Below, piece after piece: positions 1 through 64,000 of a stretch of DNA of 64,000 nt. Each line of letters starts with the position of its first letter. The stretch's first letter is position 1. The stretch is from Artemia franciscana. Lineage: Eukaryota > Arthropoda > Branchiopoda > Anostraca > Artemiidae. The stretch spans positions 38,618,867-38,682,866 of the forward strand of contig NC_088868.1 of NCBI RefSeq assembly GCF_032884065.1, given 5' to 3'. Made by a program: the position numbers and the translations under genes. Below the pieces are notes generated by a model, which made no database searches, was not told the origin of the DNA, and saw only the letters and a program-made list of their open reading frames with translations.

Positions 1-677
1 TGCTGCTTTTATAATGCTTGGGTCATCAGGCGAGCGATTTTTTTTCTTATGGGACTATAAAAATATCATTTAGAAAAAATATATAATATTTATTGTTTGA
101 ATTCTCGTTTTTGTCATTTTTTCACTCAATAAGTGCTTAATTGGTTTAATAATTGTTAAGATTTTAATTTTTGATTTAAAACTCTAGGTCTGTGTATAAA
201 GTCAAATCGTATCCATTTTTAAGGTGACATATTTAAAGACAAGATAGCATTTTAAAAAGGTTGAAAAATTGCTTTGCATTAGGCTAAACTAATTGTGGCA
301 TAAGCAACAATGTTTTGTTATTAATGTATTATATTATATGATACATTATATTATAAGTAGTTTTTTTCTTTACGACTGCCTTGAAAATGAAATATTATGA
401 TCGTCACAAATTGTCAAACATTGATAAATAAATCACTCACTCCTCCTAAAAAGTTTAAAGTATTAGAAAATTTTAAATATTAAAGTCTGAAGTATTAGAA
501 AGTATTAGAAAATCTGAAAGGTTTTTGGAATGAAGCTTGTTATATATTTTATTTGTATTTGAGAAGAATTCAAAAATAGTACAATGTGATTTAAGAAAAT
601 CTTCCAAAAATTATGTGAGTAATATCTTTTTCTTACAACTAATCCTAAAAAAATGGTTTATGAGTCTACTGCTCTTT
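1..677. other. AT-rich DNA without recognisable genes
   Basis: Mostly A/T with short palindromic runs (around 328-358 attatattatatgatacattatattata). I see no splice-bounded exon, RNA gene or element end here. Confidence 0.6.
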
Positions 678-1639
678 AGGTCCCTCCCCCCGGCCACTCA
701 GTGTGTCCCCAGATGGTGATAGGGGAACATCCTATAGATATGTAGTGTAACTCCATTGGAGGCACGGACCAAGGGGGGACCTTGTTCGTGGGGGTCCATG
801 AGAGAAATTGGGGTGCCCTCACCTGGAGCCATAAATACAGGTGGAGAAGGAAGAGACCCCTCAAATGTACACTCAACATGACCCACCGGCGTGTCCGCAC
901 GTCCCATGAGTTACAAACATTATCCTAGTAATGGGTTAAATTACATGGTGAAACAGAACACAATCCTCGGAGGATCCTTTATAGGAGGACAACTGCGGTA
1001 GGGTGAAAGATCAAAATCTATGGACAACGGCCTGTGCAATGGGCTGTCACGATCCTTTTGAGGTACCTGAAAGACTTGGGACCTTGCGGTCAACTCTATT
1101 CCCACTTGAGGAGTGGCACCCCTCTAGGGAGTTATAGCCTAGTAAACGACACAACATTCGCACGGGATTCTGATTAATGGATAATTCTTCTGATCTTGGT
1201 CTGTTTTGACGGGCGTTTTCGAGCTAATTTCCTAGCTAATTTTTTTTAGTATGGGTTGCCTCCCCATAGTAGCATATTATTTGTGACATGAATATATAAT
1301 GAATCGGAGGTATGGAGGAGTCGGAGGATTTCGGCTCTTGTTGATAGAAGATCATCTCCAAGTGCTGAAAACCATACTATGACCATGACGGGCCCAGGAT
1401 TGCACAAGGCCTCCATTGATGCTGCAGGTCCCAGGAACTTCTTGCTCTCCGCTTCTAAGCTGGCTTAAGCGCTTCCGTGTAGAACTAAGAAGATATGCTG
1501 ATCTCCGTCCTGCACTGGTGTCCGGGATAATTGCTTTTTCTGCGGCCAAAATTATTTCAATGAACTAAAGAACCTGAAGATTGGAACTACGCATTAAAAA
1601 CGACTATCTTGTTGACATTTTGACTGACGAATTCAGACG

Positions 1640-2405
1640 ATTCGAACTGGACCTATTAGGAGTTTCAAAAACTCATCCCAGGGACATTAAGCATGAAATT
1701 AGGTGATATAGAATTTGTTTACTCAGGCGGGAAGGATGGTGTACATAGACAGGGAGTTGGGCTCATGATGAATAAGTAAGCTCCTGTCTTGTTTAGGCTG
1801 GGAAGGTATTAATAATAGAATACTAATTGCTCGTTTTGTGACTAAAAAGTTCAGGGTATCAGTTATAGTAGTATATGCCCCTGTTGAATCGACTGACCGA
1901 GATACTTGTGACTCAGATGAGTTTTACTTACAGTTACAAAAGCAAATAGACAGGGTTCCAGGTATAGATATGGTGTTTTACTAGGAGATTCGAACGCCCA
2001 GGTCGGTAGAAATAGGATAGATCGTATCCTATCTTAGGCAAATGTGGTGTAGGAAAAGAAAACAGTAAGGACGACAGACTTTTGCAATTTCGTAGGCGTA
2101 ACAATCTAATAATAACCAATACGGTGTTTTTCCATAAAATGGCCCATAAGTTGACATGGTATTCACGTGATGGTATGACAGCTAACCTTATTGATTATGT
2201 TATAGCAATCCGAAGACTGATAGGATCAATACAAGATACTAGAGTATGTAGGAGTGCTGTTATTGATGTTAAAAGTAAAGATCACTATCTAGTAGTGTCT
2301 AGGGTTAAATTAAAGCTAAAATTTTGGAAGTTTAATTACCTGCCGGGAAGTTTTGATGTCGGTAGACCCCAGGATGAGGATTTGATAGAAACTTTCCAGG
2401 AATAG
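1640..2405 (+). pseudogene. LINE A apurinic/apyrimidinic endonuclease-like domain, broken
   Basis: Frames shift several times, but blocks of an AP-endonuclease remain: LGVSKTHP (near 1658), a V-x-V-V-Y-A-P motif (near 1860), LGDSNAQVGRNR (near 1980), LTWYSRDG and IDYV (within 2082-2405), and a final KDHYLVVSR. These correspond to the conserved endonuclease blocks of non-LTR elements that nick target DNA. Stops and frameshifts make it inactive. The longest open part is 2082-2405. Confidence 0.75.
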
Positions 2406-3680
2406 CTGAATACTAAACTTGAGAGTTTAAAATTTGACAATGTGGAAGATGGTAATAATAATTTTAGAAAAACAATTTGTGAAGTTGCTGATGGTATTAT
2501 AGGGAAGAAAGTCAAGACTGTAGCTAGGAATATCAGTGAGAAAGTCTTATGTTTAATAGAGAGAAAAAAGGGTTTGTAGAACAAGTATCTGAATGATAGA
2601 TCATATGGAAGCGAAAGGACTGTAAAGAAATTGGGGAAAGCGTTTAAATATGAACTAGGGAGGTGTGAAGTGGAAGCCATGAATAAAATTGCCGAGGATC
2701 TGGAAGATGCAGCTACACGGCACAATAGTAAAATTTTGTACTGGCATGTTAATAAACTGAGAGCGAGTTGTTAATCTGGACTTGTCCGAGTTAAAGATAA
2801 GAACGAGATAACCATTAGTGATAAGGAAAGAGTTAAAGACAGATGGGTGGAACATTTTGAGAATGTGCTAAACCAAGATGCAGTTACAGGAAAAGGTATA
2901 GAGGAAAAATGAAAAAGTTTGTGATACCTTGGATGTGAAGGGAGATTTGTTTTGTGACGAAGAATTAGCGACAGCACTAAAGGAATTAAAAAATAATAAG
3001 GCTCTAGGTGCTGATAGTGTGGTAAATGAGTTTCTTAAATATGTTTGCTCTGAGGTTAGAAATAAGTTACTGAAGATTTTGAATTTGATTTTTGAAAAAG
3101 GGGAAGTACCTAACGATTTTAGGATAACCTTAATTAAACCACTGTATAAGAAAGTAGATAAGAGTGAGTGTCGTAACTATCGAGGCCTTAGTCTGGTCTC
3201 TGTAGGTAGCAAATTACTTAGTAATGTGATACTTCTTAGACTGAGAAATGCTGTAGACGGAGTTTTAAGAGAAGAGCAGTTCGTTTTAGAAAAGCTCGAA
3301 GATGTGTCGATCGAATTTTCACTCTTAGGTTGATAATTGAGAAGTGCCTTAGTTGTCAAACACCTTTGGTTCTCAGTTTTATGGATTATGAGCAAGTCTT
3401 CGATTTATACTGGTGATATAAGCATCCTAGATGAAAGTTTGAGCAAAATGAAATGACTTATAGGCAGTTTTGCGAGTTCAGGGTTCTAGAATTGGCTTGA
3501 AAATTGATGTTAAGAAGAGTAAGTCACAAAGGCTAGGAATAAATGAATGTGAAAAGGTGACGTTGGGTAATGAAAAGAGTGACCAGGTGGGTAGCTTCAC
3601 TTACATTGGTAGTATTATTAGTAAAGACGGTGGGAGCGGTGAAGATGCTAAAAGTAGAGTAGCCTAGTAGAATAGTAGCA
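2406..3680 (+). pseudogene. LINE A reverse transcriptase, broken and lacking its intact catalytic box
   Basis: The open part at 2929-3333 carries the N-terminal RT blocks: LKNNKALGADSVVNEFLKY, FRITLIKPLYKK and CRNYRGLSLVSVGSKLLSN. The palm aspartate block follows as FMDYEQVFD (near 3377), but the sequence then jumps directly to a YTGDISILDES-like stretch. The usual intervening region, about 100 codons, is missing and the expected YADD is altered. This copy cannot encode an active enzyme. Confidence 0.75.
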
Positions 3681-3697
3681 AAAGTAGTAGAATAGTA

Positions 3698-4412
3698 GAA
3701 TTAATGTTAAGAAGTCCAAGTCACTATAGCTAGGAATAAGTGAATGTGAAAAGATGACGCTGGGTAACGAAGAGATCGATCAGGTGGGCAGCTTCACTTA
3801 CAGTTGTAGTATTATTAGTAAAGACGATGGGAGCAGTAAAGATGTTAAAACTAGAGCAGCAAAGGCTCTGGGTGTCCTTTCGCAGTTAAAAAACAGTTTG
3901 GAAGAATAAGAAGATAAGTCTGCAGACCAAGATAAGAATGTTGGAAGGTACAGTGATGACAGTGGTCAAACATGGCTCTGAAGCATGGGTGCTCCGAAAA
4001 GTGGATTAAGATATACTAGATGTTTTTCAGAGAAATTGTTTATGGATTGTTCTCGGTACCCTGCTGACTGGCCGTATTCCAAACAGTAGGCTGTGCGAAA
4101 AATGTGGTTGAATCCCGCTTTCTAGGGCTATAATTAAGAAAGGTTGAGATGGCCAGGACGCTTTCTGCAAATGAATGATGACAGATTGCCGAACATTGTC
4201 CTTTTTGGCCAACCTAAGGCTAAACGGAAAGCAAGTTGTCCTCATTGGGGGTGTGAGGATGTCATAAAGAAAGGTCTAAAGAAAATGGAAACTTTCTGGG
4301 AGGGTGTAAAGATGTAGGCTTTGAATAGATTTGGATGGAGGGAGGAGCATGGGTAGCTGTGTTGGCCTCAAACGTTTTGAGGCTGCGGTGAGCTGTTAGT
4401 AGTAGCAGTAGT
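3698..4412 (+). pseudogene. LINE A C-terminal RT region and 3' tail, second diverged copy
   Basis: Restarts the sequence seen at 3505-3667 and continues to the 3' end through a stretch similar to the C-terminal LINE A frame at 13148-13507: leucine-rich and W/H-containing segments around 3900-4250. Frame is broken by stops. Ends with CTGCGGTGAGCTGTTAGTAGTAGCAGTAGTAG. Confidence 0.7.
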
Positions 4413-5355
4413 AGTAGTAAGCTAAATAAAATACCATCTTAGTATATAAAATGTGTAGATACAGAAAAAAACCGGTTTTACTCAGACCAAGAACTTGAGT
4501 GTGGTAGCTATAAGGCATAAATACCAAAGTCTTTTGTGGTGGAAACTGACTAGTGCTGAAAAAAAGTAATCACCAATGTAATATAGTGTCAAGCTATTTT
4601 GTCCCTTTTTTAGTCTATCCTGAACTGCAGCGTACTTGCCTTTTAAGATACTTCTAAACGTGGTAGGTGAAAGAAAATATAATCACTTAACCTGCAGGCC
4701 TGCAAGCTTTATTTAAATTAAATCTAAAATTTATTCAGTGTCCACTGTAAAGCGGATGCCTTCTTGTCAGTGCTAAATTTTTAGGAGTATTTTTTGCTTT
4801 TTAGTTTTTTTAATTTAATTTTTTAATTTAATTTACTCCTCCTTCCACATGACTAAGCGCTAAGAATGACAGCAGAATATAACTCTTCATATGCGGCCAA
4901 TTTTGCCTTATTTATGAGTTTGTCTGTTTAAATTTATGTGACCGATGGAAATCCCGCAATTAAGTCCTAAGTCATCTTCTGCAGAGGAAAGATAAGGACG
5001 GCCTCTTAAGCCCCTACGTAGTCACTGACCAGTAACCATCCAGATTTTTTTTTTTTTATAATAGTTTATCTTCAGTAATGTTACTTTGTAAATATTGTAT
5101 AGTGTCCCGTTAAATCACCAAAGTTCCAGTTTATGACAATATATCCCATTCTCTTTGATTTTGCTCAAAAAAGCGTACGAAACAATTTTTTAAGATGATG
5201 GGGGATGCATATAAAAATACTGTATAATACTAATACTAAGAAATAAAATTTTTCTGCGTCATATGGCAGTTTAATTCTATTAACATAATTTTGTAAAATG
5301 TACTTGAAGAAAGCATTAACTCTAAAATGAGTCCCATGGGAATGAGCCCCGCTCA
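4413..5355. other. No recognisable gene
   Basis: AT-rich spacer with a T tract near 5046-5057. No exon with convincing splice sites seen. Confidence 0.5.
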
Positions 5356-5391
5356 TTTGCGCGGGACTGATGGAAATGAGCCCCGCGCAAA
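5356..5391. repeat. GC-rich hairpin
   Basis: TTTGCGCGGG (5356-5365) and its exact complement CCCGCGCAAA (5382-5391) are separated by 16 nt. The phrase AATGAGCCCCGC also occurs twice, at 5341 and 5375, so the hairpin sits in a small direct repeat. It stands out against the AT-rich surroundings. Confidence 0.7.
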
Positions 5392-5792
5392 GAAAGCGTG
5401 TAAATGAACCAAAGCTGGTAATTTTTTCGCTTAATAATTTCTTTAGTATTCTTTGGCTGCAAAGGATGTGGGTAATATGGCGGCAAAGGAGATTTGACCC
5501 GATGGCGCCAATTCACAAAAATGTAGGAGAAATTATACAGAAAAGACAGTTTATATAACCTAGGAAAGAAGCTTTCCTGTTATTTTATTATTTTTTTATG
5601 AAAATGTAAAGAAATATTTTTTTAAAGATTATTTTTCTTGGCTTTGTTCGAATGCTTGGCTAAGCCAAGGCTCTCAAGTTTCTCATCACTTCCATGAAGT
5701 TGTTTTTAATTCAAAATCAACCATCTTTCCACGCCTCTCTCTATTTTATGCCTCTTTATTATAGCAGAGTAGAACGGAGTTGCATTGTAAAC

Positions 5793-5793
<1 letters not shown>

Positions 5794-5821
<28 letters not shown>
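5794..5821 (+). repeat. Poly-T tract (28 T)
   Basis: Uninterrupted T run. It could be a retroposon tail on the minus strand, but I see no element attached to it. Confidence 0.9.
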
Positions 5822-5824
<3 letters not shown>

Positions 5825-6229
5825 GTATTTCTCTGTTTTGCTGAAGCCATAGAAATAGAAAAAAGAATAAATTCCATATTGCTGAACAATTTTTGAGGCA
5901 GATTTCAGCGTTAACCCGGAATCGCGCCAATTTTTACCTTGAAATAATAGAATAGATTGCTAAAACTAGCAAGATTCTGACCTTTATTGATGTGAAATTA
6001 TGACTGAATTATGACTTTATTGTCTGAAATTTTGTATTTAAATAATTCTCATAGCAAGGTTGTAATTATTGAAATATCTTTGTCTGGCAACATTGATAAA
6101 GTAATATTTCCTTGGGCGGGTACATCTAGGGTTGAAAATCTGTCATTTCTTGTCGATAGCCTATTTAACTGTACATTCGCTTCTGAAGATTTAATTGATA
6201 AATCAAGCTAATATTTAATTTATTTTAAG

Positions 6230-6322
6230 GAATGAGTCTTCTCCTGACATTGAGTGGATTGCCCTTCTACTTCTTGGTGACAAGAAAAACCGTACAAGGT
6301 GGCAGGTTGCCAAATTTTTGCA
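6230..6322 (+). CDS. Possible orphan exon, unidentified
   Basis: A 93-nt segment lies between acceptor-like aatttattttaag and donor-like gtaagt. Read from its second base it is open and protein-like (PDIEWIALLLLGDKKNRTRW), ending 2 nt into a codon. No partner exon, homology or start could be found. A second frame is also open, so coding status is doubtful. Confidence 0.2.
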
Positions 6323-6602
6323 GTAAGTTTTTTTGCTGAAATTTTAAGAGGGAATGCTAGATTCTCATATTTTGGTGTAATTCAAAGCATCTCTTGCCTT
6401 CATTTTATTATACGAATTTACGTACAATACGCTTACAGAAATCAGTATAAGTAAGATCATAAATCAAAGGATAATTATGCAACGTAACCGTCCAAACTCA
6501 AAGTACATTAAGCAAACATTTCACAAATAGTGGACATATTAAACTTTGAAAATCAACTAGAATCAGGGCTATCAGTCTAGGTGATTGGAGGGCCTTAAAC
6601 AG

Positions 6603-6668
<66 letters not shown>

Positions 6669-6682
6669 AAGAGAGAGAGAGT
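6603..6682 (+). repeat. (GA)n microsatellite
   Basis: About 80 bp of GA dinucleotides with two GAAA interruptions near 6664. It abuts the R1 repeat. Confidence 0.95.
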
Positions 6683-7845
6683 AACCCAAACTCTAAAAAA
6701 CAGAGTATTGATGCCAATAAATATATTTGAAGAATCGGTCTTTGTGCCGATTCGAAATCTATAATTTTCATAAAGTTTAGTTTCAACCATCAAAGGCTAC
6801 GAGCCTGAGAAAACTTGCCTGGTTCCTGAAAAAGGGTGAGAAACACCCTCTAAAATTCAAAGAATCTTGATGAAAATCACACCTTCAGATTCAGCGTATC
6901 AGAGAACCCACCTTAAGGTTTTCAAGCTCCTATCTGCAAAAATGTGGAATTTCTTTTTTCTAGAAGAAAAAAAGATCACGGATGCTCAACCCAGTGGTCC
7001 TAGAATATTGAGAGAGGGCTCATTTGAACAGAAACTAAAAGTTCCACTGCCATTTTAAACTGACCAAAAATATTGGAGGGCAACTAGGCTTCTTCCCAAG
7101 CCCCGTTTTTTCCCAAAATCGTCCGATCAAAATTTTGAGATAGCCATTTTGTTCAGCATAGTTAAAAGACCCAGTAACTATGCCTTTGGAGATAACCAGA
7201 CTCTCCACAGCCCCTGGGAAAGGTCTTTAAGTTATAAAGTTTTTCATTGTTTACGTATTAGTTCGTACATTTTTCGGGTTTGGAGCAGATATTTTGCTGG
7301 GGTGATTTTTCATTGGGAAAAAACTTTATCGTGGGGAGGTTTCCAGGACTTGCACTTTTCAGGGGAAGTTCTACGCCTGGGGGATTTTCCAAAATTCTAT
7401 ACGAAATTATTTTATGTCTTGCTTTCTCTTTGCCGATTCAGTTTTACGCGTGGAGATGTTAAGGGTAATTTTTTGGGATAAATTTTTACATGGCTTGAAT
7501 TGTCTAGAGGATATTTAGTGAGGAAGAGGGGTTTTTCCTTGGAGATGGATCCAGATTTTTTTGTATTCTTTTAAGACGATCGAAATTAAATTTAAAAAAA
7601 GAAGATTTTTTAACTGAAACTAAGGAGCAACATTGAGACATAAAACGAACGAACATTATTTCGTATATGAGAGACGGTTGTCCCCCTCCTCAACACCTCG
7701 CTCTCTACACTAAAATTGAATATTTTAACAATCCTATACAATTAGCGTGAAAAGATAGTTGTTTAGGAGGGGACAACTTCCTCATAGACGTAGTAGTTTC
7801 TCTTCATTTTAAGTTTTAATTTTGCTCGTTACTTGCAGCTAAAAA
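6683..7845 (+). repeat. R1 dispersed repeat, full-length-like copy
   Basis: Contains the R1 landmarks in order: AACTCTAAAAAACAGA, TATCAGAGAACCC, AAAAATGTGGAATT, AACTAAAAGTTC, GACCAAAAATATTGGAGGGCA, ATTTTGAGATAGCC, then a purine-rich closing part with inverted segments (7610-7845). Same order as at 62505-64000. No coding capacity. Confidence 0.75.
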
Positions 7846-8960
7846 TTTATTTCTTTTTTACTTAATGAAGGATAGAGTAATACACTTAAAACAACATAAA
7901 ATGAGGAGATACACATAAAAGATACACAAAAAAAATGGAAGGAGTTTAAACATGATAAATGGCAGTTGTTCTTTCTTATTCAATTCTGATATGGTGATCA
8001 AATAGAAGAAGTAAAGGAAACTACTGAGTTAAGTTGTGCATGTCTACATTATGTTTTCTTCTGATTCGAGGTTTTCACAAAATGAAACGATATTTTTATT
8101 TAAAAATTTTATGTATTAACTTGGTTAAATTAAATAAGATCAGATCAGGTCAAAAATCGTTTAATACAATCATTTCTGTACCAGTAAATTAACAAACAAA
8201 AAAATCCATTCAATTTTACTAGCATAATAGTGTTATATTATTTCATGAAAGACATGTGACTTATTCTGATTCCAATTGATGTTAACCTCAGTTAAAGGTA
8301 TGAATTCTATGTTAGGGCTAGGAGTCAGAAATAGGCTTAGTGTTGTTAACGAATTCAAACTATCTTAGCTTGATCTTTTTCATTTTTTTTCCTCATGGAA
8401 AATTTTCTAGCGTCTAAGCATAGTTAATGTAAATCATATTTCAAGAACAAGTAACATCTGACCATACACACAATATACTGAGCTTGGTGGTAGATTATTG
8501 GAGAGATTATTGGTGGTAGATTATCAGAGAAAGATATAAGTATAGTTTCTGACGCCTGAATTCATACGAGCTATTTTGTTCAAAATTGGTTACCATTATT
8601 AAGGTTCTCTTGGCTGTGCACAAATGTAATCTAAATCCAGAATTAACTACATCTAACTTTAATTTAAACATCAGACTGAAATAGGCTCTCACGAGGAGCT
8701 ATATATCGTGCTAAGCGTAAATAACCCTTTTCAAGCCTCTTTCTTTTTCAGCTATTTTCACCATAGAACTCAAAATCTAACTTTCACAGCTTGAAGCCTG
8801 TGACTTGATTAGCAAGCTTACTACCCCCCCCCCCCTCGATAAAACAGCAATATTTCAGCAAAAGTTTTTTTTGTAAATCCAAATGCCAACTGAAATGATT
8901 GTCTCGTAATTTTGTTCCTCCTCAATTATTTTGTCATTTTACAACGTTGGGCTTATGCAA
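7846..8960. other. No recognisable gene
   Basis: AT-rich spacer; a 14-nt C run lies near 8823. Nothing else supported. Confidence 0.5.
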
Positions 8961-9145
8961 ACGATTAAATCGCAAAAAATCGCAGTTTCAACATTTTTAA
9001 TGGTGCATATGCCAAACCATATTACGGAAGTCTAAATCACAAAAAAAAATCACACAAACAAACACATTAAAATCGAATTAAATCGCAAAAATTGCAGTTT
9101 GCGACATTTTTAATGGTACATATGTCAAACCATATTACGAAATTC
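8961..9145 (+). repeat. Two-unit tandem duplication, about 113-bp period
   Basis: TAAATCGCAAAAAATCGCAG (near 8965) recurs near 9078, and both units end in TTTTTAATGGTNCATATGNCAAACC and CATATTACG. Units differ by several bases and a small indel. Confidence 0.8.
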
Positions 9146-9177
9146 TTGAGACTAGGAAGAGCAAGAAACTTGCTTAA

Positions 9178-9300
9178 TAAGAAACTTACTTACATAATTA
9201 CTTACTTACTTACATTACTTACTGTACATTACTTACATTACATTACATTACTTACATTACATTTACATTACTTACATTACATTACTTACTTACTTACATA
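9178..9300 (+). repeat. (TTAC)/(ATTAC) microsatellite
   Basis: Irregular run of TTAC and ATTAC units. Open frames over it are artefacts of the repeat. Confidence 0.9.
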
Positions 9301-9979
9301 AGACTTACTGATAAACATTAGCAAGCTTTTTGAAGTCTCTGTAATGTTTAGCAATTGATATAAGAACTTCATAAACTTCATGTTATTTTTCTAGCAATGG
9401 GGAATTTCAAACCTAAAGGGAGAACCCCTTCAATTTTTCTTCTGTATTGAGAAGAATAATCTAAGCCCAATAAATTATCTTTATGGTCACGCCCAAAAAG
9501 TAAAATTGTTGTTATATTAGAGTGATCTCAGCCCAAGGACTTACAGTCTAAGTTTTAATCCGTTTCGAAAATTCCTGACCCTAAGTCGGGTCCGTTCTTG
9601 GTGGAACTAAAACTAGCGGGTCTAAATTTCCATTTCATGGCCCATTAGGCAGGAATTGCAACAGGAAGAGGAATATCAGCCATCCTATGCTGATACACAC
9701 CCTTCTTGTGAGGACATGCCCTGAACAAATTATTTATACATTAGGTTCTTTTTGGCCAAGGACTTAGGACTTCAAGTTTCAAACTGATCAGGGATAAACA
9801 AAATTTCAAATTTGTGTGCCTCCTAAGATCGTTTCCCTGGCAAGTTATTAGCGTTCTTTGTCCCAGGGAATGATCTCTGCAATTTTTGAGCTTATCGGAC
9901 ACCTAAGATCATCCCTTTTCACTCTATAAAGCCTATCCTCAAAGCAATGGGTGATTAGCACATTTCCTGCTATTGTCCC
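9301..9979. other. No recognisable gene
   Basis: More mixed base composition than the surroundings, with no frame, splice-bounded exon or element end that I can name. Confidence 0.4.
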
Positions 9980-10469
9980 CAGGGTTACCAACTTGTACCC
10001 TTTTCGTGTGAAATGCGCTGTTTTTTACCTCACAGGGGATGCGGCAGAGTGAAACTTGTGCCTGTGCGTGCTCGGTTAAATTGCTATCAGAACTCTTTCG
10101 TCTCTTTTTTTTACGTGATTATATAATAGTGCATAAGAAAATGTTTTGTATTTCAACATCAAGTTAACCATTTGAGCTACGATTGTTGTTTAAATAAACC
10201 TCTATCTATCTATCTATCTATCTATCTATTTATCTATCTTTCTCTCTTTTTGGGTGTCAGTTTTCATGGTAGTCGGCAACTTCGTCAGAAGTGTATTTTA
10301 TCGAAGGTAACAGAGTTGATAACTTTTAAACTTTTGTGTAAAATGCACTTTTTTAACCTCAAAGGGGAAGTTTGCAAGTTTTTTTTTACTTGCACTCGTT
10401 TTGAGCAAAAATTACTCTTTTTTGGCGTTCATTTGCACTGTTTTAAGGCGTCAGAAAATGGCAACCCTG
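9980..10469. mobile_element. MITE-like element with CAGGGTTRCCA ends
   Basis: Left end CAGGGTTACCA (9980-9990) and right end TGGCAACCCTG (10459-10469) are inverted with one mismatch. The 8-nt flanks attgtccc and attttctc agree at 6 of 8 positions, as expected of an old hAT-type target duplication. A (CTAT)n tract lies inside. Similar ends occur singly at 55937 and 61520. No transposase. Confidence 0.5.
10200..10243 (+). repeat. (CTAT)n microsatellite
   Basis: Nine or so CTAT units with a TTAT interruption and a pyrimidine-rich end. Confidence 0.9.
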
Positions 10470-12069
10470 ATTTTCTCAGGGCTTTGGGGTGCGTCAAGTC
10501 CTCCTTCGTGCAATTCTATTTGAACCCTTTGACGATTAAAAAAACATATTCAAATTTGGATTCGAGATTATGGGGGATGAGGGGGCCGAGTAGCAATCAG
10601 CGCCTGGAAAATAGCTGCTGGTTAACGATCCATTTTCACCATTAAAAGCGCAATAGAAACTTGTATTTCCAGTGGAATGAACCCCTCCCCCCTTCAAAAT
10701 GTCTACAATCATCCTTCTTATATGAAGTTATGGGGGGAATACGTTGATGGCATATGGCTCTTAATAAGACAACGCTATAACATTGCCTCTGAAATATAAA
10801 AAAAGTATTAGGGAAAATTGTAAAATCCTCGAGATGTCAAGGGGGGCTCAAAGCCCATCCACAATACTAAGCACGTGCATACAACTTGTTTCATATGTTT
10901 CGTAAAATAAAGTGCAAGTGATCACTTTATAAGCGCTCAATTATCTATCCATTCTGTTCCAGAACGGACGCTATCATCAACATTAAGTTTTGCTTTGTCC
11001 TCTTTTACTAGCTTAAACCTTAAAACCCAAAAACAAACTAACTTTTATTTTAAAGAAAAATTAAGATTATAATAAATTGATAGTAAACTCCTTTTAAGTC
11101 AAAATTTAGAATTTCTAAGTAAAAAATAAATTTTGATGTAGCTAAACTTTAAATATAATCTTACTGCCTTTATTTGGGGATATTCACTGTATTTTTATTT
11201 TTAGGAAAGTTTGTTGAATGGTCGCAATGCAGTTTAGCAGTATTGCCGGTACAAGCTAAAGAAGATCCACTCCTTCCTCAAAGCTGATATACGAGCTGAA
11301 ATTCTAACAAGTCTTAATTTATTTGTAATCACGATTTATATAAACAGTTCATACAATATTGATTGCGAAGTCTTCTTGTTTGGAATTGGGAAACTAACAA
11401 TCTAGTCATAACAGCAAAGTAAAAATATAATTAATTTTATATTTTATAGTCCAAATATCTAATTTTATTTAAATATTTGATCATCTAAACACCTAAATTA
11501 TCTGAATACCTAATGTCTAATACAATAAATATTTAATTAAATTATACTAAACTAGATGTAAAAAATTAATGCAAAAGCTCAAAATCAAGGACAAGGTAAA
11601 TCTTCCCAAGCTCAATTTTAGTTGTGCTAACTCAAAGTGCTAGGCCCGAGAGATACAGCGGTTTTTATTACCGAGCGTTTGTTTTACAGAGCATGCTTTT
11701 TTTCCGAGTTTTTCTTAAATGTGTATATAATAACATTGCAACGCACACGTTGGACGGTAAAAAAAAAATGTTTGGTAAAACAAACGTCAAAAGCAGCGAT
11801 ATAACCGTGCATTGTCGTTACAATAGACGACCAGCAAAATAAACTATCTTTTATTTTAACGCCTATGCCGAGATGGTGGCCTATGGAACTTGATGGGTAT
11901 GTACACATTTAGTGTTTTATCGCTAACGACTGCTGAAGAGAATGTGTTTTCAAAGTGTACACCATAAAAAACTAAATTGGGAGTCATAAATGAATTTCTT
12001 TTCTTGCAAAGGGAGAGGGTGTTTTAAAAAAAATATAGATAATTATGAAAATATAACAGTTCAAACTAG
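10470..12069. other. No recognisable gene
   Basis: AT-rich spacer. The short open frames at 11624-11842 (plus) and 11684-11908 (minus) overlap on opposite strands and show no family resemblance. Confidence 0.5.
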
Positions 12070-12200
12070 GGATGAAGCCTTTAATCGACAGTGAAACAAA
12101 TGTAGAATTTTAACTGAATATTTCGGACACATATACAGTGTCCATCATCAGCAGTAAAACTAAAAGACATCAATAAAATCAACAAAATTTATACCCAATA
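12070..12200 (-). mobile_element. Possible Penelope-like element end
   Basis: The minus strand reads ACTGCTGATGATGGACACTG and onward to GTGTCCGAAATATTC, a phrase resembling the ends of Penelope-like retroelements, which are known to carry hammerhead ribozyme motifs. No Penelope reverse transcriptase or GIY-YIG domain is visible nearby, so this would be an isolated end. Confidence 0.4.
12121..12151 (-). ncRNA. Hammerhead-ribozyme-like core
   Basis: Minus strand: CTGATGA (12151-12145), one unpaired base, GGACAC (12143-12138), a 7-nt loop, GTGTCC (12130-12125), then GAAA (12124-12121). The six-pair stem II is perfect and the two conserved single-strand blocks have the hammerhead order. I could not establish stems I and III or the cleavage site, and the extra base before stem II is non-canonical. 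Confidence 0.4.
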
Positions 12201-12997
12201 AACTAATTACATATAATTTATTGACCTTATTTTTTTCAATGCAACAGTGGAAGCAAATCTCCTTGACCTTTCCGGTTCCGGTTCATTAGATTTATCTGAT
12301 ATATCTGGTGGGCCCAAATTAGCCCCTGACTTCGATTAAGAAAATCAAAGGCTTTTTATCATAAATATAAAAAATTATTTTTAAACCTGTTTATGTTTCC
12401 TAAACTAAACATTATTTTAACAATTTGAATTCATTTACGTTAAAAAAAATGGTACCTATTAGTTTTCGGAATAGCTTTTAATTTAACTACCCCCCATGCC
12501 TCTACGTGTTGTTAAATTCATACGAACACAGAGAAGGAGTACACAATTTATTTTCCAATGTGTAAGGGGAGGGGGTAAATTTGTCGGTTCTTCAATTATT
12601 CCCAATAGATATACAAAAAGGCAATCAAGAAACTAGTTTAGTATTTTTCATTGAGTATGATTTTTCAGCAGGTAGTGTAGTTTGTCAAATACCGAGATTG
12701 ATATCCTGAAATACTTTTCTTCGCCGTTTGTTAAATCAGAAAACAAAGTAGGCCTACATAAAGCTCCAACTTACTCTCTCCTGTTACTAATTGGAGGAAC
12801 CGAAATTAGTATATTTCTTTGCTTCCTCTTCAATTAACGACGAAGTGACGTTAATGCAAGAAGTTGCTATCTATTCATGTTATATATTGTACTATGAATG
12901 AAATAAACTCTTGATACATGGTTTTAGATCTATTTATGATCTATAAGATCTATTTTTAAGATCAACTGATGTTACAACGGTAGAATGTTTGCAACTA
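12201..12997. other. No recognisable gene
   Basis: AT-rich spacer with no supported feature. Confidence 0.5.
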
Positions 12998-13525
12998 ATA
13001 CTACTACTAATGACTCTCTGCAGCACCAAGCCGCCTGAGGCCAACACTGCTGCGCACGCTCCTCCATCGTAATCTATTCAAAGGTTCCCTCTTTACACCC
13101 TCCCAGGAAGTTCCCATTTCCTTTAAATATTTATTTATGACATCCTCCTATATCAGGCGAGGACAGCCTGCTTTCCGTTTAGCCCTAGACGGTGAGCCGA
13201 AAAGTACAATCTTCGGCAGTCTGTCATTCTTCATCCGCAGAACGTGGCCTAGCAATCTCATCCTTTCTTTCATTATAGCCCTAGAAAGCGGGATTGAACC
13301 ACATTTTTCGTACAACCTACTGTTTGAAATACACTCAGTCAGCAGGGTACCCAGAACAATCCATAGGCAAGTTCTCTGGAAAACATCTAGTAAATCTTCA
13401 TCCGCTTTTTGGAGCGCCCATGCTTCAGAGCCATATTTGACCACTCTCATCACTATAGCTTCCAGTATTCTAATCTTGGTTTGCAGACTTATCTTCCTAT
13501 TTTTCAAAATGTTTACCGCCCAGTG
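12998..13525 (-). mobile_element. LINE A 3' fragment with open RT C-terminal frame
   Basis: The minus strand keeps a 119-codon frame (13507-13148) with KNRKISLQTKIRILEA, YGSEAWALQKADEDLLDVFQ and LLGHVLRMKNDRLPKIVLFG, the typical C-terminal region after the RT palm. It then runs to the LINE A 3' end, which reads here as the complement of ACTACTACTAATG. This is the best preserved C-terminus of the family in the window. Confidence 0.8.
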
Positions 13526-13707
13526 TATACGCGCTAGAGTAGCAATGGCAGGAAAACGCTAGATGAAAATCGCAAAGTGTGTCTCGGGCCTTAGGTGACG
13601 TTTGAACCTACCTTTTATAAATAGACATTAATTAAATAACTAGTTTTAATTAAATAGTTTAATTACATTTAAATTCAACTTCTATTTAGTTAGTTACCGT
13701 GTATCAA

Positions 13708-14072
13708 ACAATAAATTGTACGAAAAATGTGATTTGATCCCGCTTTCTAGGGCTATAAACAAGGAAATTTGAAGATGGCTAAGCCATGATTCTCGAATAA
13801 AGATGAAAGATTGCCAAAGATTATAATTTATATTTCTTTATTATTCTATAGCCTATCATCATTATAGCCTATCAATCGGCAGCCAAGTGAAAAGTAAGTC
13901 GTTCCCAAATATGGAGAGAAGAGGTCATAACGCAGGATTTAAAGGAAATTGGATGTTAGTGGTGGGGATCGGGAATAATGCTTTAAATAGATTGGAGTAG
14001 ATAAGGAGCATGAACCGATGTGTTGGCTTTAGGTGACCTAGTGTTGCAGTCAGTTGTTTATAGTAGTAGTAG
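13708..14072 (+). mobile_element. LINE A 3' fragment, plus strand
   Basis: Contains GATCCCGCTTTCTAGGGCTATAAA, a degenerate GHVLRM region, ATAGATTGGAGTAGATAAGGAGCATG and the tail GTTGCAGTCAGTTGTTTATAGTAGTAGTAG. Interrupted by unrelated sequence near 13830-13870. Inverted relative to the copy just upstream. Confidence 0.7.
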
Positions 14073-14219
14073 TATTGGTAATTTTTTGGGGGAAAACAGG
14101 GCCAAGGAGATTGTACCACAAAATTATAGTAATCACTAAAATCACTACCTGGCTCTCTACTTGATTTTTGCTAGAATAGAACTTACGATTCCAAAAAAAT
14201 TATATTGCTCGTGGGAGAG

Positions 14220-14285
14220 AGTAAAGGGTGCGGTTTTGAAGGGATAGGAGTGGAGGAGGAACGTGCGTAGCTGTGTTTGCATTAT
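14220..14285 (+). mobile_element. LINE A scrap
   Basis: GGAGTGGAGGAGGAACGTGCGTAGCTGTGTT-type sequence matches the stretch just before the LINE A 3' end; only about 65 bp. A further scrap in the other orientation lies at 14950-14990. Confidence 0.55.
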
Positions 14286-14343
14286 GCCAACACAGCTTAT
14301 TCTACCCACACTTGGAAGTCTTTTGTTCAAAATTTCCTTCTTT

Positions 14344-14703
14344 TTAAGATAATAATTTGTGATTTGTAATAACTCCTTGTCTTCCAAACAAAAATTTCGA
14401 AAATGAACTGTAGTTAATACCAATTCTATCTCGCCGAGTATAGGATGTCCTTGGAATCGTCCTTGAGAAGCAGAAAGCTTTCGGATAATAACAGTCAAAA
14501 ACCCTGATATACATTTTTCTGTTTTTACACGATTTTGAAAAAATGTTTGCATAACATAACCCCTTTTTAGCTTGATCTATTTCAATTTCCTTTTTTTGTA
14601 ATTTATTGTAAATTGCACTCTGGAAAGAGCTAGCCTTTATAGCAACATTGATATCATCCGTGATGCAGTTGCCACATTCTATGAGAAGCTGTAACAGCTC
14701 TAC
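14344..14703 (-). CDS. Unassigned open frame without ATG
   Basis: A 119-codon frame open from GTA (14703) to TAA (14346-14344). It is lysine- and cysteine-containing and not low-complexity; a segment reads KASSFQSAIYNKLQKKEIEI and another FDCYYPKAFCFSRTIPRTSY. A second frame with ATG (14552-14157) overlaps it. I do not recognise either. It may be a decayed transposon gene or a chance frame; the neighbours are all LINE pieces. Confidence 0.25.
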   Translation of the reverse strand, partial: VELLQLLIECGNCITDDINVAIKASSFQSAIYNKLQKKEIEIDQAKKGLCYANIFSKSCKNRKMYIRVFDCYYPKAFCFSRTIPRTSYTRRDRIGINYSSFSKFLFGRQGVITNHKLLS

Positions 14704-15063
14704 TCAGAGTATCTTTTCCCTGCTAATCACGAATATAAATAGATCAGAAGGACTTATCAATGTTCAACAGAAATCTCTTAAGATAGTGAGCTCTAAAGGG
14801 GCCAATCAGGCAGCATCGATAGGAGGCCAATAAAGGGACCATCGAAGTCACAGGAAAGAGGAAAATTAGTTACAATGGTCGGAACTATCAATGCAAAGGG
14901 GAGCTTTCTTCCTCGTAGATATTTTTGAAAAGACTTAATATCAATACAGCTGCGGACGCTCTTCCTCTGCCCCCATGTATTCAAAGCTTCATTCCCGACT
15001 AATACTAATGGCTAATACTAATAAAAATACTAATGGCTGGCGTACAAAAATATCTCTTGCTCC

Positions 15064-15080
15064 ACCCCCCCCCCCCCCCC
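15064..15080 (+). repeat. Poly-C tract
   Basis: About 17 nt of C preceding an A-rich stretch. Confidence 0.9.
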
Positions 15081-15289
15081 AACAAAAAAGTTTTGTTCTG
15101 GCGTATTCCCTAATTTCCTGGAGTTATGATATTCCTTATAAAATATGTTTTAATATATTGAGTTGTTAAGCAAATTAAATATACGTCTTAAATATTTTAA
15201 AACATTCTTTTATATTACTCAGCAAAGTGATATTATCCCACTCCCAGAAATTAGGAGTCATCTTAAGATGCAGAAGCCTCTTCATCTGA

Positions 15290-15960
15290 CTGGTTCGTTT
15301 CGACACTTTTCACGTCATGTATGACACCAGTCATGGAATATACATGTCTTCTTTTTTCTGGTGCTCCATCTAGCCCCATCGCTCTACTTCATCGTGTCCA
15401 AAACCGAGCAGTTGGCGCAGCAATTTCAAGCAGCTCTGATGACAAACCAATGAAGTTGATCCCGTCCTGTGGTGGCGCAGTGGGTTTCACCTTAGCTTGG
15501 TAATACGGGACCCAGAGATCGAATCATGCTGCAGGAATGCACTGCAGGGCCGACGCAGGGACCTTAGTAGTCAAGAAGCGTCGTTAATCCGATACAACAA
15601 TACAGTGAGGTTGATCCAAGGATTGTTTTGACACAGGTTCAATGCTGGTGCTCTACAAACTCGTGCATCTCCCTTGATCTAAGAAGACATCCAGAAGACA
15701 TCAATTTTCACCACCAGAAGACATCCAGACTTGTTCCAGATAAAAAAAAAGCCTTTGCGATCGATTCACCAATGCACAGCTCGACAGGACTGCTTTGAAC
15801 AGGGCACACGCCGAAAAGAATACTTAGAAACAAGTTTCACGCAGCGATCCGTCGCCATATGAAATGGTCTCCTACTAGGGGTAATGCCATAAAATCCTTC
15901 TCTTGATGCGTTCAAGGGAAGGTGTAATAAGCCCCTTCAAAGTAATTAGCATGGTAATAA
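15290..15960 (+). mobile_element. LINE B C-terminal fragment, split by a SINE
   Basis: The frame around 15321 reads PVMEYTCLLFSGAPSS followed by ALLHRVQNRAVGA, the conserved end of many non-LTR reverse transcriptases (VLEY..PVWSG..LL..VQNRA). After the SINE insertion the remnant resumes (VDPRIVLTQVQ near 15612) and ends with a LDAFKGRCN-like stretch near 15910, where related elements have L-x-S-F-K. Multiple stops. It is a different family from LINE A. Confidence 0.65.
15463..15605 (+). mobile_element. tRNA-derived SINE inserted in LINE B
   Basis: A-box-like TGGCGCAGTGG (15473-15483) and B-box GATCGAATC (15517-15525) lie 33 nt apart, as in a tRNA-derived head. Flanks TGAAGTTGATCC (15451-15462) and TGAGGTTGATCC (15606-15617) form a 12-bp target duplication with one difference. 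The LINE B frame is interrupted exactly here. Confidence 0.75.
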
Positions 15961-16274
15961 TCAGGACTAAAATAATGTAAATAAAGAATAAAAAAATTTT
16001 ATACACTCTAGTAGCTTCAGCTCTTTTCCACACAAAAGCTTAACCACAATAACTGGCTAAATAAACTGGACTAAGTCAGAAAAACAATTATTTATTGATT
16101 GTACGATAATGAAAAGGAGACTCATATCAGCATAAGCTTGAATAAAGGCACAAATTTGCAAAGTAATAAGTTAACACGAAACAATGAACTTTAAATAACA
16201 CAAATCACACAGAACAATTTCAAAGACATAAAATCAAAGATGGCATCTACCTAGTAAAGATGTGATGTTTCCTA
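15961..16274. other. No recognisable gene
   Basis: AT-rich spacer between LINE B and the MITE, A-rich near 15965-16000. Confidence 0.5.
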
Positions 16275-16659
16275 CAGAGGCGCCATTTGGACGAAATCTT
16301 GGGGTGGGCATAAACTCCATCTTGCCCCCCCCCCCAACTCACTTCGTGTCGCGTAATCATCTAGGAAATGGGCATTTGACAGAACTCGAGATTTTTATTA
16401 TGTATCTTACCTACTTTCAAAGTTTACAATAATTAATAGCAAATAGGTAATTACCCCAAGGGTCGTCAAGTAATTACGCTCTTTGGTTAATAGGCGTGCA
16501 GTAATTTCAAATCAATTGGACAGAATGGATTATGTTGGACATAGTAGATTTTTATGGCCGGCAAAGGGCCCTTTGTGGTGGAAGCTTGGGCCCCCCTGGA
16601 AAATCTGGGGTGGGCATTTGCCCACCCCTGACCCCTCCCCCCCCCAAATGGCGCCTCTG
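16275..16659. mobile_element. hAT-like MITE, 385 bp
   Basis: Ends are a perfect 16-bp inverted repeat, CAGAGGCGCCATTTGG (16275-16290 and complement at 16644-16659). Flanks gtttccta (16267-16274) and gtttcgta (16660-16667) form an 8-bp target duplication with one difference, the hAT signature. Inside are C-rich runs and a repeated GGGGTGGGCAT phrase but no transposase frame. The open frames on both strands (16483-16809) are within the element and not genes. Confidence 0.85.
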
Positions 16660-17074
16660 GTTTCGTATCCTGCAGTATAACCACAATTTGGCTGCCGTAG
16701 CTGAAACGTTGTTCTTACACAATGCAAATTCTTTCCAGAAAATATAAAACCTAAAATTTGGTTTTTTATTATATTTTTTGTTATTAAAAAACATTTGTTT
16801 GTCAAACAAAGTTATGCTTAAGGCTTTTAAAGCATGGGAATTTGTCTATTAGGTAATAGGATTATAACGAATAATCAGTAGTATTATAAGGAAGGGTTTC
16901 AATGAAATCGTAACTTCATGCGAAATGTTTACCCCTTTGTTGGCCTCAGATAGATGGGTGCTTCAATGGGTAGTTAATATTTTATTATTCACATCGCAAA
17001 GGAGAGAAAAGTTGTTTCAGTATCGCTTATGTGCATTTTATAAATATTTGTATGATAATCAGAGTCATCTTATA

Positions 17075-17930
17075 CGAGATGTGACAAAAAAGTAATCAGA
17101 TTCGGAATAATGCAAGCGACCTGTCAACCCTGTGTTGTTTTCGTGAGACAGCACATGTACCCTTCCATAGTTTAGTTCGAGTTTGTACTCCGTCTGTTAG
17201 CTATGTGATTTGTGACACTGGGATTAATGAAGTTTTGTTTCCGTTGTACGTTACGGAATAGGTCAATAGTAACCAGAACTCTAAGAAAAAACAGAATTTT
17301 TATATCAATAGATATATCAAAAGAAATGGTTTCTTATTGTGATTCCAAATCAAGAAGATTAATTAAGTTTAGTATTAACCATCAAAAGTTACAACCCTGA
17401 TAAAAATTACCTGATTTTTGAAAAAGTGGGGAAATAACACCAAAAAGTCGAGGATTTTGAATGAAAATTGCATCATCAGATTCAGCATATCAGAGAACTC
17501 TGCCCTGAAGGGTTCAAGCTCCCTTCTTCACAAATGTGGAATTTTGTATTTTTTACCAGAAGAAAGATCACGGATTGTGCTTATTTGTTTTAGTTTGTTT
17601 TTCCCGGGGGTAGTGTAATCAAACTAATCTTAGAGTATCGAGAGAGTGGTCATTCGAACAGAAATTAAAATTCTAGTTCCCTTTTGAAGTGACCAAAATG
17701 ATTGGCAGTCATTTCGGGACTTTGGAAATCGTCCAAAAAACTGTAAGAGACATGCTGAAGACAATAGTGGTTGAAGATTTCTATTGCTGCTACGAATAGT
17801 GGGAATGATATCTTCATTCGTGTGTAGCTGCCCAAAGGGACCTAGTTCGAAGGAGATAACATCGATGTTTTTACATTAAAAAATTGTGTAATTACTTTTC
17901 TGTCACACTTCGGGTTTTTTTTTACTCCTA
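17075..17930 (+). mobile_element. Mariner relic, split by an R1 copy
   Basis: Left end TGTGACAAAAAAGTAAT (near 17082) and right end ATTACTTTTCTGTCACA (17891-17907) are inverted with two mismatches. Near the right end, a degenerate frame reads CVAAQRD followed by a shifted GDNID-like phrase, matching the C-terminus of mariner transposases. The 5' region (TTCGAGTTTGTAC) also fits a mariner leader. Most of the transposase has been replaced by R1. Confidence 0.75.
17270..17700 (+). repeat. R1 fragment inside the mariner relic
   Basis: Begins at GGTCAATAGTAACCAGAACTC and runs through TATCAGAGAACTC, AAATGTGGAATTT and the TTCGAACAGAAATTAAA block to GACCAAAATGATTGG, in R1 order. Confidence 0.7.
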
Positions 17931-18660
17931 AAGGATTAATATATGACGAAATTTATATGATAGTATGCAACTATACGTTCCGTAAACGTTCAGTTCTTGC
18001 CTGACTCAATGTTTGTCACATCTTGCTTAGGTATTTACCACAAACGGTCATTATACGACAGTAAGTATATCTTAACCAAATTAAAAATCTCATAAATATA
18101 CAATAGCAAAAGAAAAAAGCTCAGTCTTTAAAAAAGAATATAAATCAAGCATGCACCAATTATACAAAAAATCTTAAAATACTATACACAACAAGAAACA
18201 ATATTTTGAGTGACCTTCATGTGTCAAATATTATTGGTCGAAATATACCATCAGCCCTATCATAATTGGTCTAGCAATAAGGACACCATATTTCAGTGCA
18301 GTAGCATGAGTTAGGCGAATACAGTTAGTAATTTGTAGAACATCATTTTGTGTCTTATTCGTCTTAGTATTAAAGAGATACCCGTTCATAGGATGGATAT
18401 TGGTATGGATAAATAAGGGGGCTAATAAAGGGGAGAAAATTCTGTTTTCAGTGTCTTTTAGATGAGGTAATTAGACAAAATCCTATCTCTGCAATTCTTG
18501 TATGAGGCTTATGAGGTTATATATGCTATATGCTGAGGTTGCTTATAAGGTGTATGGCCTCTAATAGGCCAATTAAAATATGCAACTTACACTTTGAACC
18601 TACGTGAGAGAACGCCCATGCATATGATCACTTACAATCGACCGTGGGCACCAGTTCAAG
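17931..18660. other. No recognisable gene
   Basis: AT-rich spacer; nothing supported. Confidence 0.5.
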
Positions 18661-19050
18661 AAAATGTGGAGGGAGTTTATTTTTTAAACCTAGGAGCAGG
18701 GATTTATTTTTTAAACCTAGTTGGTGATTTTATTTTTTATTTATTTTTTTTTTCAATGAAAATAGCTAAATAAGATATTTCTCAAAATCTAGGGAAAGGT
18801 AATGTTGATGATTCACGAAATTAGGATAGGAAAAGGTTTTATTCAAAATTTAGGGGACGGGGATATTTTTTTAAGTTTTTTAATGAATTGCCAAAAAAAA
18901 AATTTTTCAATGAAAATACCAAAAATAGGGTATCTATCAAAATCTAGACAGGGCAACAATTCTAGGAGGTTATCCCCCTCGAAAGACTCCACTTGGACAA
19001 GGGGGAAAATTTTTATTGGTCAAATTATCCCTCAGATTTCCTAATCAGTT
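18661..19050 (+). repeat. Short internal duplications
   Basis: TTATTTTTTAAACCTAG occurs at 18679 and 18706, and TTCAATGAAAATA followed by CAAAATCTAG occurs at 18754 and 18907. The 80-codon open frame at 18802-19044 covers these repeats and is probably not a gene. Confidence 0.6.
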
Positions 19051-19217
19051 AGGCTTACAGCAGGAGCCTATTAATTCATAATATTTAATTATAACACGTT
19101 TTTGTGAAGTATCTCGTATTATTTTACGCTAATAAAGTAGCAACAATTTTCCAAAATATCAAAGTCACTATAAACTTAAACAACCTGAAAGATAATTAAA
19201 GCACATATTAGACATAT

Positions 19218-19650
19218 TCACTTCCAACCCAAAACAGATCTATTTTGAATTGTCTTTGGTATTTCAATCTACTGGTACTACATTTGGAATTTCTATGCAA
19301 ATCAAAGGTGTTACTCAAAGAATGGTTCAATTTATATTTAAAATATCATTTATTGATGGGATTCACTTCCAATCAAAACAAATCTATTTGCAATGCGTTT
19401 AGTATTTCAATCTACTGCTACTACATTTGAAATTTCTATATAAATCAAAATTTTCAATTAAATCATAGTTCAATTTATATTTAAATAGTATTTACTAATG
19501 GGATTCACTTCCAATCAAAAGGAAATCAATTTTGCAATGCGTTTGGTATTTCAATTTACTGGCACTACATTACAAATTTCTATGCAAATTCAAAATTTTT
19601 AATCGAAGCATAGTTCAATTAATATTTAAAATATCATTTATTGATGGGAT
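19218..19650 (+). repeat. Three-unit tandem array, about 144-bp period
   Basis: Units start with TTCACTTCCAA at 19218, 19363 and 19506. Each has TATTTCAATYTACTG, CTACAT and ATTTCTATGCAAATC landmarks and ends in ATTTAYTRATGGGATT. Divergence between units suggests age. Confidence 0.9.
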
Positions 19651-20075
19651 TTACTGTTTCATTAAATTATCTGAAAATTTGATTATACTTTATCTATTTT
19701 TCCGATATGATTTGCCAATAAAGAAAAACAATTTTAAAGAAACAACTTAACGTGCTCGCTCATCTCTTGAAATGTTAAAGAATTATTTCGTATTTTCACC
19801 AAACTCTTCTAAATCTATATCAAGGTACCATCTAAAGTCCCCATATCTATTAAAACCTTTCTCTATGTCTTAATTTTTCTTTACCTCTTTTTCCAATTTA
19901 ACTTTAGATGTTCAACATTTAAAGACAATTATCTTTTTTTAGAAACTTTCGAGCTAAGATTTTTGGGCCACCTCAACTGATCTTAGCTACAGAATTTGGT
20001 TGACTCTAGACACTATTAAAAACACCTGTATTTTCTATTTCATTTTCAATGCCACAATTTACAATCTAGTTTTAA

Positions 20076-20205
<130 letters not shown>

Positions 20206-20690
20206 GTACTTGTTTGAGAACACATATTTTGGGGGGATTTTTTTTAACCACATTGTTAATTTATAACTGAAGAAAGTCAAGGTTACGTTTGTGCCCTTTA
20301 AAGATGAGAAAGTTTCAACGATATAGTAAAGAAAAGGAAGAAAGAAAATAAATAATAAGAAAAGGAAAATACACAGAATAGAGAATATAGAATAGACAAA
20401 AAAATATGAGATATAGAAAAAAAGGTAACTGCATGGTAGCGGTTTAAGCACTTTTGAGATAAAAAATATTTAAATGTACAGCAAATATATTCTCGTTCTT
20501 CTTATAGACCCTAATATCATAATCTTGGTGATCTTATACGAAGTATATGACCCTAAGATCGTAAAAACTTGATATTTAGACTATTTCCACCGTCATCATA
20601 TCTAGTTAGCGCAGGCGATCTAAGAAAATCACTCCTACAATTCACAATATAGTATCAAATCACACTAAAGTAAGATAATAGAAAATATAA

Positions 20691-20696
20691 TTTATT
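20691..20696 (-). terminator. Polyadenylation signal of gene 1
   Basis: AATAAA on the minus strand, 95 nt after the TAA of gene 1. Its position is typical for a short 3' UTR. AT-rich DNA makes chance AATAAA common, so support comes from the distance and from the equivalent signal after gene 2. Confidence 0.55.
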
Positions 20697-20791
20697 CTTA
20701 GAGAGTATCTCAAACTTGAAAGTAAGTGTTTAGACTTCCTTAGATATTCTTTAAATGGCAGAATTGTTCTGTTAGATGGCATTGTTTGAGG

Positions 20792-20866
20792 TTAACCTCG
20801 CTTATAGGCCCTCCAGGCGTAGAATGTGCTTAAAGCATAGAGTAGGCCATTGATAAGTGCCAAAAC
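20792..20866 (-). CDS. Gene 1 exon 4, last coding exon (codons 148-171 and stop)
   Basis: A 75-nt exon after acceptor aaattttttag (ending 20867). It encodes helix 4 (VLALINGLLYALSTFYAW) and a short basic tail, then TAA at 20794-20792. It shares N, L, Y and T at equivalent positions (6, 8, 10, 14) with the last exon of gene 2. Confidence 0.88.
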   Translation of the reverse strand, partial: VLALINGLLYALSTFYAWRAYKRG

Positions 20867-23800
20867 CTAAAAAATTTACAATATTAGTAAAGTTGCAAGT
20901 TACAAGCAAAGAGAAAAGGAAGGTCAGTGCTCTATACTTTTGTTTGAAGAAGTGAGGTTTATTTTTGTTACGTGGTAAATTTTGTGACTATTTTGTGACT
21001 TCTGTTTGAGGAAGTGTGCTTTAGCTCAAATGGTTTATTTTTGTGACTTCTTTTCCCAAGCCAATCTAGTTATCCTTTAGCAGTAGCAGGAATAATTTAT
21101 TACAAAAAAAAAACAATCACAAACGTAATCAGTAGTTTGAGTACATCGGAGCACAAATTGCAGGATACCAAAATTGTTGCTAGGAGGGTGTGCTACTAAC
21201 AAGAAACTAATAACAAAAAAAATATCAAATATTTATTTCGACATTTATACAAATATAAATATCTTTATTTATGAAAACAACGCTACCTCTAATTTTGCAA
21301 CCAAGTTAACTGAGCTATTCGGGTTCATTAATGCTGGGTGAAAAATCTAGACGGACTAGAAGATGCTATTTCAGAAGAGAAAAATAATTCCGTCAAGTAA
21401 CTCGAACCTATTTAGATTAATATCCACAATTTTTACTACTTAATAAATATAAATTAATATTTAATGTTAAGCTTAATTAGACTTTAATTTTGTTGAACTT
21501 AAATTTAAAGTTAAATTTAAAATATAATTAAGGTTAATATTGAGTTATTATTATATTACTTAGATAATTAATTAACACATATTAAATTGATCTGTTAATT
21601 ATAGTAATAGATATTGATTCAGTTTAAAGAACAGAATTTTTAGTCACGGCACCTTTTGCTAGAATACTCCCTGTCTGATTCTGGTGGCAGATTATCTAAT
21701 TTATCTAAATTAATTGATAAATAACAATGAAAAGGAAACAAAGTTTACAGAGGAAAGGACGGAGTGCAAAAAAAAACAGTTTAAAAAAAACGACAATATT
21801 AACAAATGAAAGCCTAACACGAGACAATAAAACAAGAGTATTTTCAATATTTAGAAATAAATCAAATGCAAATTTTAAATGACGGACGATCCACAATTTT
21901 TCCCTTGTGTTCTTCAACTAGTTTTGAAACTGTTATTTCTGGATTGTTTATACTAAATTTGTTAATCAATTTTGGGTTGCGTGTCTATGGAGGTGTGTGG
22001 AGCAGATATTATGGGAGACGGAAGAAGATTGAAAGGACTTTTGCTTTATCAGTTTTACTGGAAATCTTCTAGAAAAAAGCAACATTATTGCGCATGCGGA
22101 CCAATGGTATGGGTTGCGCCGATCATTAAATGTTCTACGTTGCACAGGCATCTTTAATTCGATGCCTTCGGCCGGGAATCCAATGCATAGTTGGTGGCAG
22201 TCATCCGACGCTTAATTTTCCAGAAAGGCGTAACAAAAAAAATATAATGTACACAAAAAACATTTACAATAGCAAAAAACAACATTATTAATTAATAAAA
22301 ATCTAACACGAGACAATAAAACTAAAGTATTTTGAATATTTAGAAATAAATCAAATGCAAATTTTAAATGACGGACGATCCACAATTTTTCCCTTGTGTT
22401 TTTCAACTAGTTTTGAAACTGTTATTTCTGGATTGTTTATACTAAATTTGTTAATCAATCTTGGGTTGCGTGTCCATGGAGGTGTGTGGAGCAGATATTA
22501 TGGGAGACGGAAGAAGATTGAAAGGACTTTTGCTTTATCAGTTTTACTGGAAATTTTCTAGAAAAAAGCAACATTATTGCGCATGCGGACCAATGGTATG
22601 GGTTGCGCCGATCATTAAATGTTCTACGTTGCACAGGCATCTTTAATTCGATGCCTTCGGCCGGGAATCCAATGCATAGTTGGTGGCAGTCATCCGACGC
22701 TTAATTTTCCAGAAAGGCGTAACATAAAAAATATAATGTACACAAAAAACATTTACAATAGCAAAAAAACAACATTATTAATTAATAAAAATCTAACACG
22801 AGACAATAAAACTAAAGTATTTTGAATATTTAGAAATAAATGAATACAATTTTTAAATGATGAACGATTCACAATTTTACCTTTATGTTTTTCAATTAGT
22901 TTTAAAACTGTGATTTCTGGATTGTTTATACTTAATTTCTTAATCAATCTTTGGTTGCGTGTCCATTGAGGTATGTGGAGCAAATATTATGGGAGACGAA
23001 AGAAGATTGAAAGGACTTTTGCCTTATCAGCTTTAGTGGAAATCTTCCAAAAAAAAAAAAATATTATTTCGCTTGCTGACCAATGATATACGTTGCGTAG
23101 GCATCTTTGATTGGATACTTTCGGTCGGAAATCCAAGGCGTAGTTGGTGGCAATCATCCGACGCTTAATTTTCCAGAAAAGCATAACATAAAAAATATAT
23201 TGTAGCGCGTCGCAAAGACTGGTGGGGTAAAGGCAGCTGAAACAATGTTTCTTGGAAACAATTGAAGCATAGGAGGTAAGTACACGCTAAGAAATGTGAG
23301 CGAACAGAAGACTCTGACTGTGGCGAGCAGAGGTGCTGATACAGAGGTCTAAGCACGATATATCATCAATGGTCTTAACCACGAAGGTACAAAGGGATGA
23401 AACCTTTGACGATTATTCATCTGGGCAATCTAAAACAACAATTTCTCAAGATTTTGGATTGAATTCTAGGCCAAGATTATGTGATCATCAGAAAAAGAAA
23501 AAGATTTTTGAAATATACCCAGAAGTCAGTCTTAGGTAGATGATATCATTGACATATACGGTAAAGAATATGCTCATGGCATAAAGAATACAAATTTCTG
23601 AAACATAGTAAGAATTTTAATTATTATTTCACTTATTTGTGTATTTTGCCGTGTTTGATCCGTAAATACAGTCCAGGTAGAGGAAAAAGAAAAAAAGAAA
23701 AAGCAAGAAGCGTAATAACTTGGGGGTAATAATAGCGCAATAACCAAATACTTTGGGGGAGGGGTCATTCTCCAGAAGAAACGAACTACGAAACAGCAGA

Positions 23801-26800
23801 AAAAAAGTTCAAACTGGATTTAATTTTTACTCTGTTTTGGTATGATTTTCGGCACCTAAAATCAAAATCAGAAACTAGTCTTGAGCAGCCACATCTCAAA
23901 GTTACTAGGCTGCATGGCGAATGATGCTAAATTTTCTGTTAAAAAAAAAGAAGTTAAATTCACCATTACTTATCAACTTATTTCTTTATGTTTTGCCAGG
24001 TTTGGTCTGTGAAATTTTCTGTTTAATCTTCAGTGTTTGTTACAAATCTATTTTAAAAAAAAGTTTTTTTTAATGAAATAAAGAGTGAAATTTGAATTTA
24101 AAACGAACAAAAATTGTTACTTCACGGTCTATCTAACATATATAAATAAAACTTAACAGATAAACCAACTGGTGATATTTCCCTATGTTTGTAAGATTAT
24201 AAAAAAAAACTAGCGCTTTACTGAAAACACAAAACAATATGGGAGTTTTAATACAGTAAAAGTAAACGATTTAAGGAACTTTTTACGCTATTAGAATAAA
24301 GCATTTTAGGAACATTTCAAGATAATTTTGTAGACAATTTTACAGTGAAACCATGTTGAAAGTATTGGCACTATAGGCTTGCTTTAGAATTTGTGCTATA
24401 GACTGAAATTCTTTGTGGTATAGAGAGAATAACCGGATTTCCAGAGTTTATATTATGATTTACACGTTCTTTGTTTTGAGTAATACGCGTTTTTAATGTT
24501 TCTTACGCGTTCAATTACTGGTTTTAATACGCGTAGTAATACGCATTTTGAGTAATAAGCGCATTTTTCTTATAGTTTAAATTTGTATATTACTCTATAT
24601 CGGTATTATAACTGGTCAAACCAGCTATAATAAGCTTTTAAGATAATGTTAATAACACTGAAAGTTACTGATATCATAAGGGTTGCTTATTATCCCAACA
24701 TTGGAACCAACATTGGTTATGGTTTAACGTTTTAAATAAGTTTAATGCCATGCAGAGCAGGCTAGAGAATATGCACTCTTCTAATAATCAATTGCGCACT
24801 AAGAAATAATTTTATTTTATAAATAATTATTTTATAAATATTTATTTTATAAATAATATAAGAAATAATTTTAGAAATAATTAAGAAATAGTTATTAAGA
24901 AATAATTACTACGATTTTCATCGTTCATCGATTTCCTTGGCGTCCTTGAAGTAACTATTTTTTAAAGTAAAATAACTATTTTCCTTTCAGACATGACACC
25001 AAAAGTGTCGTTTCTAGTGATATTTGGAACATCCAGAGGGTAGAATTTATAGAAAGAACGTACATGAGAGCTATTAAAAATGGTATACGATGTTCTGGTA
25101 GCCCGCTAGTTCCACCCCTTGAGTAGTGGCCCAAAAAGTGCCATTTGGCAATTGCAGATGACGGAATTTATAAAAAAGCACGTACATATGGCAAGTAGCT
25201 TTTGAATAAGCCATTAAATATCGCTCTATGACGTTCTGGTAGCCCGCTAGTTCCACCCCTTGAGAAGTGGCCCCAAAAAGTGCCATTTGTAGTGCCATAT
25301 GGCAATTGCAGATGACGGAACTTATAAAACGTACATATGGCAAGTAGCTTTTGAATAAGCCATTAAATGTTGCTCTATGACGTTCTGGTAGCCCGCTAGC
25401 TCTGAGAAACAACAACGGGAGACAGATCCGTGCTACCCATTTAGCAGTGCTACCCATTTTGCAGTGCTACCCATGCAAAAAAGTAATTTTCCTTGATGTT
25501 CAAGGTGGGGGATTGTAATTTGCCTGTAAAAAGTTTTTGACTATGCTGAATGGCATACTTCTCATTTTGATATGACACCATTTTCGAAGGTTTTTTAACT
25601 CTTGGTTACTATAGGCTGTGGTTCAGTCTTAACTAGGTTGCAGCTGCTGCTGCAACCAGGATATTTCGGGTATTGAAACAAAACATTGAAACAAAAATCA
25701 TAAGAAAAACGTGGTTTAATGCAACAAATTTTTAACTAATTAAAAAAAAATAATGTATTTTCTTCGGTAATAATAAAATCTAAATACTTTGCCGAGGTTT
25801 CTTATCACCCACAAACAAAAATAACTTATGTTTCAGCAGAAGGAAAAATATTTCTAACCAAGATTCAATTTTGACTTTTGAGGAGTTTGGTTTTGGCCGC
25901 CCGAAATCAAAATTCAGAGCAAGTTCTGAGAAGCATTTGAAAGTTACTAGGCTCATCAGATATGATACAAAATTTCCTAGTAAAAAAGATTGGGTGGGAG
26001 AAAATCAGTTCAAAGTAATCACATCTGTTATTTAGAAAATAAATCATCGATTTATTTGATATTTGAAATAATACAAATTTATATACTAACATTTTTATTC
26101 CAGCTCAGATAATTTTATATATTTTTTTGACCGGCGTAAGGCATAATGTACTAAAGTTATTAAAATGTTTATTCTGCTCAATATATAATTATACTCTTAT
26201 TACTTTTCTCCCTATCTATTTTTTTTACAAAGCAAATCTTTCTTGTAACATTTATGTAACAGACGAATCTTCGAAAAAATTCTTTCGGATTTTCGAGGCT
26301 TCGAACTTTCTTTGGGATTCTCAGAGCTATTCCTAGTGAGATTTGATTTCAGTCATTGTGACAATAGGATACGAGCTTGATACCATTTTCACCATACCAT
26401 CAGTGTTAATCCTAAAGGTCTTGTATATCGAGTTAACGCTTCTAAAATAATTGCCAATTTGATAGCTATCCTCAGTAGAAGCATCATCAGGATAACACGT
26501 GTTCAATCACAAATTCATCCCTCTTAGATGCCAAGCTAATCTCTCTTTGAGGACAAGTTAGGAAACGCCTTTTGGCGCTTAACTCAAAAATATGAAGAAG
26601 CTGTCAGATATGACCTTTAGGGGCAACAGTTGCTACATGTCCAACAGGTTTAATTACGCTAAAACATTTAATTCTGCAAAAACTAACTGTTTTTTTTATA
26701 TTAAAAGAACACGGAAAGGTTTTATTGCACTTCGTGATTACTACTAATTAATGGCATGCATTTAATTTAAACGCATCTTCATTTTCTTAGTTCAAAAAAT

Positions 26801-29800
26801 TGTTTGTTAAGACTTAAATTTAGATTTCTGTTTATTTCTAAAAAACTTTTAGTGCTAGGTTCACCATACAAATACGTATTACAAATACAAATTTTGTGTA
26901 AATATACAAATAGGCTCACTTCTGCCGTATACAGGGTGGGGGCTAGGGGCTGCCCTTATCAGAAGCAAATTTGTGTTGTACTTTCCAAAGTTTTTTTCTA
27001 AAACATCACCAAGAACGTCAAAAAGCCGAAAAAGTTTTATTTTTACAAGAGGCAGGGAAAAAAGAGACAGATACGTCCTTTTTCTTAGGATATAAAATGC
27101 TTTAATTTGTTTTTGTTATTTCTTTTTAAGATAACAAATGATAAACGTATATTTAAGAAAAAATAACTAACAAATAAATATCAGCTAACACTTACTAATA
27201 AATAAATAATAGCAAATAATTAACGAAAATTCGTGGTAAATAGGTTTTGAGACTAAAAAAGACAACTAAATCATTTTACTTACAGCTGCTGCCATCTTCG
27301 TGTCTTTGTTATAAACTGTCCCTTTGTTATCGTTAATAAGAACTATGTAGGCGAGCCCACCAGCAGTGTATAAAAGGGTGATGGTGAAGTGATAAATGAC
27401 CTCCTAGAAATTAAAATTCCCTGTCAGCTGTGGGACCATAATGACTTGTAACTTAAAGAAACACTACACAGTATATTTGGTCCTATTATGTGTTTCAATG
27501 CAATTTACCAATTTTGAGTGTTGCTTTTGAAGTCGTACCCACGCAGCCCGAATTCCATTGCAGTTTCAATGCAACTCGAACTGCGGTTTCAATATATTTT
27601 GGCAATTTGAGTGATTTTTTTGAAGTCGTGCCCACGCAATCCAGATTAAAATCTTGTATATGTGTTCGTCTTAGCCTTTTATCCGCTGGGAGTAGGACTT
27701 CTATAAATGGGGATTTTCTCGTGATCACGACAATTCAGTCTTGAGTTCGAAATCAAGCGAAAAATTATTCTTAAAAGTATATTTCGAACATACATTATTG
27801 TTATTCAACATCTTAAACTTTTTTATTCAAAGCTTGGCATTTTTCACCAATGAATTTTGGGCTATTGCTAATTTTCTATTGGCGGCCCTAACTGCGAGTA
27901 TAAATCAATACAAATTATTAAATGAACTTGAAAGTAGTACCTCTTCTGTGTATATGCCTGATAATTAGACAATATTATCTGAATCAAGGGACTGTATCAA
28001 AAACTTACAATTAGACATAACTATTTCCTCTTTCATTTTGGCAAGAAAGAAAAGTTGAATTCATCCCAGATATACAGCTTATATATTTAAAATCTAATTC
28101 AAAATTAATTTTAAATTAATCAATTAAATAATTAATTAAGAATTAATCAGTATAATAAATTCATAAATTAAAAACATCAATTGCATAAATAAATTAAATT
28201 AGTGAATAATAAAATTAATTAATCAATTAAAATTAAGTAATTCAACTTTAAATTAAAAATTAAATGTCTGTATTCTTCTTTTTCCTCTGGTATGTTTATT
28301 GGAATTTCAAAATTTTTATGTCTATTATTAACGGAATATTACCATTTTGGCCAAACTCAGCCTTCTCTTCTTTTGGCCAAACTCAGCCTCTATTAACACA
28401 AAATCCTCCATGAGGACACAACCTATTCAGCCACAACAGTAATAATCTCCAAAGGCAACCATTATTACCAGATACTAAGGGAATACATGCGTAATTTAAT
28501 CTCATTCCTGCATTCCCGAGCCAGAGCCTTGTATTTGATGTTTGATGTTGATGTTGTTTTTTTTTGTTTTTTTTTGTCATAATAAAATCTTTTCTAATAA
28601 ATATGATGCAGGCTTAAAATAAAAAAAGAAAAAAAAAATCACAATTTTCTTATAGCAAAAATGCGCATAACGTGAAACATTTTAGGGATTTAAAGATGAT
28701 GTAAAAATTCGATACGTATTCGATTCAAAAGCAGTCGAATCAGGCAAATGCAATCCATCTGGAAACATTGAAGGGAACTAATGACTAAATGGAATACTCA
28801 CAAAAATAGTCTTGGCAATTATTGTCCCAGTTGCTATGGATACGAGACAGGATAGTGTTAGACAGAAAGTCGCTATCAAGGCAGTTGTGGCAATGAGAAG
28901 GAGATATAATTCAGTGACAAAAACTTGGTAGGCAGTATATCTTGAACTGGCTGTGGTCCATATGTAGTTACCCAGAATTCCAACAACAATGATGGATATT
29001 GCCTGAAATATAATATTTGAGTATGAAAAGCGGCTTAGAGACATGAGTTTGAAAAAAAATCTTGGAAGTTATTATTTTTTATTTCGGACATCTGTAACGG
29101 ACAGGCCGCAGGCCAGCGTTTTGATATTTATAATAAATGCAGGCCTCTAGTAATTTTTCAATGTTTCCTTTGCCAAAATTTTCGGCCAAAACTTGTTTTG
29201 CCAAAAAAAAATATCAATCAAGGCAATGGTAACAGCGAGAAGGTATGATAAGTTTCGAAAACCAGCTAAATTAGAAACAATGTGTTATCGCTTTAATTTC
29301 AATTCGAGTTAGGCGACTTTTCTTACTTAGGTCTCGTGTCAGCAACGACAAGATCCGTACCCAAACAGGCCAGATATTGCAACCGTTGTACGACAACGTA
29401 GATGGCAATATCTTGGACATATCCTCCGCATGCAAGATCACCGAATTCCAAAAATACTCCTCCACTGGCAACCGAAAATCACCCGTAGCCTAGGAAGACT
29501 AAAGAACACGTTCCTTAGTGGGAAGACATATACGCAGCGACTCATTTGAGGGAAGATTGGAGGATTCTCACCGACACCCTGTGTGCCTCCTGAGGCACTG
29601 GAGGAACTAAGGTTTAAGGTAAGGTTTGATCATAAAATAGTTTTCAGCTCGCTGAGGAGGAAAGATAAACAATTTTGATTTTGGGTAGGATTTGAGCCAT
29701 TTCGAGGATGGTTCAAACTACAGGAATATTTTTTTTTATTATTATTACCTCATTGGAATCAGCAGCACGCATTTTAAATCATTGTTGACAGTTCTTTAGA

Positions 29801-32800
29801 AATAATTCTATGATGGACTTTTTTAGTCAATCAATTACATTATTCTTAGGGTATGCCAGTTTCAATGTATTTAATTATAGAAGAATCACATTATAGAGAT
29901 CGGAATTTATGCACAATACCAGTTTCTGGGGTATATCCCACTTCGTCGGCCAGACAATAATAACCTGAAAATTCGCCCGAGAATTCCATAATAAAATACT
30001 TTTAACGACTGAACTAAATATTAATATTTTGTCCAAAATTTTAATTGCAATCCAACATTTTAATTCATAGGCCGAAAAACTTAACCAACGAGAGGCTGCC
30101 AGAACGAGCCGTCCTAGTTAAGTGGTTGCCGCGGTGGGTTTGGAATCTTTTACCCAAGGGGCATAGGTTCGATTCTTTGCGTGGCCGGTTATTTGGTTTG
30201 GAACGGGGGCCAGTGCTGTGACTCTATAAGCTCAGCCAGAGTCGCCCCAGCTCTAAATGGGTGTCTGGAGAAATCTGGGGAAGGCAATCAGTCAATGGTG
30301 TGCGAGTGGCCAATGGCTGGCCTCCAATCCCCATTGCACTTCCTGGCAGTAGGACCACGAAACGAAGATCAGCCCTGCCGGTTTGGACCTTGAAGGTCCA
30401 GTACCGTCGACCCAGCTTTAAATGGGTACCTGGAGAAATCTGTAGAAGGTAAACAGGAAGGGTGTGCGAAAGCGCAGGATGGTTGGCCCCCAACCCCCCA
30501 TTGCACTTCCTGGCTGAAGGGCCAAGAAACGGAGATCAGCACCGCCGGTAGGGACTGTAATGTCTAATGCCGTATCCTTTACCTTTACCTTTACAGTTTC
30601 TCAGCATGAAAAGGGGGGTTTACAGGGCCAATACCTCGCATTGCATCTTGGTTAAGCCTGAGAATGATTTTAAAACGCTCAGATATTAAATAAAAGGAGA
30701 TTACTCCGTGTACAATGGGGACTAACTCCTCTTCAATCCCTCACTCTTTACGTGAAAGTTCAAATTTGTGTCTCAATAGTTTAAAAACAACAGCGGAAAC
30801 AGAATTAGAATGAGAAAATTTTAAAATAGCTAAAAAAAATATTAGCCTTACGAGCGAGGGTCCGAGGAAAAGACAGCACCCCTTCATACGCGGAAAAATT
30901 TCTGTTCGTTTTAAGTTTGAATATTCCTCCTTGATTTCAGTAGAAAAAAACTTGTTTATTTTCTATTTTACATGGAGCGTAGTGCATGATATTCCCCAGT
31001 CATAGCGTCTTCTAGCCTGGCTTAATCCCTGAAATAATTTTTTATCCTTGGACATCTTGGAAAAGTCTCAAGTTCCTTATATCTTGGGACTAAATTCCTC
31101 CGGAAATTCTTTTCCACTACAAAACATTCCCGTTATTTTTATGGAATTCTATAGGGGTTTTAGCTTAAAAATAATATTGCATTTCGTTTATTTGATTTTT
31201 ACTTCAGGTGAGGCACAAAGCTTTTGCTTTGAATATATCGGAATTGAGGAAGAGTGTATGCAGTTATGTTAGCCTGAGTGTTAGTCTATATTAACCTATA
31301 CTAGATTTTGTTTTGAATTTTTAGCTATAGTTCTTCGGATGTGAGCCTTATTTATTTTTGTTACTTCTCCTTTAGTTGTAGTCTGCAGCGTTTCTAATCT
31401 TTGTGTGTTTATCAGTTTGGTCACGTCTATTTCCGGCTGATAAGGGTTTCAGGACATTGAGCCAAAATAATTGGGCTTTGTTGCTGTATAATTTTTCATT
31501 GTCTTAAATTAAAACCTTTACATTTGACTTGCATATTTTCATTTCAGTTTTATACAACCAATATCATTTAAGACCTTATTAATATAACCACTAACTCTTA
31601 CAACATATTTTAGAATATACTGTTCTACTCTTGACAACTATTCTTTGAAGAAGTAATTTTGGAAAACAGATCTGCTGACGACAGGATTGTATAAAGATTG
31701 TCAAAATTATCAGATATCTTTTTGTTTACTATCAAAAAAATTCCTGATTTTTTACGAAGTGTCTTCTGCTTTGTTTAAAAATTGTACTTAAAAGTCAGAA
31801 AAAGAAACACAACATGTGAACTAATTACATAAAAGGGTGCAGTTTTTAGAAATGAAATTACGACATGAATTAGTCGGGAAATTAAAAGGTAAATTATACG
31901 CAATTAAATTAATGCATTATAAGCTTTATGAAATCTATAAATTTTTTTGCAATTTCTTAAAATTCGGGATTTTTTAATGTTAAACACAATTTATTTTCTA
32001 CGTGTCATGACTAGTGTTGAGTTTTCTACGTGTCTGAGTTTTGAGTAACACATCCTTGCATTGAGTCTGAATCACGTTCAATGAGCACAGTGAGTTGCCG
32101 AAAAATTGAGATTTACTTATTATTTTATAATATGCTATGAACAATTTCTTATTTTGAAGTTCAGTAAGAAAAAATTACTGGTTCCAGTGGATCATAAGCA
32201 AACTCAGACTGAATGTGTTATGTGATTCAAAAGGGAGTCAGGCGAGCTACAGAAATTTTCCAACTTTTTCATCAGACGCTCAAATAATTTCGTTATTTGA
32301 TAATACACTATCAAAATAATTCATTATTTTGAGTGATTAAGAATTAGCCTATAATTTTCGCTGAGTCTGACTTGTGTTGAGTTGATAAACAGAATGAGTG
32401 AATAAACAGGCACGCATCAGGCTATCAAAAACTTCAAAACATTTTTATTTAGATAATTTACGGTACTTCTATTACGTAAAATCAATTAGTCAAAATTAAA
32501 ACTACAAGTCGGTCTGAATTGCATCAATTCTAAATATAACTTCAGTGAGCCGTGGGTAAATTCAGAAATGATTCTTGTTAGATGTTTAAAACTTTTTTGC
32601 CAAGTTTTAGTGATTCAAAACATTGGTTTCCTATGACTTATAATTGTATGGAGTCTGAATGAGTTCAGCGAGTCAGCACGGGATCAGTGAGTCATAAAAA
32701 AATGAAGGTGTTTCTCCTGTTGATTTTTAAAATAATATCTTATTATGAAGTTCAGTGGGTCAAAAAGATGTTTTTCAGTTAGGCCTACTCCAAGTCGCAA

Positions 32801-35800
32801 GGAGTCGAAGTGAGTTCAAAGAGCCCAGTGAGTCATAGAAAAATGTTTCTTATATAGTTGTTTAAAGCAATTATCTTTTCTTGTTAAACTTTAATAAGTA
32901 AAAATTGTTATTACTGTTACTCAAAATTGCATTGAGTCTGAATGAGGTAAGTGAGCTCAATGAGTCTGAGCTAAGTGAGCGCAAAAATTTCAAGCAGTTT
33001 ATCTAGATGTTCCTTCGGAAGCGTAATTATCGCAAAATATATATATATATAGTCTATGCAAAATGAACGGTTATTATGGACAATTATTGTGGTTTGAACA
33101 AGTTCATTTGTAAAAGGCCCCGTTTTTGTATGTAAAGTCTCCCATAGATACGAACCAACTATTAAAGAGGAGGTATGATTTACAGGTTGGTGAAGAAGCT
33201 TGAATATTTTTGGAACCAAACTTTTTAGATTTCGGTTGATTCCTTTTAAGAAGCGTTGGTCCAGAGGGAAGTTACCCGTTATTTCAGAGATGTTGGTTGT
33301 CCAATTGCATTTTTTTTCCCTTTTTTCATATTCAGTAAGTTAGAATAAGTTCAATAAATTCACAAAGCCATAGAAAAGGCTAGGAATGTTTCAGCAATTA
33401 TTCTCAACGGGCGTGTTAACTATTATTTTGCTGCATTATAGATTTCCCTTTGAAAGAAGCAGAAAATTTTTAAAGGAAAAAAAAGGGGAATTATTATAGG
33501 GAACAATATATTTCATTCTTTCTGAAATATTACTTGACATTTTAGTACTTCACTTTTTTGTTCTTAATTCATTTTATTTTTACTTTTGTTTTTTAGTTTA
33601 CTTTTTAAAATTTTCTGCATTCTTTTACAAATGGGTGCTCCTTCAAATGTGTGTTCTTGTACTAGCCAAGATCTATCCCTTATTTTTGGCAAGTATACCA
33701 AGGAAAGATAAGTAATATTTTTAAATTTTCGGGAATGGACAGCAGGAGCTATTATTTTCACAGAGAAAACAAAGTTTTCGGGAAACAAAGCTCCGTCACT
33801 GGCATAGCACATAACTACTAAGCCAAAATAGCCTGAGCCAAAATTTCCCTTGAAAACCTAATCGTCTGGATTCTTGGGGGGAGGGATTACTAGAATACGA
33901 GGGATGGTGTCTTGAAAACGACTTCTATATTTCATAGGCGTCGCTCATAAATTTATCACCTTCTGTGTGGTTAGGCTGCCCCTTATCACTCACAGACTTG
34001 ATTTGTGATGTAAAACTAGGAATTGTACTGGTGAAACTGAAGATCCCTTGGTAGGATCCTTCCCCTCTTCCTCCACGTACAGTTATGTCCCAAAAATCTG
34101 AGCTGATGTTACAACAATAACAGTTAATATGAAATATTCAAAATAATGATCAATATGTTACTGCATGTAAAAATTTAAGAAAATTACCGTCTTTCATTGC
34201 AAATTAAGTTCAACACTTTTTCAGCATTCCCGAAACAAAACACATGGCGAGTCACAACCCAGCACAGGTGAGTCACAACCCAGCTCACCACCAAAGTTCT
34301 TTAGACAACTCCGCTCCTTAATGAACGGTTAAAATATATGATTTTCGTAATTATGATACGTAATATGATTCCGTAATTACCAACAATCATTGTCATTTGA
34401 ATTAGTTTATTCATTTTAGGCCTCACTTTTATATGTAAAGTTTTCCGTACATAAATGCCAACTATTAAGAAGAAGGTAATTTTTTTTACGAAGGGAGTGT
34501 TAACAGCTTTGAATAGATTGGAATAGAGGTGGAGCGTGCGTAATTGTGTAGGCCTCAGGAGGCTTACTGCAATAAGTTGTTACTAGTAGTAGTAGTGAAT
34601 TCTTTTTTATGTAAGTGGAGATGCTTAAAGACTCGGAAAAGCACTTTTTTATACCCAACTTCTTCAATATTCTCCAGTGCCCTTTAGACAATACTCGATT
34701 CAGGGTTAAGTCCCGCTTCTGTTGTGGGACAGAATAAATTCGTTAAGTTTTCACTTACATTTATGCAAAAGTGTCAACCCGAAAAAAAAAGACCGTTGAA
34801 GTCAAAATAAGCCTATATTTAAAATGTGCCTTTTAAAGTTTTAAACCCCTAATTTCCGGCAATATTTAGCACCTATCTAATCACTCACAAAATCTTCAGC
34901 AAGTAGATGAAAAAGGGGACACGGGGGGGGGCACATACTGACGATTCATTCTAGCAAATCAATTTTTATGCGTCCCACAAAAAGATCAAATGATAGTGTA
35001 AAGAGTGAGAGGCTAAGGGTAACACCTGGTTAAATGCCCAGTGTACCACTGAATAATATAATAAAAAAAGGAAAAATATACCAGTAATTTTTTTTTTAAT
35101 AAAGGGGCCAATCTCTGCGTTGGCGAAGCATTCACGGAAGTTCTGTGAAACTGAATATGATTTAGCTACGTTTTAATTCGTTCATGGTTCGTTGATTATC
35201 TTAAAGAAGAGTGACACGTCCCAGTCAAATCTAGCATAAACTAGAACATCCCCAACAAATCCTTTAATGACTCTTAGACTCCTTAACAGCCGGAAGAGCT
35301 AAAATAAACTTTAGAAGGCTTAAAGGTTCTCTAAGCCATATTGGCATAAATTCCAACTTCAGCTTTTCAAAGCTTATAGGAGAGTTTACGATTCACTTTG
35401 CTGAAAGACTAAATCCCCATTTCATCTGAAAAAATTCTCTGAGGGCAGTAACGACCATAGAAAAGCATGGCAAAGTAATCAATTTTGTCATCAAACCACA
35501 TTCTCTTCCTTCTTCTGTCCCTTCACATGTTTGATTGACGAGTGAATTGTAGAGGGTAAGCAAAACATTTAAAATGTTTTTGTTTCCTGTTTTACAGATA
35601 TTGATAAAAATACAATTCAGCTGTAAGTCCTTCTTCTTCTCTACCTGATTTTAGGTCTGTCTTACCTTGGACCCACAAGGACCTACAAGGGCCTTCAAGT
35701 TCAAACTTCTTGACCTTGTTCCTGACCCGACGAGACTTATCAATATTTCTCTTGAAAATGGTGGATTCCTACTCGCTTTAAAGTGTGTTCATTGCATAAT

Positions 35801-38800
35801 TGGTTTTAAAGGTGGATCACGGAATGATCCTGCAAGTTGTCGTCCCATTTCTCTTTTATCTATGTTTAGTAAAAATTATAAAAAGTCCGCGAGTTGTCAA
35901 CTTCTACATTTTCTCAATTATATTCCTTTTTTTGTGATTTTTTGTTTGGTTTTAGGGTAAAGCAATCAACTGATCAAGTATGAGTAAGTTTCGTGAATTA
36001 TTTACGCTCCGGTCTTGATTGTGGTCTGATACCGTTTGCTCTATTCCTACTACTTTTACTAATAACTCACTGCATCGCTAAGCCGCCTGAGACCAACACA
36101 GCTACGCACGCTCCTCCTCCGCCCCAACCTATTCAAGACCTCCCTCTTTACACTCTCCTAAGAAGTTACCCTTTCCCTTAAATCGTTTCTTGCCACATAT
36201 TGCCACTCCATTCGGGTCGACCTGCTTTTTGTCTGGTGCTAGACGATCTTTGACAAGGACAAGGACAATCTTTGACAATCTATCATTCATCATCCGCAGA
36301 GCGTGTCCTAGCCATCTCATCTTTTCCTCATTAGCCAGATTTTTAGCCAGTTTTAATATTGCTTCTTACATTTAGTTGAAAAAACTTGTCTTTTTATTTA
36401 ATCTCTCATCGTTTTTTAAATAACGCCAGGAAATCAGGCTCCATCTCCAAGGAAAAGTCCCCCTCCCCACGGAGAATGTTCAATGAATATCGTTTGGACA
36501 GTCTAAACCTGGTGAAAGTTTACGTCGGAAAATTACCCTTAATACCCCCACACATAAAATTGAGTTGGTAAAGTGAAAGCAAGACATTTAAAGAAATGTC
36601 GATTATGAATTTTGACAAATTCCCCCAGTATTAAATTTTCTCTGAAAAATTCACCCCCTGGAAACTTCTTTCTCCATGGAAAATTCTCCCCAGGTAAAAT
36701 CCCTTGAGCAGAAAATTCGTCCTTCCGTCCCCGCCCCAAAAAATGTATGCACACTTCCCAATAACAAATACCATACGTAAACAATGGGAAAATTTATAAC
36801 TTAAAAAACTTTCCCCAGTGGCTGTGAGGGGTCATGTTATCTCCAAAGACATAGTTATTGGGCCTCTCAACTATGCTGAACAAAATAACTATATAAGAAT
36901 TTTGATCGTACGATTTTGGGGAAAATGTGGCGTGGGAGGGGGCCTAGGTGCCCTCTAATTAATTTGGTCATTTAAAAAGGGCAGTAGAACTTTTAATTTC
37001 CGTTAGAATGAGTTCGCTCCCAAATGTTCAACTTATCTTCCTATTCTTCCAAACTTTTCAACTGTAAAAACCCACCCTGGGCCTTGGCTATTCTACTTTA
37101 ACATCTTCACTGCCCTAACCGTCCTTACTAATAATACTACCTAGGTAAGTGAAGCTGTGTACTTGATAGTCCTCCTTGTTGCCCAGCATCACCTCTTTAC
37201 CATCACTTATTCGTAGTCTTAACGGCTTAGTTTCCTTGACATTAATTTTAAAACCTATTCTTTCACCCTGAATTCACAAAACCTCTAAAAGTTCATTGAT
37301 TTTGCTAACAATTCCAACTAGGATGCTTCAATCGTCAGTATCATCACAGTCTATGTGACTTTTGCTCCCCATTTGATTCCGTGTTTTCCCAATGCCTTTG
37401 CTGGGCTCCTTAGGACAAAGTCTACCAAAATAACCCTCTTCAATACCTTGCTCTTTACACTAAATCTTGAATTGTGTCCCAATTCTTTAAGAATGACTCC
37501 TGAATCACAAAGGCTGTAGAATAAATAGTTGAAATTACTAAAAATACTTTAGGGTAAAGAGTGAAGTATTTTGGAGGAGATGAAACCCCTTATTTACGTA
37601 ATAATTTATGTTCTTTTTAGGTTTTACTGCTGCTCCTTACTTCCAGCTGATTTTTTTTTTCTCATTGTTTTTGCTTTTAAATAATGCTAGAAAATCCTAA
37701 AGCCCCTTCATGGAAATTCTTTTCCCTCGTGATAAATTCCGGCATGGAAAGATCCTCCCACATAACGTCCTCCCCCGACCCACATCCCCCCTTCAACACG
37801 AAGAAGTCCCCCTGAAAACGTCTGTACACTTCCCATTAACCCTTACTTTTGTAAATAATGGTCAAAGTATGTAAGTTGCAGCCCCTCCCCCGGGGACTTT
37901 GGGGGATCAAGTCGTTCCAAAAGACATAATTATTAGGTTTTTCGATTATGCTGAACAAACTGGCTATCTCAGAATTTTGAGCTGGTGACTTTGGGAAAAA
38001 ATGAGCTTGGGAGGGGGCCTAGGTGCCCTCTAATTTTTTGTCACTTAAAAAGAGAACTAGAACTTTTAATTTCCGTTAGAATTAGCCCTCTCGCGACATT
38101 GTAGGACCACTGGGTCGATACGATCACCCCTGGAAAAAATAAATAAATAAACACGCATCCGTGATCTGTCTTCTGGCAAAAAATGCTAAATTCCACATTT
38201 TTGTAGATAGGAGATTGAAACTTCTATAGCAGGGTTCTCTGACAAATTGAATTTTATGGTGTGATTTTCGTTAAGATTCAATGACTTTTACAGGGTGTAC
38301 CTCCCTATTTTCTAAAATAAGACAAATTTTCTCAGGCTCCTAACTTTTGATGGGTAAGACTATACTTGATGAAACTTATATATTTAAAATCAGCATAAAA
38401 TGCGATTCCTTTGATGCAACTATTAGTATTATAATTCCGTTTTTTATAGTTTCGGTTACTATTGACCCGGGTCGCTCCTTACTACAATTCGTTACCACGG
38501 ACTGTTTGATGACCCCTGAATCACAAAGGTCGCAGAATAAATAGTTAAAATTACTAAAAAATACTTTAGCGTAAAGAGCGAGGTATTGTGGAGGAGACAA
38601 ACCCACTTATATACGTAATAATTTCTGTTCGTTTCAGATTTTAATACCGCTCCTTACTTCCAGTTGAAAAACCTTTTTCTATTATTTATTTTCTCATTGT
38701 TTTTTTTTAATAATGCTAGAAAATCCTGCGCCCCTTTTATGGAATTTCTCTTTCCCCATGACAAATTCTTTCAAGGAAAGATCTTTCCACTTCACTCCCA

Positions 38801-41502
38801 CCTTGGGGGACTAAGTCGTCCCCAAAGACATAGTTTTTATGTTTTTCGACTATGCTGAACAAAATGGCTATCTCAAAATTTTGATCCGTTGACTTTGGGA
38901 AAAAATGAGTTCCCCTCCAATTTCTTTGGTCACTTAAAAAGGGTACTAGAACTTTTAATTTCCGTTAGTATGAGCCCTCTAACGGCATTCTAGGACCAGT
39001 GGGTCGGTACGATCACCCCTTGGGAAAAGAAAAAAACAACAAATTAACACATACCAGTGATCGGTCTTCTGACAAAAAAAGTTCCACATTTTTGTAGATA
39101 GGAGTTTGAAACTTCTACAGTGGGGTTCTTTGATACGCTGAATGCGATAGTGTAATTTTCGTTAAGATTTCATGACTTTTGAGGGGTGTTTCCCCCTGTT
39201 TTCCAAAATAAGGCAAATTTTCTCAGGCTCGTATTTTTTGATGGGTAAGACTAAATTTGATATATTTAAAATCAGCATAAAAATCCGATTATTTTGATGT
39301 ATCTATTAGTGTCAAAATCCTTTTTTTAATACTTTCGTTCACTATTGAGCCGGGTCACTCCTTACTACAATTCGTCGCCACGAACTGTTTGACCAGCTAG
39401 TAACCTCATTTTCTACCTTAACCGCAGCATTGCTGTTCCCGTACGTAGCACTAATCACTTTAATGTGCTTATTTGGTATATCATCCAAGGATAGGACCTT
39501 CGCTAAAGCTCTTCTATCAGCTAAATCAAACGCTTGTTCATAATCTATAGAACTGAAGAGGTGTTTGGTGACTCTGGCACTTCTCAATTATTAATCTAAG
39601 GGTGAAAATTTGGTCGACGTATCTTCTACCTATCCTAAAACCACAATTTTCTTCTCTTTTTAGTTTATCTATAGCATCTCTAAGTCTAAAAAGTATCATC
39701 ATACTAAGTAATTTGTTTCCAAGAGAAACCAGGCCAACACCTCTATCATTACCACACTCATTCTTATCATTTTCTTTATGAAGGGGTTTAATTAGAGTTT
39801 TCCTTACATCGTTAGGTATTCACCTTTTTCAAAAATCATATTCACAATATTCCACAGTTCCAAAAATTTAGAGGTTCCTCATACTTCCCCATTGTTGTTC
39901 GACTGTAACCCCCCGAGTGCTTGTATTATGATGTGGGACAAGCTTCCAGAATTTACTCGGAGTTACCTCCGTTCGTTTCGGATGTCATGGATTCCGTGCC
40001 TCTGGAATGGTTTTGGACGTTTTCTAGGGGGGGGTTTTTTTATAACTTTTTTTTCTTTTCAGTAACTTTAGTTTCATGGTTACGCTACTCCATTGCTTAG
40101 TATGTGATTTGGGGGATTTTTGAGGTGGAAGATAGGTTTTTTTTTCATGCGTATTTTATTTTTTTTTTATTTTTTTTAGTTAAACAGTTGGTGGTAACGA
40201 ACTGTAAGCAAGTAGCGACCCGGCTCAATAGTAACCGAAACTCTAAAAAACAGAACTTTGATACCAATTGGTAAATCAAAAGAATCGGATTCTTATGCTG
40301 ATTTTAAATACATAAGATTCATCAGTTTTAGTCTTACCCATCAAAAGCTACGAGCCTGAGGAAATTTGCCTGATTTTCGAAAAAAGGAAGAAACATCCTC
40401 TAAAAGTCATAGAATCTTAATGAAAATCACATCATCAGATTCAGCCTATCAGAGAACCCTGTTGTAGAGGTTTCACCCTCCTATCTGCAAACCTCCTCCC
40501 AAGCTCATATTTCCCAAAGTCTCCGGATCAAAATTTTGAGATAGCCAATTTGTCCAGAATAGTCAAAAAATCTATTATCTAATGTTTTTGAGGACGATTT
40601 AATCCCCCACAGTCACCCACTGTCACAAGGGCTGTAAGTTAGGAACTTTGCCCATTGTTTACATATGGCATTCGTTATTGGGAAGTATACATACATTTTC
40701 ATTGGAAATTTTTTTGTGTGTGGGGGGGGGGCTCGGGAAGCAGGATGCGTGGGTGGGTCTCTCCATAGAGGAATTTTTCTTAGGGGAAGACAATTTTTCA
40801 TAAATGTGGTGACAGATATACCAACATTATTTAAAAACGGTCGTTTTCGACCATTTAAAAACGGTCGTTTTTGATTTCATGAATGTAATGTTTTCCTATT
40901 AAGCACAAAAATGCAACAAAAATGATAATCATTTTTACAATAAGCTCTTAAGAAAGCAAAATTCCAAAGTTCAAGTTTTTGGGACGCTGGGAAAAAAAAT
41001 AATTGCAATGCACAAGAATATAAAAAAAAAACTGTAGGTTTCGCTTTCAAGCTAGTACAGTTTGATGATTTTAGGTATGCTTTTAATACTTCAATATTAA
41101 CGAGAATTACAAAAGAAAAATGTCTAAATTCAAGCATTGGGAAGGCCAAAAATAGCAAAAGCAAAAACAGCAATAACCGAAAAACGCCAAAAATCAAAAT
41201 ATGAAAAAAAAAACCAGCTCTATGTTTATTTTAAGGCTGAAAGGGCTCTGAAACGTCAGTACATTAAAAATGTACGATATTCAGAAGAATTACACAAACA
41301 GAACTGTAAAATTTGAGATTTGGGAAGCCAAATTTAACAAAAATAACTTTAGTCTAGAAAAAAGGCTCTAGATTTTACTTACAAGCTGGAGGACTTTAAG
41401 AATTCCAGGGATGGTTTTAAAATATCCAATATTTAGAAGAATGGCTGATGTAGTGTGAACGCTAGTTGTGGTTCTTGTGACGGTCACCTGATGCGCTGAC
41501 AT
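20792..41502 (-). CDS. Gene 1: MARVEL-domain four-helix membrane protein (CMTM-like), complete, four exons
   Basis: Spliced CDS: join of 41502-41383, 29002-28802, 27403-27284 and 20866-20792, 171 codons plus TAA. Every intron is GT-AG and phase 0. The start ATG (41502-41500) opens a Thr/Val-rich cytoplasmic tail (VTVTRTTT near residues 6-13) followed by a NIGYFKTIPGILKVLQL segment, the typical entry of arthropod MARVEL proteins. Predicted helices lie at about residues 32-52, 67-95, 108-130 and 145-166, and the protein ends in a short basic tail (YKRG). Length and the four-helix plan fit the CKLF-like MARVEL transmembrane (CMTM)/plasmolipin-type family, whose members sit in membranes and act in vesicle traffic, membrane apposition or receptor turnover; the precise role here cannot be read. 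Introns are 12.4, 1.4 and 6.4 kb and full of repeats. A second gene of the same family lies upstream in the same orientation. Exon order and family are near certain; the substrate or partner is unknown. Confidence 0.9.
21790..23205 (+). repeat. Three-unit tandem array, 489-bp period
   Basis: Units start near 21790, 22279 and 22769 with AACACGAGACAATAAAAC. The first two units are almost identical (for example GCATGCGGACCAATGGTATG in both); the third is diverged and shorter. Each unit contains a GC-richer stretch with TTCGGCCGGGAATCCAATGC. Open frames of 60-70 codons recur with the period and differ in each unit, so they are not conserved genes. Lies in intron 3 of gene 1. Confidence 0.92.
23206..23560. 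other. Unassigned sequence, higher complexity
   Basis: Right after the 489-bp array the sequence changes to a mixed-composition stretch (TGTAGCGCGTCGCAAAGACTG). No coding frame or element could be named; it may be an unrecognised retroelement end. Confidence 0.3.
23808..23950 (+). repeat. Direct repeat, copy 1
   Basis: AAAATCAAAATCAGAAACTAG, CAAAGTTACTAGGCT and AAATTTTCTGTTAAAAAA match, with changes, 25855-25995 (GAAATCAAAATTCAGAGCAAG, AAAGTTACTAGGCT, AAATTTCCTAGTAAAAAA). Confidence 0.6.
24485..24534. repeat. Cluster of three ACGCGT palindromes
   Basis: ACGCGT occurs at 24485, 24505 and 24529, with a near-copy TACGCATTTTGAGTAATAAGCGCA just after. In AT-rich DNA this CpG-containing hexamer is rare. 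It may be a degenerate short tandem repeat. Confidence 0.6.
24990..25460 (+). repeat. Tandem array, about 145-bp period
   Basis: GACGTTCTGGTAGCCCGCTAG-type blocks occur at 25089, 25228 and 25376. Between them lie AAAAAGTGCCATTTG, GCAGATGACGGAA and TACATATGGCAAGTAGC. A diverged earlier unit is visible from about 24990. A short CTACCCATTT/GCAGTG repeat follows at 25430-25475. The 127-codon minus frame is a product of the repeat. Confidence 0.9.
25855..25995 (+). repeat. Direct repeat, copy 2
   Basis: Partner of 23808-23950, about 2.05 kb downstream in the same orientation. Confidence 0.6.
25996..27283. other. Intron 3 sequence, no second gene seen
   Basis: AT-rich. Around 26400-26640 a mixed-composition stretch reads partly open on the plus strand but I could not tie it to a family. 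Confidence 0.4.
27284..27403 (-). CDS. Gene 1 exon 3 (codons 108-147)
   Basis: A 120-nt phase-0 exon between acceptor tttctag (ending 27404) and donor gtaagt (27283-27278). It encodes helix 3, starting EVIYHFTITLLY, and the polar loop to helix 4, ending MAAA. It is the same length and phase as gene 2 exon 3 at 57633-57752, with 10 of 40 positions identical without a gap (E1, Y4, T9, L10, Y12, G15, V21, Y31, A38, A39). Confidence 0.9.
28802..29002 (-). CDS. Gene 1 exon 2 (codons 41-107)
   Basis: A 201-nt phase-0 exon between acceptor atatttcag (ending at 29003) and donor gtgagt (28801-28796). It codes for the rest of helix 1 (AISIIVVGIL), a short polar loop (WTTASSRYTAYQ) and helix 2 (about ELYLLLIATTALIATF), ending AKTIF. 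The upstream in-frame Met at 29044 belongs to the intron and is not the start, because the splice acceptor and exon 1 supply the N-terminus. Confidence 0.9.
29275..29625 (+). mobile_element. LINE C-terminal fragment (GHILRM type)
   Basis: The plus strand reads RWQYLGHILRMQDHRIPKIL in one frame, followed by HWQPK and, near 29580, a CVPPEALEEL-like end; this is the typical C-terminus of an endonuclease/reverse transcriptase LINE. Sequence differs clearly from LINE A, so it is another family or an old copy. Lies in intron 1 of gene 1. Confidence 0.65.
29626..30108. other. No recognisable gene
   Basis: AT-rich intron sequence; nothing supported. Confidence 0.5.
30109..30594 (+). mobile_element. 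SINE family S1, dimeric copy
   Basis: A tRNA-like head (A-box region TAGTTAAGTGGTTGCC near 30115; B-box GGTTCGATTC near 30168) is followed by two tandem core units, about 30236-30403 and 30405-30573. Each contains AAATGGGT, TGGAGAAATCTG, GGTGTGCGA, CCATTGCACTTCCTGGC and GGAGATCAGC-like blocks. The tail is (CTTTAC)n. Open frames across it are not genes. Confidence 0.85.
30690..30965 (+). repeat. R1 terminal hairpin fragment
   Basis: Contains the R1 end features, including ACTCCGTGTACAA, CTCCTCTTCAATCCCTCACTCTTTACG and, after about 100 bp, GAGCGAGGGTCCGAGG and TTTCTGTTCGTTTTAAGTTTG, which face each other as inverted arms. Confidence 0.6.
30966..32039. other. No recognisable gene
   Basis: AT-rich intron sequence. 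The 74-codon frame at 31048-31272 shows no family features. Confidence 0.5.
32040..33000 (+). repeat. Degenerate tandem array with GAGTCTGAA blocks, about 145-bp period
   Basis: A block like TTGAGTCTGAATGAGTTCAGTGAGTCA recurs at about 32058, 32205, 32361, 32512, 32650, 32800 and 32932, with intervals of 132-156 bp. Between blocks lie TTATTTTGAAGTTCAGTNNG-like sequences. Copies are strongly diverged; a weak echo lies at 33340. Lies in intron 1 of gene 1. Confidence 0.75.
33001..34489. other. No recognisable gene
   Basis: AT-rich intron sequence; the two 82-codon minus frames (32971-33219, 33564-33812) show no family features. A 19-bp phrase, GAGTCACAACCCAGC, is repeated directly at 34251 and 34268. 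Confidence 0.45.
34490..34596 (+). mobile_element. LINE A 3' end fragment
   Basis: TTTGAATAGATTGGAATAGAGG, GGAGCGTGCGTAATTGTGT and the tail AATAAGTTGTTACTAGTAGTAGTAG match the LINE A 3' end. Confidence 0.7.
35650..36045 (+). mobile_element. LINE B-type reverse transcriptase fragment
   Basis: The plus frame holds FKGGSRNDPASCRPISLLSM followed by FSK, the RT block around RPISLLS. A shifted continuation reads SFVNYLRSGLDCGLIPFALF, up to the point where the first palm aspartate would come. The fragment is cut at 36045 by a LINE A 3' end in the opposite orientation. Not enough to name the clade. Confidence 0.7.
36046..36335 (-). mobile_element. LINE A 3' end and C-terminal fragment
   Basis: The minus strand reads RWLGHALRMMNDRLSKIVL and ends through AGCTGTGTTGGTCTCAGGCGG to AGTAAAAGTAGTAG at 36046. 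It is the 3' portion of a copy whose more 5' portions lie at 37021-37435 and 39391-39895. Confidence 0.75.
36372..37020 (-). repeat. R1 copy, minus strand
   Basis: Contains the complement of R1 landmarks: CATAGTTGAGAGGCCCAATAACTATG, GGGCACCTAGGCCCC and the TTAAAAGTTCTACTGCCC block, in reverse order. Sits between two parts of a LINE A copy. Confidence 0.7.
37021..37435 (-). pseudogene. LINE A reverse transcriptase middle part
   Basis: Minus strand reads VDFVLRSPAKALGKHG, a degenerate catalytic box (expected YADD, here with substitutions near 37350), then INELLEVL, IGFKINVKETKPLRLRISDG and FTYLGSIISKDG. This is the part of the palm domain that the copy at 2406-3680 has lost. Confidence 0.75.
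37436..38510 (-). repeat. R1 copy, minus strand
   Basis: Contains GGTCATTTAAAAAG-type and CAATACCTTGCTCTTTAC hairpin blocks and the complement of the R1 head (CCGGGTCGCTCCTTACTAC at 38468). Adjacent to a second R1 copy in the same orientation. Confidence 0.75.
38511..39390 (-). repeat. R1 copy, minus strand, head-to-tail with the previous one
   Basis: Starts with the CCTGAATCACAAAGGTCGCAG hairpin end and finishes with the head GAGCCGGGTCACTCCTTACTACAATTCGT (complement). Two R1 copies in a row suggest that R1 can be tandemly arranged. Confidence 0.75.
39391..39895 (-). pseudogene. LINE A reverse transcriptase 5' part
   Basis: Minus strand reads VNPLHKEND-like and GLVSLGNKLLSMMILFRLRD blocks, then IDYEQAFDLADRRALAKVLS and IKVISATYGNSNAAVKVENE. 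The frame is broken at the inserted R1 (39390). With 37021-37435 and 36046-36335 it forms one dismembered LINE A copy. Confidence 0.75.
39896..40184. other. No recognisable gene
   Basis: Mixed sequence ending in T-rich runs near 40040-40180. Confidence 0.5.
40185..40870 (+). repeat. R1 copy, plus strand, with internal deletion
   Basis: Starts with GGTAACGAACTGTAAGCAAGTAGCGACCCGGCTCAATAG and runs to the GGGGAAGACAATTTTTCAT block; the stretch after TATCTGCAAA is shortened compared with 62505-64000. A palindrome, AAAACGGTCGTTTTCGACC, follows at 40834 and is repeated at 40858. Confidence 0.75.
40871..41382. other. Intron 1 of gene 1, no further feature
   Basis: AT-rich; the 106-codon minus frame at 40877-41197 is poly-A/T-driven and shows no family features. 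Confidence 0.45.
41383..41502 (-). CDS. Gene 1 exon 1 (codons 1-40)
   Basis: Begins at ATG 41502-41500 and ends in CAG CTT followed by the donor gtaagt (rc of 41377-41382). It encodes the Thr-rich N-terminal tail and the start of helix 1 (IPGILKVLQL). A T-rich acceptor-like site, ttattgttatag, ends at 41528, 26 nt upstream of the ATG, so the true exon may run from 41527 with a further non-coding first exon elsewhere (inference). A (TA)n tract lies about 70-110 nt upstream of the ATG. Confidence 0.88.
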
Positions 41503-41566
41503 CCTCGAAAATCTATTGAATCTTTTCCTATAACAATAAAATAAAATAGTGGCAGTTCTTTTCCTA

Positions 41567-41570
<4 letters not shown>

Positions 41571-41613
<43 letters not shown>
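41571..41613. repeat. (TA)n microsatellite
   Basis: About 43 bp of TA just upstream of gene 1's start codon, next to the SINE. Confidence 0.95.
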
Positions 41614-41616
<3 letters not shown>

Positions 41617-41621
41617 AAAAA

Positions 41622-42180
<559 letters not shown>

Positions 42181-42307
42181 TTAAGCCCTCCAAACTTCAA
42201 ACATTTTTGTTTATCAAAAATACCGTAGTTCGTGATTAAAGCTTCTTGTTTTCGACGCTTCATAAAAAACACCAAAGAGTAACTAATTTTTTGCCTCCAA
42301 CTCCAGG

Positions 42308-42394
42308 AATATATAATTATATTATATAATATATATTATATAATATATTATATATCTATATTATATAATATATAATTATATTATATTATATATA
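42308..42394. repeat. AT palindrome cluster
   Basis: ATAATTATATTATATAATATAT-type sequence occurs in both orientations, giving several overlapping hairpins. Confidence 0.8.
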
Positions 42395-43269
42395 GAAAAT
42401 ATATAAGCATCTATTTTCCATTTCTTCAAACACTGAATAACTTTATGATGTTTCAAGCTTGGCCACCCCACTATTTATTATTATTTTTTCATGCTGGATT
42501 GGGCTTTCTAATAATTTAAATTTTTCGGCTTTCGGCCCTAATGGGTGCTTCCTTTGCGGTTTGAGAACCTTGACAACACCACTGAATGACCAAAATAACA
42601 AAAATTCTCCAGGAAGGTACCCACTCATAGCTCATAAATCAGCGGTAGTTTGTCAAAAATTTAATATTCTATTTTGTGTCTAACTGTTACATTCTTTACT
42701 TTGCTTAATATGTGGGGTAACGTTTAAGGCTTGTTTAGTGACTGGTTCGCAGAAAGGAAAACATTGAGAAAACAGAAAAAAAAATTGAGAAAAGAGTCGA
42801 AAAGGTTTTTGGTCTTATTGTAGCCCACTGATTTGTGACATTTTAAGTAGCGCTTAAAATATTCTTTTGGACTAACTATACTTCCATTGTTTTATACTTT
42901 ACCTTCTAGCTATAAATTATGCTTGCTTAAAACACTTTTTTTAAGTCTATGTAGCTACAAACTTCGCAATTTTCACAAAATTCGAAAGTTATATAAGCAA
43001 TTGGCCTTGCTCTCTCACCAATCCTTCCTAAAAACGGCCTCCTCAAGGACGATTGCGGAAGTTTTTCAAGACAGATAAGCCTTCAATTGTTTCAGAGAGA
43101 GGGAACAATGGTTTCAACAAAGTTAGTTTCTTAGAATATTCTCATATTATTTCTTTATTTTGTAAAACTTGCCTATATCATTTTGTTCAAGATTAGTTTT
43201 CTAAGGGAGGAAGACTAAAAACCTCTGTTCTACTCAACGGGAATTCTTGTGACCCTCCAAAAAACTTCT
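42395..43269. other. No recognisable gene
   Basis: The overlapping frames at 42443-42683 on both strands and at 42887-43078 show no family features. Confidence 0.4.
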
Positions 43270-43565
43270 TTTCTACTACTAACAACTCACCGCAGCACCC
43301 AAGCCACCTGAGACCAATACAGCTACGCAAGCTCGTCATCCATCCCAATATATTCAAACCATCCCTCTTTAAACCCTCCCAGGAAGTTCCCGTTTTCCTT
43401 AAATCTTTTTATGACATCATTCTACCCCAACCGAGGACGACCTGCTTTCCGTTTAGCCCTGGACGGTTGGCCAAAAGGACGACCATCGGCAATCTGTCAT
43501 CCTTCCTCCGCAGAACGTGGCCTGGCCATCTCATTTCCTTTCGTCTCATTCTCATAAAAACAAGA
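43270..43565 (-). mobile_element. LINE A 3' end and C-terminal fragment
   Basis: The minus strand keeps RWPGHVLRRKDDRLPMVVLL and continues to the AGTTGTTAGTAGTAG end at 43270. Confidence 0.75.
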
Positions 43566-43623
43566 AACCAGTCATCGTTGCCAGTTAACTTTTTCAGTTT
43601 TATGCAAAGTTTGATGGCCACAG

Positions 43624-43732
43624 TCTAGGTTAGGTTGGACTAGCTCAGGTTAGGTTTCTAGCCCATTGCAGAGATTTATAACCTAATTTAACCTAACCCA
43701 ACTTATCTAACCTAACTTTAACTTTTCCCCTC
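43624..43732. repeat. TTAGGTT-rich inverted repeat
   Basis: CTAGGTTAGGTTGGACTAG and CAGGTTAGGTTTC (43624-43660) face AACCTAATTTAACCTAACCC and ATCTAACCTAAC (43681-43722). The unit resembles the arthropod telomere repeat TTAGG but is irregular. Confidence 0.6.
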
Positions 43733-43842
43733 AAAGCTTGCATTAGATTGAAAAAGCTGATTTGTAAAGCTAATTGGATTTAAGAAGAGAAAAGGGACAT
43801 TCACCGGTGAATGTCGACATTAACCAGATTTCAGACATTCAT

Positions 43843-43935
43843 AGTAACATATATATGTAACATATATATGTAACATAGTAACATATATATGTAACATATA
43901 TATGTAACATAGTAACATATATATGTATATGCTTG
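43843..43935. repeat. Minisatellite, TAACATATATATG unit
   Basis: Six to seven copies of a 13-bp unit arranged in a higher-order pattern with GTAACATA interruptions. Each unit is self-complementary at CATATATATG. Confidence 0.9.
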
Positions 43936-45845
43936 GTGTATCAGTACTTTACTCGAGGGGACGAATCATGGTCATCAAATACGTTAATCCTAATCACCGA
44001 TACTATCACGTTTTTTGTTGTTGTTTTTATTTTTTGAACAGTAACTAAAATATTTTGAAGTTCAAACTACAGGATAATTCACAATGCTCAGAATACAGCT
44101 GTAACTAGCTTGAGTAATTTAAATGAACTTAATTAGATTAATCACCTTAACAGTGCCAAACATGAAATTAGCTTTAGCAATCAAATCCAGGAATCTTAAA
44201 ATCAAGGAAAGGGCTACGTTTCGGACATTCAGTCGCACTTTTTGAAATAAAGGGAGGCGTTACTGACCCCCCTGGCCCCCTACCACACTGAAATTCTGAA
44301 AACTACCTTAAAATCATCACAAACACTTTCTTATCTCGTTCTTAAAAGCGTTTTCGATAAAGGTGCAGAGCAACAGCTCTCTAAAAGGAAGCATATAAAC
44401 AAAATAAAGTAGCACAATCAGATTCCTTATTTTATACTCCTTTTCAAAATCAATACATTAGTCGGGGGTCGTTACCCTGACAATTCACTATTACCTTCCC
44501 CTAGATTTGTATTTGTCTCACTTAGATTCACTTCGTATAAAGCCCGTGAAAACCGGTTATTGCCTCATCTTTGCGATCCATATTCTCGATTGTGTACCAT
44601 ATAATACGGAAAAACCTTCAATTGTCCCACCGACTACCCCACCCTACATTTTGTCAATAGTCAACGCTACATTTTTATTTATTTTTAGCAAACATGATAT
44701 TATTGTAAGTTAACTAAAAATGAAGTTTCACCAGATGTGATATCAGTTTTGTTCTATATTTATATTACGATAAACAATTAGGCTATCAAACCCGAAAACC
44801 AATCACTATCCGCAGCCACAACAATCTATAAGAAACCTAAGGGAGAGGGAAGGGGGAATTTTTTCAGTTTTAAAATGGAGATACGGAAAAATGTTCTTTT
44901 CAAAATCTAGTGTTTTTTAATGATAATAGAAAGAAAGTTTTTTTTCTAAAATCTTGGGTGGGGGTATCTTTTCTTTCCTTCAGTTTTATCAAGACGAACT
45001 ATAAGTGAAACAAAGCCAAAATACAGCCTATATTGATAGTGGCACGGATTTTGTTAAAAGTAGTGAGGGGGTATTTGTGTTTTCTTTTTATTATTATCCT
45101 CAATGGAAATGCAGCAAGGGTATTTCTTGATATGTGGGAGGCAATACCAACCCACCCCCCGCAATTGACGCCCCTTTCTTTTTTCAGCCCAGCGGTACAA
45201 CTACAAGAAATATTATGAAACCCTTTATTCATATTAATTTTTAATAATCATAGCATTACCGCGAATTAACTAAAAATTAAACTTTATTAAATTACGCCAG
45301 CAGTATTTTTCTTCATTAGTAATACCAAAATAAATTAAAAACGCTCAAAAGGACAAAAATTGCCTTTATTCACAGTGACACAAATCCATAAAACTTGAGG
45401 GAGGGGGAAAGGAATTTTTTCGAATAAAGATACACAAAAATATATTTTGGTATTAGTCCGCAATTAAGCCAAGCAAAAGGAAACACTAGAGTGTTCTGAT
45501 AGAAAATTTTAAAAAAATCAAAAATGATTACTTATAACATTACCAAAGCGCTTCACTTTACTCCCCCCCCCCTCCTCCCTCTAATGTAAAAACACCTAGT
45601 ACAAATTAAATATTTTCCATGGATTTTTCTGTTTCTTGATTTTGCTCACGTTGCTTCCTTACCGTTAAATCTGTTTGAAAAAAAAGGAACGATGGCGAAA
45701 TGCATTAAATGTATATAATTCGGGACATTATTTGCACATTAGGGAGGGGGAGTAAATGAAGTGTAGTACTCTTAGGATAAATAGGTAAATTAGGGCAGTT
45801 TATATTTATTGACCTACGAATTGGGTAAACATACCAGCCGTATGT
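43936..45845. repeat. Spacer with diverged copies of a dispersed repeat (R2)
   Basis: Phrases like TTTATTTTTAGCAAACATGATATTATTGTAAGTTAACTAAAAATGAAGTTT (44673-44727) recur at 45230-45280, 47270-47300 and 47748-47796, preceded by a GGTACAACTACAAGAAATATT-like phrase (45193, 47222, 47707). Open frames at 44999-45232 are within it. Confidence 0.55.
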
Positions 45846-46557
45846 GATAATATAATAATCACTTTACTCGGAAATTCAATTTTAAGCCCATTACTTACCC
45901 TCAAAGATGATACCTTTTTCCCTTATTCGGCCTATATAAAAGGACTAAAAACAACAATTCTTACTTCTTTATAAGCATATTGATGAAAGTAAAAACATTT
46001 TCACTGTAGCTCAGCCATACTTTTCCACTACCATCCTCTGCCTCATGTGCGAATATATAGTACGAATTATATATTTTTTATTTTTTTTGTTTTCTGTTTC
46101 GCTTTTTCGTCATAGTTAATAGTATTTATCGTAGTATAGTATCATATAATAGTATACCATCATAGTATAACAATCATTATTAAAATTTTTTCTTCGCAAT
46201 TTTTTAATGGTGCTAAGGACGGAATAAATATCTCTAGAGTAAAGAGTCAATAAACCCTCATTAATATTCTAATTTTCAGACCAACTGTCTGGAGTACAGA
46301 ATTAAAATGGAATAGTTGTGGGCATCAAGTCATGGCTAATTGTAGAAAAAGCCAAGACAGATAGAATAATATATTTTATATGTTTTCTGGTTCGCTTTTT
46401 CGTCATAGTTGATTCAATTTAAGGGTAAACCAATTTAAATTGAAGTCATAAAACAGCAGTATATAAGATATATCTAAAATTAGAGAAAAAGGTATCATCT
46501 TTGAGGGTCCTTAATAGACTTAAAATTGAATATCCGAGTAAAGTGATTATTATATTC
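45846..46557. mobile_element. Foldback element with about 80-bp inverted arms
   Basis: The left arm (45846-45925) includes ATAATCACTTTACTCGG and CCCTCAAAGATGATACCTTTTTC. The right arm (46476-46557) is its complement with few changes. The 550-bp interior has a direct repeat, GTTTCGCTTTTTCGTCATAGTT (46096) and GGTTCGCTTTTTCGTCATAGTT (46389). No transposase frame is present. Confidence 0.7.
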
Positions 46558-46830
46558 GGAAAAGGCGAGTGGTAAGTTCACCTTTTCAGTAGGTCAGTAA
46601 TACAAACAGTCTCAAATTTACCGAAAGATGTAAACAAGTATTAAAGGATTAAGTTAATTTCTGAATTGTATCGTGTTTCTATTTGATCAGGCCTTAGTGT
46701 AGACTTATACCCGTATTTTCCGATATAGGGAGGGTGGCATTTGCGTGTTTTTTTTTTTAATGTCATCCTGAATGGAAATACAAAAGGCCATTTTTAACAA
46801 TATATAGGCAATTGGTTACTTATATATTAG
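46558..46830. other. No recognisable gene
   Basis: AT-rich spacer between two inverted-repeat elements. Confidence 0.5.
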
Positions 46831-47142
46831 CCAGTACACTCTCGAGAATTTGGATCTATAAAATCAGACAATAAAAGGTTTATTGTTGTCTGTATACGCA
46901 GACAATTAGCTTCGGCTCACTGGAAAACTACATTGCAGCTATGTTTTAACTAATGTTTAGTTAGCTACATTTTAGTTTAGTTTAAATTTTGCATATAACC
47001 CCTCTATACTAAACCCCCCACCCCAACTCCCTTAATACGCAAAAATGCAGCCGAAATTATTTATACCCAATCTATATCCCAAGCGTCTCAGTTGTTTAAA
47101 CCCCATACTTGTAGATCCGAATTCTCGAGTGTGTACTGGTTA
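46831..47142. mobile_element. Small inverted-repeat element, about 310 bp
   Basis: Left end CCAGTACACTCTCGAGAATTTGGATCTA and right end TAGATCCGAATTCTCGAGTGTGTACTGG are inverted with two or three differences over 28 bp. A short palindrome, GTCTGTATACGCAGAC, lies inside near 46889. Flanking TTAG and TTAA are compatible with a short target duplication. Confidence 0.65.
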
Positions 47143-49319
47143 ATCGATGACTAGCGGTAATCTCTCATTCCTCCACAATTGAAGCTCATTTCTACCCATC
47201 ATTTATACTTTTTATCCCTACGGTACACCTACGACAAATAATGTGCAACCCTTTCATTCATATTAATTTTTAGCAATTATATTATTATCAAAAAATTCAC
47301 AAATATTCACCAAAGGGGTGAGGATTATGCTTGGCAAAATTGTAGACACGTTTCTTTTTGCTATTTTGGAAAGAGGTTATGTTAGGAAAATGACACTTTC
47401 AATAATGAAAACAGGGCCAAAAAGATACCCCGGGAAGATATTGCCAATCTACTAGACGTATTTTAACCCTCTTCTGATTTCTAAGTCTTAGAAATTTGCC
47501 TACTTGACTAGTCTATACATATCTCTACCTATATTGCTTTTACAACAAAGATACACAAAAACATATTTTTCAAAGCAAGGAAGAGTTTACTTGTATTTAT
47601 TTAACGATTATTTATAATGAAAATAAAAAAGGGTACTTTTTCAAAACATCTCAGGGGTACTTCCCCCCTCTTTTTATCCACTTTCCATACTTTTTTTTAC
47701 CCTGCTAGTACACCTACAACACCTATTGCGCAACCCTTAAATCCACATTTATTTTTAGCATCCATATTATCATAAATTAACCAAAACTTAAGTTTTACTT
47801 ACTTGTGCTACCAGTATTTTTCTTTTTTAGTTATAAAAAATGATTTTATGATACACCAAATTCAGCCACGCTCCACGCCTACAAAAACAACTAACTTTAT
47901 TTTGGAAACCATCAGATTTCGATTCAACTGCAATGAGATATGAGAATTGGACGTGCGCCTGTGCGCACAAGAAAAAAATCCTTGACATTGGCAACTCTGG
48001 CTAATTTTTTTAAACTGGTTTTTGGCTATGTGTAGGCGATATAGTGACGAACAATAATTAACATTTTGTTTGTATTGTATTGCCAAAAACCTGTTGATAT
48101 TAAATTTGGCAAAGGTTTTAAACGTGAACTTTTTTCTGTTATAATATTATTTGTAAATATTCTCACTTTGTCAAGGAAAAACTAACAGCTAGGATATTCA
48201 ATAGTGAACAAATGACCTAGAATTTTGGCAATAATTAGCGTTTTTTGTGTTAATTGCAAAATCTGTTTTTATTTATTGAACTTATTATTATCATTATTCA
48301 TTGGTTTGTTTTTATTCAATCAAAACAAATAGTAGGTAGAACTTCCAATAATTAGTAGAGTGCCTAGAATATTGACGGTCATTACTACTTTCTGCCCATT
48401 TCTGTTGTAAAAAGGTCCTTGGGTGATTTACCGACCACATTCAAGAATTGAATTTAGGTTAATTATAATAAAATATACCAGCATCTGATGAAAATATAGT
48501 ACTTCAGTATCAAAATTATGAAGACTACAACAGATGATTATGGAAAGCAGGTCGCCCAGAACGCATTGTATTAAAAGCCTAACCTAACCAACCCTATATT
48601 TCAAATATTTAACAAATACCGGCATAGTAGTTTATCTCGCTCATGCTATGTTGATTATCTCCAAGTGAACCCGGAGGAACCAGTTTTAAACAGATCATGA
48701 ACAACAGTTTGTTTGGTATAATACACATGTACCTGTAAATGTATTACTGGAGAGGGACCAAGATTATCTCGGCAGAATAAGCACCACTTTACCCAGCATA
48801 GACACGAACTTGGGGTTCAAATTTGTTGGGAAAAATCAAGAACTTAGTATACATATAGATAAGTCTTAATGAGAATTTAGGAGGGCTGGGTGTAACTGTA
48901 TTTTTGAAAATCTGGGATAGGGTCAATTTGTCAAGTTTTTATTTATATGTTTTTATTTATATTTAAAATTAATATGTCTTTTGTCTTCTCCTGATCTTAT
49001 GTCTTTCTTTCAATTTAACTTTGTTTGCCTTTATTGATTTGTTACATTGTTTTCCTGAAATTGTTTTTCTTTAATAAGGCTTTGCTAACATGGTTTAGAG
49101 AACACGCTGTATGGTTAACCCCAAAATGGTTTTATTAGTTTACACGGTAGTTCAGGACCTTGATCCCAAGTTTTCAACGAAATCCAAAAAAGGTTTTTTT
49201 TTTTAACTTTGCGAAATTTTGATAAAACAATTTTACTTTTTAAATCATCAAATTGAACTATTTTTTTTCATGAGGTGCTTTGCACTCTACTGTATTATTA
49301 AATGCAACTTCTCATGCGA
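47143..49319. other. No recognisable gene; further R2-like fragments
   Basis: R2 phrases at 47222-47300 and 47707-47800. A block at 48440-48545 (CTGATGAAAATATAGTACTTC, AAATTATGAAGACTACAACAGA) resembles 61030-61110, so it is dispersed too. Nothing coding is supported. Confidence 0.45.
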
Positions 49320-49640
49320 TTAAATAAAAAAATTGCCTTTTTTAGATGGAAGTAAAGAGCAACTAAAATGAACAGAAATTTCAGGGGGATCCTCCCTCTT
49401 TAACCCAGCCCTCTCCCCCCACCACAACCACCACTCGTTACTATAAAGTTTTTTAGGCCTTATACTTGTGTTTCAGCAGTCAGCCTTAAGGGAATGAGAC
49501 AAAAAATCAAAATTTAGCGTAAAAAGCGAGGGGTTGAGGAGGTTGTAGTCCCCCTCACACACGGAACAATTTTTGTTCGCTCCGAGTTTTTGTGTTGATT
49601 CCTACTTTTAGTTGAAAATAAGCGTTTTTTTTACATGACT
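49320..49640 (+). repeat. R1 hairpin end fragment
   Basis: GGAAGTAAAGAGCAACTAAAATGAACAGAAATT and, after 150 bp, GTTCGCTCCGAGTTTTTGTGTTGATTCCTACTTTTAGTTGAAAA are the two facing arms of the R1 palindromic end. Confidence 0.6.
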
Positions 49641-50129
49641 TCTGATTGTTTATCAAATCCTTTACACTTCCAACCAAAACATGACAGACTCACAGCCCCT
49701 TAATCCTCGATCTCTGCTGTTAAATCGCTGATATCAATAATTAAAAATTGATTGGTTGTGTCTCACTTTTTCTTTTTTTCTGCTTCAAAATAAGTGCTTG
49801 ATTGCAATTAAAGTTTTGGACAAAATTTGAGTTTTTGGTCAAAATTTTTGGATGAACAGCATTTTTAAAAATAAGTTTTAAATAATGTTTTTATAAAGGA
49901 TTTTTACGGGTGGACAGAGAAGGCTATTATTGTTCATAAGAATTGAAATTCTGCGTGGCTTTTGATCTTCTACGTGGCTAGGGCTATTGCGGCCTCTGCA
50001 ATAGAGTTCTCTGAACAGTAAATACATTCTTATGTTTTATAATTCCTAAAGTTATAGCATCGGGTATAATTAAACACTTTATTCGCCGCTGGTCTTTTAT
50101 CTTTCATCGGTGTTTTAGATGACTGTTGA

Positions 50130-50530
50130 TTCTTCTTTTGAAAGAGTCTACAGAGAAGCTTTTAAGATAGCTTCCAAAGGAAGATCATTCCAGATTGAGG
50201 TGCAACTTCGGATGAAGCTATTCCTCAAATACTGTGTCCTGGGCTTACCAGCTTCCAAACAATGAGGAGCTGCGTGTCTTTGTATCTGCTGTGTTGATTG
50301 GAAAATTAGAAGTACAATATGTGAAGACTCTAAAGAAGGAGGTGCATTTATATAATTGCAGAAAAAACCCACTGGCACTATATCAAGCCTTTCACTCTCA
50401 TCCCGGAAAGAGTTGTAGGGCTCTTCGACCCGCCTTATTTCAGATCATTTGGATTGGTGCCAATAGCGTTTTTGGAGCACCAGCATACAGTGAACATCCC
50501 TACTCGGTAATGGGTCAGATGACAGACCTG
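50130..50530 (-). mobile_element. LINE B/C-type C-terminal fragment
   Basis: Minus strand keeps NSFIRSCTSIWNDLPLEAIL, typical of the extreme C-terminus of non-LTR reverse transcriptases, and further upstream a degenerate YAGAPKTLL and NKAGRRALQLFPG stretch that matches the preceding WG..LL..QNRA block. The plus-strand frame over the same bases (50234-50533) is a shadow. Confidence 0.55.
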
Positions 50531-51996
50531 TAAAGCGAGATGATCGAGCTGATCACCCTGCCGTTCTTGAATGCGAAGGGTGATCTCCAGATTTTTATAC
50601 AGGAGGTTCTCCCTCGATCGAGGAACAAAGGTTTTTCCTCACCCTCATTATCGGAATTTTCTGAGTCACTAGAATTTAATAATTAGTCACTTTCTTCCTC
50701 TGCACAATTAGTTCCTACTATGTCGACAATTTTAGAATCCCAGTGGAACTACAACGGAGTAAAAATTTACTTATTTTGTATTGATATTAATATAACTTCT
50801 GTTGCATTAACTGCGCCAGTGTAGAGATGTGTTAAGGTTTTTATTTGTACCAAACAAAGCTCCTAAAATATACTTTTCTGAAAAAATGTACCTGACACCA
50901 AAACTTTCAGCGCGGGCTGTACTTCGTGCAACTACGCGCATCTCCATTCAAACAATACTCTATCAGGGTGATGAGATCATTCCACCCTGATAGAGTCTCA
51001 CGGTGATTTTCAAAATAGGATAGAAGAGTCACGATATTTTGGACCACAAGTCTTATAAAGATGGCTCCGGAACCACAAGTTTCAGAAACCGGAACGCAAG
51101 TCTCAGATTTGAAACATGATTTTCGCGGAATTTTATTTTTTGGGGATTTTTCCTTCTTTAATCTACCAGTTGTTTATATTTTTTCAAAATGTGCTGACTT
51201 TGTAGATAAATTGAAAGAGTAGCTTTCCATATAAAGTCAATTTTTGCAATTAGTTTAGCCATTTGGAGCATGGGGGGGCTATAAATATATAGTCATAGCC
51301 ATCTACAACTTACAAATGTCTATTTCCTTCAAAGCCGGAGAACATCTAAAGAGAAAAATACATCGTCAACGTGAGATATATTTCCTCAACCTTTTTCTCT
51401 TTTTTTGTATTATCTTTACGAAAAAGAACCCTTAATTAATTCTTTCCTATAGCCTCGTGCAATTGCGTAAGGCCCAAAGAAGCATATTGTTTAGGTCTAA
51501 TACTTTTTGATCAGACCAACATAACCAGGATTTCGGAAATCTGAGCTACTTCGACCTAATCAGCTTGATTTTATTGGTCACTGGATATATGTAAAGAAAA
51601 CATTGACGGTTAATCAAAATGTAAAGACAGCTAGTCATAAGCCAAAAATTATTTTTTCACTTCAATGATAGCTGAAACAGGGGTAAGCCTGAACTTCTTT
51701 TTGTTTCGCTGTGACTACATATCACTTATGTTTTGACAATATTCAGAGAAGGTAGGTGTATGTCTATAGGTCACGTAACACTGGTTAATGAGATGCTGGC
51801 AACAGATGACGAGTTGAAACTTTCCAACTCTACTCGGTTCATTTGAACAGAATATTTCAATTTATTGAACATGGTGAAACCCAAAACTACAAAAAATTAT
51901 ATAAGTATAGACAGAGCTATTATCTCAGAAATGAAATAACTTTTCCTTAACTTGCATCTTCGTCTTATCAGTTTTTACCTTGAAATTCCCTCTGTA
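50531..51996. other. No recognisable gene
   Basis: Mixed composition. A short palindrome-like repeat ACTCTATCAGGGTG / CACCCTGATAGAGT lies at 50967-50997. Nothing coding is supported. Confidence 0.45.
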
Positions 51997-52067
51997 TAGT
52001 AATAGTAATGAGTAATGGTAATAGTAATAGTAATAGTAATAGGTATAGTAATAGTAATGGTATAGTA
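51997..52067 (+). repeat. (TAATAG)n minisatellite
   Basis: TAATAG units with TAATGG and GGTATAG variants. Confidence 0.9.
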
Positions 52068-52424
52068 ATTGACACTCTGTAGGCTATTTATGGGTATTTA
52101 CCTTCAGAATAATCAAAGTATCCTTTTAATGAAGAGTTGGGAGTCACATGCCTATTTATTCTCGAGTCATAAATGGAAAATCGAATTGAAATAAAACTTT
52201 AAAGTCACCATAAGATTCAGGTCTGGATTTTTTATCAAAAAATAATAAATCAATGAAAGTGGACACTTTTTTTGAGTGTGTGATACAAACTATAGATTTG
52301 CCTATGTTGGTGCATTGTTGGTACCTTTATTTGCCTATGTTGCCTATATGGTTGTTAAGGTGACAGAATTACTTTCTCTAAATCTTACTGATTTAAATCG
52401 ACCTGAGAATCAAATATTATGCAA

Positions 52425-52760
52425 TCAAATAAAAAAAGTAATTTTTCAGATGGAGGAAAGAGTAACAAAAATTAACAAAAATGTTTCCGTATTTGAAGGG
52501 GGCGCCTCCCTATTTGACCCCCCCCCCCACTAGTTACTCTTGAAAAGCTTCTTTTTCAATTTCAACAGCCCTTGTGTTTCAGCTGTCGTTCTTAAAGTAT
52601 TGGGACACAAATTCCGAATTTATCGTAAAAAGGGAGGGATTGAGGAGGGGGCAGCCACCTCTCATATACAGAACAATTTCTGTCCGTTCCATGTTTTATG
52701 TCGATCTTTACATTCATTTGAACAATAAACTTGTTTTTATATGAATTTTAGTTGTGTTAC
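52425..52760 (+). repeat. R1 hairpin end fragment
   Basis: Contains AGGAAAGAGTAACAAAAATTAACAAAAATG, a CCTCCCTATTTGACCCC block and the facing arm TTTCTGTCCGTTCCATGTTTTATGTCG, the same layout as 49320-49640. The 85-codon frame at 52276-52533 runs into it and is not considered a gene. Confidence 0.6.
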
Positions 52761-52944
52761 TTTTGTGGAAGAATAGAGAATGGCAGTATAAGGTTTCCTT
52801 ATGATAAAATTCCACAATGGTCAAACGTGGAAATTCCCTGCTTTTTCCTATGAGGTGAAGCTTCTCCCCTATATTATCATCACTTCTTTTACTGGTAGAA
52901 GTATATCTAAACAACAAAGACTAGCAAGTAGTAAGTAAGTATGA

Positions 52945-53240
52945 CGGCACTAGACCCTTAAGGTCCAAACCAGCGTCGCTGATCTTCGTTTCGTGGTCCT
53001 TCAGCCAAGAAGCGCAATGGGATGCTGGGGGGCTAGCCATCCTGTGCTTTCGCACACCTTTCCTAATTACCTTCTCCAGATTTCTCCAGGTATCCGTTTA
53101 AAGCTGGGTTAACTCTGACTGAGCTTACAGAGTCACGCCACTGACCCCCGTCCCAAACCAAATAACTGGCTATGCCAGGTATCGAACCCACACCCTTTGA
53201 AAAAAGAATTCTGAAACCAGCGTGCCAGCCAGAAATCAAA
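52945..53240 (-). mobile_element. SINE family S1, diverged minus-strand copy
   Basis: B-box GGGTTCGATACC (complement of 53178-53189) and the S1 core with TTGCGCTTC-like, GGTGTGCGAAAGC and CGCTGATC-like blocks. The A-box region is eroded. The 86-codon minus frame is within the SINE. Confidence 0.75.
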
Positions 53241-53579
53241 TACAGAATTTCCTGTGCCATGAGGATGATCAGAAATTCTTTGCGTACAGAGACAGAGATT
53301 CCAAATTTTGTTGTTTGTTCCAAAATTGATTAATAATGACATTTTCACTTTAGAAACAAATTTCTAATAGTAGTATAGCTGTCGCAAGTACTACTACGGC
53401 TTATTCGAATACCGGACGTTGAAGTTTTATTTCCGAGAAAGACCCTTCTTTTAATTTTATCTTCCTGAAGTGTCAATAGGTTTTTTCGCGTGGCCTATGG
53501 CGCTTATAATCATTTTTATGTTTCTTTCTGTTTCATTTCGTTTTAGTATCGTTTGTTCTCCTCACTGTTTTTCCTTTTG
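53241..53579. other. No recognisable gene
   Basis: AT-rich spacer. Confidence 0.5.
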
Positions 53580-53910
53580 GTAGCTACAAAACTATTCTAC
53601 TCTTTTTTTACACAATTTGAACTTAACCCTCTCCCGTAAAAAAAAAAAAAACTCTCTCCTCTTAAAATAAAATTATGCACAAGGACCTTTCCCTAAAACG
53701 CCATCACCGTCTGCATGCAAACCCTACCAGTGTTGGTAGCTAAGAATTAAACCAAAACTATACAACTCTTTTTTACGCTTTTTAAACTTAACCCTCTCCT
53801 GCTCAAAAATTCTCTCCTCTTAAAATAAACCTATGCGTATTGGTCTTTCCGTAAAGCGCCATCACCGTCTATCTGTAAACCTACAAGTATTGTTAGCAAA
53901 AACTACTTTA
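53580..53910 (+). repeat. Two-unit tandem duplication, about 168-bp period
   Basis: AACTTAACCCTCTCC, CTCTCTCCTCTTAAAATAAA and CGCCATCACCGTCT occur in both units, about 168 bp apart, with moderate divergence. Confidence 0.85.
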
Positions 53911-53980
53911 AACTGGATCTATATACATCGTAAACAGGAGCGCACATAAGATAGGCTAACTATTCCTTCATACTGCTCCT

Positions 53981-54510
53981 GATCCTTCACGACTTTCTCT
54001 TTTATTTTTGTGCACTCTTTTTGTTGTAATTTTCCAATTTTTGATCCCCCCCCCCAAAAAAAAAAAAAAATATATACATTGGTGTCTGTTATTGGCTATA
54101 TGGGATATCGAGTTGGCATAGTTCAAAATCGAGCTGGGTATCAAAATTTCGTGCCTCTTAGATGCTTCACTTTTTGTCAATCACATTCTTAATCCATCTT
54201 ATCATTTGATACGGTGAAAACATTTGTCACATTTAAAATTCCAGTCGTGATCCTTCACGACTTTCTCTTTTATTTTTGTGCACTCTTTTTGTTGTAATTT
54301 TCCAATTTTTGATCCCCCCCCCCCCAAAAAAAAAATAAATATATACATTGGTGTCTGTTATTGGCTATATGGGATATCGAGTTGGCATAGTTCAAAATCG
54401 AGCTGGATATCAAAATTTCGTGCCTCTTAGATGCTTCACTTTTTGTCAATCACATTCTTAATCCATCTTATCATTTGATACGGTGAAAACATTTGTCACA
54501 TTTAAAATTG
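53981..54510 (+). repeat. Two-unit recent tandem duplication, 268-bp period
   Basis: GATCCTTCACGACTTTCTC starts at 53981 and at 54249. The units differ mainly in the length of their poly-C/poly-A tract and a few bases (GGGTATC versus GGATATC), so the duplication is young. It lies just downstream of gene 2 on the minus strand. Confidence 0.93.
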
Positions 54511-54540
54511 CACTGTCTTAGAACTTCTCAAGATTAGGAT

Positions 54541-54546
54541 TTATTA
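54541..54546 (-). terminator. Polyadenylation signal of gene 2
   Basis: AATAAA on the minus strand, 92 nt after the stop codon of gene 2, at almost the same distance as in gene 1 (95 nt). Confidence 0.5.
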
Positions 54547-54637
54547 TAAAAATAAAACTAGAACGGGGCACACGGAACATTATTAAATATAACAGCAGTT
54601 AAACTTTCGAAGCACAAACAATTGTAATAATTATGAA

Positions 54638-54703
54638 TTAAAGCTCGAGGAATATTAAAAGCGTTTCCGCGCCATAGGCCAATGTGTTGAAGAAACCAAA
54701 ACT
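54638..54703 (-). CDS. Gene 2 exon 4, last coding exon (21 codons and stop)
   Basis: Begins after acceptor ttcttttcag (ending 54704) and runs through helix 4 to TAA at 54640-54638. Residues F-N-T-L-A-Y recall the helix-4 motif of MARVEL proteins and align with I-N-G-L-L-Y of gene 1. Confidence 0.8.
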   Translation of the reverse strand, partial: SFGFFNTLAYGAETLLIFLEL

Positions 54704-57700
54704 CTGAAAAGAAAACAAACGATTAAAAACTGTTAAAAATCTGATTATAAGATTAGTAATAACAATAGTCCCTATTGGTGTAAGCGTGTTTGAAAAATTA
54801 CAAATCTCAACTTCAAGTCCGACAAATCAATCTTTAAGGCCAAGCCGAAGTAAGCATTTTACTCTCTAGTTAATTCTTTTTCTGAGGTGGCAATTCGGTC
54901 AAAGACAAAGGTGTCAGTTTTCTTCGTCGCTTCAACTAAAAAAAACATGAGAAGGTTCAACTTAAGGGGTTTCTCACTAAAATTATGATTATTGCATTGC
55001 TATTCTTCATAATGGCAAGTAAATAGTAAGATTTATTTGCAAAAAAAAACTACTATTCGATGAGGAAATTAGAGAAAATATTATTCGAGGATAAATTTTT
55101 TCGGTGGGAGGTTACAACTAACTAATACTTCACTGAATCACTCAAGAACAATCCGTTGGTCTAATTTATGCATTATCACGCGCTCCGAATACAGCTGCAT
55201 CTATTCTTTTGAGGGAAATTTTGGACTTCGGAACACAAATATGTAAAGAATTTGAAGGGACTGCAGCCAGGAAGTATATATTATAGAAATAAGTTTCTGA
55301 TGGATGAGTAGAAAAATTTTTGCTCTATTTTTTGATACTCCACAACAACAGAATGCAAACTGTAGCAATCTAGAATGGAAACCCGAAACAGGTTTTGTAA
55401 TCATTCTGGAATTATAAAAAAAAATAATTGTCGGCTTTAAGATTTGATTAGATCAAAATATTCACCAGACTTTTTTTTATATCTGTTAAAATGAAACCGC
55501 CGAAATCACTAATTCAGGAACGTCAGGGAAAGTCTAAATGTTTAACATGGGAGGCATAGGAAGGTTCCTTGAGAGCCCGTCCTGCCTTAAGTCCGACCGT
55601 CTTCCAATGAAGACAGCTTAGCAGAGGTTGCAGCAAAATGTCGACAACCTTTCACAATTTCAATCGACTTTTATAAGCTGAAATTGTCATTTCAAAGGTT
55701 CAATTGTAGTAGCATACGCTGAACATGGTCGTTAAAATATCATGAAGGCAATGTGGTGCAAGAAGGTGCAATATGGCTACCTTTCCTCTAAAAAATGTGT
55801 TGGTGGGAAAGGTTTATATTCAATGAAAAAAATAAATATAAATTAATGTTAACTTATGCAGTTCAGCGTAATTGGTGGAAATTGGTGAATCTGGATCCAT
55901 AAAAATCAAACTAAAAATAACAGGCTTAACTGGACTCCGAGTCAGGGTTGCCACGTTAAAAAACGGTGCTAAATACTCTTTTAATATGAGAACTAAATAG
56001 GCTTACATTGAAAACAAAAGGAGAAAAAGCGTGACTTTGACAGCAGAGCACCGTATCTGGATACTAATTTTTTTTTCTGGTTGCAGTTAGACATGAATTC
56101 GAACATTTGAGACGTTATAGACTCGAAATGAAATCGAAGTGCATAAACAAAACAACTCCCCTCAATTAAAATCTCCCTTCTTGTGTTTTTTATTCTTGAA
56201 GGGAAGGATCGCCAAGGCAATGTATACGCAATTACATTTTTATCCTCTTGAGATAATCTACCTCAGCAGTTTTAAAATATCACCTTTAAAACATAATAAT
56301 TATAATTTTAAGAGCTTTTATTTTAAATCCCACTGGATCCGGTGACGTTGGGGGGAGTTGGAGGAGGAAACCTAAAATCTTGGAAAACACTTAGAGTGGA
56401 GGGATCGGGATGAAACTTGGTGGGAAAAATAGGCACCATTCCTAAATAGGTGACTGACATAACTGGAACGTATCCGCTCTCGTTGAGGGAGTTGGGGGGG
56501 GGGGGTTAATTCTGAAAATTAGAAAAAATGCAGTATTTTTAACTTACTAAGGAGTGATCGGATCTTAATGAAACTTCATATTTAGAAGAACCTTGTAACT
56601 CAAATCTCTTATTTTAAATCTCAACCGGATCTATTGTCATTGAGGGGAGTTGGGGGGCGGAAATCTTAGGAAACGCTTAGAATGGACAGATTAGGATGGC
56701 ACTTGGTGGGAAGAATAATCATAGGTCCAAGATACGTGACTGACATAACCGAACCGGATCCGCTCTCTTTGGGGGAGTTGGGGGGGCTATTATTTTGCTT
56801 CAGAGCTATTACTTTGAATCCCAACCAGATCCGGTGACATTGGGGGTAATTGGAGGGGGAAACCGAAAATCTTGGAAAACGTGAAATTTGAGGTATCTTT
56901 ATCTTACGAATGGGTGACCAGATCTTAATGAAACTTAATATATAGAAAGATGTTATGTCTTAGATGCTCCATTTTCAATTCAAATTGGATCCGGGGATAT
57001 AGGGGGTTGGAGGGGGAAAACAGAAATCTTGGAAACCGGATATCTTGGAAAAAACTTAGAGTGGAGAGATCGGGATGAAACCAGATGGGAAGAATAAGCA
57101 CAAGTTCTAGATACTTGATTGGTATAATTGGTACGAAACCGCTCTCTTTGGGGAGTTGGGGGGTGGGGGAATTCCAGTGCTTTGGCGAGTTCGGTGCTTT
57201 TGGACGTACTAGGACGATGAAAATTGGTAGGCGTGTCAGGGACCTGCACAAATTGACTTGATAACAGTCATTTTCCTGATTCGGCCATCTTGGGGGCTGA
57301 AGGGAGAGAAAAAAATTGAAAAAAAAATGAGGTATTTTCCACTTACGTATGGGTGATCGGATCTTAATGAACTTTGATATGTAGAAGGACCTCGTGTCTC
57401 AGAGCTCTTATTTTAAATACCGACCGGCATTAAGCCTCTGATTTTCCTTTTAAATCATTCTGTTGATCCTTAGAATTTCGCTAGAGCTCATACTATATGA
57501 GCTCTTGGCTCTTCTGACATCATCACAAGTGCCATATGAGCTCTTGTTTCTAACGTTGTCCGTCTGTTAAATTTATGGTGATGAATTTAGCAATTTTGTC
57601 TCTTTTATTAGCTTTTGGATAATGTCACTTACCCCTGCGGCGAGATTCGAACTGGCAAAATACTTCTGGGCATCAGCTTTGCTCCAAACCACCAACTGAG

Positions 57701-57752
57701 TAATCATCCCAGTTATATAGAACAACGTTGCGAAAAGGACGTAATAGAATTC
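54638..57752 (-). CDS. Gene 2: tandem paralogue of the MARVEL-domain protein, 3' part only
   Basis: Two exons are visible: 57752-57633 and 54703-54638, joined across a 2.93-kb GT-AG intron of phase 0. Together they give 61 residues plus TAA: helix 3 (FYYVLFATLFYITGMITQL), a polar loop, then helix 4 (SFGFFNTLAYGAETLLIF) and a very short tail (LEL). Exon length, phase and residue pattern match gene 1, so this is a tandem duplicate in the same orientation, with its last exon 13.1 kb upstream of gene 1's start codon. Exons 1 and 2 were not found in the 6.2 kb to the window edge; intron 1 of gene 1 is 12.4 kb, so they may simply lie outside. The function is as uncertain as that of gene 1: a MARVEL-family membrane protein. 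Confidence 0.82.
54704..56329. other. Intron of gene 2, no further gene seen
   Basis: AT-rich. The 67- and 75-codon minus frames (55201-55404, 55993-56220) show no splice sites or family features. A CAGGGTTGCCA end-like phrase lies at 55943. Confidence 0.45.
56330..57560 (+). repeat. G-rich tandemly arranged repeat (R3)
   Basis: Units carry GGATCCGGTGACNTTGGGGG, GGAGTTGGGGG, AACTTGGTGGGAAAAATA and GATCTTAATGAAACTT blocks; the last recurs near 56569, 56934 and 57361. The final part has an inverted phrase, CATATGAGCTCTTG (57495-57545). Two overlapping minus frames (56925-57251) are products of the repeat. Lies in the intron of gene 2. Confidence 0.75.
57633..57752 (-). CDS. Gene 2 exon 3 (40 codons)
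   Basis: Phase-0 exon between acceptor tttttaag (ending 57753) and donor gtaagt (57632-57627). It codes for helix 3 and the loop ending SSNLAAG. The 3' half of the exon happens to contain GTTCGAATC, a perfect RNA polymerase III B box, preceded by a CAGTTGG motif like an A box. The coding match to gene 1 exon 3 and the intact splice sites favour an exon over a tRNA-derived SINE. Confidence 0.83.
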
Positions 57753-57934
57753 CTTAAAAATAAAAAATTCTTTAAAATCACATTAGTTTAGAAGAGTACT
57801 GTTAAAAGTCACCAAGGAATATATAGAAAAGACACCCTTGAAAAGTAATGTTTCTGACATAATATGTGTAATGAAATGATGCAAAGTAAGTAAAAAGAAA
57901 AAAATAATCACAAGATCAATGATCGCGAATCAAA

Positions 57935-58180
57935 GATGACATATTGCCAAAGATTGTCCTTTTCAACCAGCCGTCAAGGGCTAAACGGAAATCAGGTCGT
58001 CTGCGGTTGGTTTGGGAGGATGTCATAAAGAGAGATATGAGGAAAATTTGAAATTCCTGGGAGGGTCGTAAAGAGGGTGGCTTTGAATAGATTGGGATAG
58101 AGGAGGAGCTTGCAAGGCAGTGTTGGCCTTCGGTGGCTTTGTGCTGTGGTGAATTGTTAGAAGTAGTAGTAGTTTGTCAC
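57935..58180 (+). mobile_element. LINE A 3' end fragment
   Basis: TATTGCCAAAGATTGTCCTTTT, GGGAGGATGTCATAAAGAGAG and GGTGGCTTTGAATAGATTGGG lead to the tail GAATTGTTAGAAGTAGTAGTAG. Located just upstream of gene 2 exon 3 (intron 2). Confidence 0.75.
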
Positions 58181-60500
58181 TTCTGCGTGTAATTCCCTCG
58201 ATTTATTCCTTTGGTTATTTTTTCTTCAATTTTTTTTTTCACGAATGATGATACTGAGCCAGTTGTCGTCAAATTTAGGAATTAGTTTAATTCGAACCAA
58301 AAACACCAGGTGCAGTCCTCTTTTCGTCCTCGAGGTGTATTTCGGCAAACCCTGTCCCATTTCAAAATTTTAAAGTGGCCATTTGAAAAAAAAAACACTA
58401 TGTAAAAAAATTTTCCATATCCAGTGGAGTCTCCCAAGGCAAGAGTCCAAAACAATGAAGAATTGCCAATTCACCTATAGCCATTCTGGGTTTTGAAATG
58501 GTCGTGATTTCAAACTCTAAGACTTAATATGTCATTTTTGTGAACGTTTAGAATATACTCTTTCTAGGACAGATGTTGAACACATAAAGCAAAAGCGAGT
58601 ATTAGACTAAATCACCCTTGAAGATGGATAATAAATTTAAAAATTGGAGGCTAGTGGATTTTTTTTCCCTTTGTAAATTTCCTATCGTTTGTCTTATGTG
58701 TTCGATTTCTTAGCGAAGCTTTTCTTACAGAAGTAACTACTAAACTTGAAACTTAAAACAAGTAAATATTATTGGCTTGTTCCAGAGATAAGCAAGATAC
58801 GTGTGTCTAAAAAACTATCTGCAGAGACCAATTCGTCATATTTCTGCAGAATTGCAAAATCTTGCGCTTAACTGAAAACACAAAATGGCATGAAAAATCA
58901 GAATGTTCTCTTAGGAGTAGAGAAGTCCACAAGTAGCCTGCAGTAACAACATTAAAAATTTCTTCAAAAATCTTTTACTGGCCGTGATATAATAAATTTG
59001 AGCTTACAGTTACGATTTTCTAAGAAACTGCTTAATTATCGAAACGCAGTTTCGGTAAGAATATATGCATCAACATTAATTACTGTCTCTGCTGATTTTA
59101 ATTACGCAAAAAACGTTAATCTTAATCTTTTTTTTTACTCTAACGCTGCTCGGACGCTAGATTTTTCATTAGGGGGTGGGATCTTCTTAAAAAATTACAA
59201 AACATAATTCAAAACATGTGAAAACCCAAAAGATACTATCTATAAAAACATGATTTTTTTCATTTTTCCTGGCTGAGGTGTCATATGAACTTTATTCCCT
59301 TCGGGTGGTTATATCAAAACAGCGGTTATATATTTTCAAAATAAGCCTGATTTGAAAAGAAATTCTGGAACTAGTACCCTCATTTAGGAAAAAAAGTGGT
59401 CACGCCAGATTAAAACGCCATCTATGTAGAGTTTTAGCTAGCGAGAGCTAGTGGCGTGCAGTATAGCACTCGTTCTTTCGAGAACTGAACTGTCCCTATA
59501 GATGTTTTTTGTCAAATAAAACTAACAGTTATCAATTATCACATGGTTACACAACAGCCATTAGTACTGAGGCCAGAAAATCTTTTTATCGGGTAGGGGT
59601 GCCAAAGGCCTCGAAAAAGCGTTTTAGGAGTGCATTTTCGACCTTTCGGAGAGAAGGGCTTTGGATAAATTAGTTTAGCACTCTGATGTTTTATATTTGT
59701 GTTTTAGCCTCTTTGCATTTCAAAGAATTTATGCATGGATGAATGTAGAATCAGTTGGTTGCTGAGGGGGTAAAAAGTTCCCCTCTTAAGGCAGAAAAGA
59801 TACTTTCTTTAGAAAAAAAAATATCCATGTAACTCAAAAGAAAATACACTAAAACAGCCCTTTTCCTAGAAGAACCGCCTGAGACAAGATAGGCTCTATT
59901 GTCAAGAGGGAAGGGGGTAGTGGAGGCGGTGGCCCCTTTCACTTTTGGAAAACATTGGATGTTATATTACAAGCGAGCATAAATTACGTAAAAACAATTT
60001 TTTTATTCAAATAAAAAAAATATAGCAACATTATAATTAAAAGCGAACACAAAGTATCCTGTATATGAGGGTAACTGCATCAACCCCTTCTCTTTTCTTT
60101 ATACAAAAGTTTGAGTTTCTTTCCGAATACCCTCCCCCCCTTAAAAAAACGGTCTTAAACAAAAAGAATGGGAGGCGAATTAAAAATACTTTTCATACTG
60201 TACAAAAACTGAAAGGGCTTACTGATACCCACTTTTTTAAACTCTACAATTTTTACTTCAAAATTTGAAAGACAATTGTTAAATAAATTAGGTAAATAAA
60301 ATTGAAAGTAGGTAAGTAAAACACGCGAAATTACACAGTGGCTATACTTATTTTATCAAAAAATGAGTTCTTCAACAGCATTGGACAGATTTCAGATTGA
60401 AAAGTGGGGGAGGGGCCAAACTCATTTTAAGGATAATATTCGTTTTTTTTCTGTTTTAATGTAGCTCTTAGCTCTCTATTCAGATTAAAAAAAAGTTCAT
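58181..60500. other. No recognisable gene
   Basis: AT-rich. I searched the minus strand for exons 1 and 2 of gene 2 (Thr-rich tail, or an exon ending AKTIF-like) and found none. Frames at 58998-59207 and 59751-59942 show no family features. Confidence 0.5.
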
Positions 60501-60892
<392 letters not shown>

Positions 60893-62504
60893 CCAGGGTG
60901 AACTTTATTGAGCCAATAAAGTTAGAAGACTAACAATTAGAAAATTAAAAAGAATATTATAAAATTAGAAGACGAGAGTTACTTACGGGTTATTGCAACT
61001 ACACCCAAGAAATGAAGTTAGGTTAAATCCTAACAAAATATACAAAATATGATGAAAATATAATACTTTAGAAACAAAATTATGGAAACTACAACAGAGA
61101 ATTGTGAAAAGCATTTAAAAAGAAATGAAATTATTTATTACCTTTCTTAAGTCACAATCGTAAATTAAGCTCAAGAATTTAAGGGTTCTTTTTTTAGAAA
61201 CTTTAGACTTTGACTTAAAAATCATGGTAGAGGTAAAAAAAAACCAGTGATTTTCGCTCAAAAAGACTGCAAGTCAAAGAAATTGTACGCGCACTGCTGC
61301 CAAAGCTTGCGCATCACCTCTGATGCATAAAAGAGTGAATTTCAAATGAAAAGTGTGCAAGTGAGCTACCCTGTTCCTCGGGTTAATCACACTTGTCACG
61401 AAGTTGCCAACTGCTGAGGTTCAAAGTAAATGAAAAGTAACAATCAAAAAGAGTGATTTTCTCACTTCCGCCCACCCTCTGAGGTAAATAAGAGTGCATT
61501 TCACATGAAAATTTTGCAAGTTGGCAACCCTGGACTGGACTTGAATCCCAAAAACCAGAGATCAGGAAAGCATCCTTGAATAACCGCTCAGGCGTGTTCT
61601 AAAACTGCCAAGAAAAAATTAATTACTACGAAAAACTAGTCGACAGAACCTGATTTTGTTTGCTAAAATTGGTAATGTTGCGTCATGAAAGGAAAAGACG
61701 GGAAGCCTTTTATGGATTGGCAGCTTACGATGAAGATCATTGATTTTAAAGTGTTGTACCACCACTGATTTCTGAAGTCTGTAGCAAGAGAAAAATATTT
61801 ATGAACTAAATTTGCTAAGGAAGGTGAGACAAAAAGAAGAGAAGGAAGAACAACTCTTAAGCCTAGCGTATATTCGTGCTCCCATAAAGATTAAATATTC
61901 ATTTAGTTTATTCTTGTCTTGTTCAAGGGAATGTCCACACTCTTCCACCTTGAATACATCTAAAAGCGCCACAGGGCACAGTCTTGACCATACGTAGCTG
62001 ATTATGCCATATCGTGACTTCTTGTGCTGCGCGTGGCATGTGTTGCTTTGTTTGCCCATTTTCTGTGAACAACCCACCGATATACTCTTATTTTAATTTT
62101 ATTATTCTTGCATAGCCTTACTTTATTCTAGCTTTACAAATACAGTAGTTATTACTTTCTTTTTATTTTTTATCAAGGTCTTTGTCACTTAAAAAAAAGA
62201 AAGAAAAAGTGTAGAAACCATTCCATTTATATGACCCATTCCAAAAAAATGTACTTCCCCTCGAAAATACCTGCCATGTTCATTCATTTTCGCTTAAAAC
62301 AGGTTCCTCAAAAACCCAATTTTAATTTTGCCAGGAAATTAAAAATTAAGAAACTTGCAAAAACAAGTTTTGACTTTAAACTATTTATTGCTTTTTATTG
62401 GCTTAAAATTTCATAAATAATTGCCAATCAGAGTTTGTGTTATTTTTATTGGCTAAGAAATTGACACACAAATAATAAATAAATAGAACTACAAATAAAA
62501 CAGT
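60893..62504. other. No confident gene
   Basis: Contains a GCAAGTTGGCAACCCTGG phrase (61516) like the right end of the element at 9980-10469. A 92-codon minus frame (62077-61799) is Cys/Ser-rich and has no recognisable domain. Confidence 0.4.
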
Positions 62505-64000
62505 TCGTGGTAACAAACTGTAGTAAGGAGCGACCCGGCTCAATAGTAAACGAAACTCTAAAAAACAGAATTTTGATGCTAAAAGATACATCAAAAGAAT
62601 TGGATTTTCATGCTGGTTCTAAATATATAAGTATCATCAAATTTAGTCTTGGTCATCAAAAGTTGTGAGCCTGAGAAAATTTGCCTTATTTTGGAAAATA
62701 GGGGGAAACACCCCCTAAAAGTCATAGAATCTTAACGAAAATCACATCGCATTCGGCGTATCAAAGAACTCTGTACCAAAAATTTCAAGCTCTTATCTAC
62801 AAAAATGTGGAATTCCGTATTTTTTGCCAGAAGACAAATCACGGGTGCGTGTTTATTTGTTTGTTTTTTGTTGTTTTTGTTTTTTCCCAGGGGTCATCGT
62901 ATCGACTCAGTGGTCCTAGAATGTCGCAAGAGGGCTCATTCTAACGGAAATTAAAAGTTCTAGTGCCCTTTTTAAGTGACCAAAAAAATTGGAGGGCACC
63001 TAGGCCCCCTCCCACGCTCTTTTTTCTCCCAAAGTCAACGAATCAAAATTTTGAGATAGCCATTTTGTTCCGCATAGTCGAAAATCATAATAACTATGTC
63101 TTTGGGAATGACTTACTCCCCCACAATCCCTGAGGGAGGGGCTGTGTAAGTTACAAACTTTGACCAGTGTTTACATACAGTAATGGTTATTGGGAAATGT
63201 GCAGACGTTTTCAGGGGGATTTTTTTGGTTTGGGGGTGGGGTTGAGGGAGGGGGCTATGTGGGAGGATCTTTCCATGGAGGAATATGTCATGGGGGAAGA
63301 AAAATTCAATGAAAAGGGCGCAGGATTCTCTAGCATTACTATAAAAAACAATGAAAAAATAGACATGAAAACATTTTTTCAATTGAAAGTAAGGAGTAGC
63401 ATTGAAACTTGAAACGAACAGAGATTATTACGCATATGAGGGGTTCTAAAAATACTTTAACATAAAGAGCGAGGTATTTAGGAGGAGATAAATACCTCGC
63501 TCTTTATGCTAAAGTATTTTTAGTAATTTCAACTATTTATTCTACGGCCTTTCAGATTCAGGGGTCATTCTTAAAGAATTGGGACAAAACTTACGATTTA
63601 GTGTAAAGAGCGAGGTATTAATGAGGGTACAAACCCCCTCGAATACATAATAAAAATATAAGAATATAAAAGTTTGTTACGTAAGTTAATTCTTAAGTTA
63701 CGTATATTTTTTACTAATAAAAACGTTCGCTAAAAATTAAAAGTTCTAGTTGCCTTTTTAAGCAACCGAAAAATTGGAGGGCAACTACCTTCCTCACCCC
63801 TTATTTCTCAAAATTGTCTGATAAAAACTAAGAAAAAGCCATTTTGCCAAAAAAAGAATTAATATACAAATTTCATTTTAATAATGTATGTGCGGAGAGC
63901 CAAAATCAAAAATGCATTAATTCAATAACGTTCGGAAATTAAATAAAAAAAACAGTTTTTTTAACTGAAAGTAAGGAGCGACATTAAAACTTAAAACGAA
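62505..64000 (+). repeat. R1 dispersed repeat, longest copy, runs off the window
   Basis: Starts with GTGGTAACAAACTGTAGTAAGGAGCGACCCGGCTCAATAG and follows the R1 landmark order. Past the GAGGTATT hairpin it continues into a second GAGCGAGGTATTAATGAGG block and further R1-like sequence (AAAAGTTCTAGTTGCC, GGAGGGCAACTACC), ending with ACTGAAAGTAAGGAGCGACATTAAAAC at the window edge. No long coding frame. Confidence 0.8.
63446..63523. repeat. 35-bp hairpin inside R1
   Basis: The arm at 63446-63480 (starting CTAAAAATACTTTAACATAA) and the arm at 63489-63523 are complementary at 34 of 35 positions, separated by the loop GGAGGAGA. Confidence 0.92.

Follow-up and report, generated by a model that had tools for sequence, protein, structure and literature searches.

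The human MAL gene consists of four exons encoding 31, 56, 42 and 24 amino acids, with every splice falling between codons, and a review describes its product as gathering raft-like membrane in sorting and transport (PMC8145151). A phylogeny of the MARVEL superfamily places a few of its groups in invertebrates (PMC10792014). The window, that is, the whole stretch of Artemia franciscana DNA that was analysed, comprises 64,000 nt (contig C6, 38618867-38682866) of a genome of 1.27 Gb, and positions below are counted on its scale. Two adjacent genes on its minus strand very probably each encode a four-pass MARVEL protein from four phase-0 exons spliced GT-AG, both gene models being predicted. As in MAL, both models have four coding exons, all introns in phase 0 and four membrane passes, and the last coding exon, in gene 1 only, likewise encodes 24 amino acids (PMC8145151). 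The predicted products are of 169-171 aa against 153 aa for MAL, and unlike the 31/56/42 aa of MAL, exons 1-3 encode 40/67/40 aa in gene 1 and 54/54/40 aa in gene 2 (PMC8145151). This likeness to MAL is one of exon plan, membrane passes and size. The single MARVEL domain is a feature in common with PLLP, CMTM8 and the CMTM (CKLF) family.

The coding exons of gene 1 measure 120, 201, 120 and 75 nt, all in phase 0, and give a product of 171 aa followed by a stop. Exon 1 (41502-41383, minus strand; 40 aa) begins with the ATG at 41502, encodes the N-tail and the start of TM1, and is followed by the donor GTAAGT. Exon 2 (29002-28802, minus strand; 67 aa) encodes the end of TM1, loop 1, TM2 and the inner loop, exon 3 (27403-27284, minus strand; 40 aa) TM3 and loop 2, and exon 4 (20866-20792, minus strand; 24 aa and stop) TM4 and the C-tail. 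An AG precedes exons 2-4 and a GT follows exons 1-3, while exon 4 closes with the stop, about 100 nt past which there is an AATAAA (20691..20696, minus strand). The length of the genes is due to their long, repeat-bearing introns; intron 1 of gene 1 measures 12,380 nt. Strict polypyrimidine and donor limits in the splice scan missed true exons, which relaxed limits recovered. Directly upstream of the ATG there is an acceptor-like stretch, TTGTTATAG (41503..41529, minus strand), with its AG at 41529-41528 and then 25 nt to the ATG; its counterpart in the gene 1 copies on contig C13 is TTGTTACAG. This AG may mark the junction with a 5' UTR exon further upstream or with a trans-spliced leader.

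The missing exons of gene 2 were searched for in a region of 224 kb, obtained by adding neighbouring DNA to the window. Exon 1 (81135-80974 on the window scale, beyond the window, minus strand) was found by tblastn with gene 1 (E 0.012 over 224 kb for the part that matched), and exon 2 (66743-66582, also beyond the window, minus strand) was picked by hydropathy and frame, a choice that preceded the profile confirmation of the whole protein; its donor is weak (CTG at the exon end, then GTTAAG). Exon 3 (57752-57633, minus strand; 120 nt, 40 aa) encodes TM3 and loop 2. Exon 4 (54703-54638, minus strand; 66 nt, 21 aa and stop) encodes TM4 and lies within the MARVEL match (44-164); it was in the hydropathy list, yet outside the best 25 by similarity to exon 4 of gene 1. 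An AATAAA (54540..54545, minus strand) follows about 90 nt past the stop. The complete predicted product has 169 aa, with 54, 54, 40 and 21 aa from the successive exons and all splices between codons.

Against the Pfam MARVEL profile (PF01284; cut-off 32.8 bits), the gene 1 product scores 47.5 bits (E 2.5e-12; match 28-162) and the gene 2 product 49.7 bits (E 5.1e-13). Exon 1 of gene 1 contributes only its end to the match, and removal of exon 2 lowers the score to 23.2 bits. Ten decoy splicings were built, each joining a true exon 1 to further hydrophobic segments bounded by AG and GT and to a terminal segment, drawn from the same 224 kb; none matched MARVEL at a reporting limit of E 10, in a test where the HMMER filters remove most matches above E 0.1. 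By hydropathy only, both proteins have four transmembrane helices: gene 2 presents four peaks, and gene 1 the four expected with a further one at the inner loop. In the PDB, sequence searches found no MARVEL relative; a MARVEL family search of the genome gave 0 matches and also 0 in 14 control genomes, so absence from this genome is not implied. The first-pass annotation had called both genes MARVEL genes with exons hidden in long repeat-bearing introns, had assembled gene 1 from four phase-0 exons, and had assigned to gene 2 the last two exons, its first two lying past 64000; all of these readings are borne out, and the refuting outcome it had named, a spliced protein lacking any MARVEL match, did not occur. 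As judged from their sequences, both genes are of MAL/PLLP/CMTM type, a label that covers all three subfamilies, and they are ordinary genes, a previously undescribed pair of a known kind. By the topology of the family, both protein ends would be cytosolic and loops 1 and 2 outside, and the proteins would have a putative role in sorting or trafficking, by bringing ordered membrane together.

Several repeats and other features accompany the two genes. A repeat (41619..41932, minus strand) lies between two (AT)n tracts a short way upstream of the first exon of gene 1, and by its motifs looks like a tRNA-derived SINE; ARAGORN and Rfam gave no matches within the window. The last intron of gene 1 contains a 489-nt unit repeated 2.7 times (21784-23097), which is partly found also near two of the exon 4 copies described below (L032 and L035), and a 269-nt unit is present in two copies with 98% matches (53980-54509) just past the stop and AATAAA of gene 2. 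Fragments of reverse transcriptase-like ORFs were found at 2016-3330, 13151-13558 and 39345-39819, presumably resembling RTE-type LINEs. Outside the window, at -35484 on its scale and on the plus strand (L012), there is an amino-acid permease exon (AA_permease_2, 35.3 bits, cut-off 27), probably of the LAT/SLC7 type; weaker permease candidates at -44107 and -2031 scored 11.2 and 16.1 bits, under the cut-off of 27.

Searching the genome with gene 1 yielded 23 best matches, including four to gene 1 itself, 15 treated as copies and four that were dropped (L033, L036, L037 and L039, with E 0.49 to 8.2). Among the matches listed, copies are located on C13 at about 13.06-13.18 Mb and at 49.6 Mb, at two places on C9 and on C6 at 28.16 Mb, with further copies on the small contigs C120, C185, C233, C4739 and C5415, which are perhaps alleles. 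Relatives of exon 1 (L027, L029, L030, L031), copies of exon 3 (L028, L034, L040, L041) and copies of exon 4 (L032, L035, L038) were all found. The interval 13.058-13.190 Mb of C13 holds L022, L025, L028, L029, L031, L035 and L040; other copies are L023 and L041 on C4739, L021 and L024 on C9, and L018 on C120. On the plus strand of C13, three exons of a copy were found, giving 141 aa with a MARVEL score of 36.7 bits and 53% identity to gene 1. A minus-strand copy on C13 spans about 48 kb and has counterparts to each of the four exons, arranged as in gene 1, and its introns resemble those of gene 1. Some copies are broken: the exon 2 copy L025 (C13A) has stops in the loop, the exon 3 copy L034 (C233) has a stop and the exon 1 copy L030 (C185) lacks an ATG. 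These three are decayed or allelic pieces.

Gene 1 and its copies have introns in common as well as exons, in places over 1 kb, and the contrast between the two is the sole surprising part of the locus. In 15 of 16 comparisons of gene 1 with a copy, made as single local alignments through each exon with simple repeats masked and not independent because all share gene 1, the exon is more diverged than the introns that touch it. In single local alignments, pooled exons differ by 0.19-0.28 against 0.056-0.208 for pooled intron bins; the exception is exon 2 of the C120 copy, with 0.133 in the exon and 0.136 in the intron. For exon 1, the alignments with L029, L030 and L031 cover only 52 of 120 sites. 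MHC genes have introns homogenised relative to their exons, and the present genes are like them, by analogy, in having exons more diverged than the adjoining introns.

Synonymous sites take part in this divergence. Among 18 whole-exon pairs, in which dS and dN include loops that barely align, dS exceeds intron divergence in all 18 and dN in 16, and dN exceeds intron divergence in 17. For the gap-free TM2 segment, gene 1 and three C13-type copies give a dS of 0.78-1.28 and a dN of 0.13-0.14; the introns beside it differ by 0.12-0.14 within 300 nt and by 0.13-0.18 within the 120 nt closest to the exon. Of 30 segment pairs, 24 have a dS above the divergence of 300 nt of intron, and the other six involve C120, C9a or exon 3; unrelated ends in the alignments inflate some of the segment intron values, namely those for C9a and for exon 3 in C13B and C4739 (0.100, 0.163 and 0.158 in single local alignments). 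Against the nearest intron, p was below 0.05 in 15 of the 30 pairs (TM2 9/15, exon 1 5/6, exon 3 0/6, exon 4 1/3), by Fisher p-values that ignore shared ancestry and multiple tests. The second exon 2 copy on C9 (L024, about 1 kb from L021) was used in the comparison of loops and left out of the segment and local-alignment tests.

Here it is tentatively proposed, with far less confidence than attaches to the gene models, that the gene 1 lineage may consist of long-separated paralogues, in which conversion has made the introns alike again and selection has kept the exons distinct. The exons, most of all where they encode the two outer loops, have diverged more than the introns, and on this reading they would be old and the introns around them younger and homogenised. 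It is somewhat doubtful that the introns near the exons only look young, being held by selection for splicing or regulation while the exons evolve at a normal rate, a reading that fits the intron sites nearest the exons, since similarity is highest in the first 40 nt after them (0.056 differences per site). Against it, the similarity spans 1 kb with many indels, and the apparently recent, decayed copy on C120 is the one in which exon and intron are equally diverged, so that its introns show no slowing. Intron constraint or a local mutation effect may also lie behind the contrast.

Protein and DNA comparisons both place the differences largely in the loops. Each segment of the gene 1 protein was compared with two or three copies, of which two are near-identical: of the aligned residues, 5-7 of 18-21 are the same in the outer loops, 11 of 13 in the inner loop, 12-19 of 21 in TM2 and TM3 and 4-14 of 16-24 in the N-tail. 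At the DNA level, loop 1 of gene 1 is 47-55% identical to five of six copies, with indels, and 88% identical to that of C120. Diversifying selection on the outer loops would produce such a pattern, and the excess of dN over intron divergence in nearly all whole-exon pairs agrees with it. As the entire explanation of exon divergence above that of introns, it is nevertheless unlikely: dS exceeds dN in most of those pairs and intron divergence in every one, and a TM2 segment, aligned without gaps, whose dS lies far above the divergence of its flanking introns is not what selection on amino acids would be expected to give. Because dS exceeds both dN and intron divergence, simple positive selection is insufficient, and positive selection as sole cause was dropped, since synonymous sites have diverged as well. 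In a pair of near-copies, C13B and C4739, exon 3 differs at about 12 of 132 aligned sites against 28 of 1180 in the flanking introns, with exon lengths of 132 and 138 nt, 6 nt apart; exon 2 of the same pair is without amino-acid excess (dN 0.021, intron 0.022). Gene 1 could belong to a recognition-like MARVEL family (self/non-self, pathogen or gamete), its loops diversified and its introns kept alike by conversion, a reading that would be decidedly speculative and is given little probability here.

The first-pass annotation had further proposed a tandem duplication of a CMTM/MARVEL gene, of which the adjacency, the common strand and the homology hold, so that tandem duplication is compatible with the data and partly supported. 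Both the name CMTM, in preference to MAL or PLLP, and the duplication nevertheless claim more than the evidence bears out. The stop of gene 2 and the ATG of gene 1 are 13.1 kb apart. The alignment score of the two proteins, which are 22-25% identical, was reached by none of 1000 shuffles, the signal coming from exons 1 and 3. In ungapped register, 10 of 40 residues of exon 3 are identical, and exons 2 and 4 align no better than shuffles (868/1000 and 480/1000 reach the score). As to the two genes being mutual closest relatives, gene 1 has nearer copies on C13, C9 and C120. Since gene 2 is a more distant relative of gene 1 than such copies are, any tandem event would be old. A recent local duplication of one CMTM gene is thus very unlikely to have given the pair, for all that the same strand, the distance of 13.1 kb, the shared exon plan and the homology would agree with it: the mutual identity is far below the 53% between gene 1 and the partial C13 copy, exon 2 of gene 1 shares 84% identity with the C120 piece, and in 224 kb the closest match to any exon of gene 1, gene 1 itself apart, is exon 1 of gene 2 (E 0.012), followed by one with E 0.052. 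The idea that gene 1 is a false assembly, its long first intron joining the rest to an exon of another gene or of a dead copy, is scarcely credible: it could draw on the broken copies C13A (exon 2), C233 (exon 3) and C185 (exon 1), but the minus-strand copy of C13 keeps the four-exon order together with intron similarity to gene 1, and the joined protein yields a MARVEL match, though exon 1 adds only its end.

For the animal, these gene models indicate that a MAL-like exon plan is present, in genes of a type that plain ORF scans cannot show. For the family, if the contrast between exons and introns holds, the gene 1 lineage would be a clear case in which to ask why MARVEL loops stay different and introns alike.
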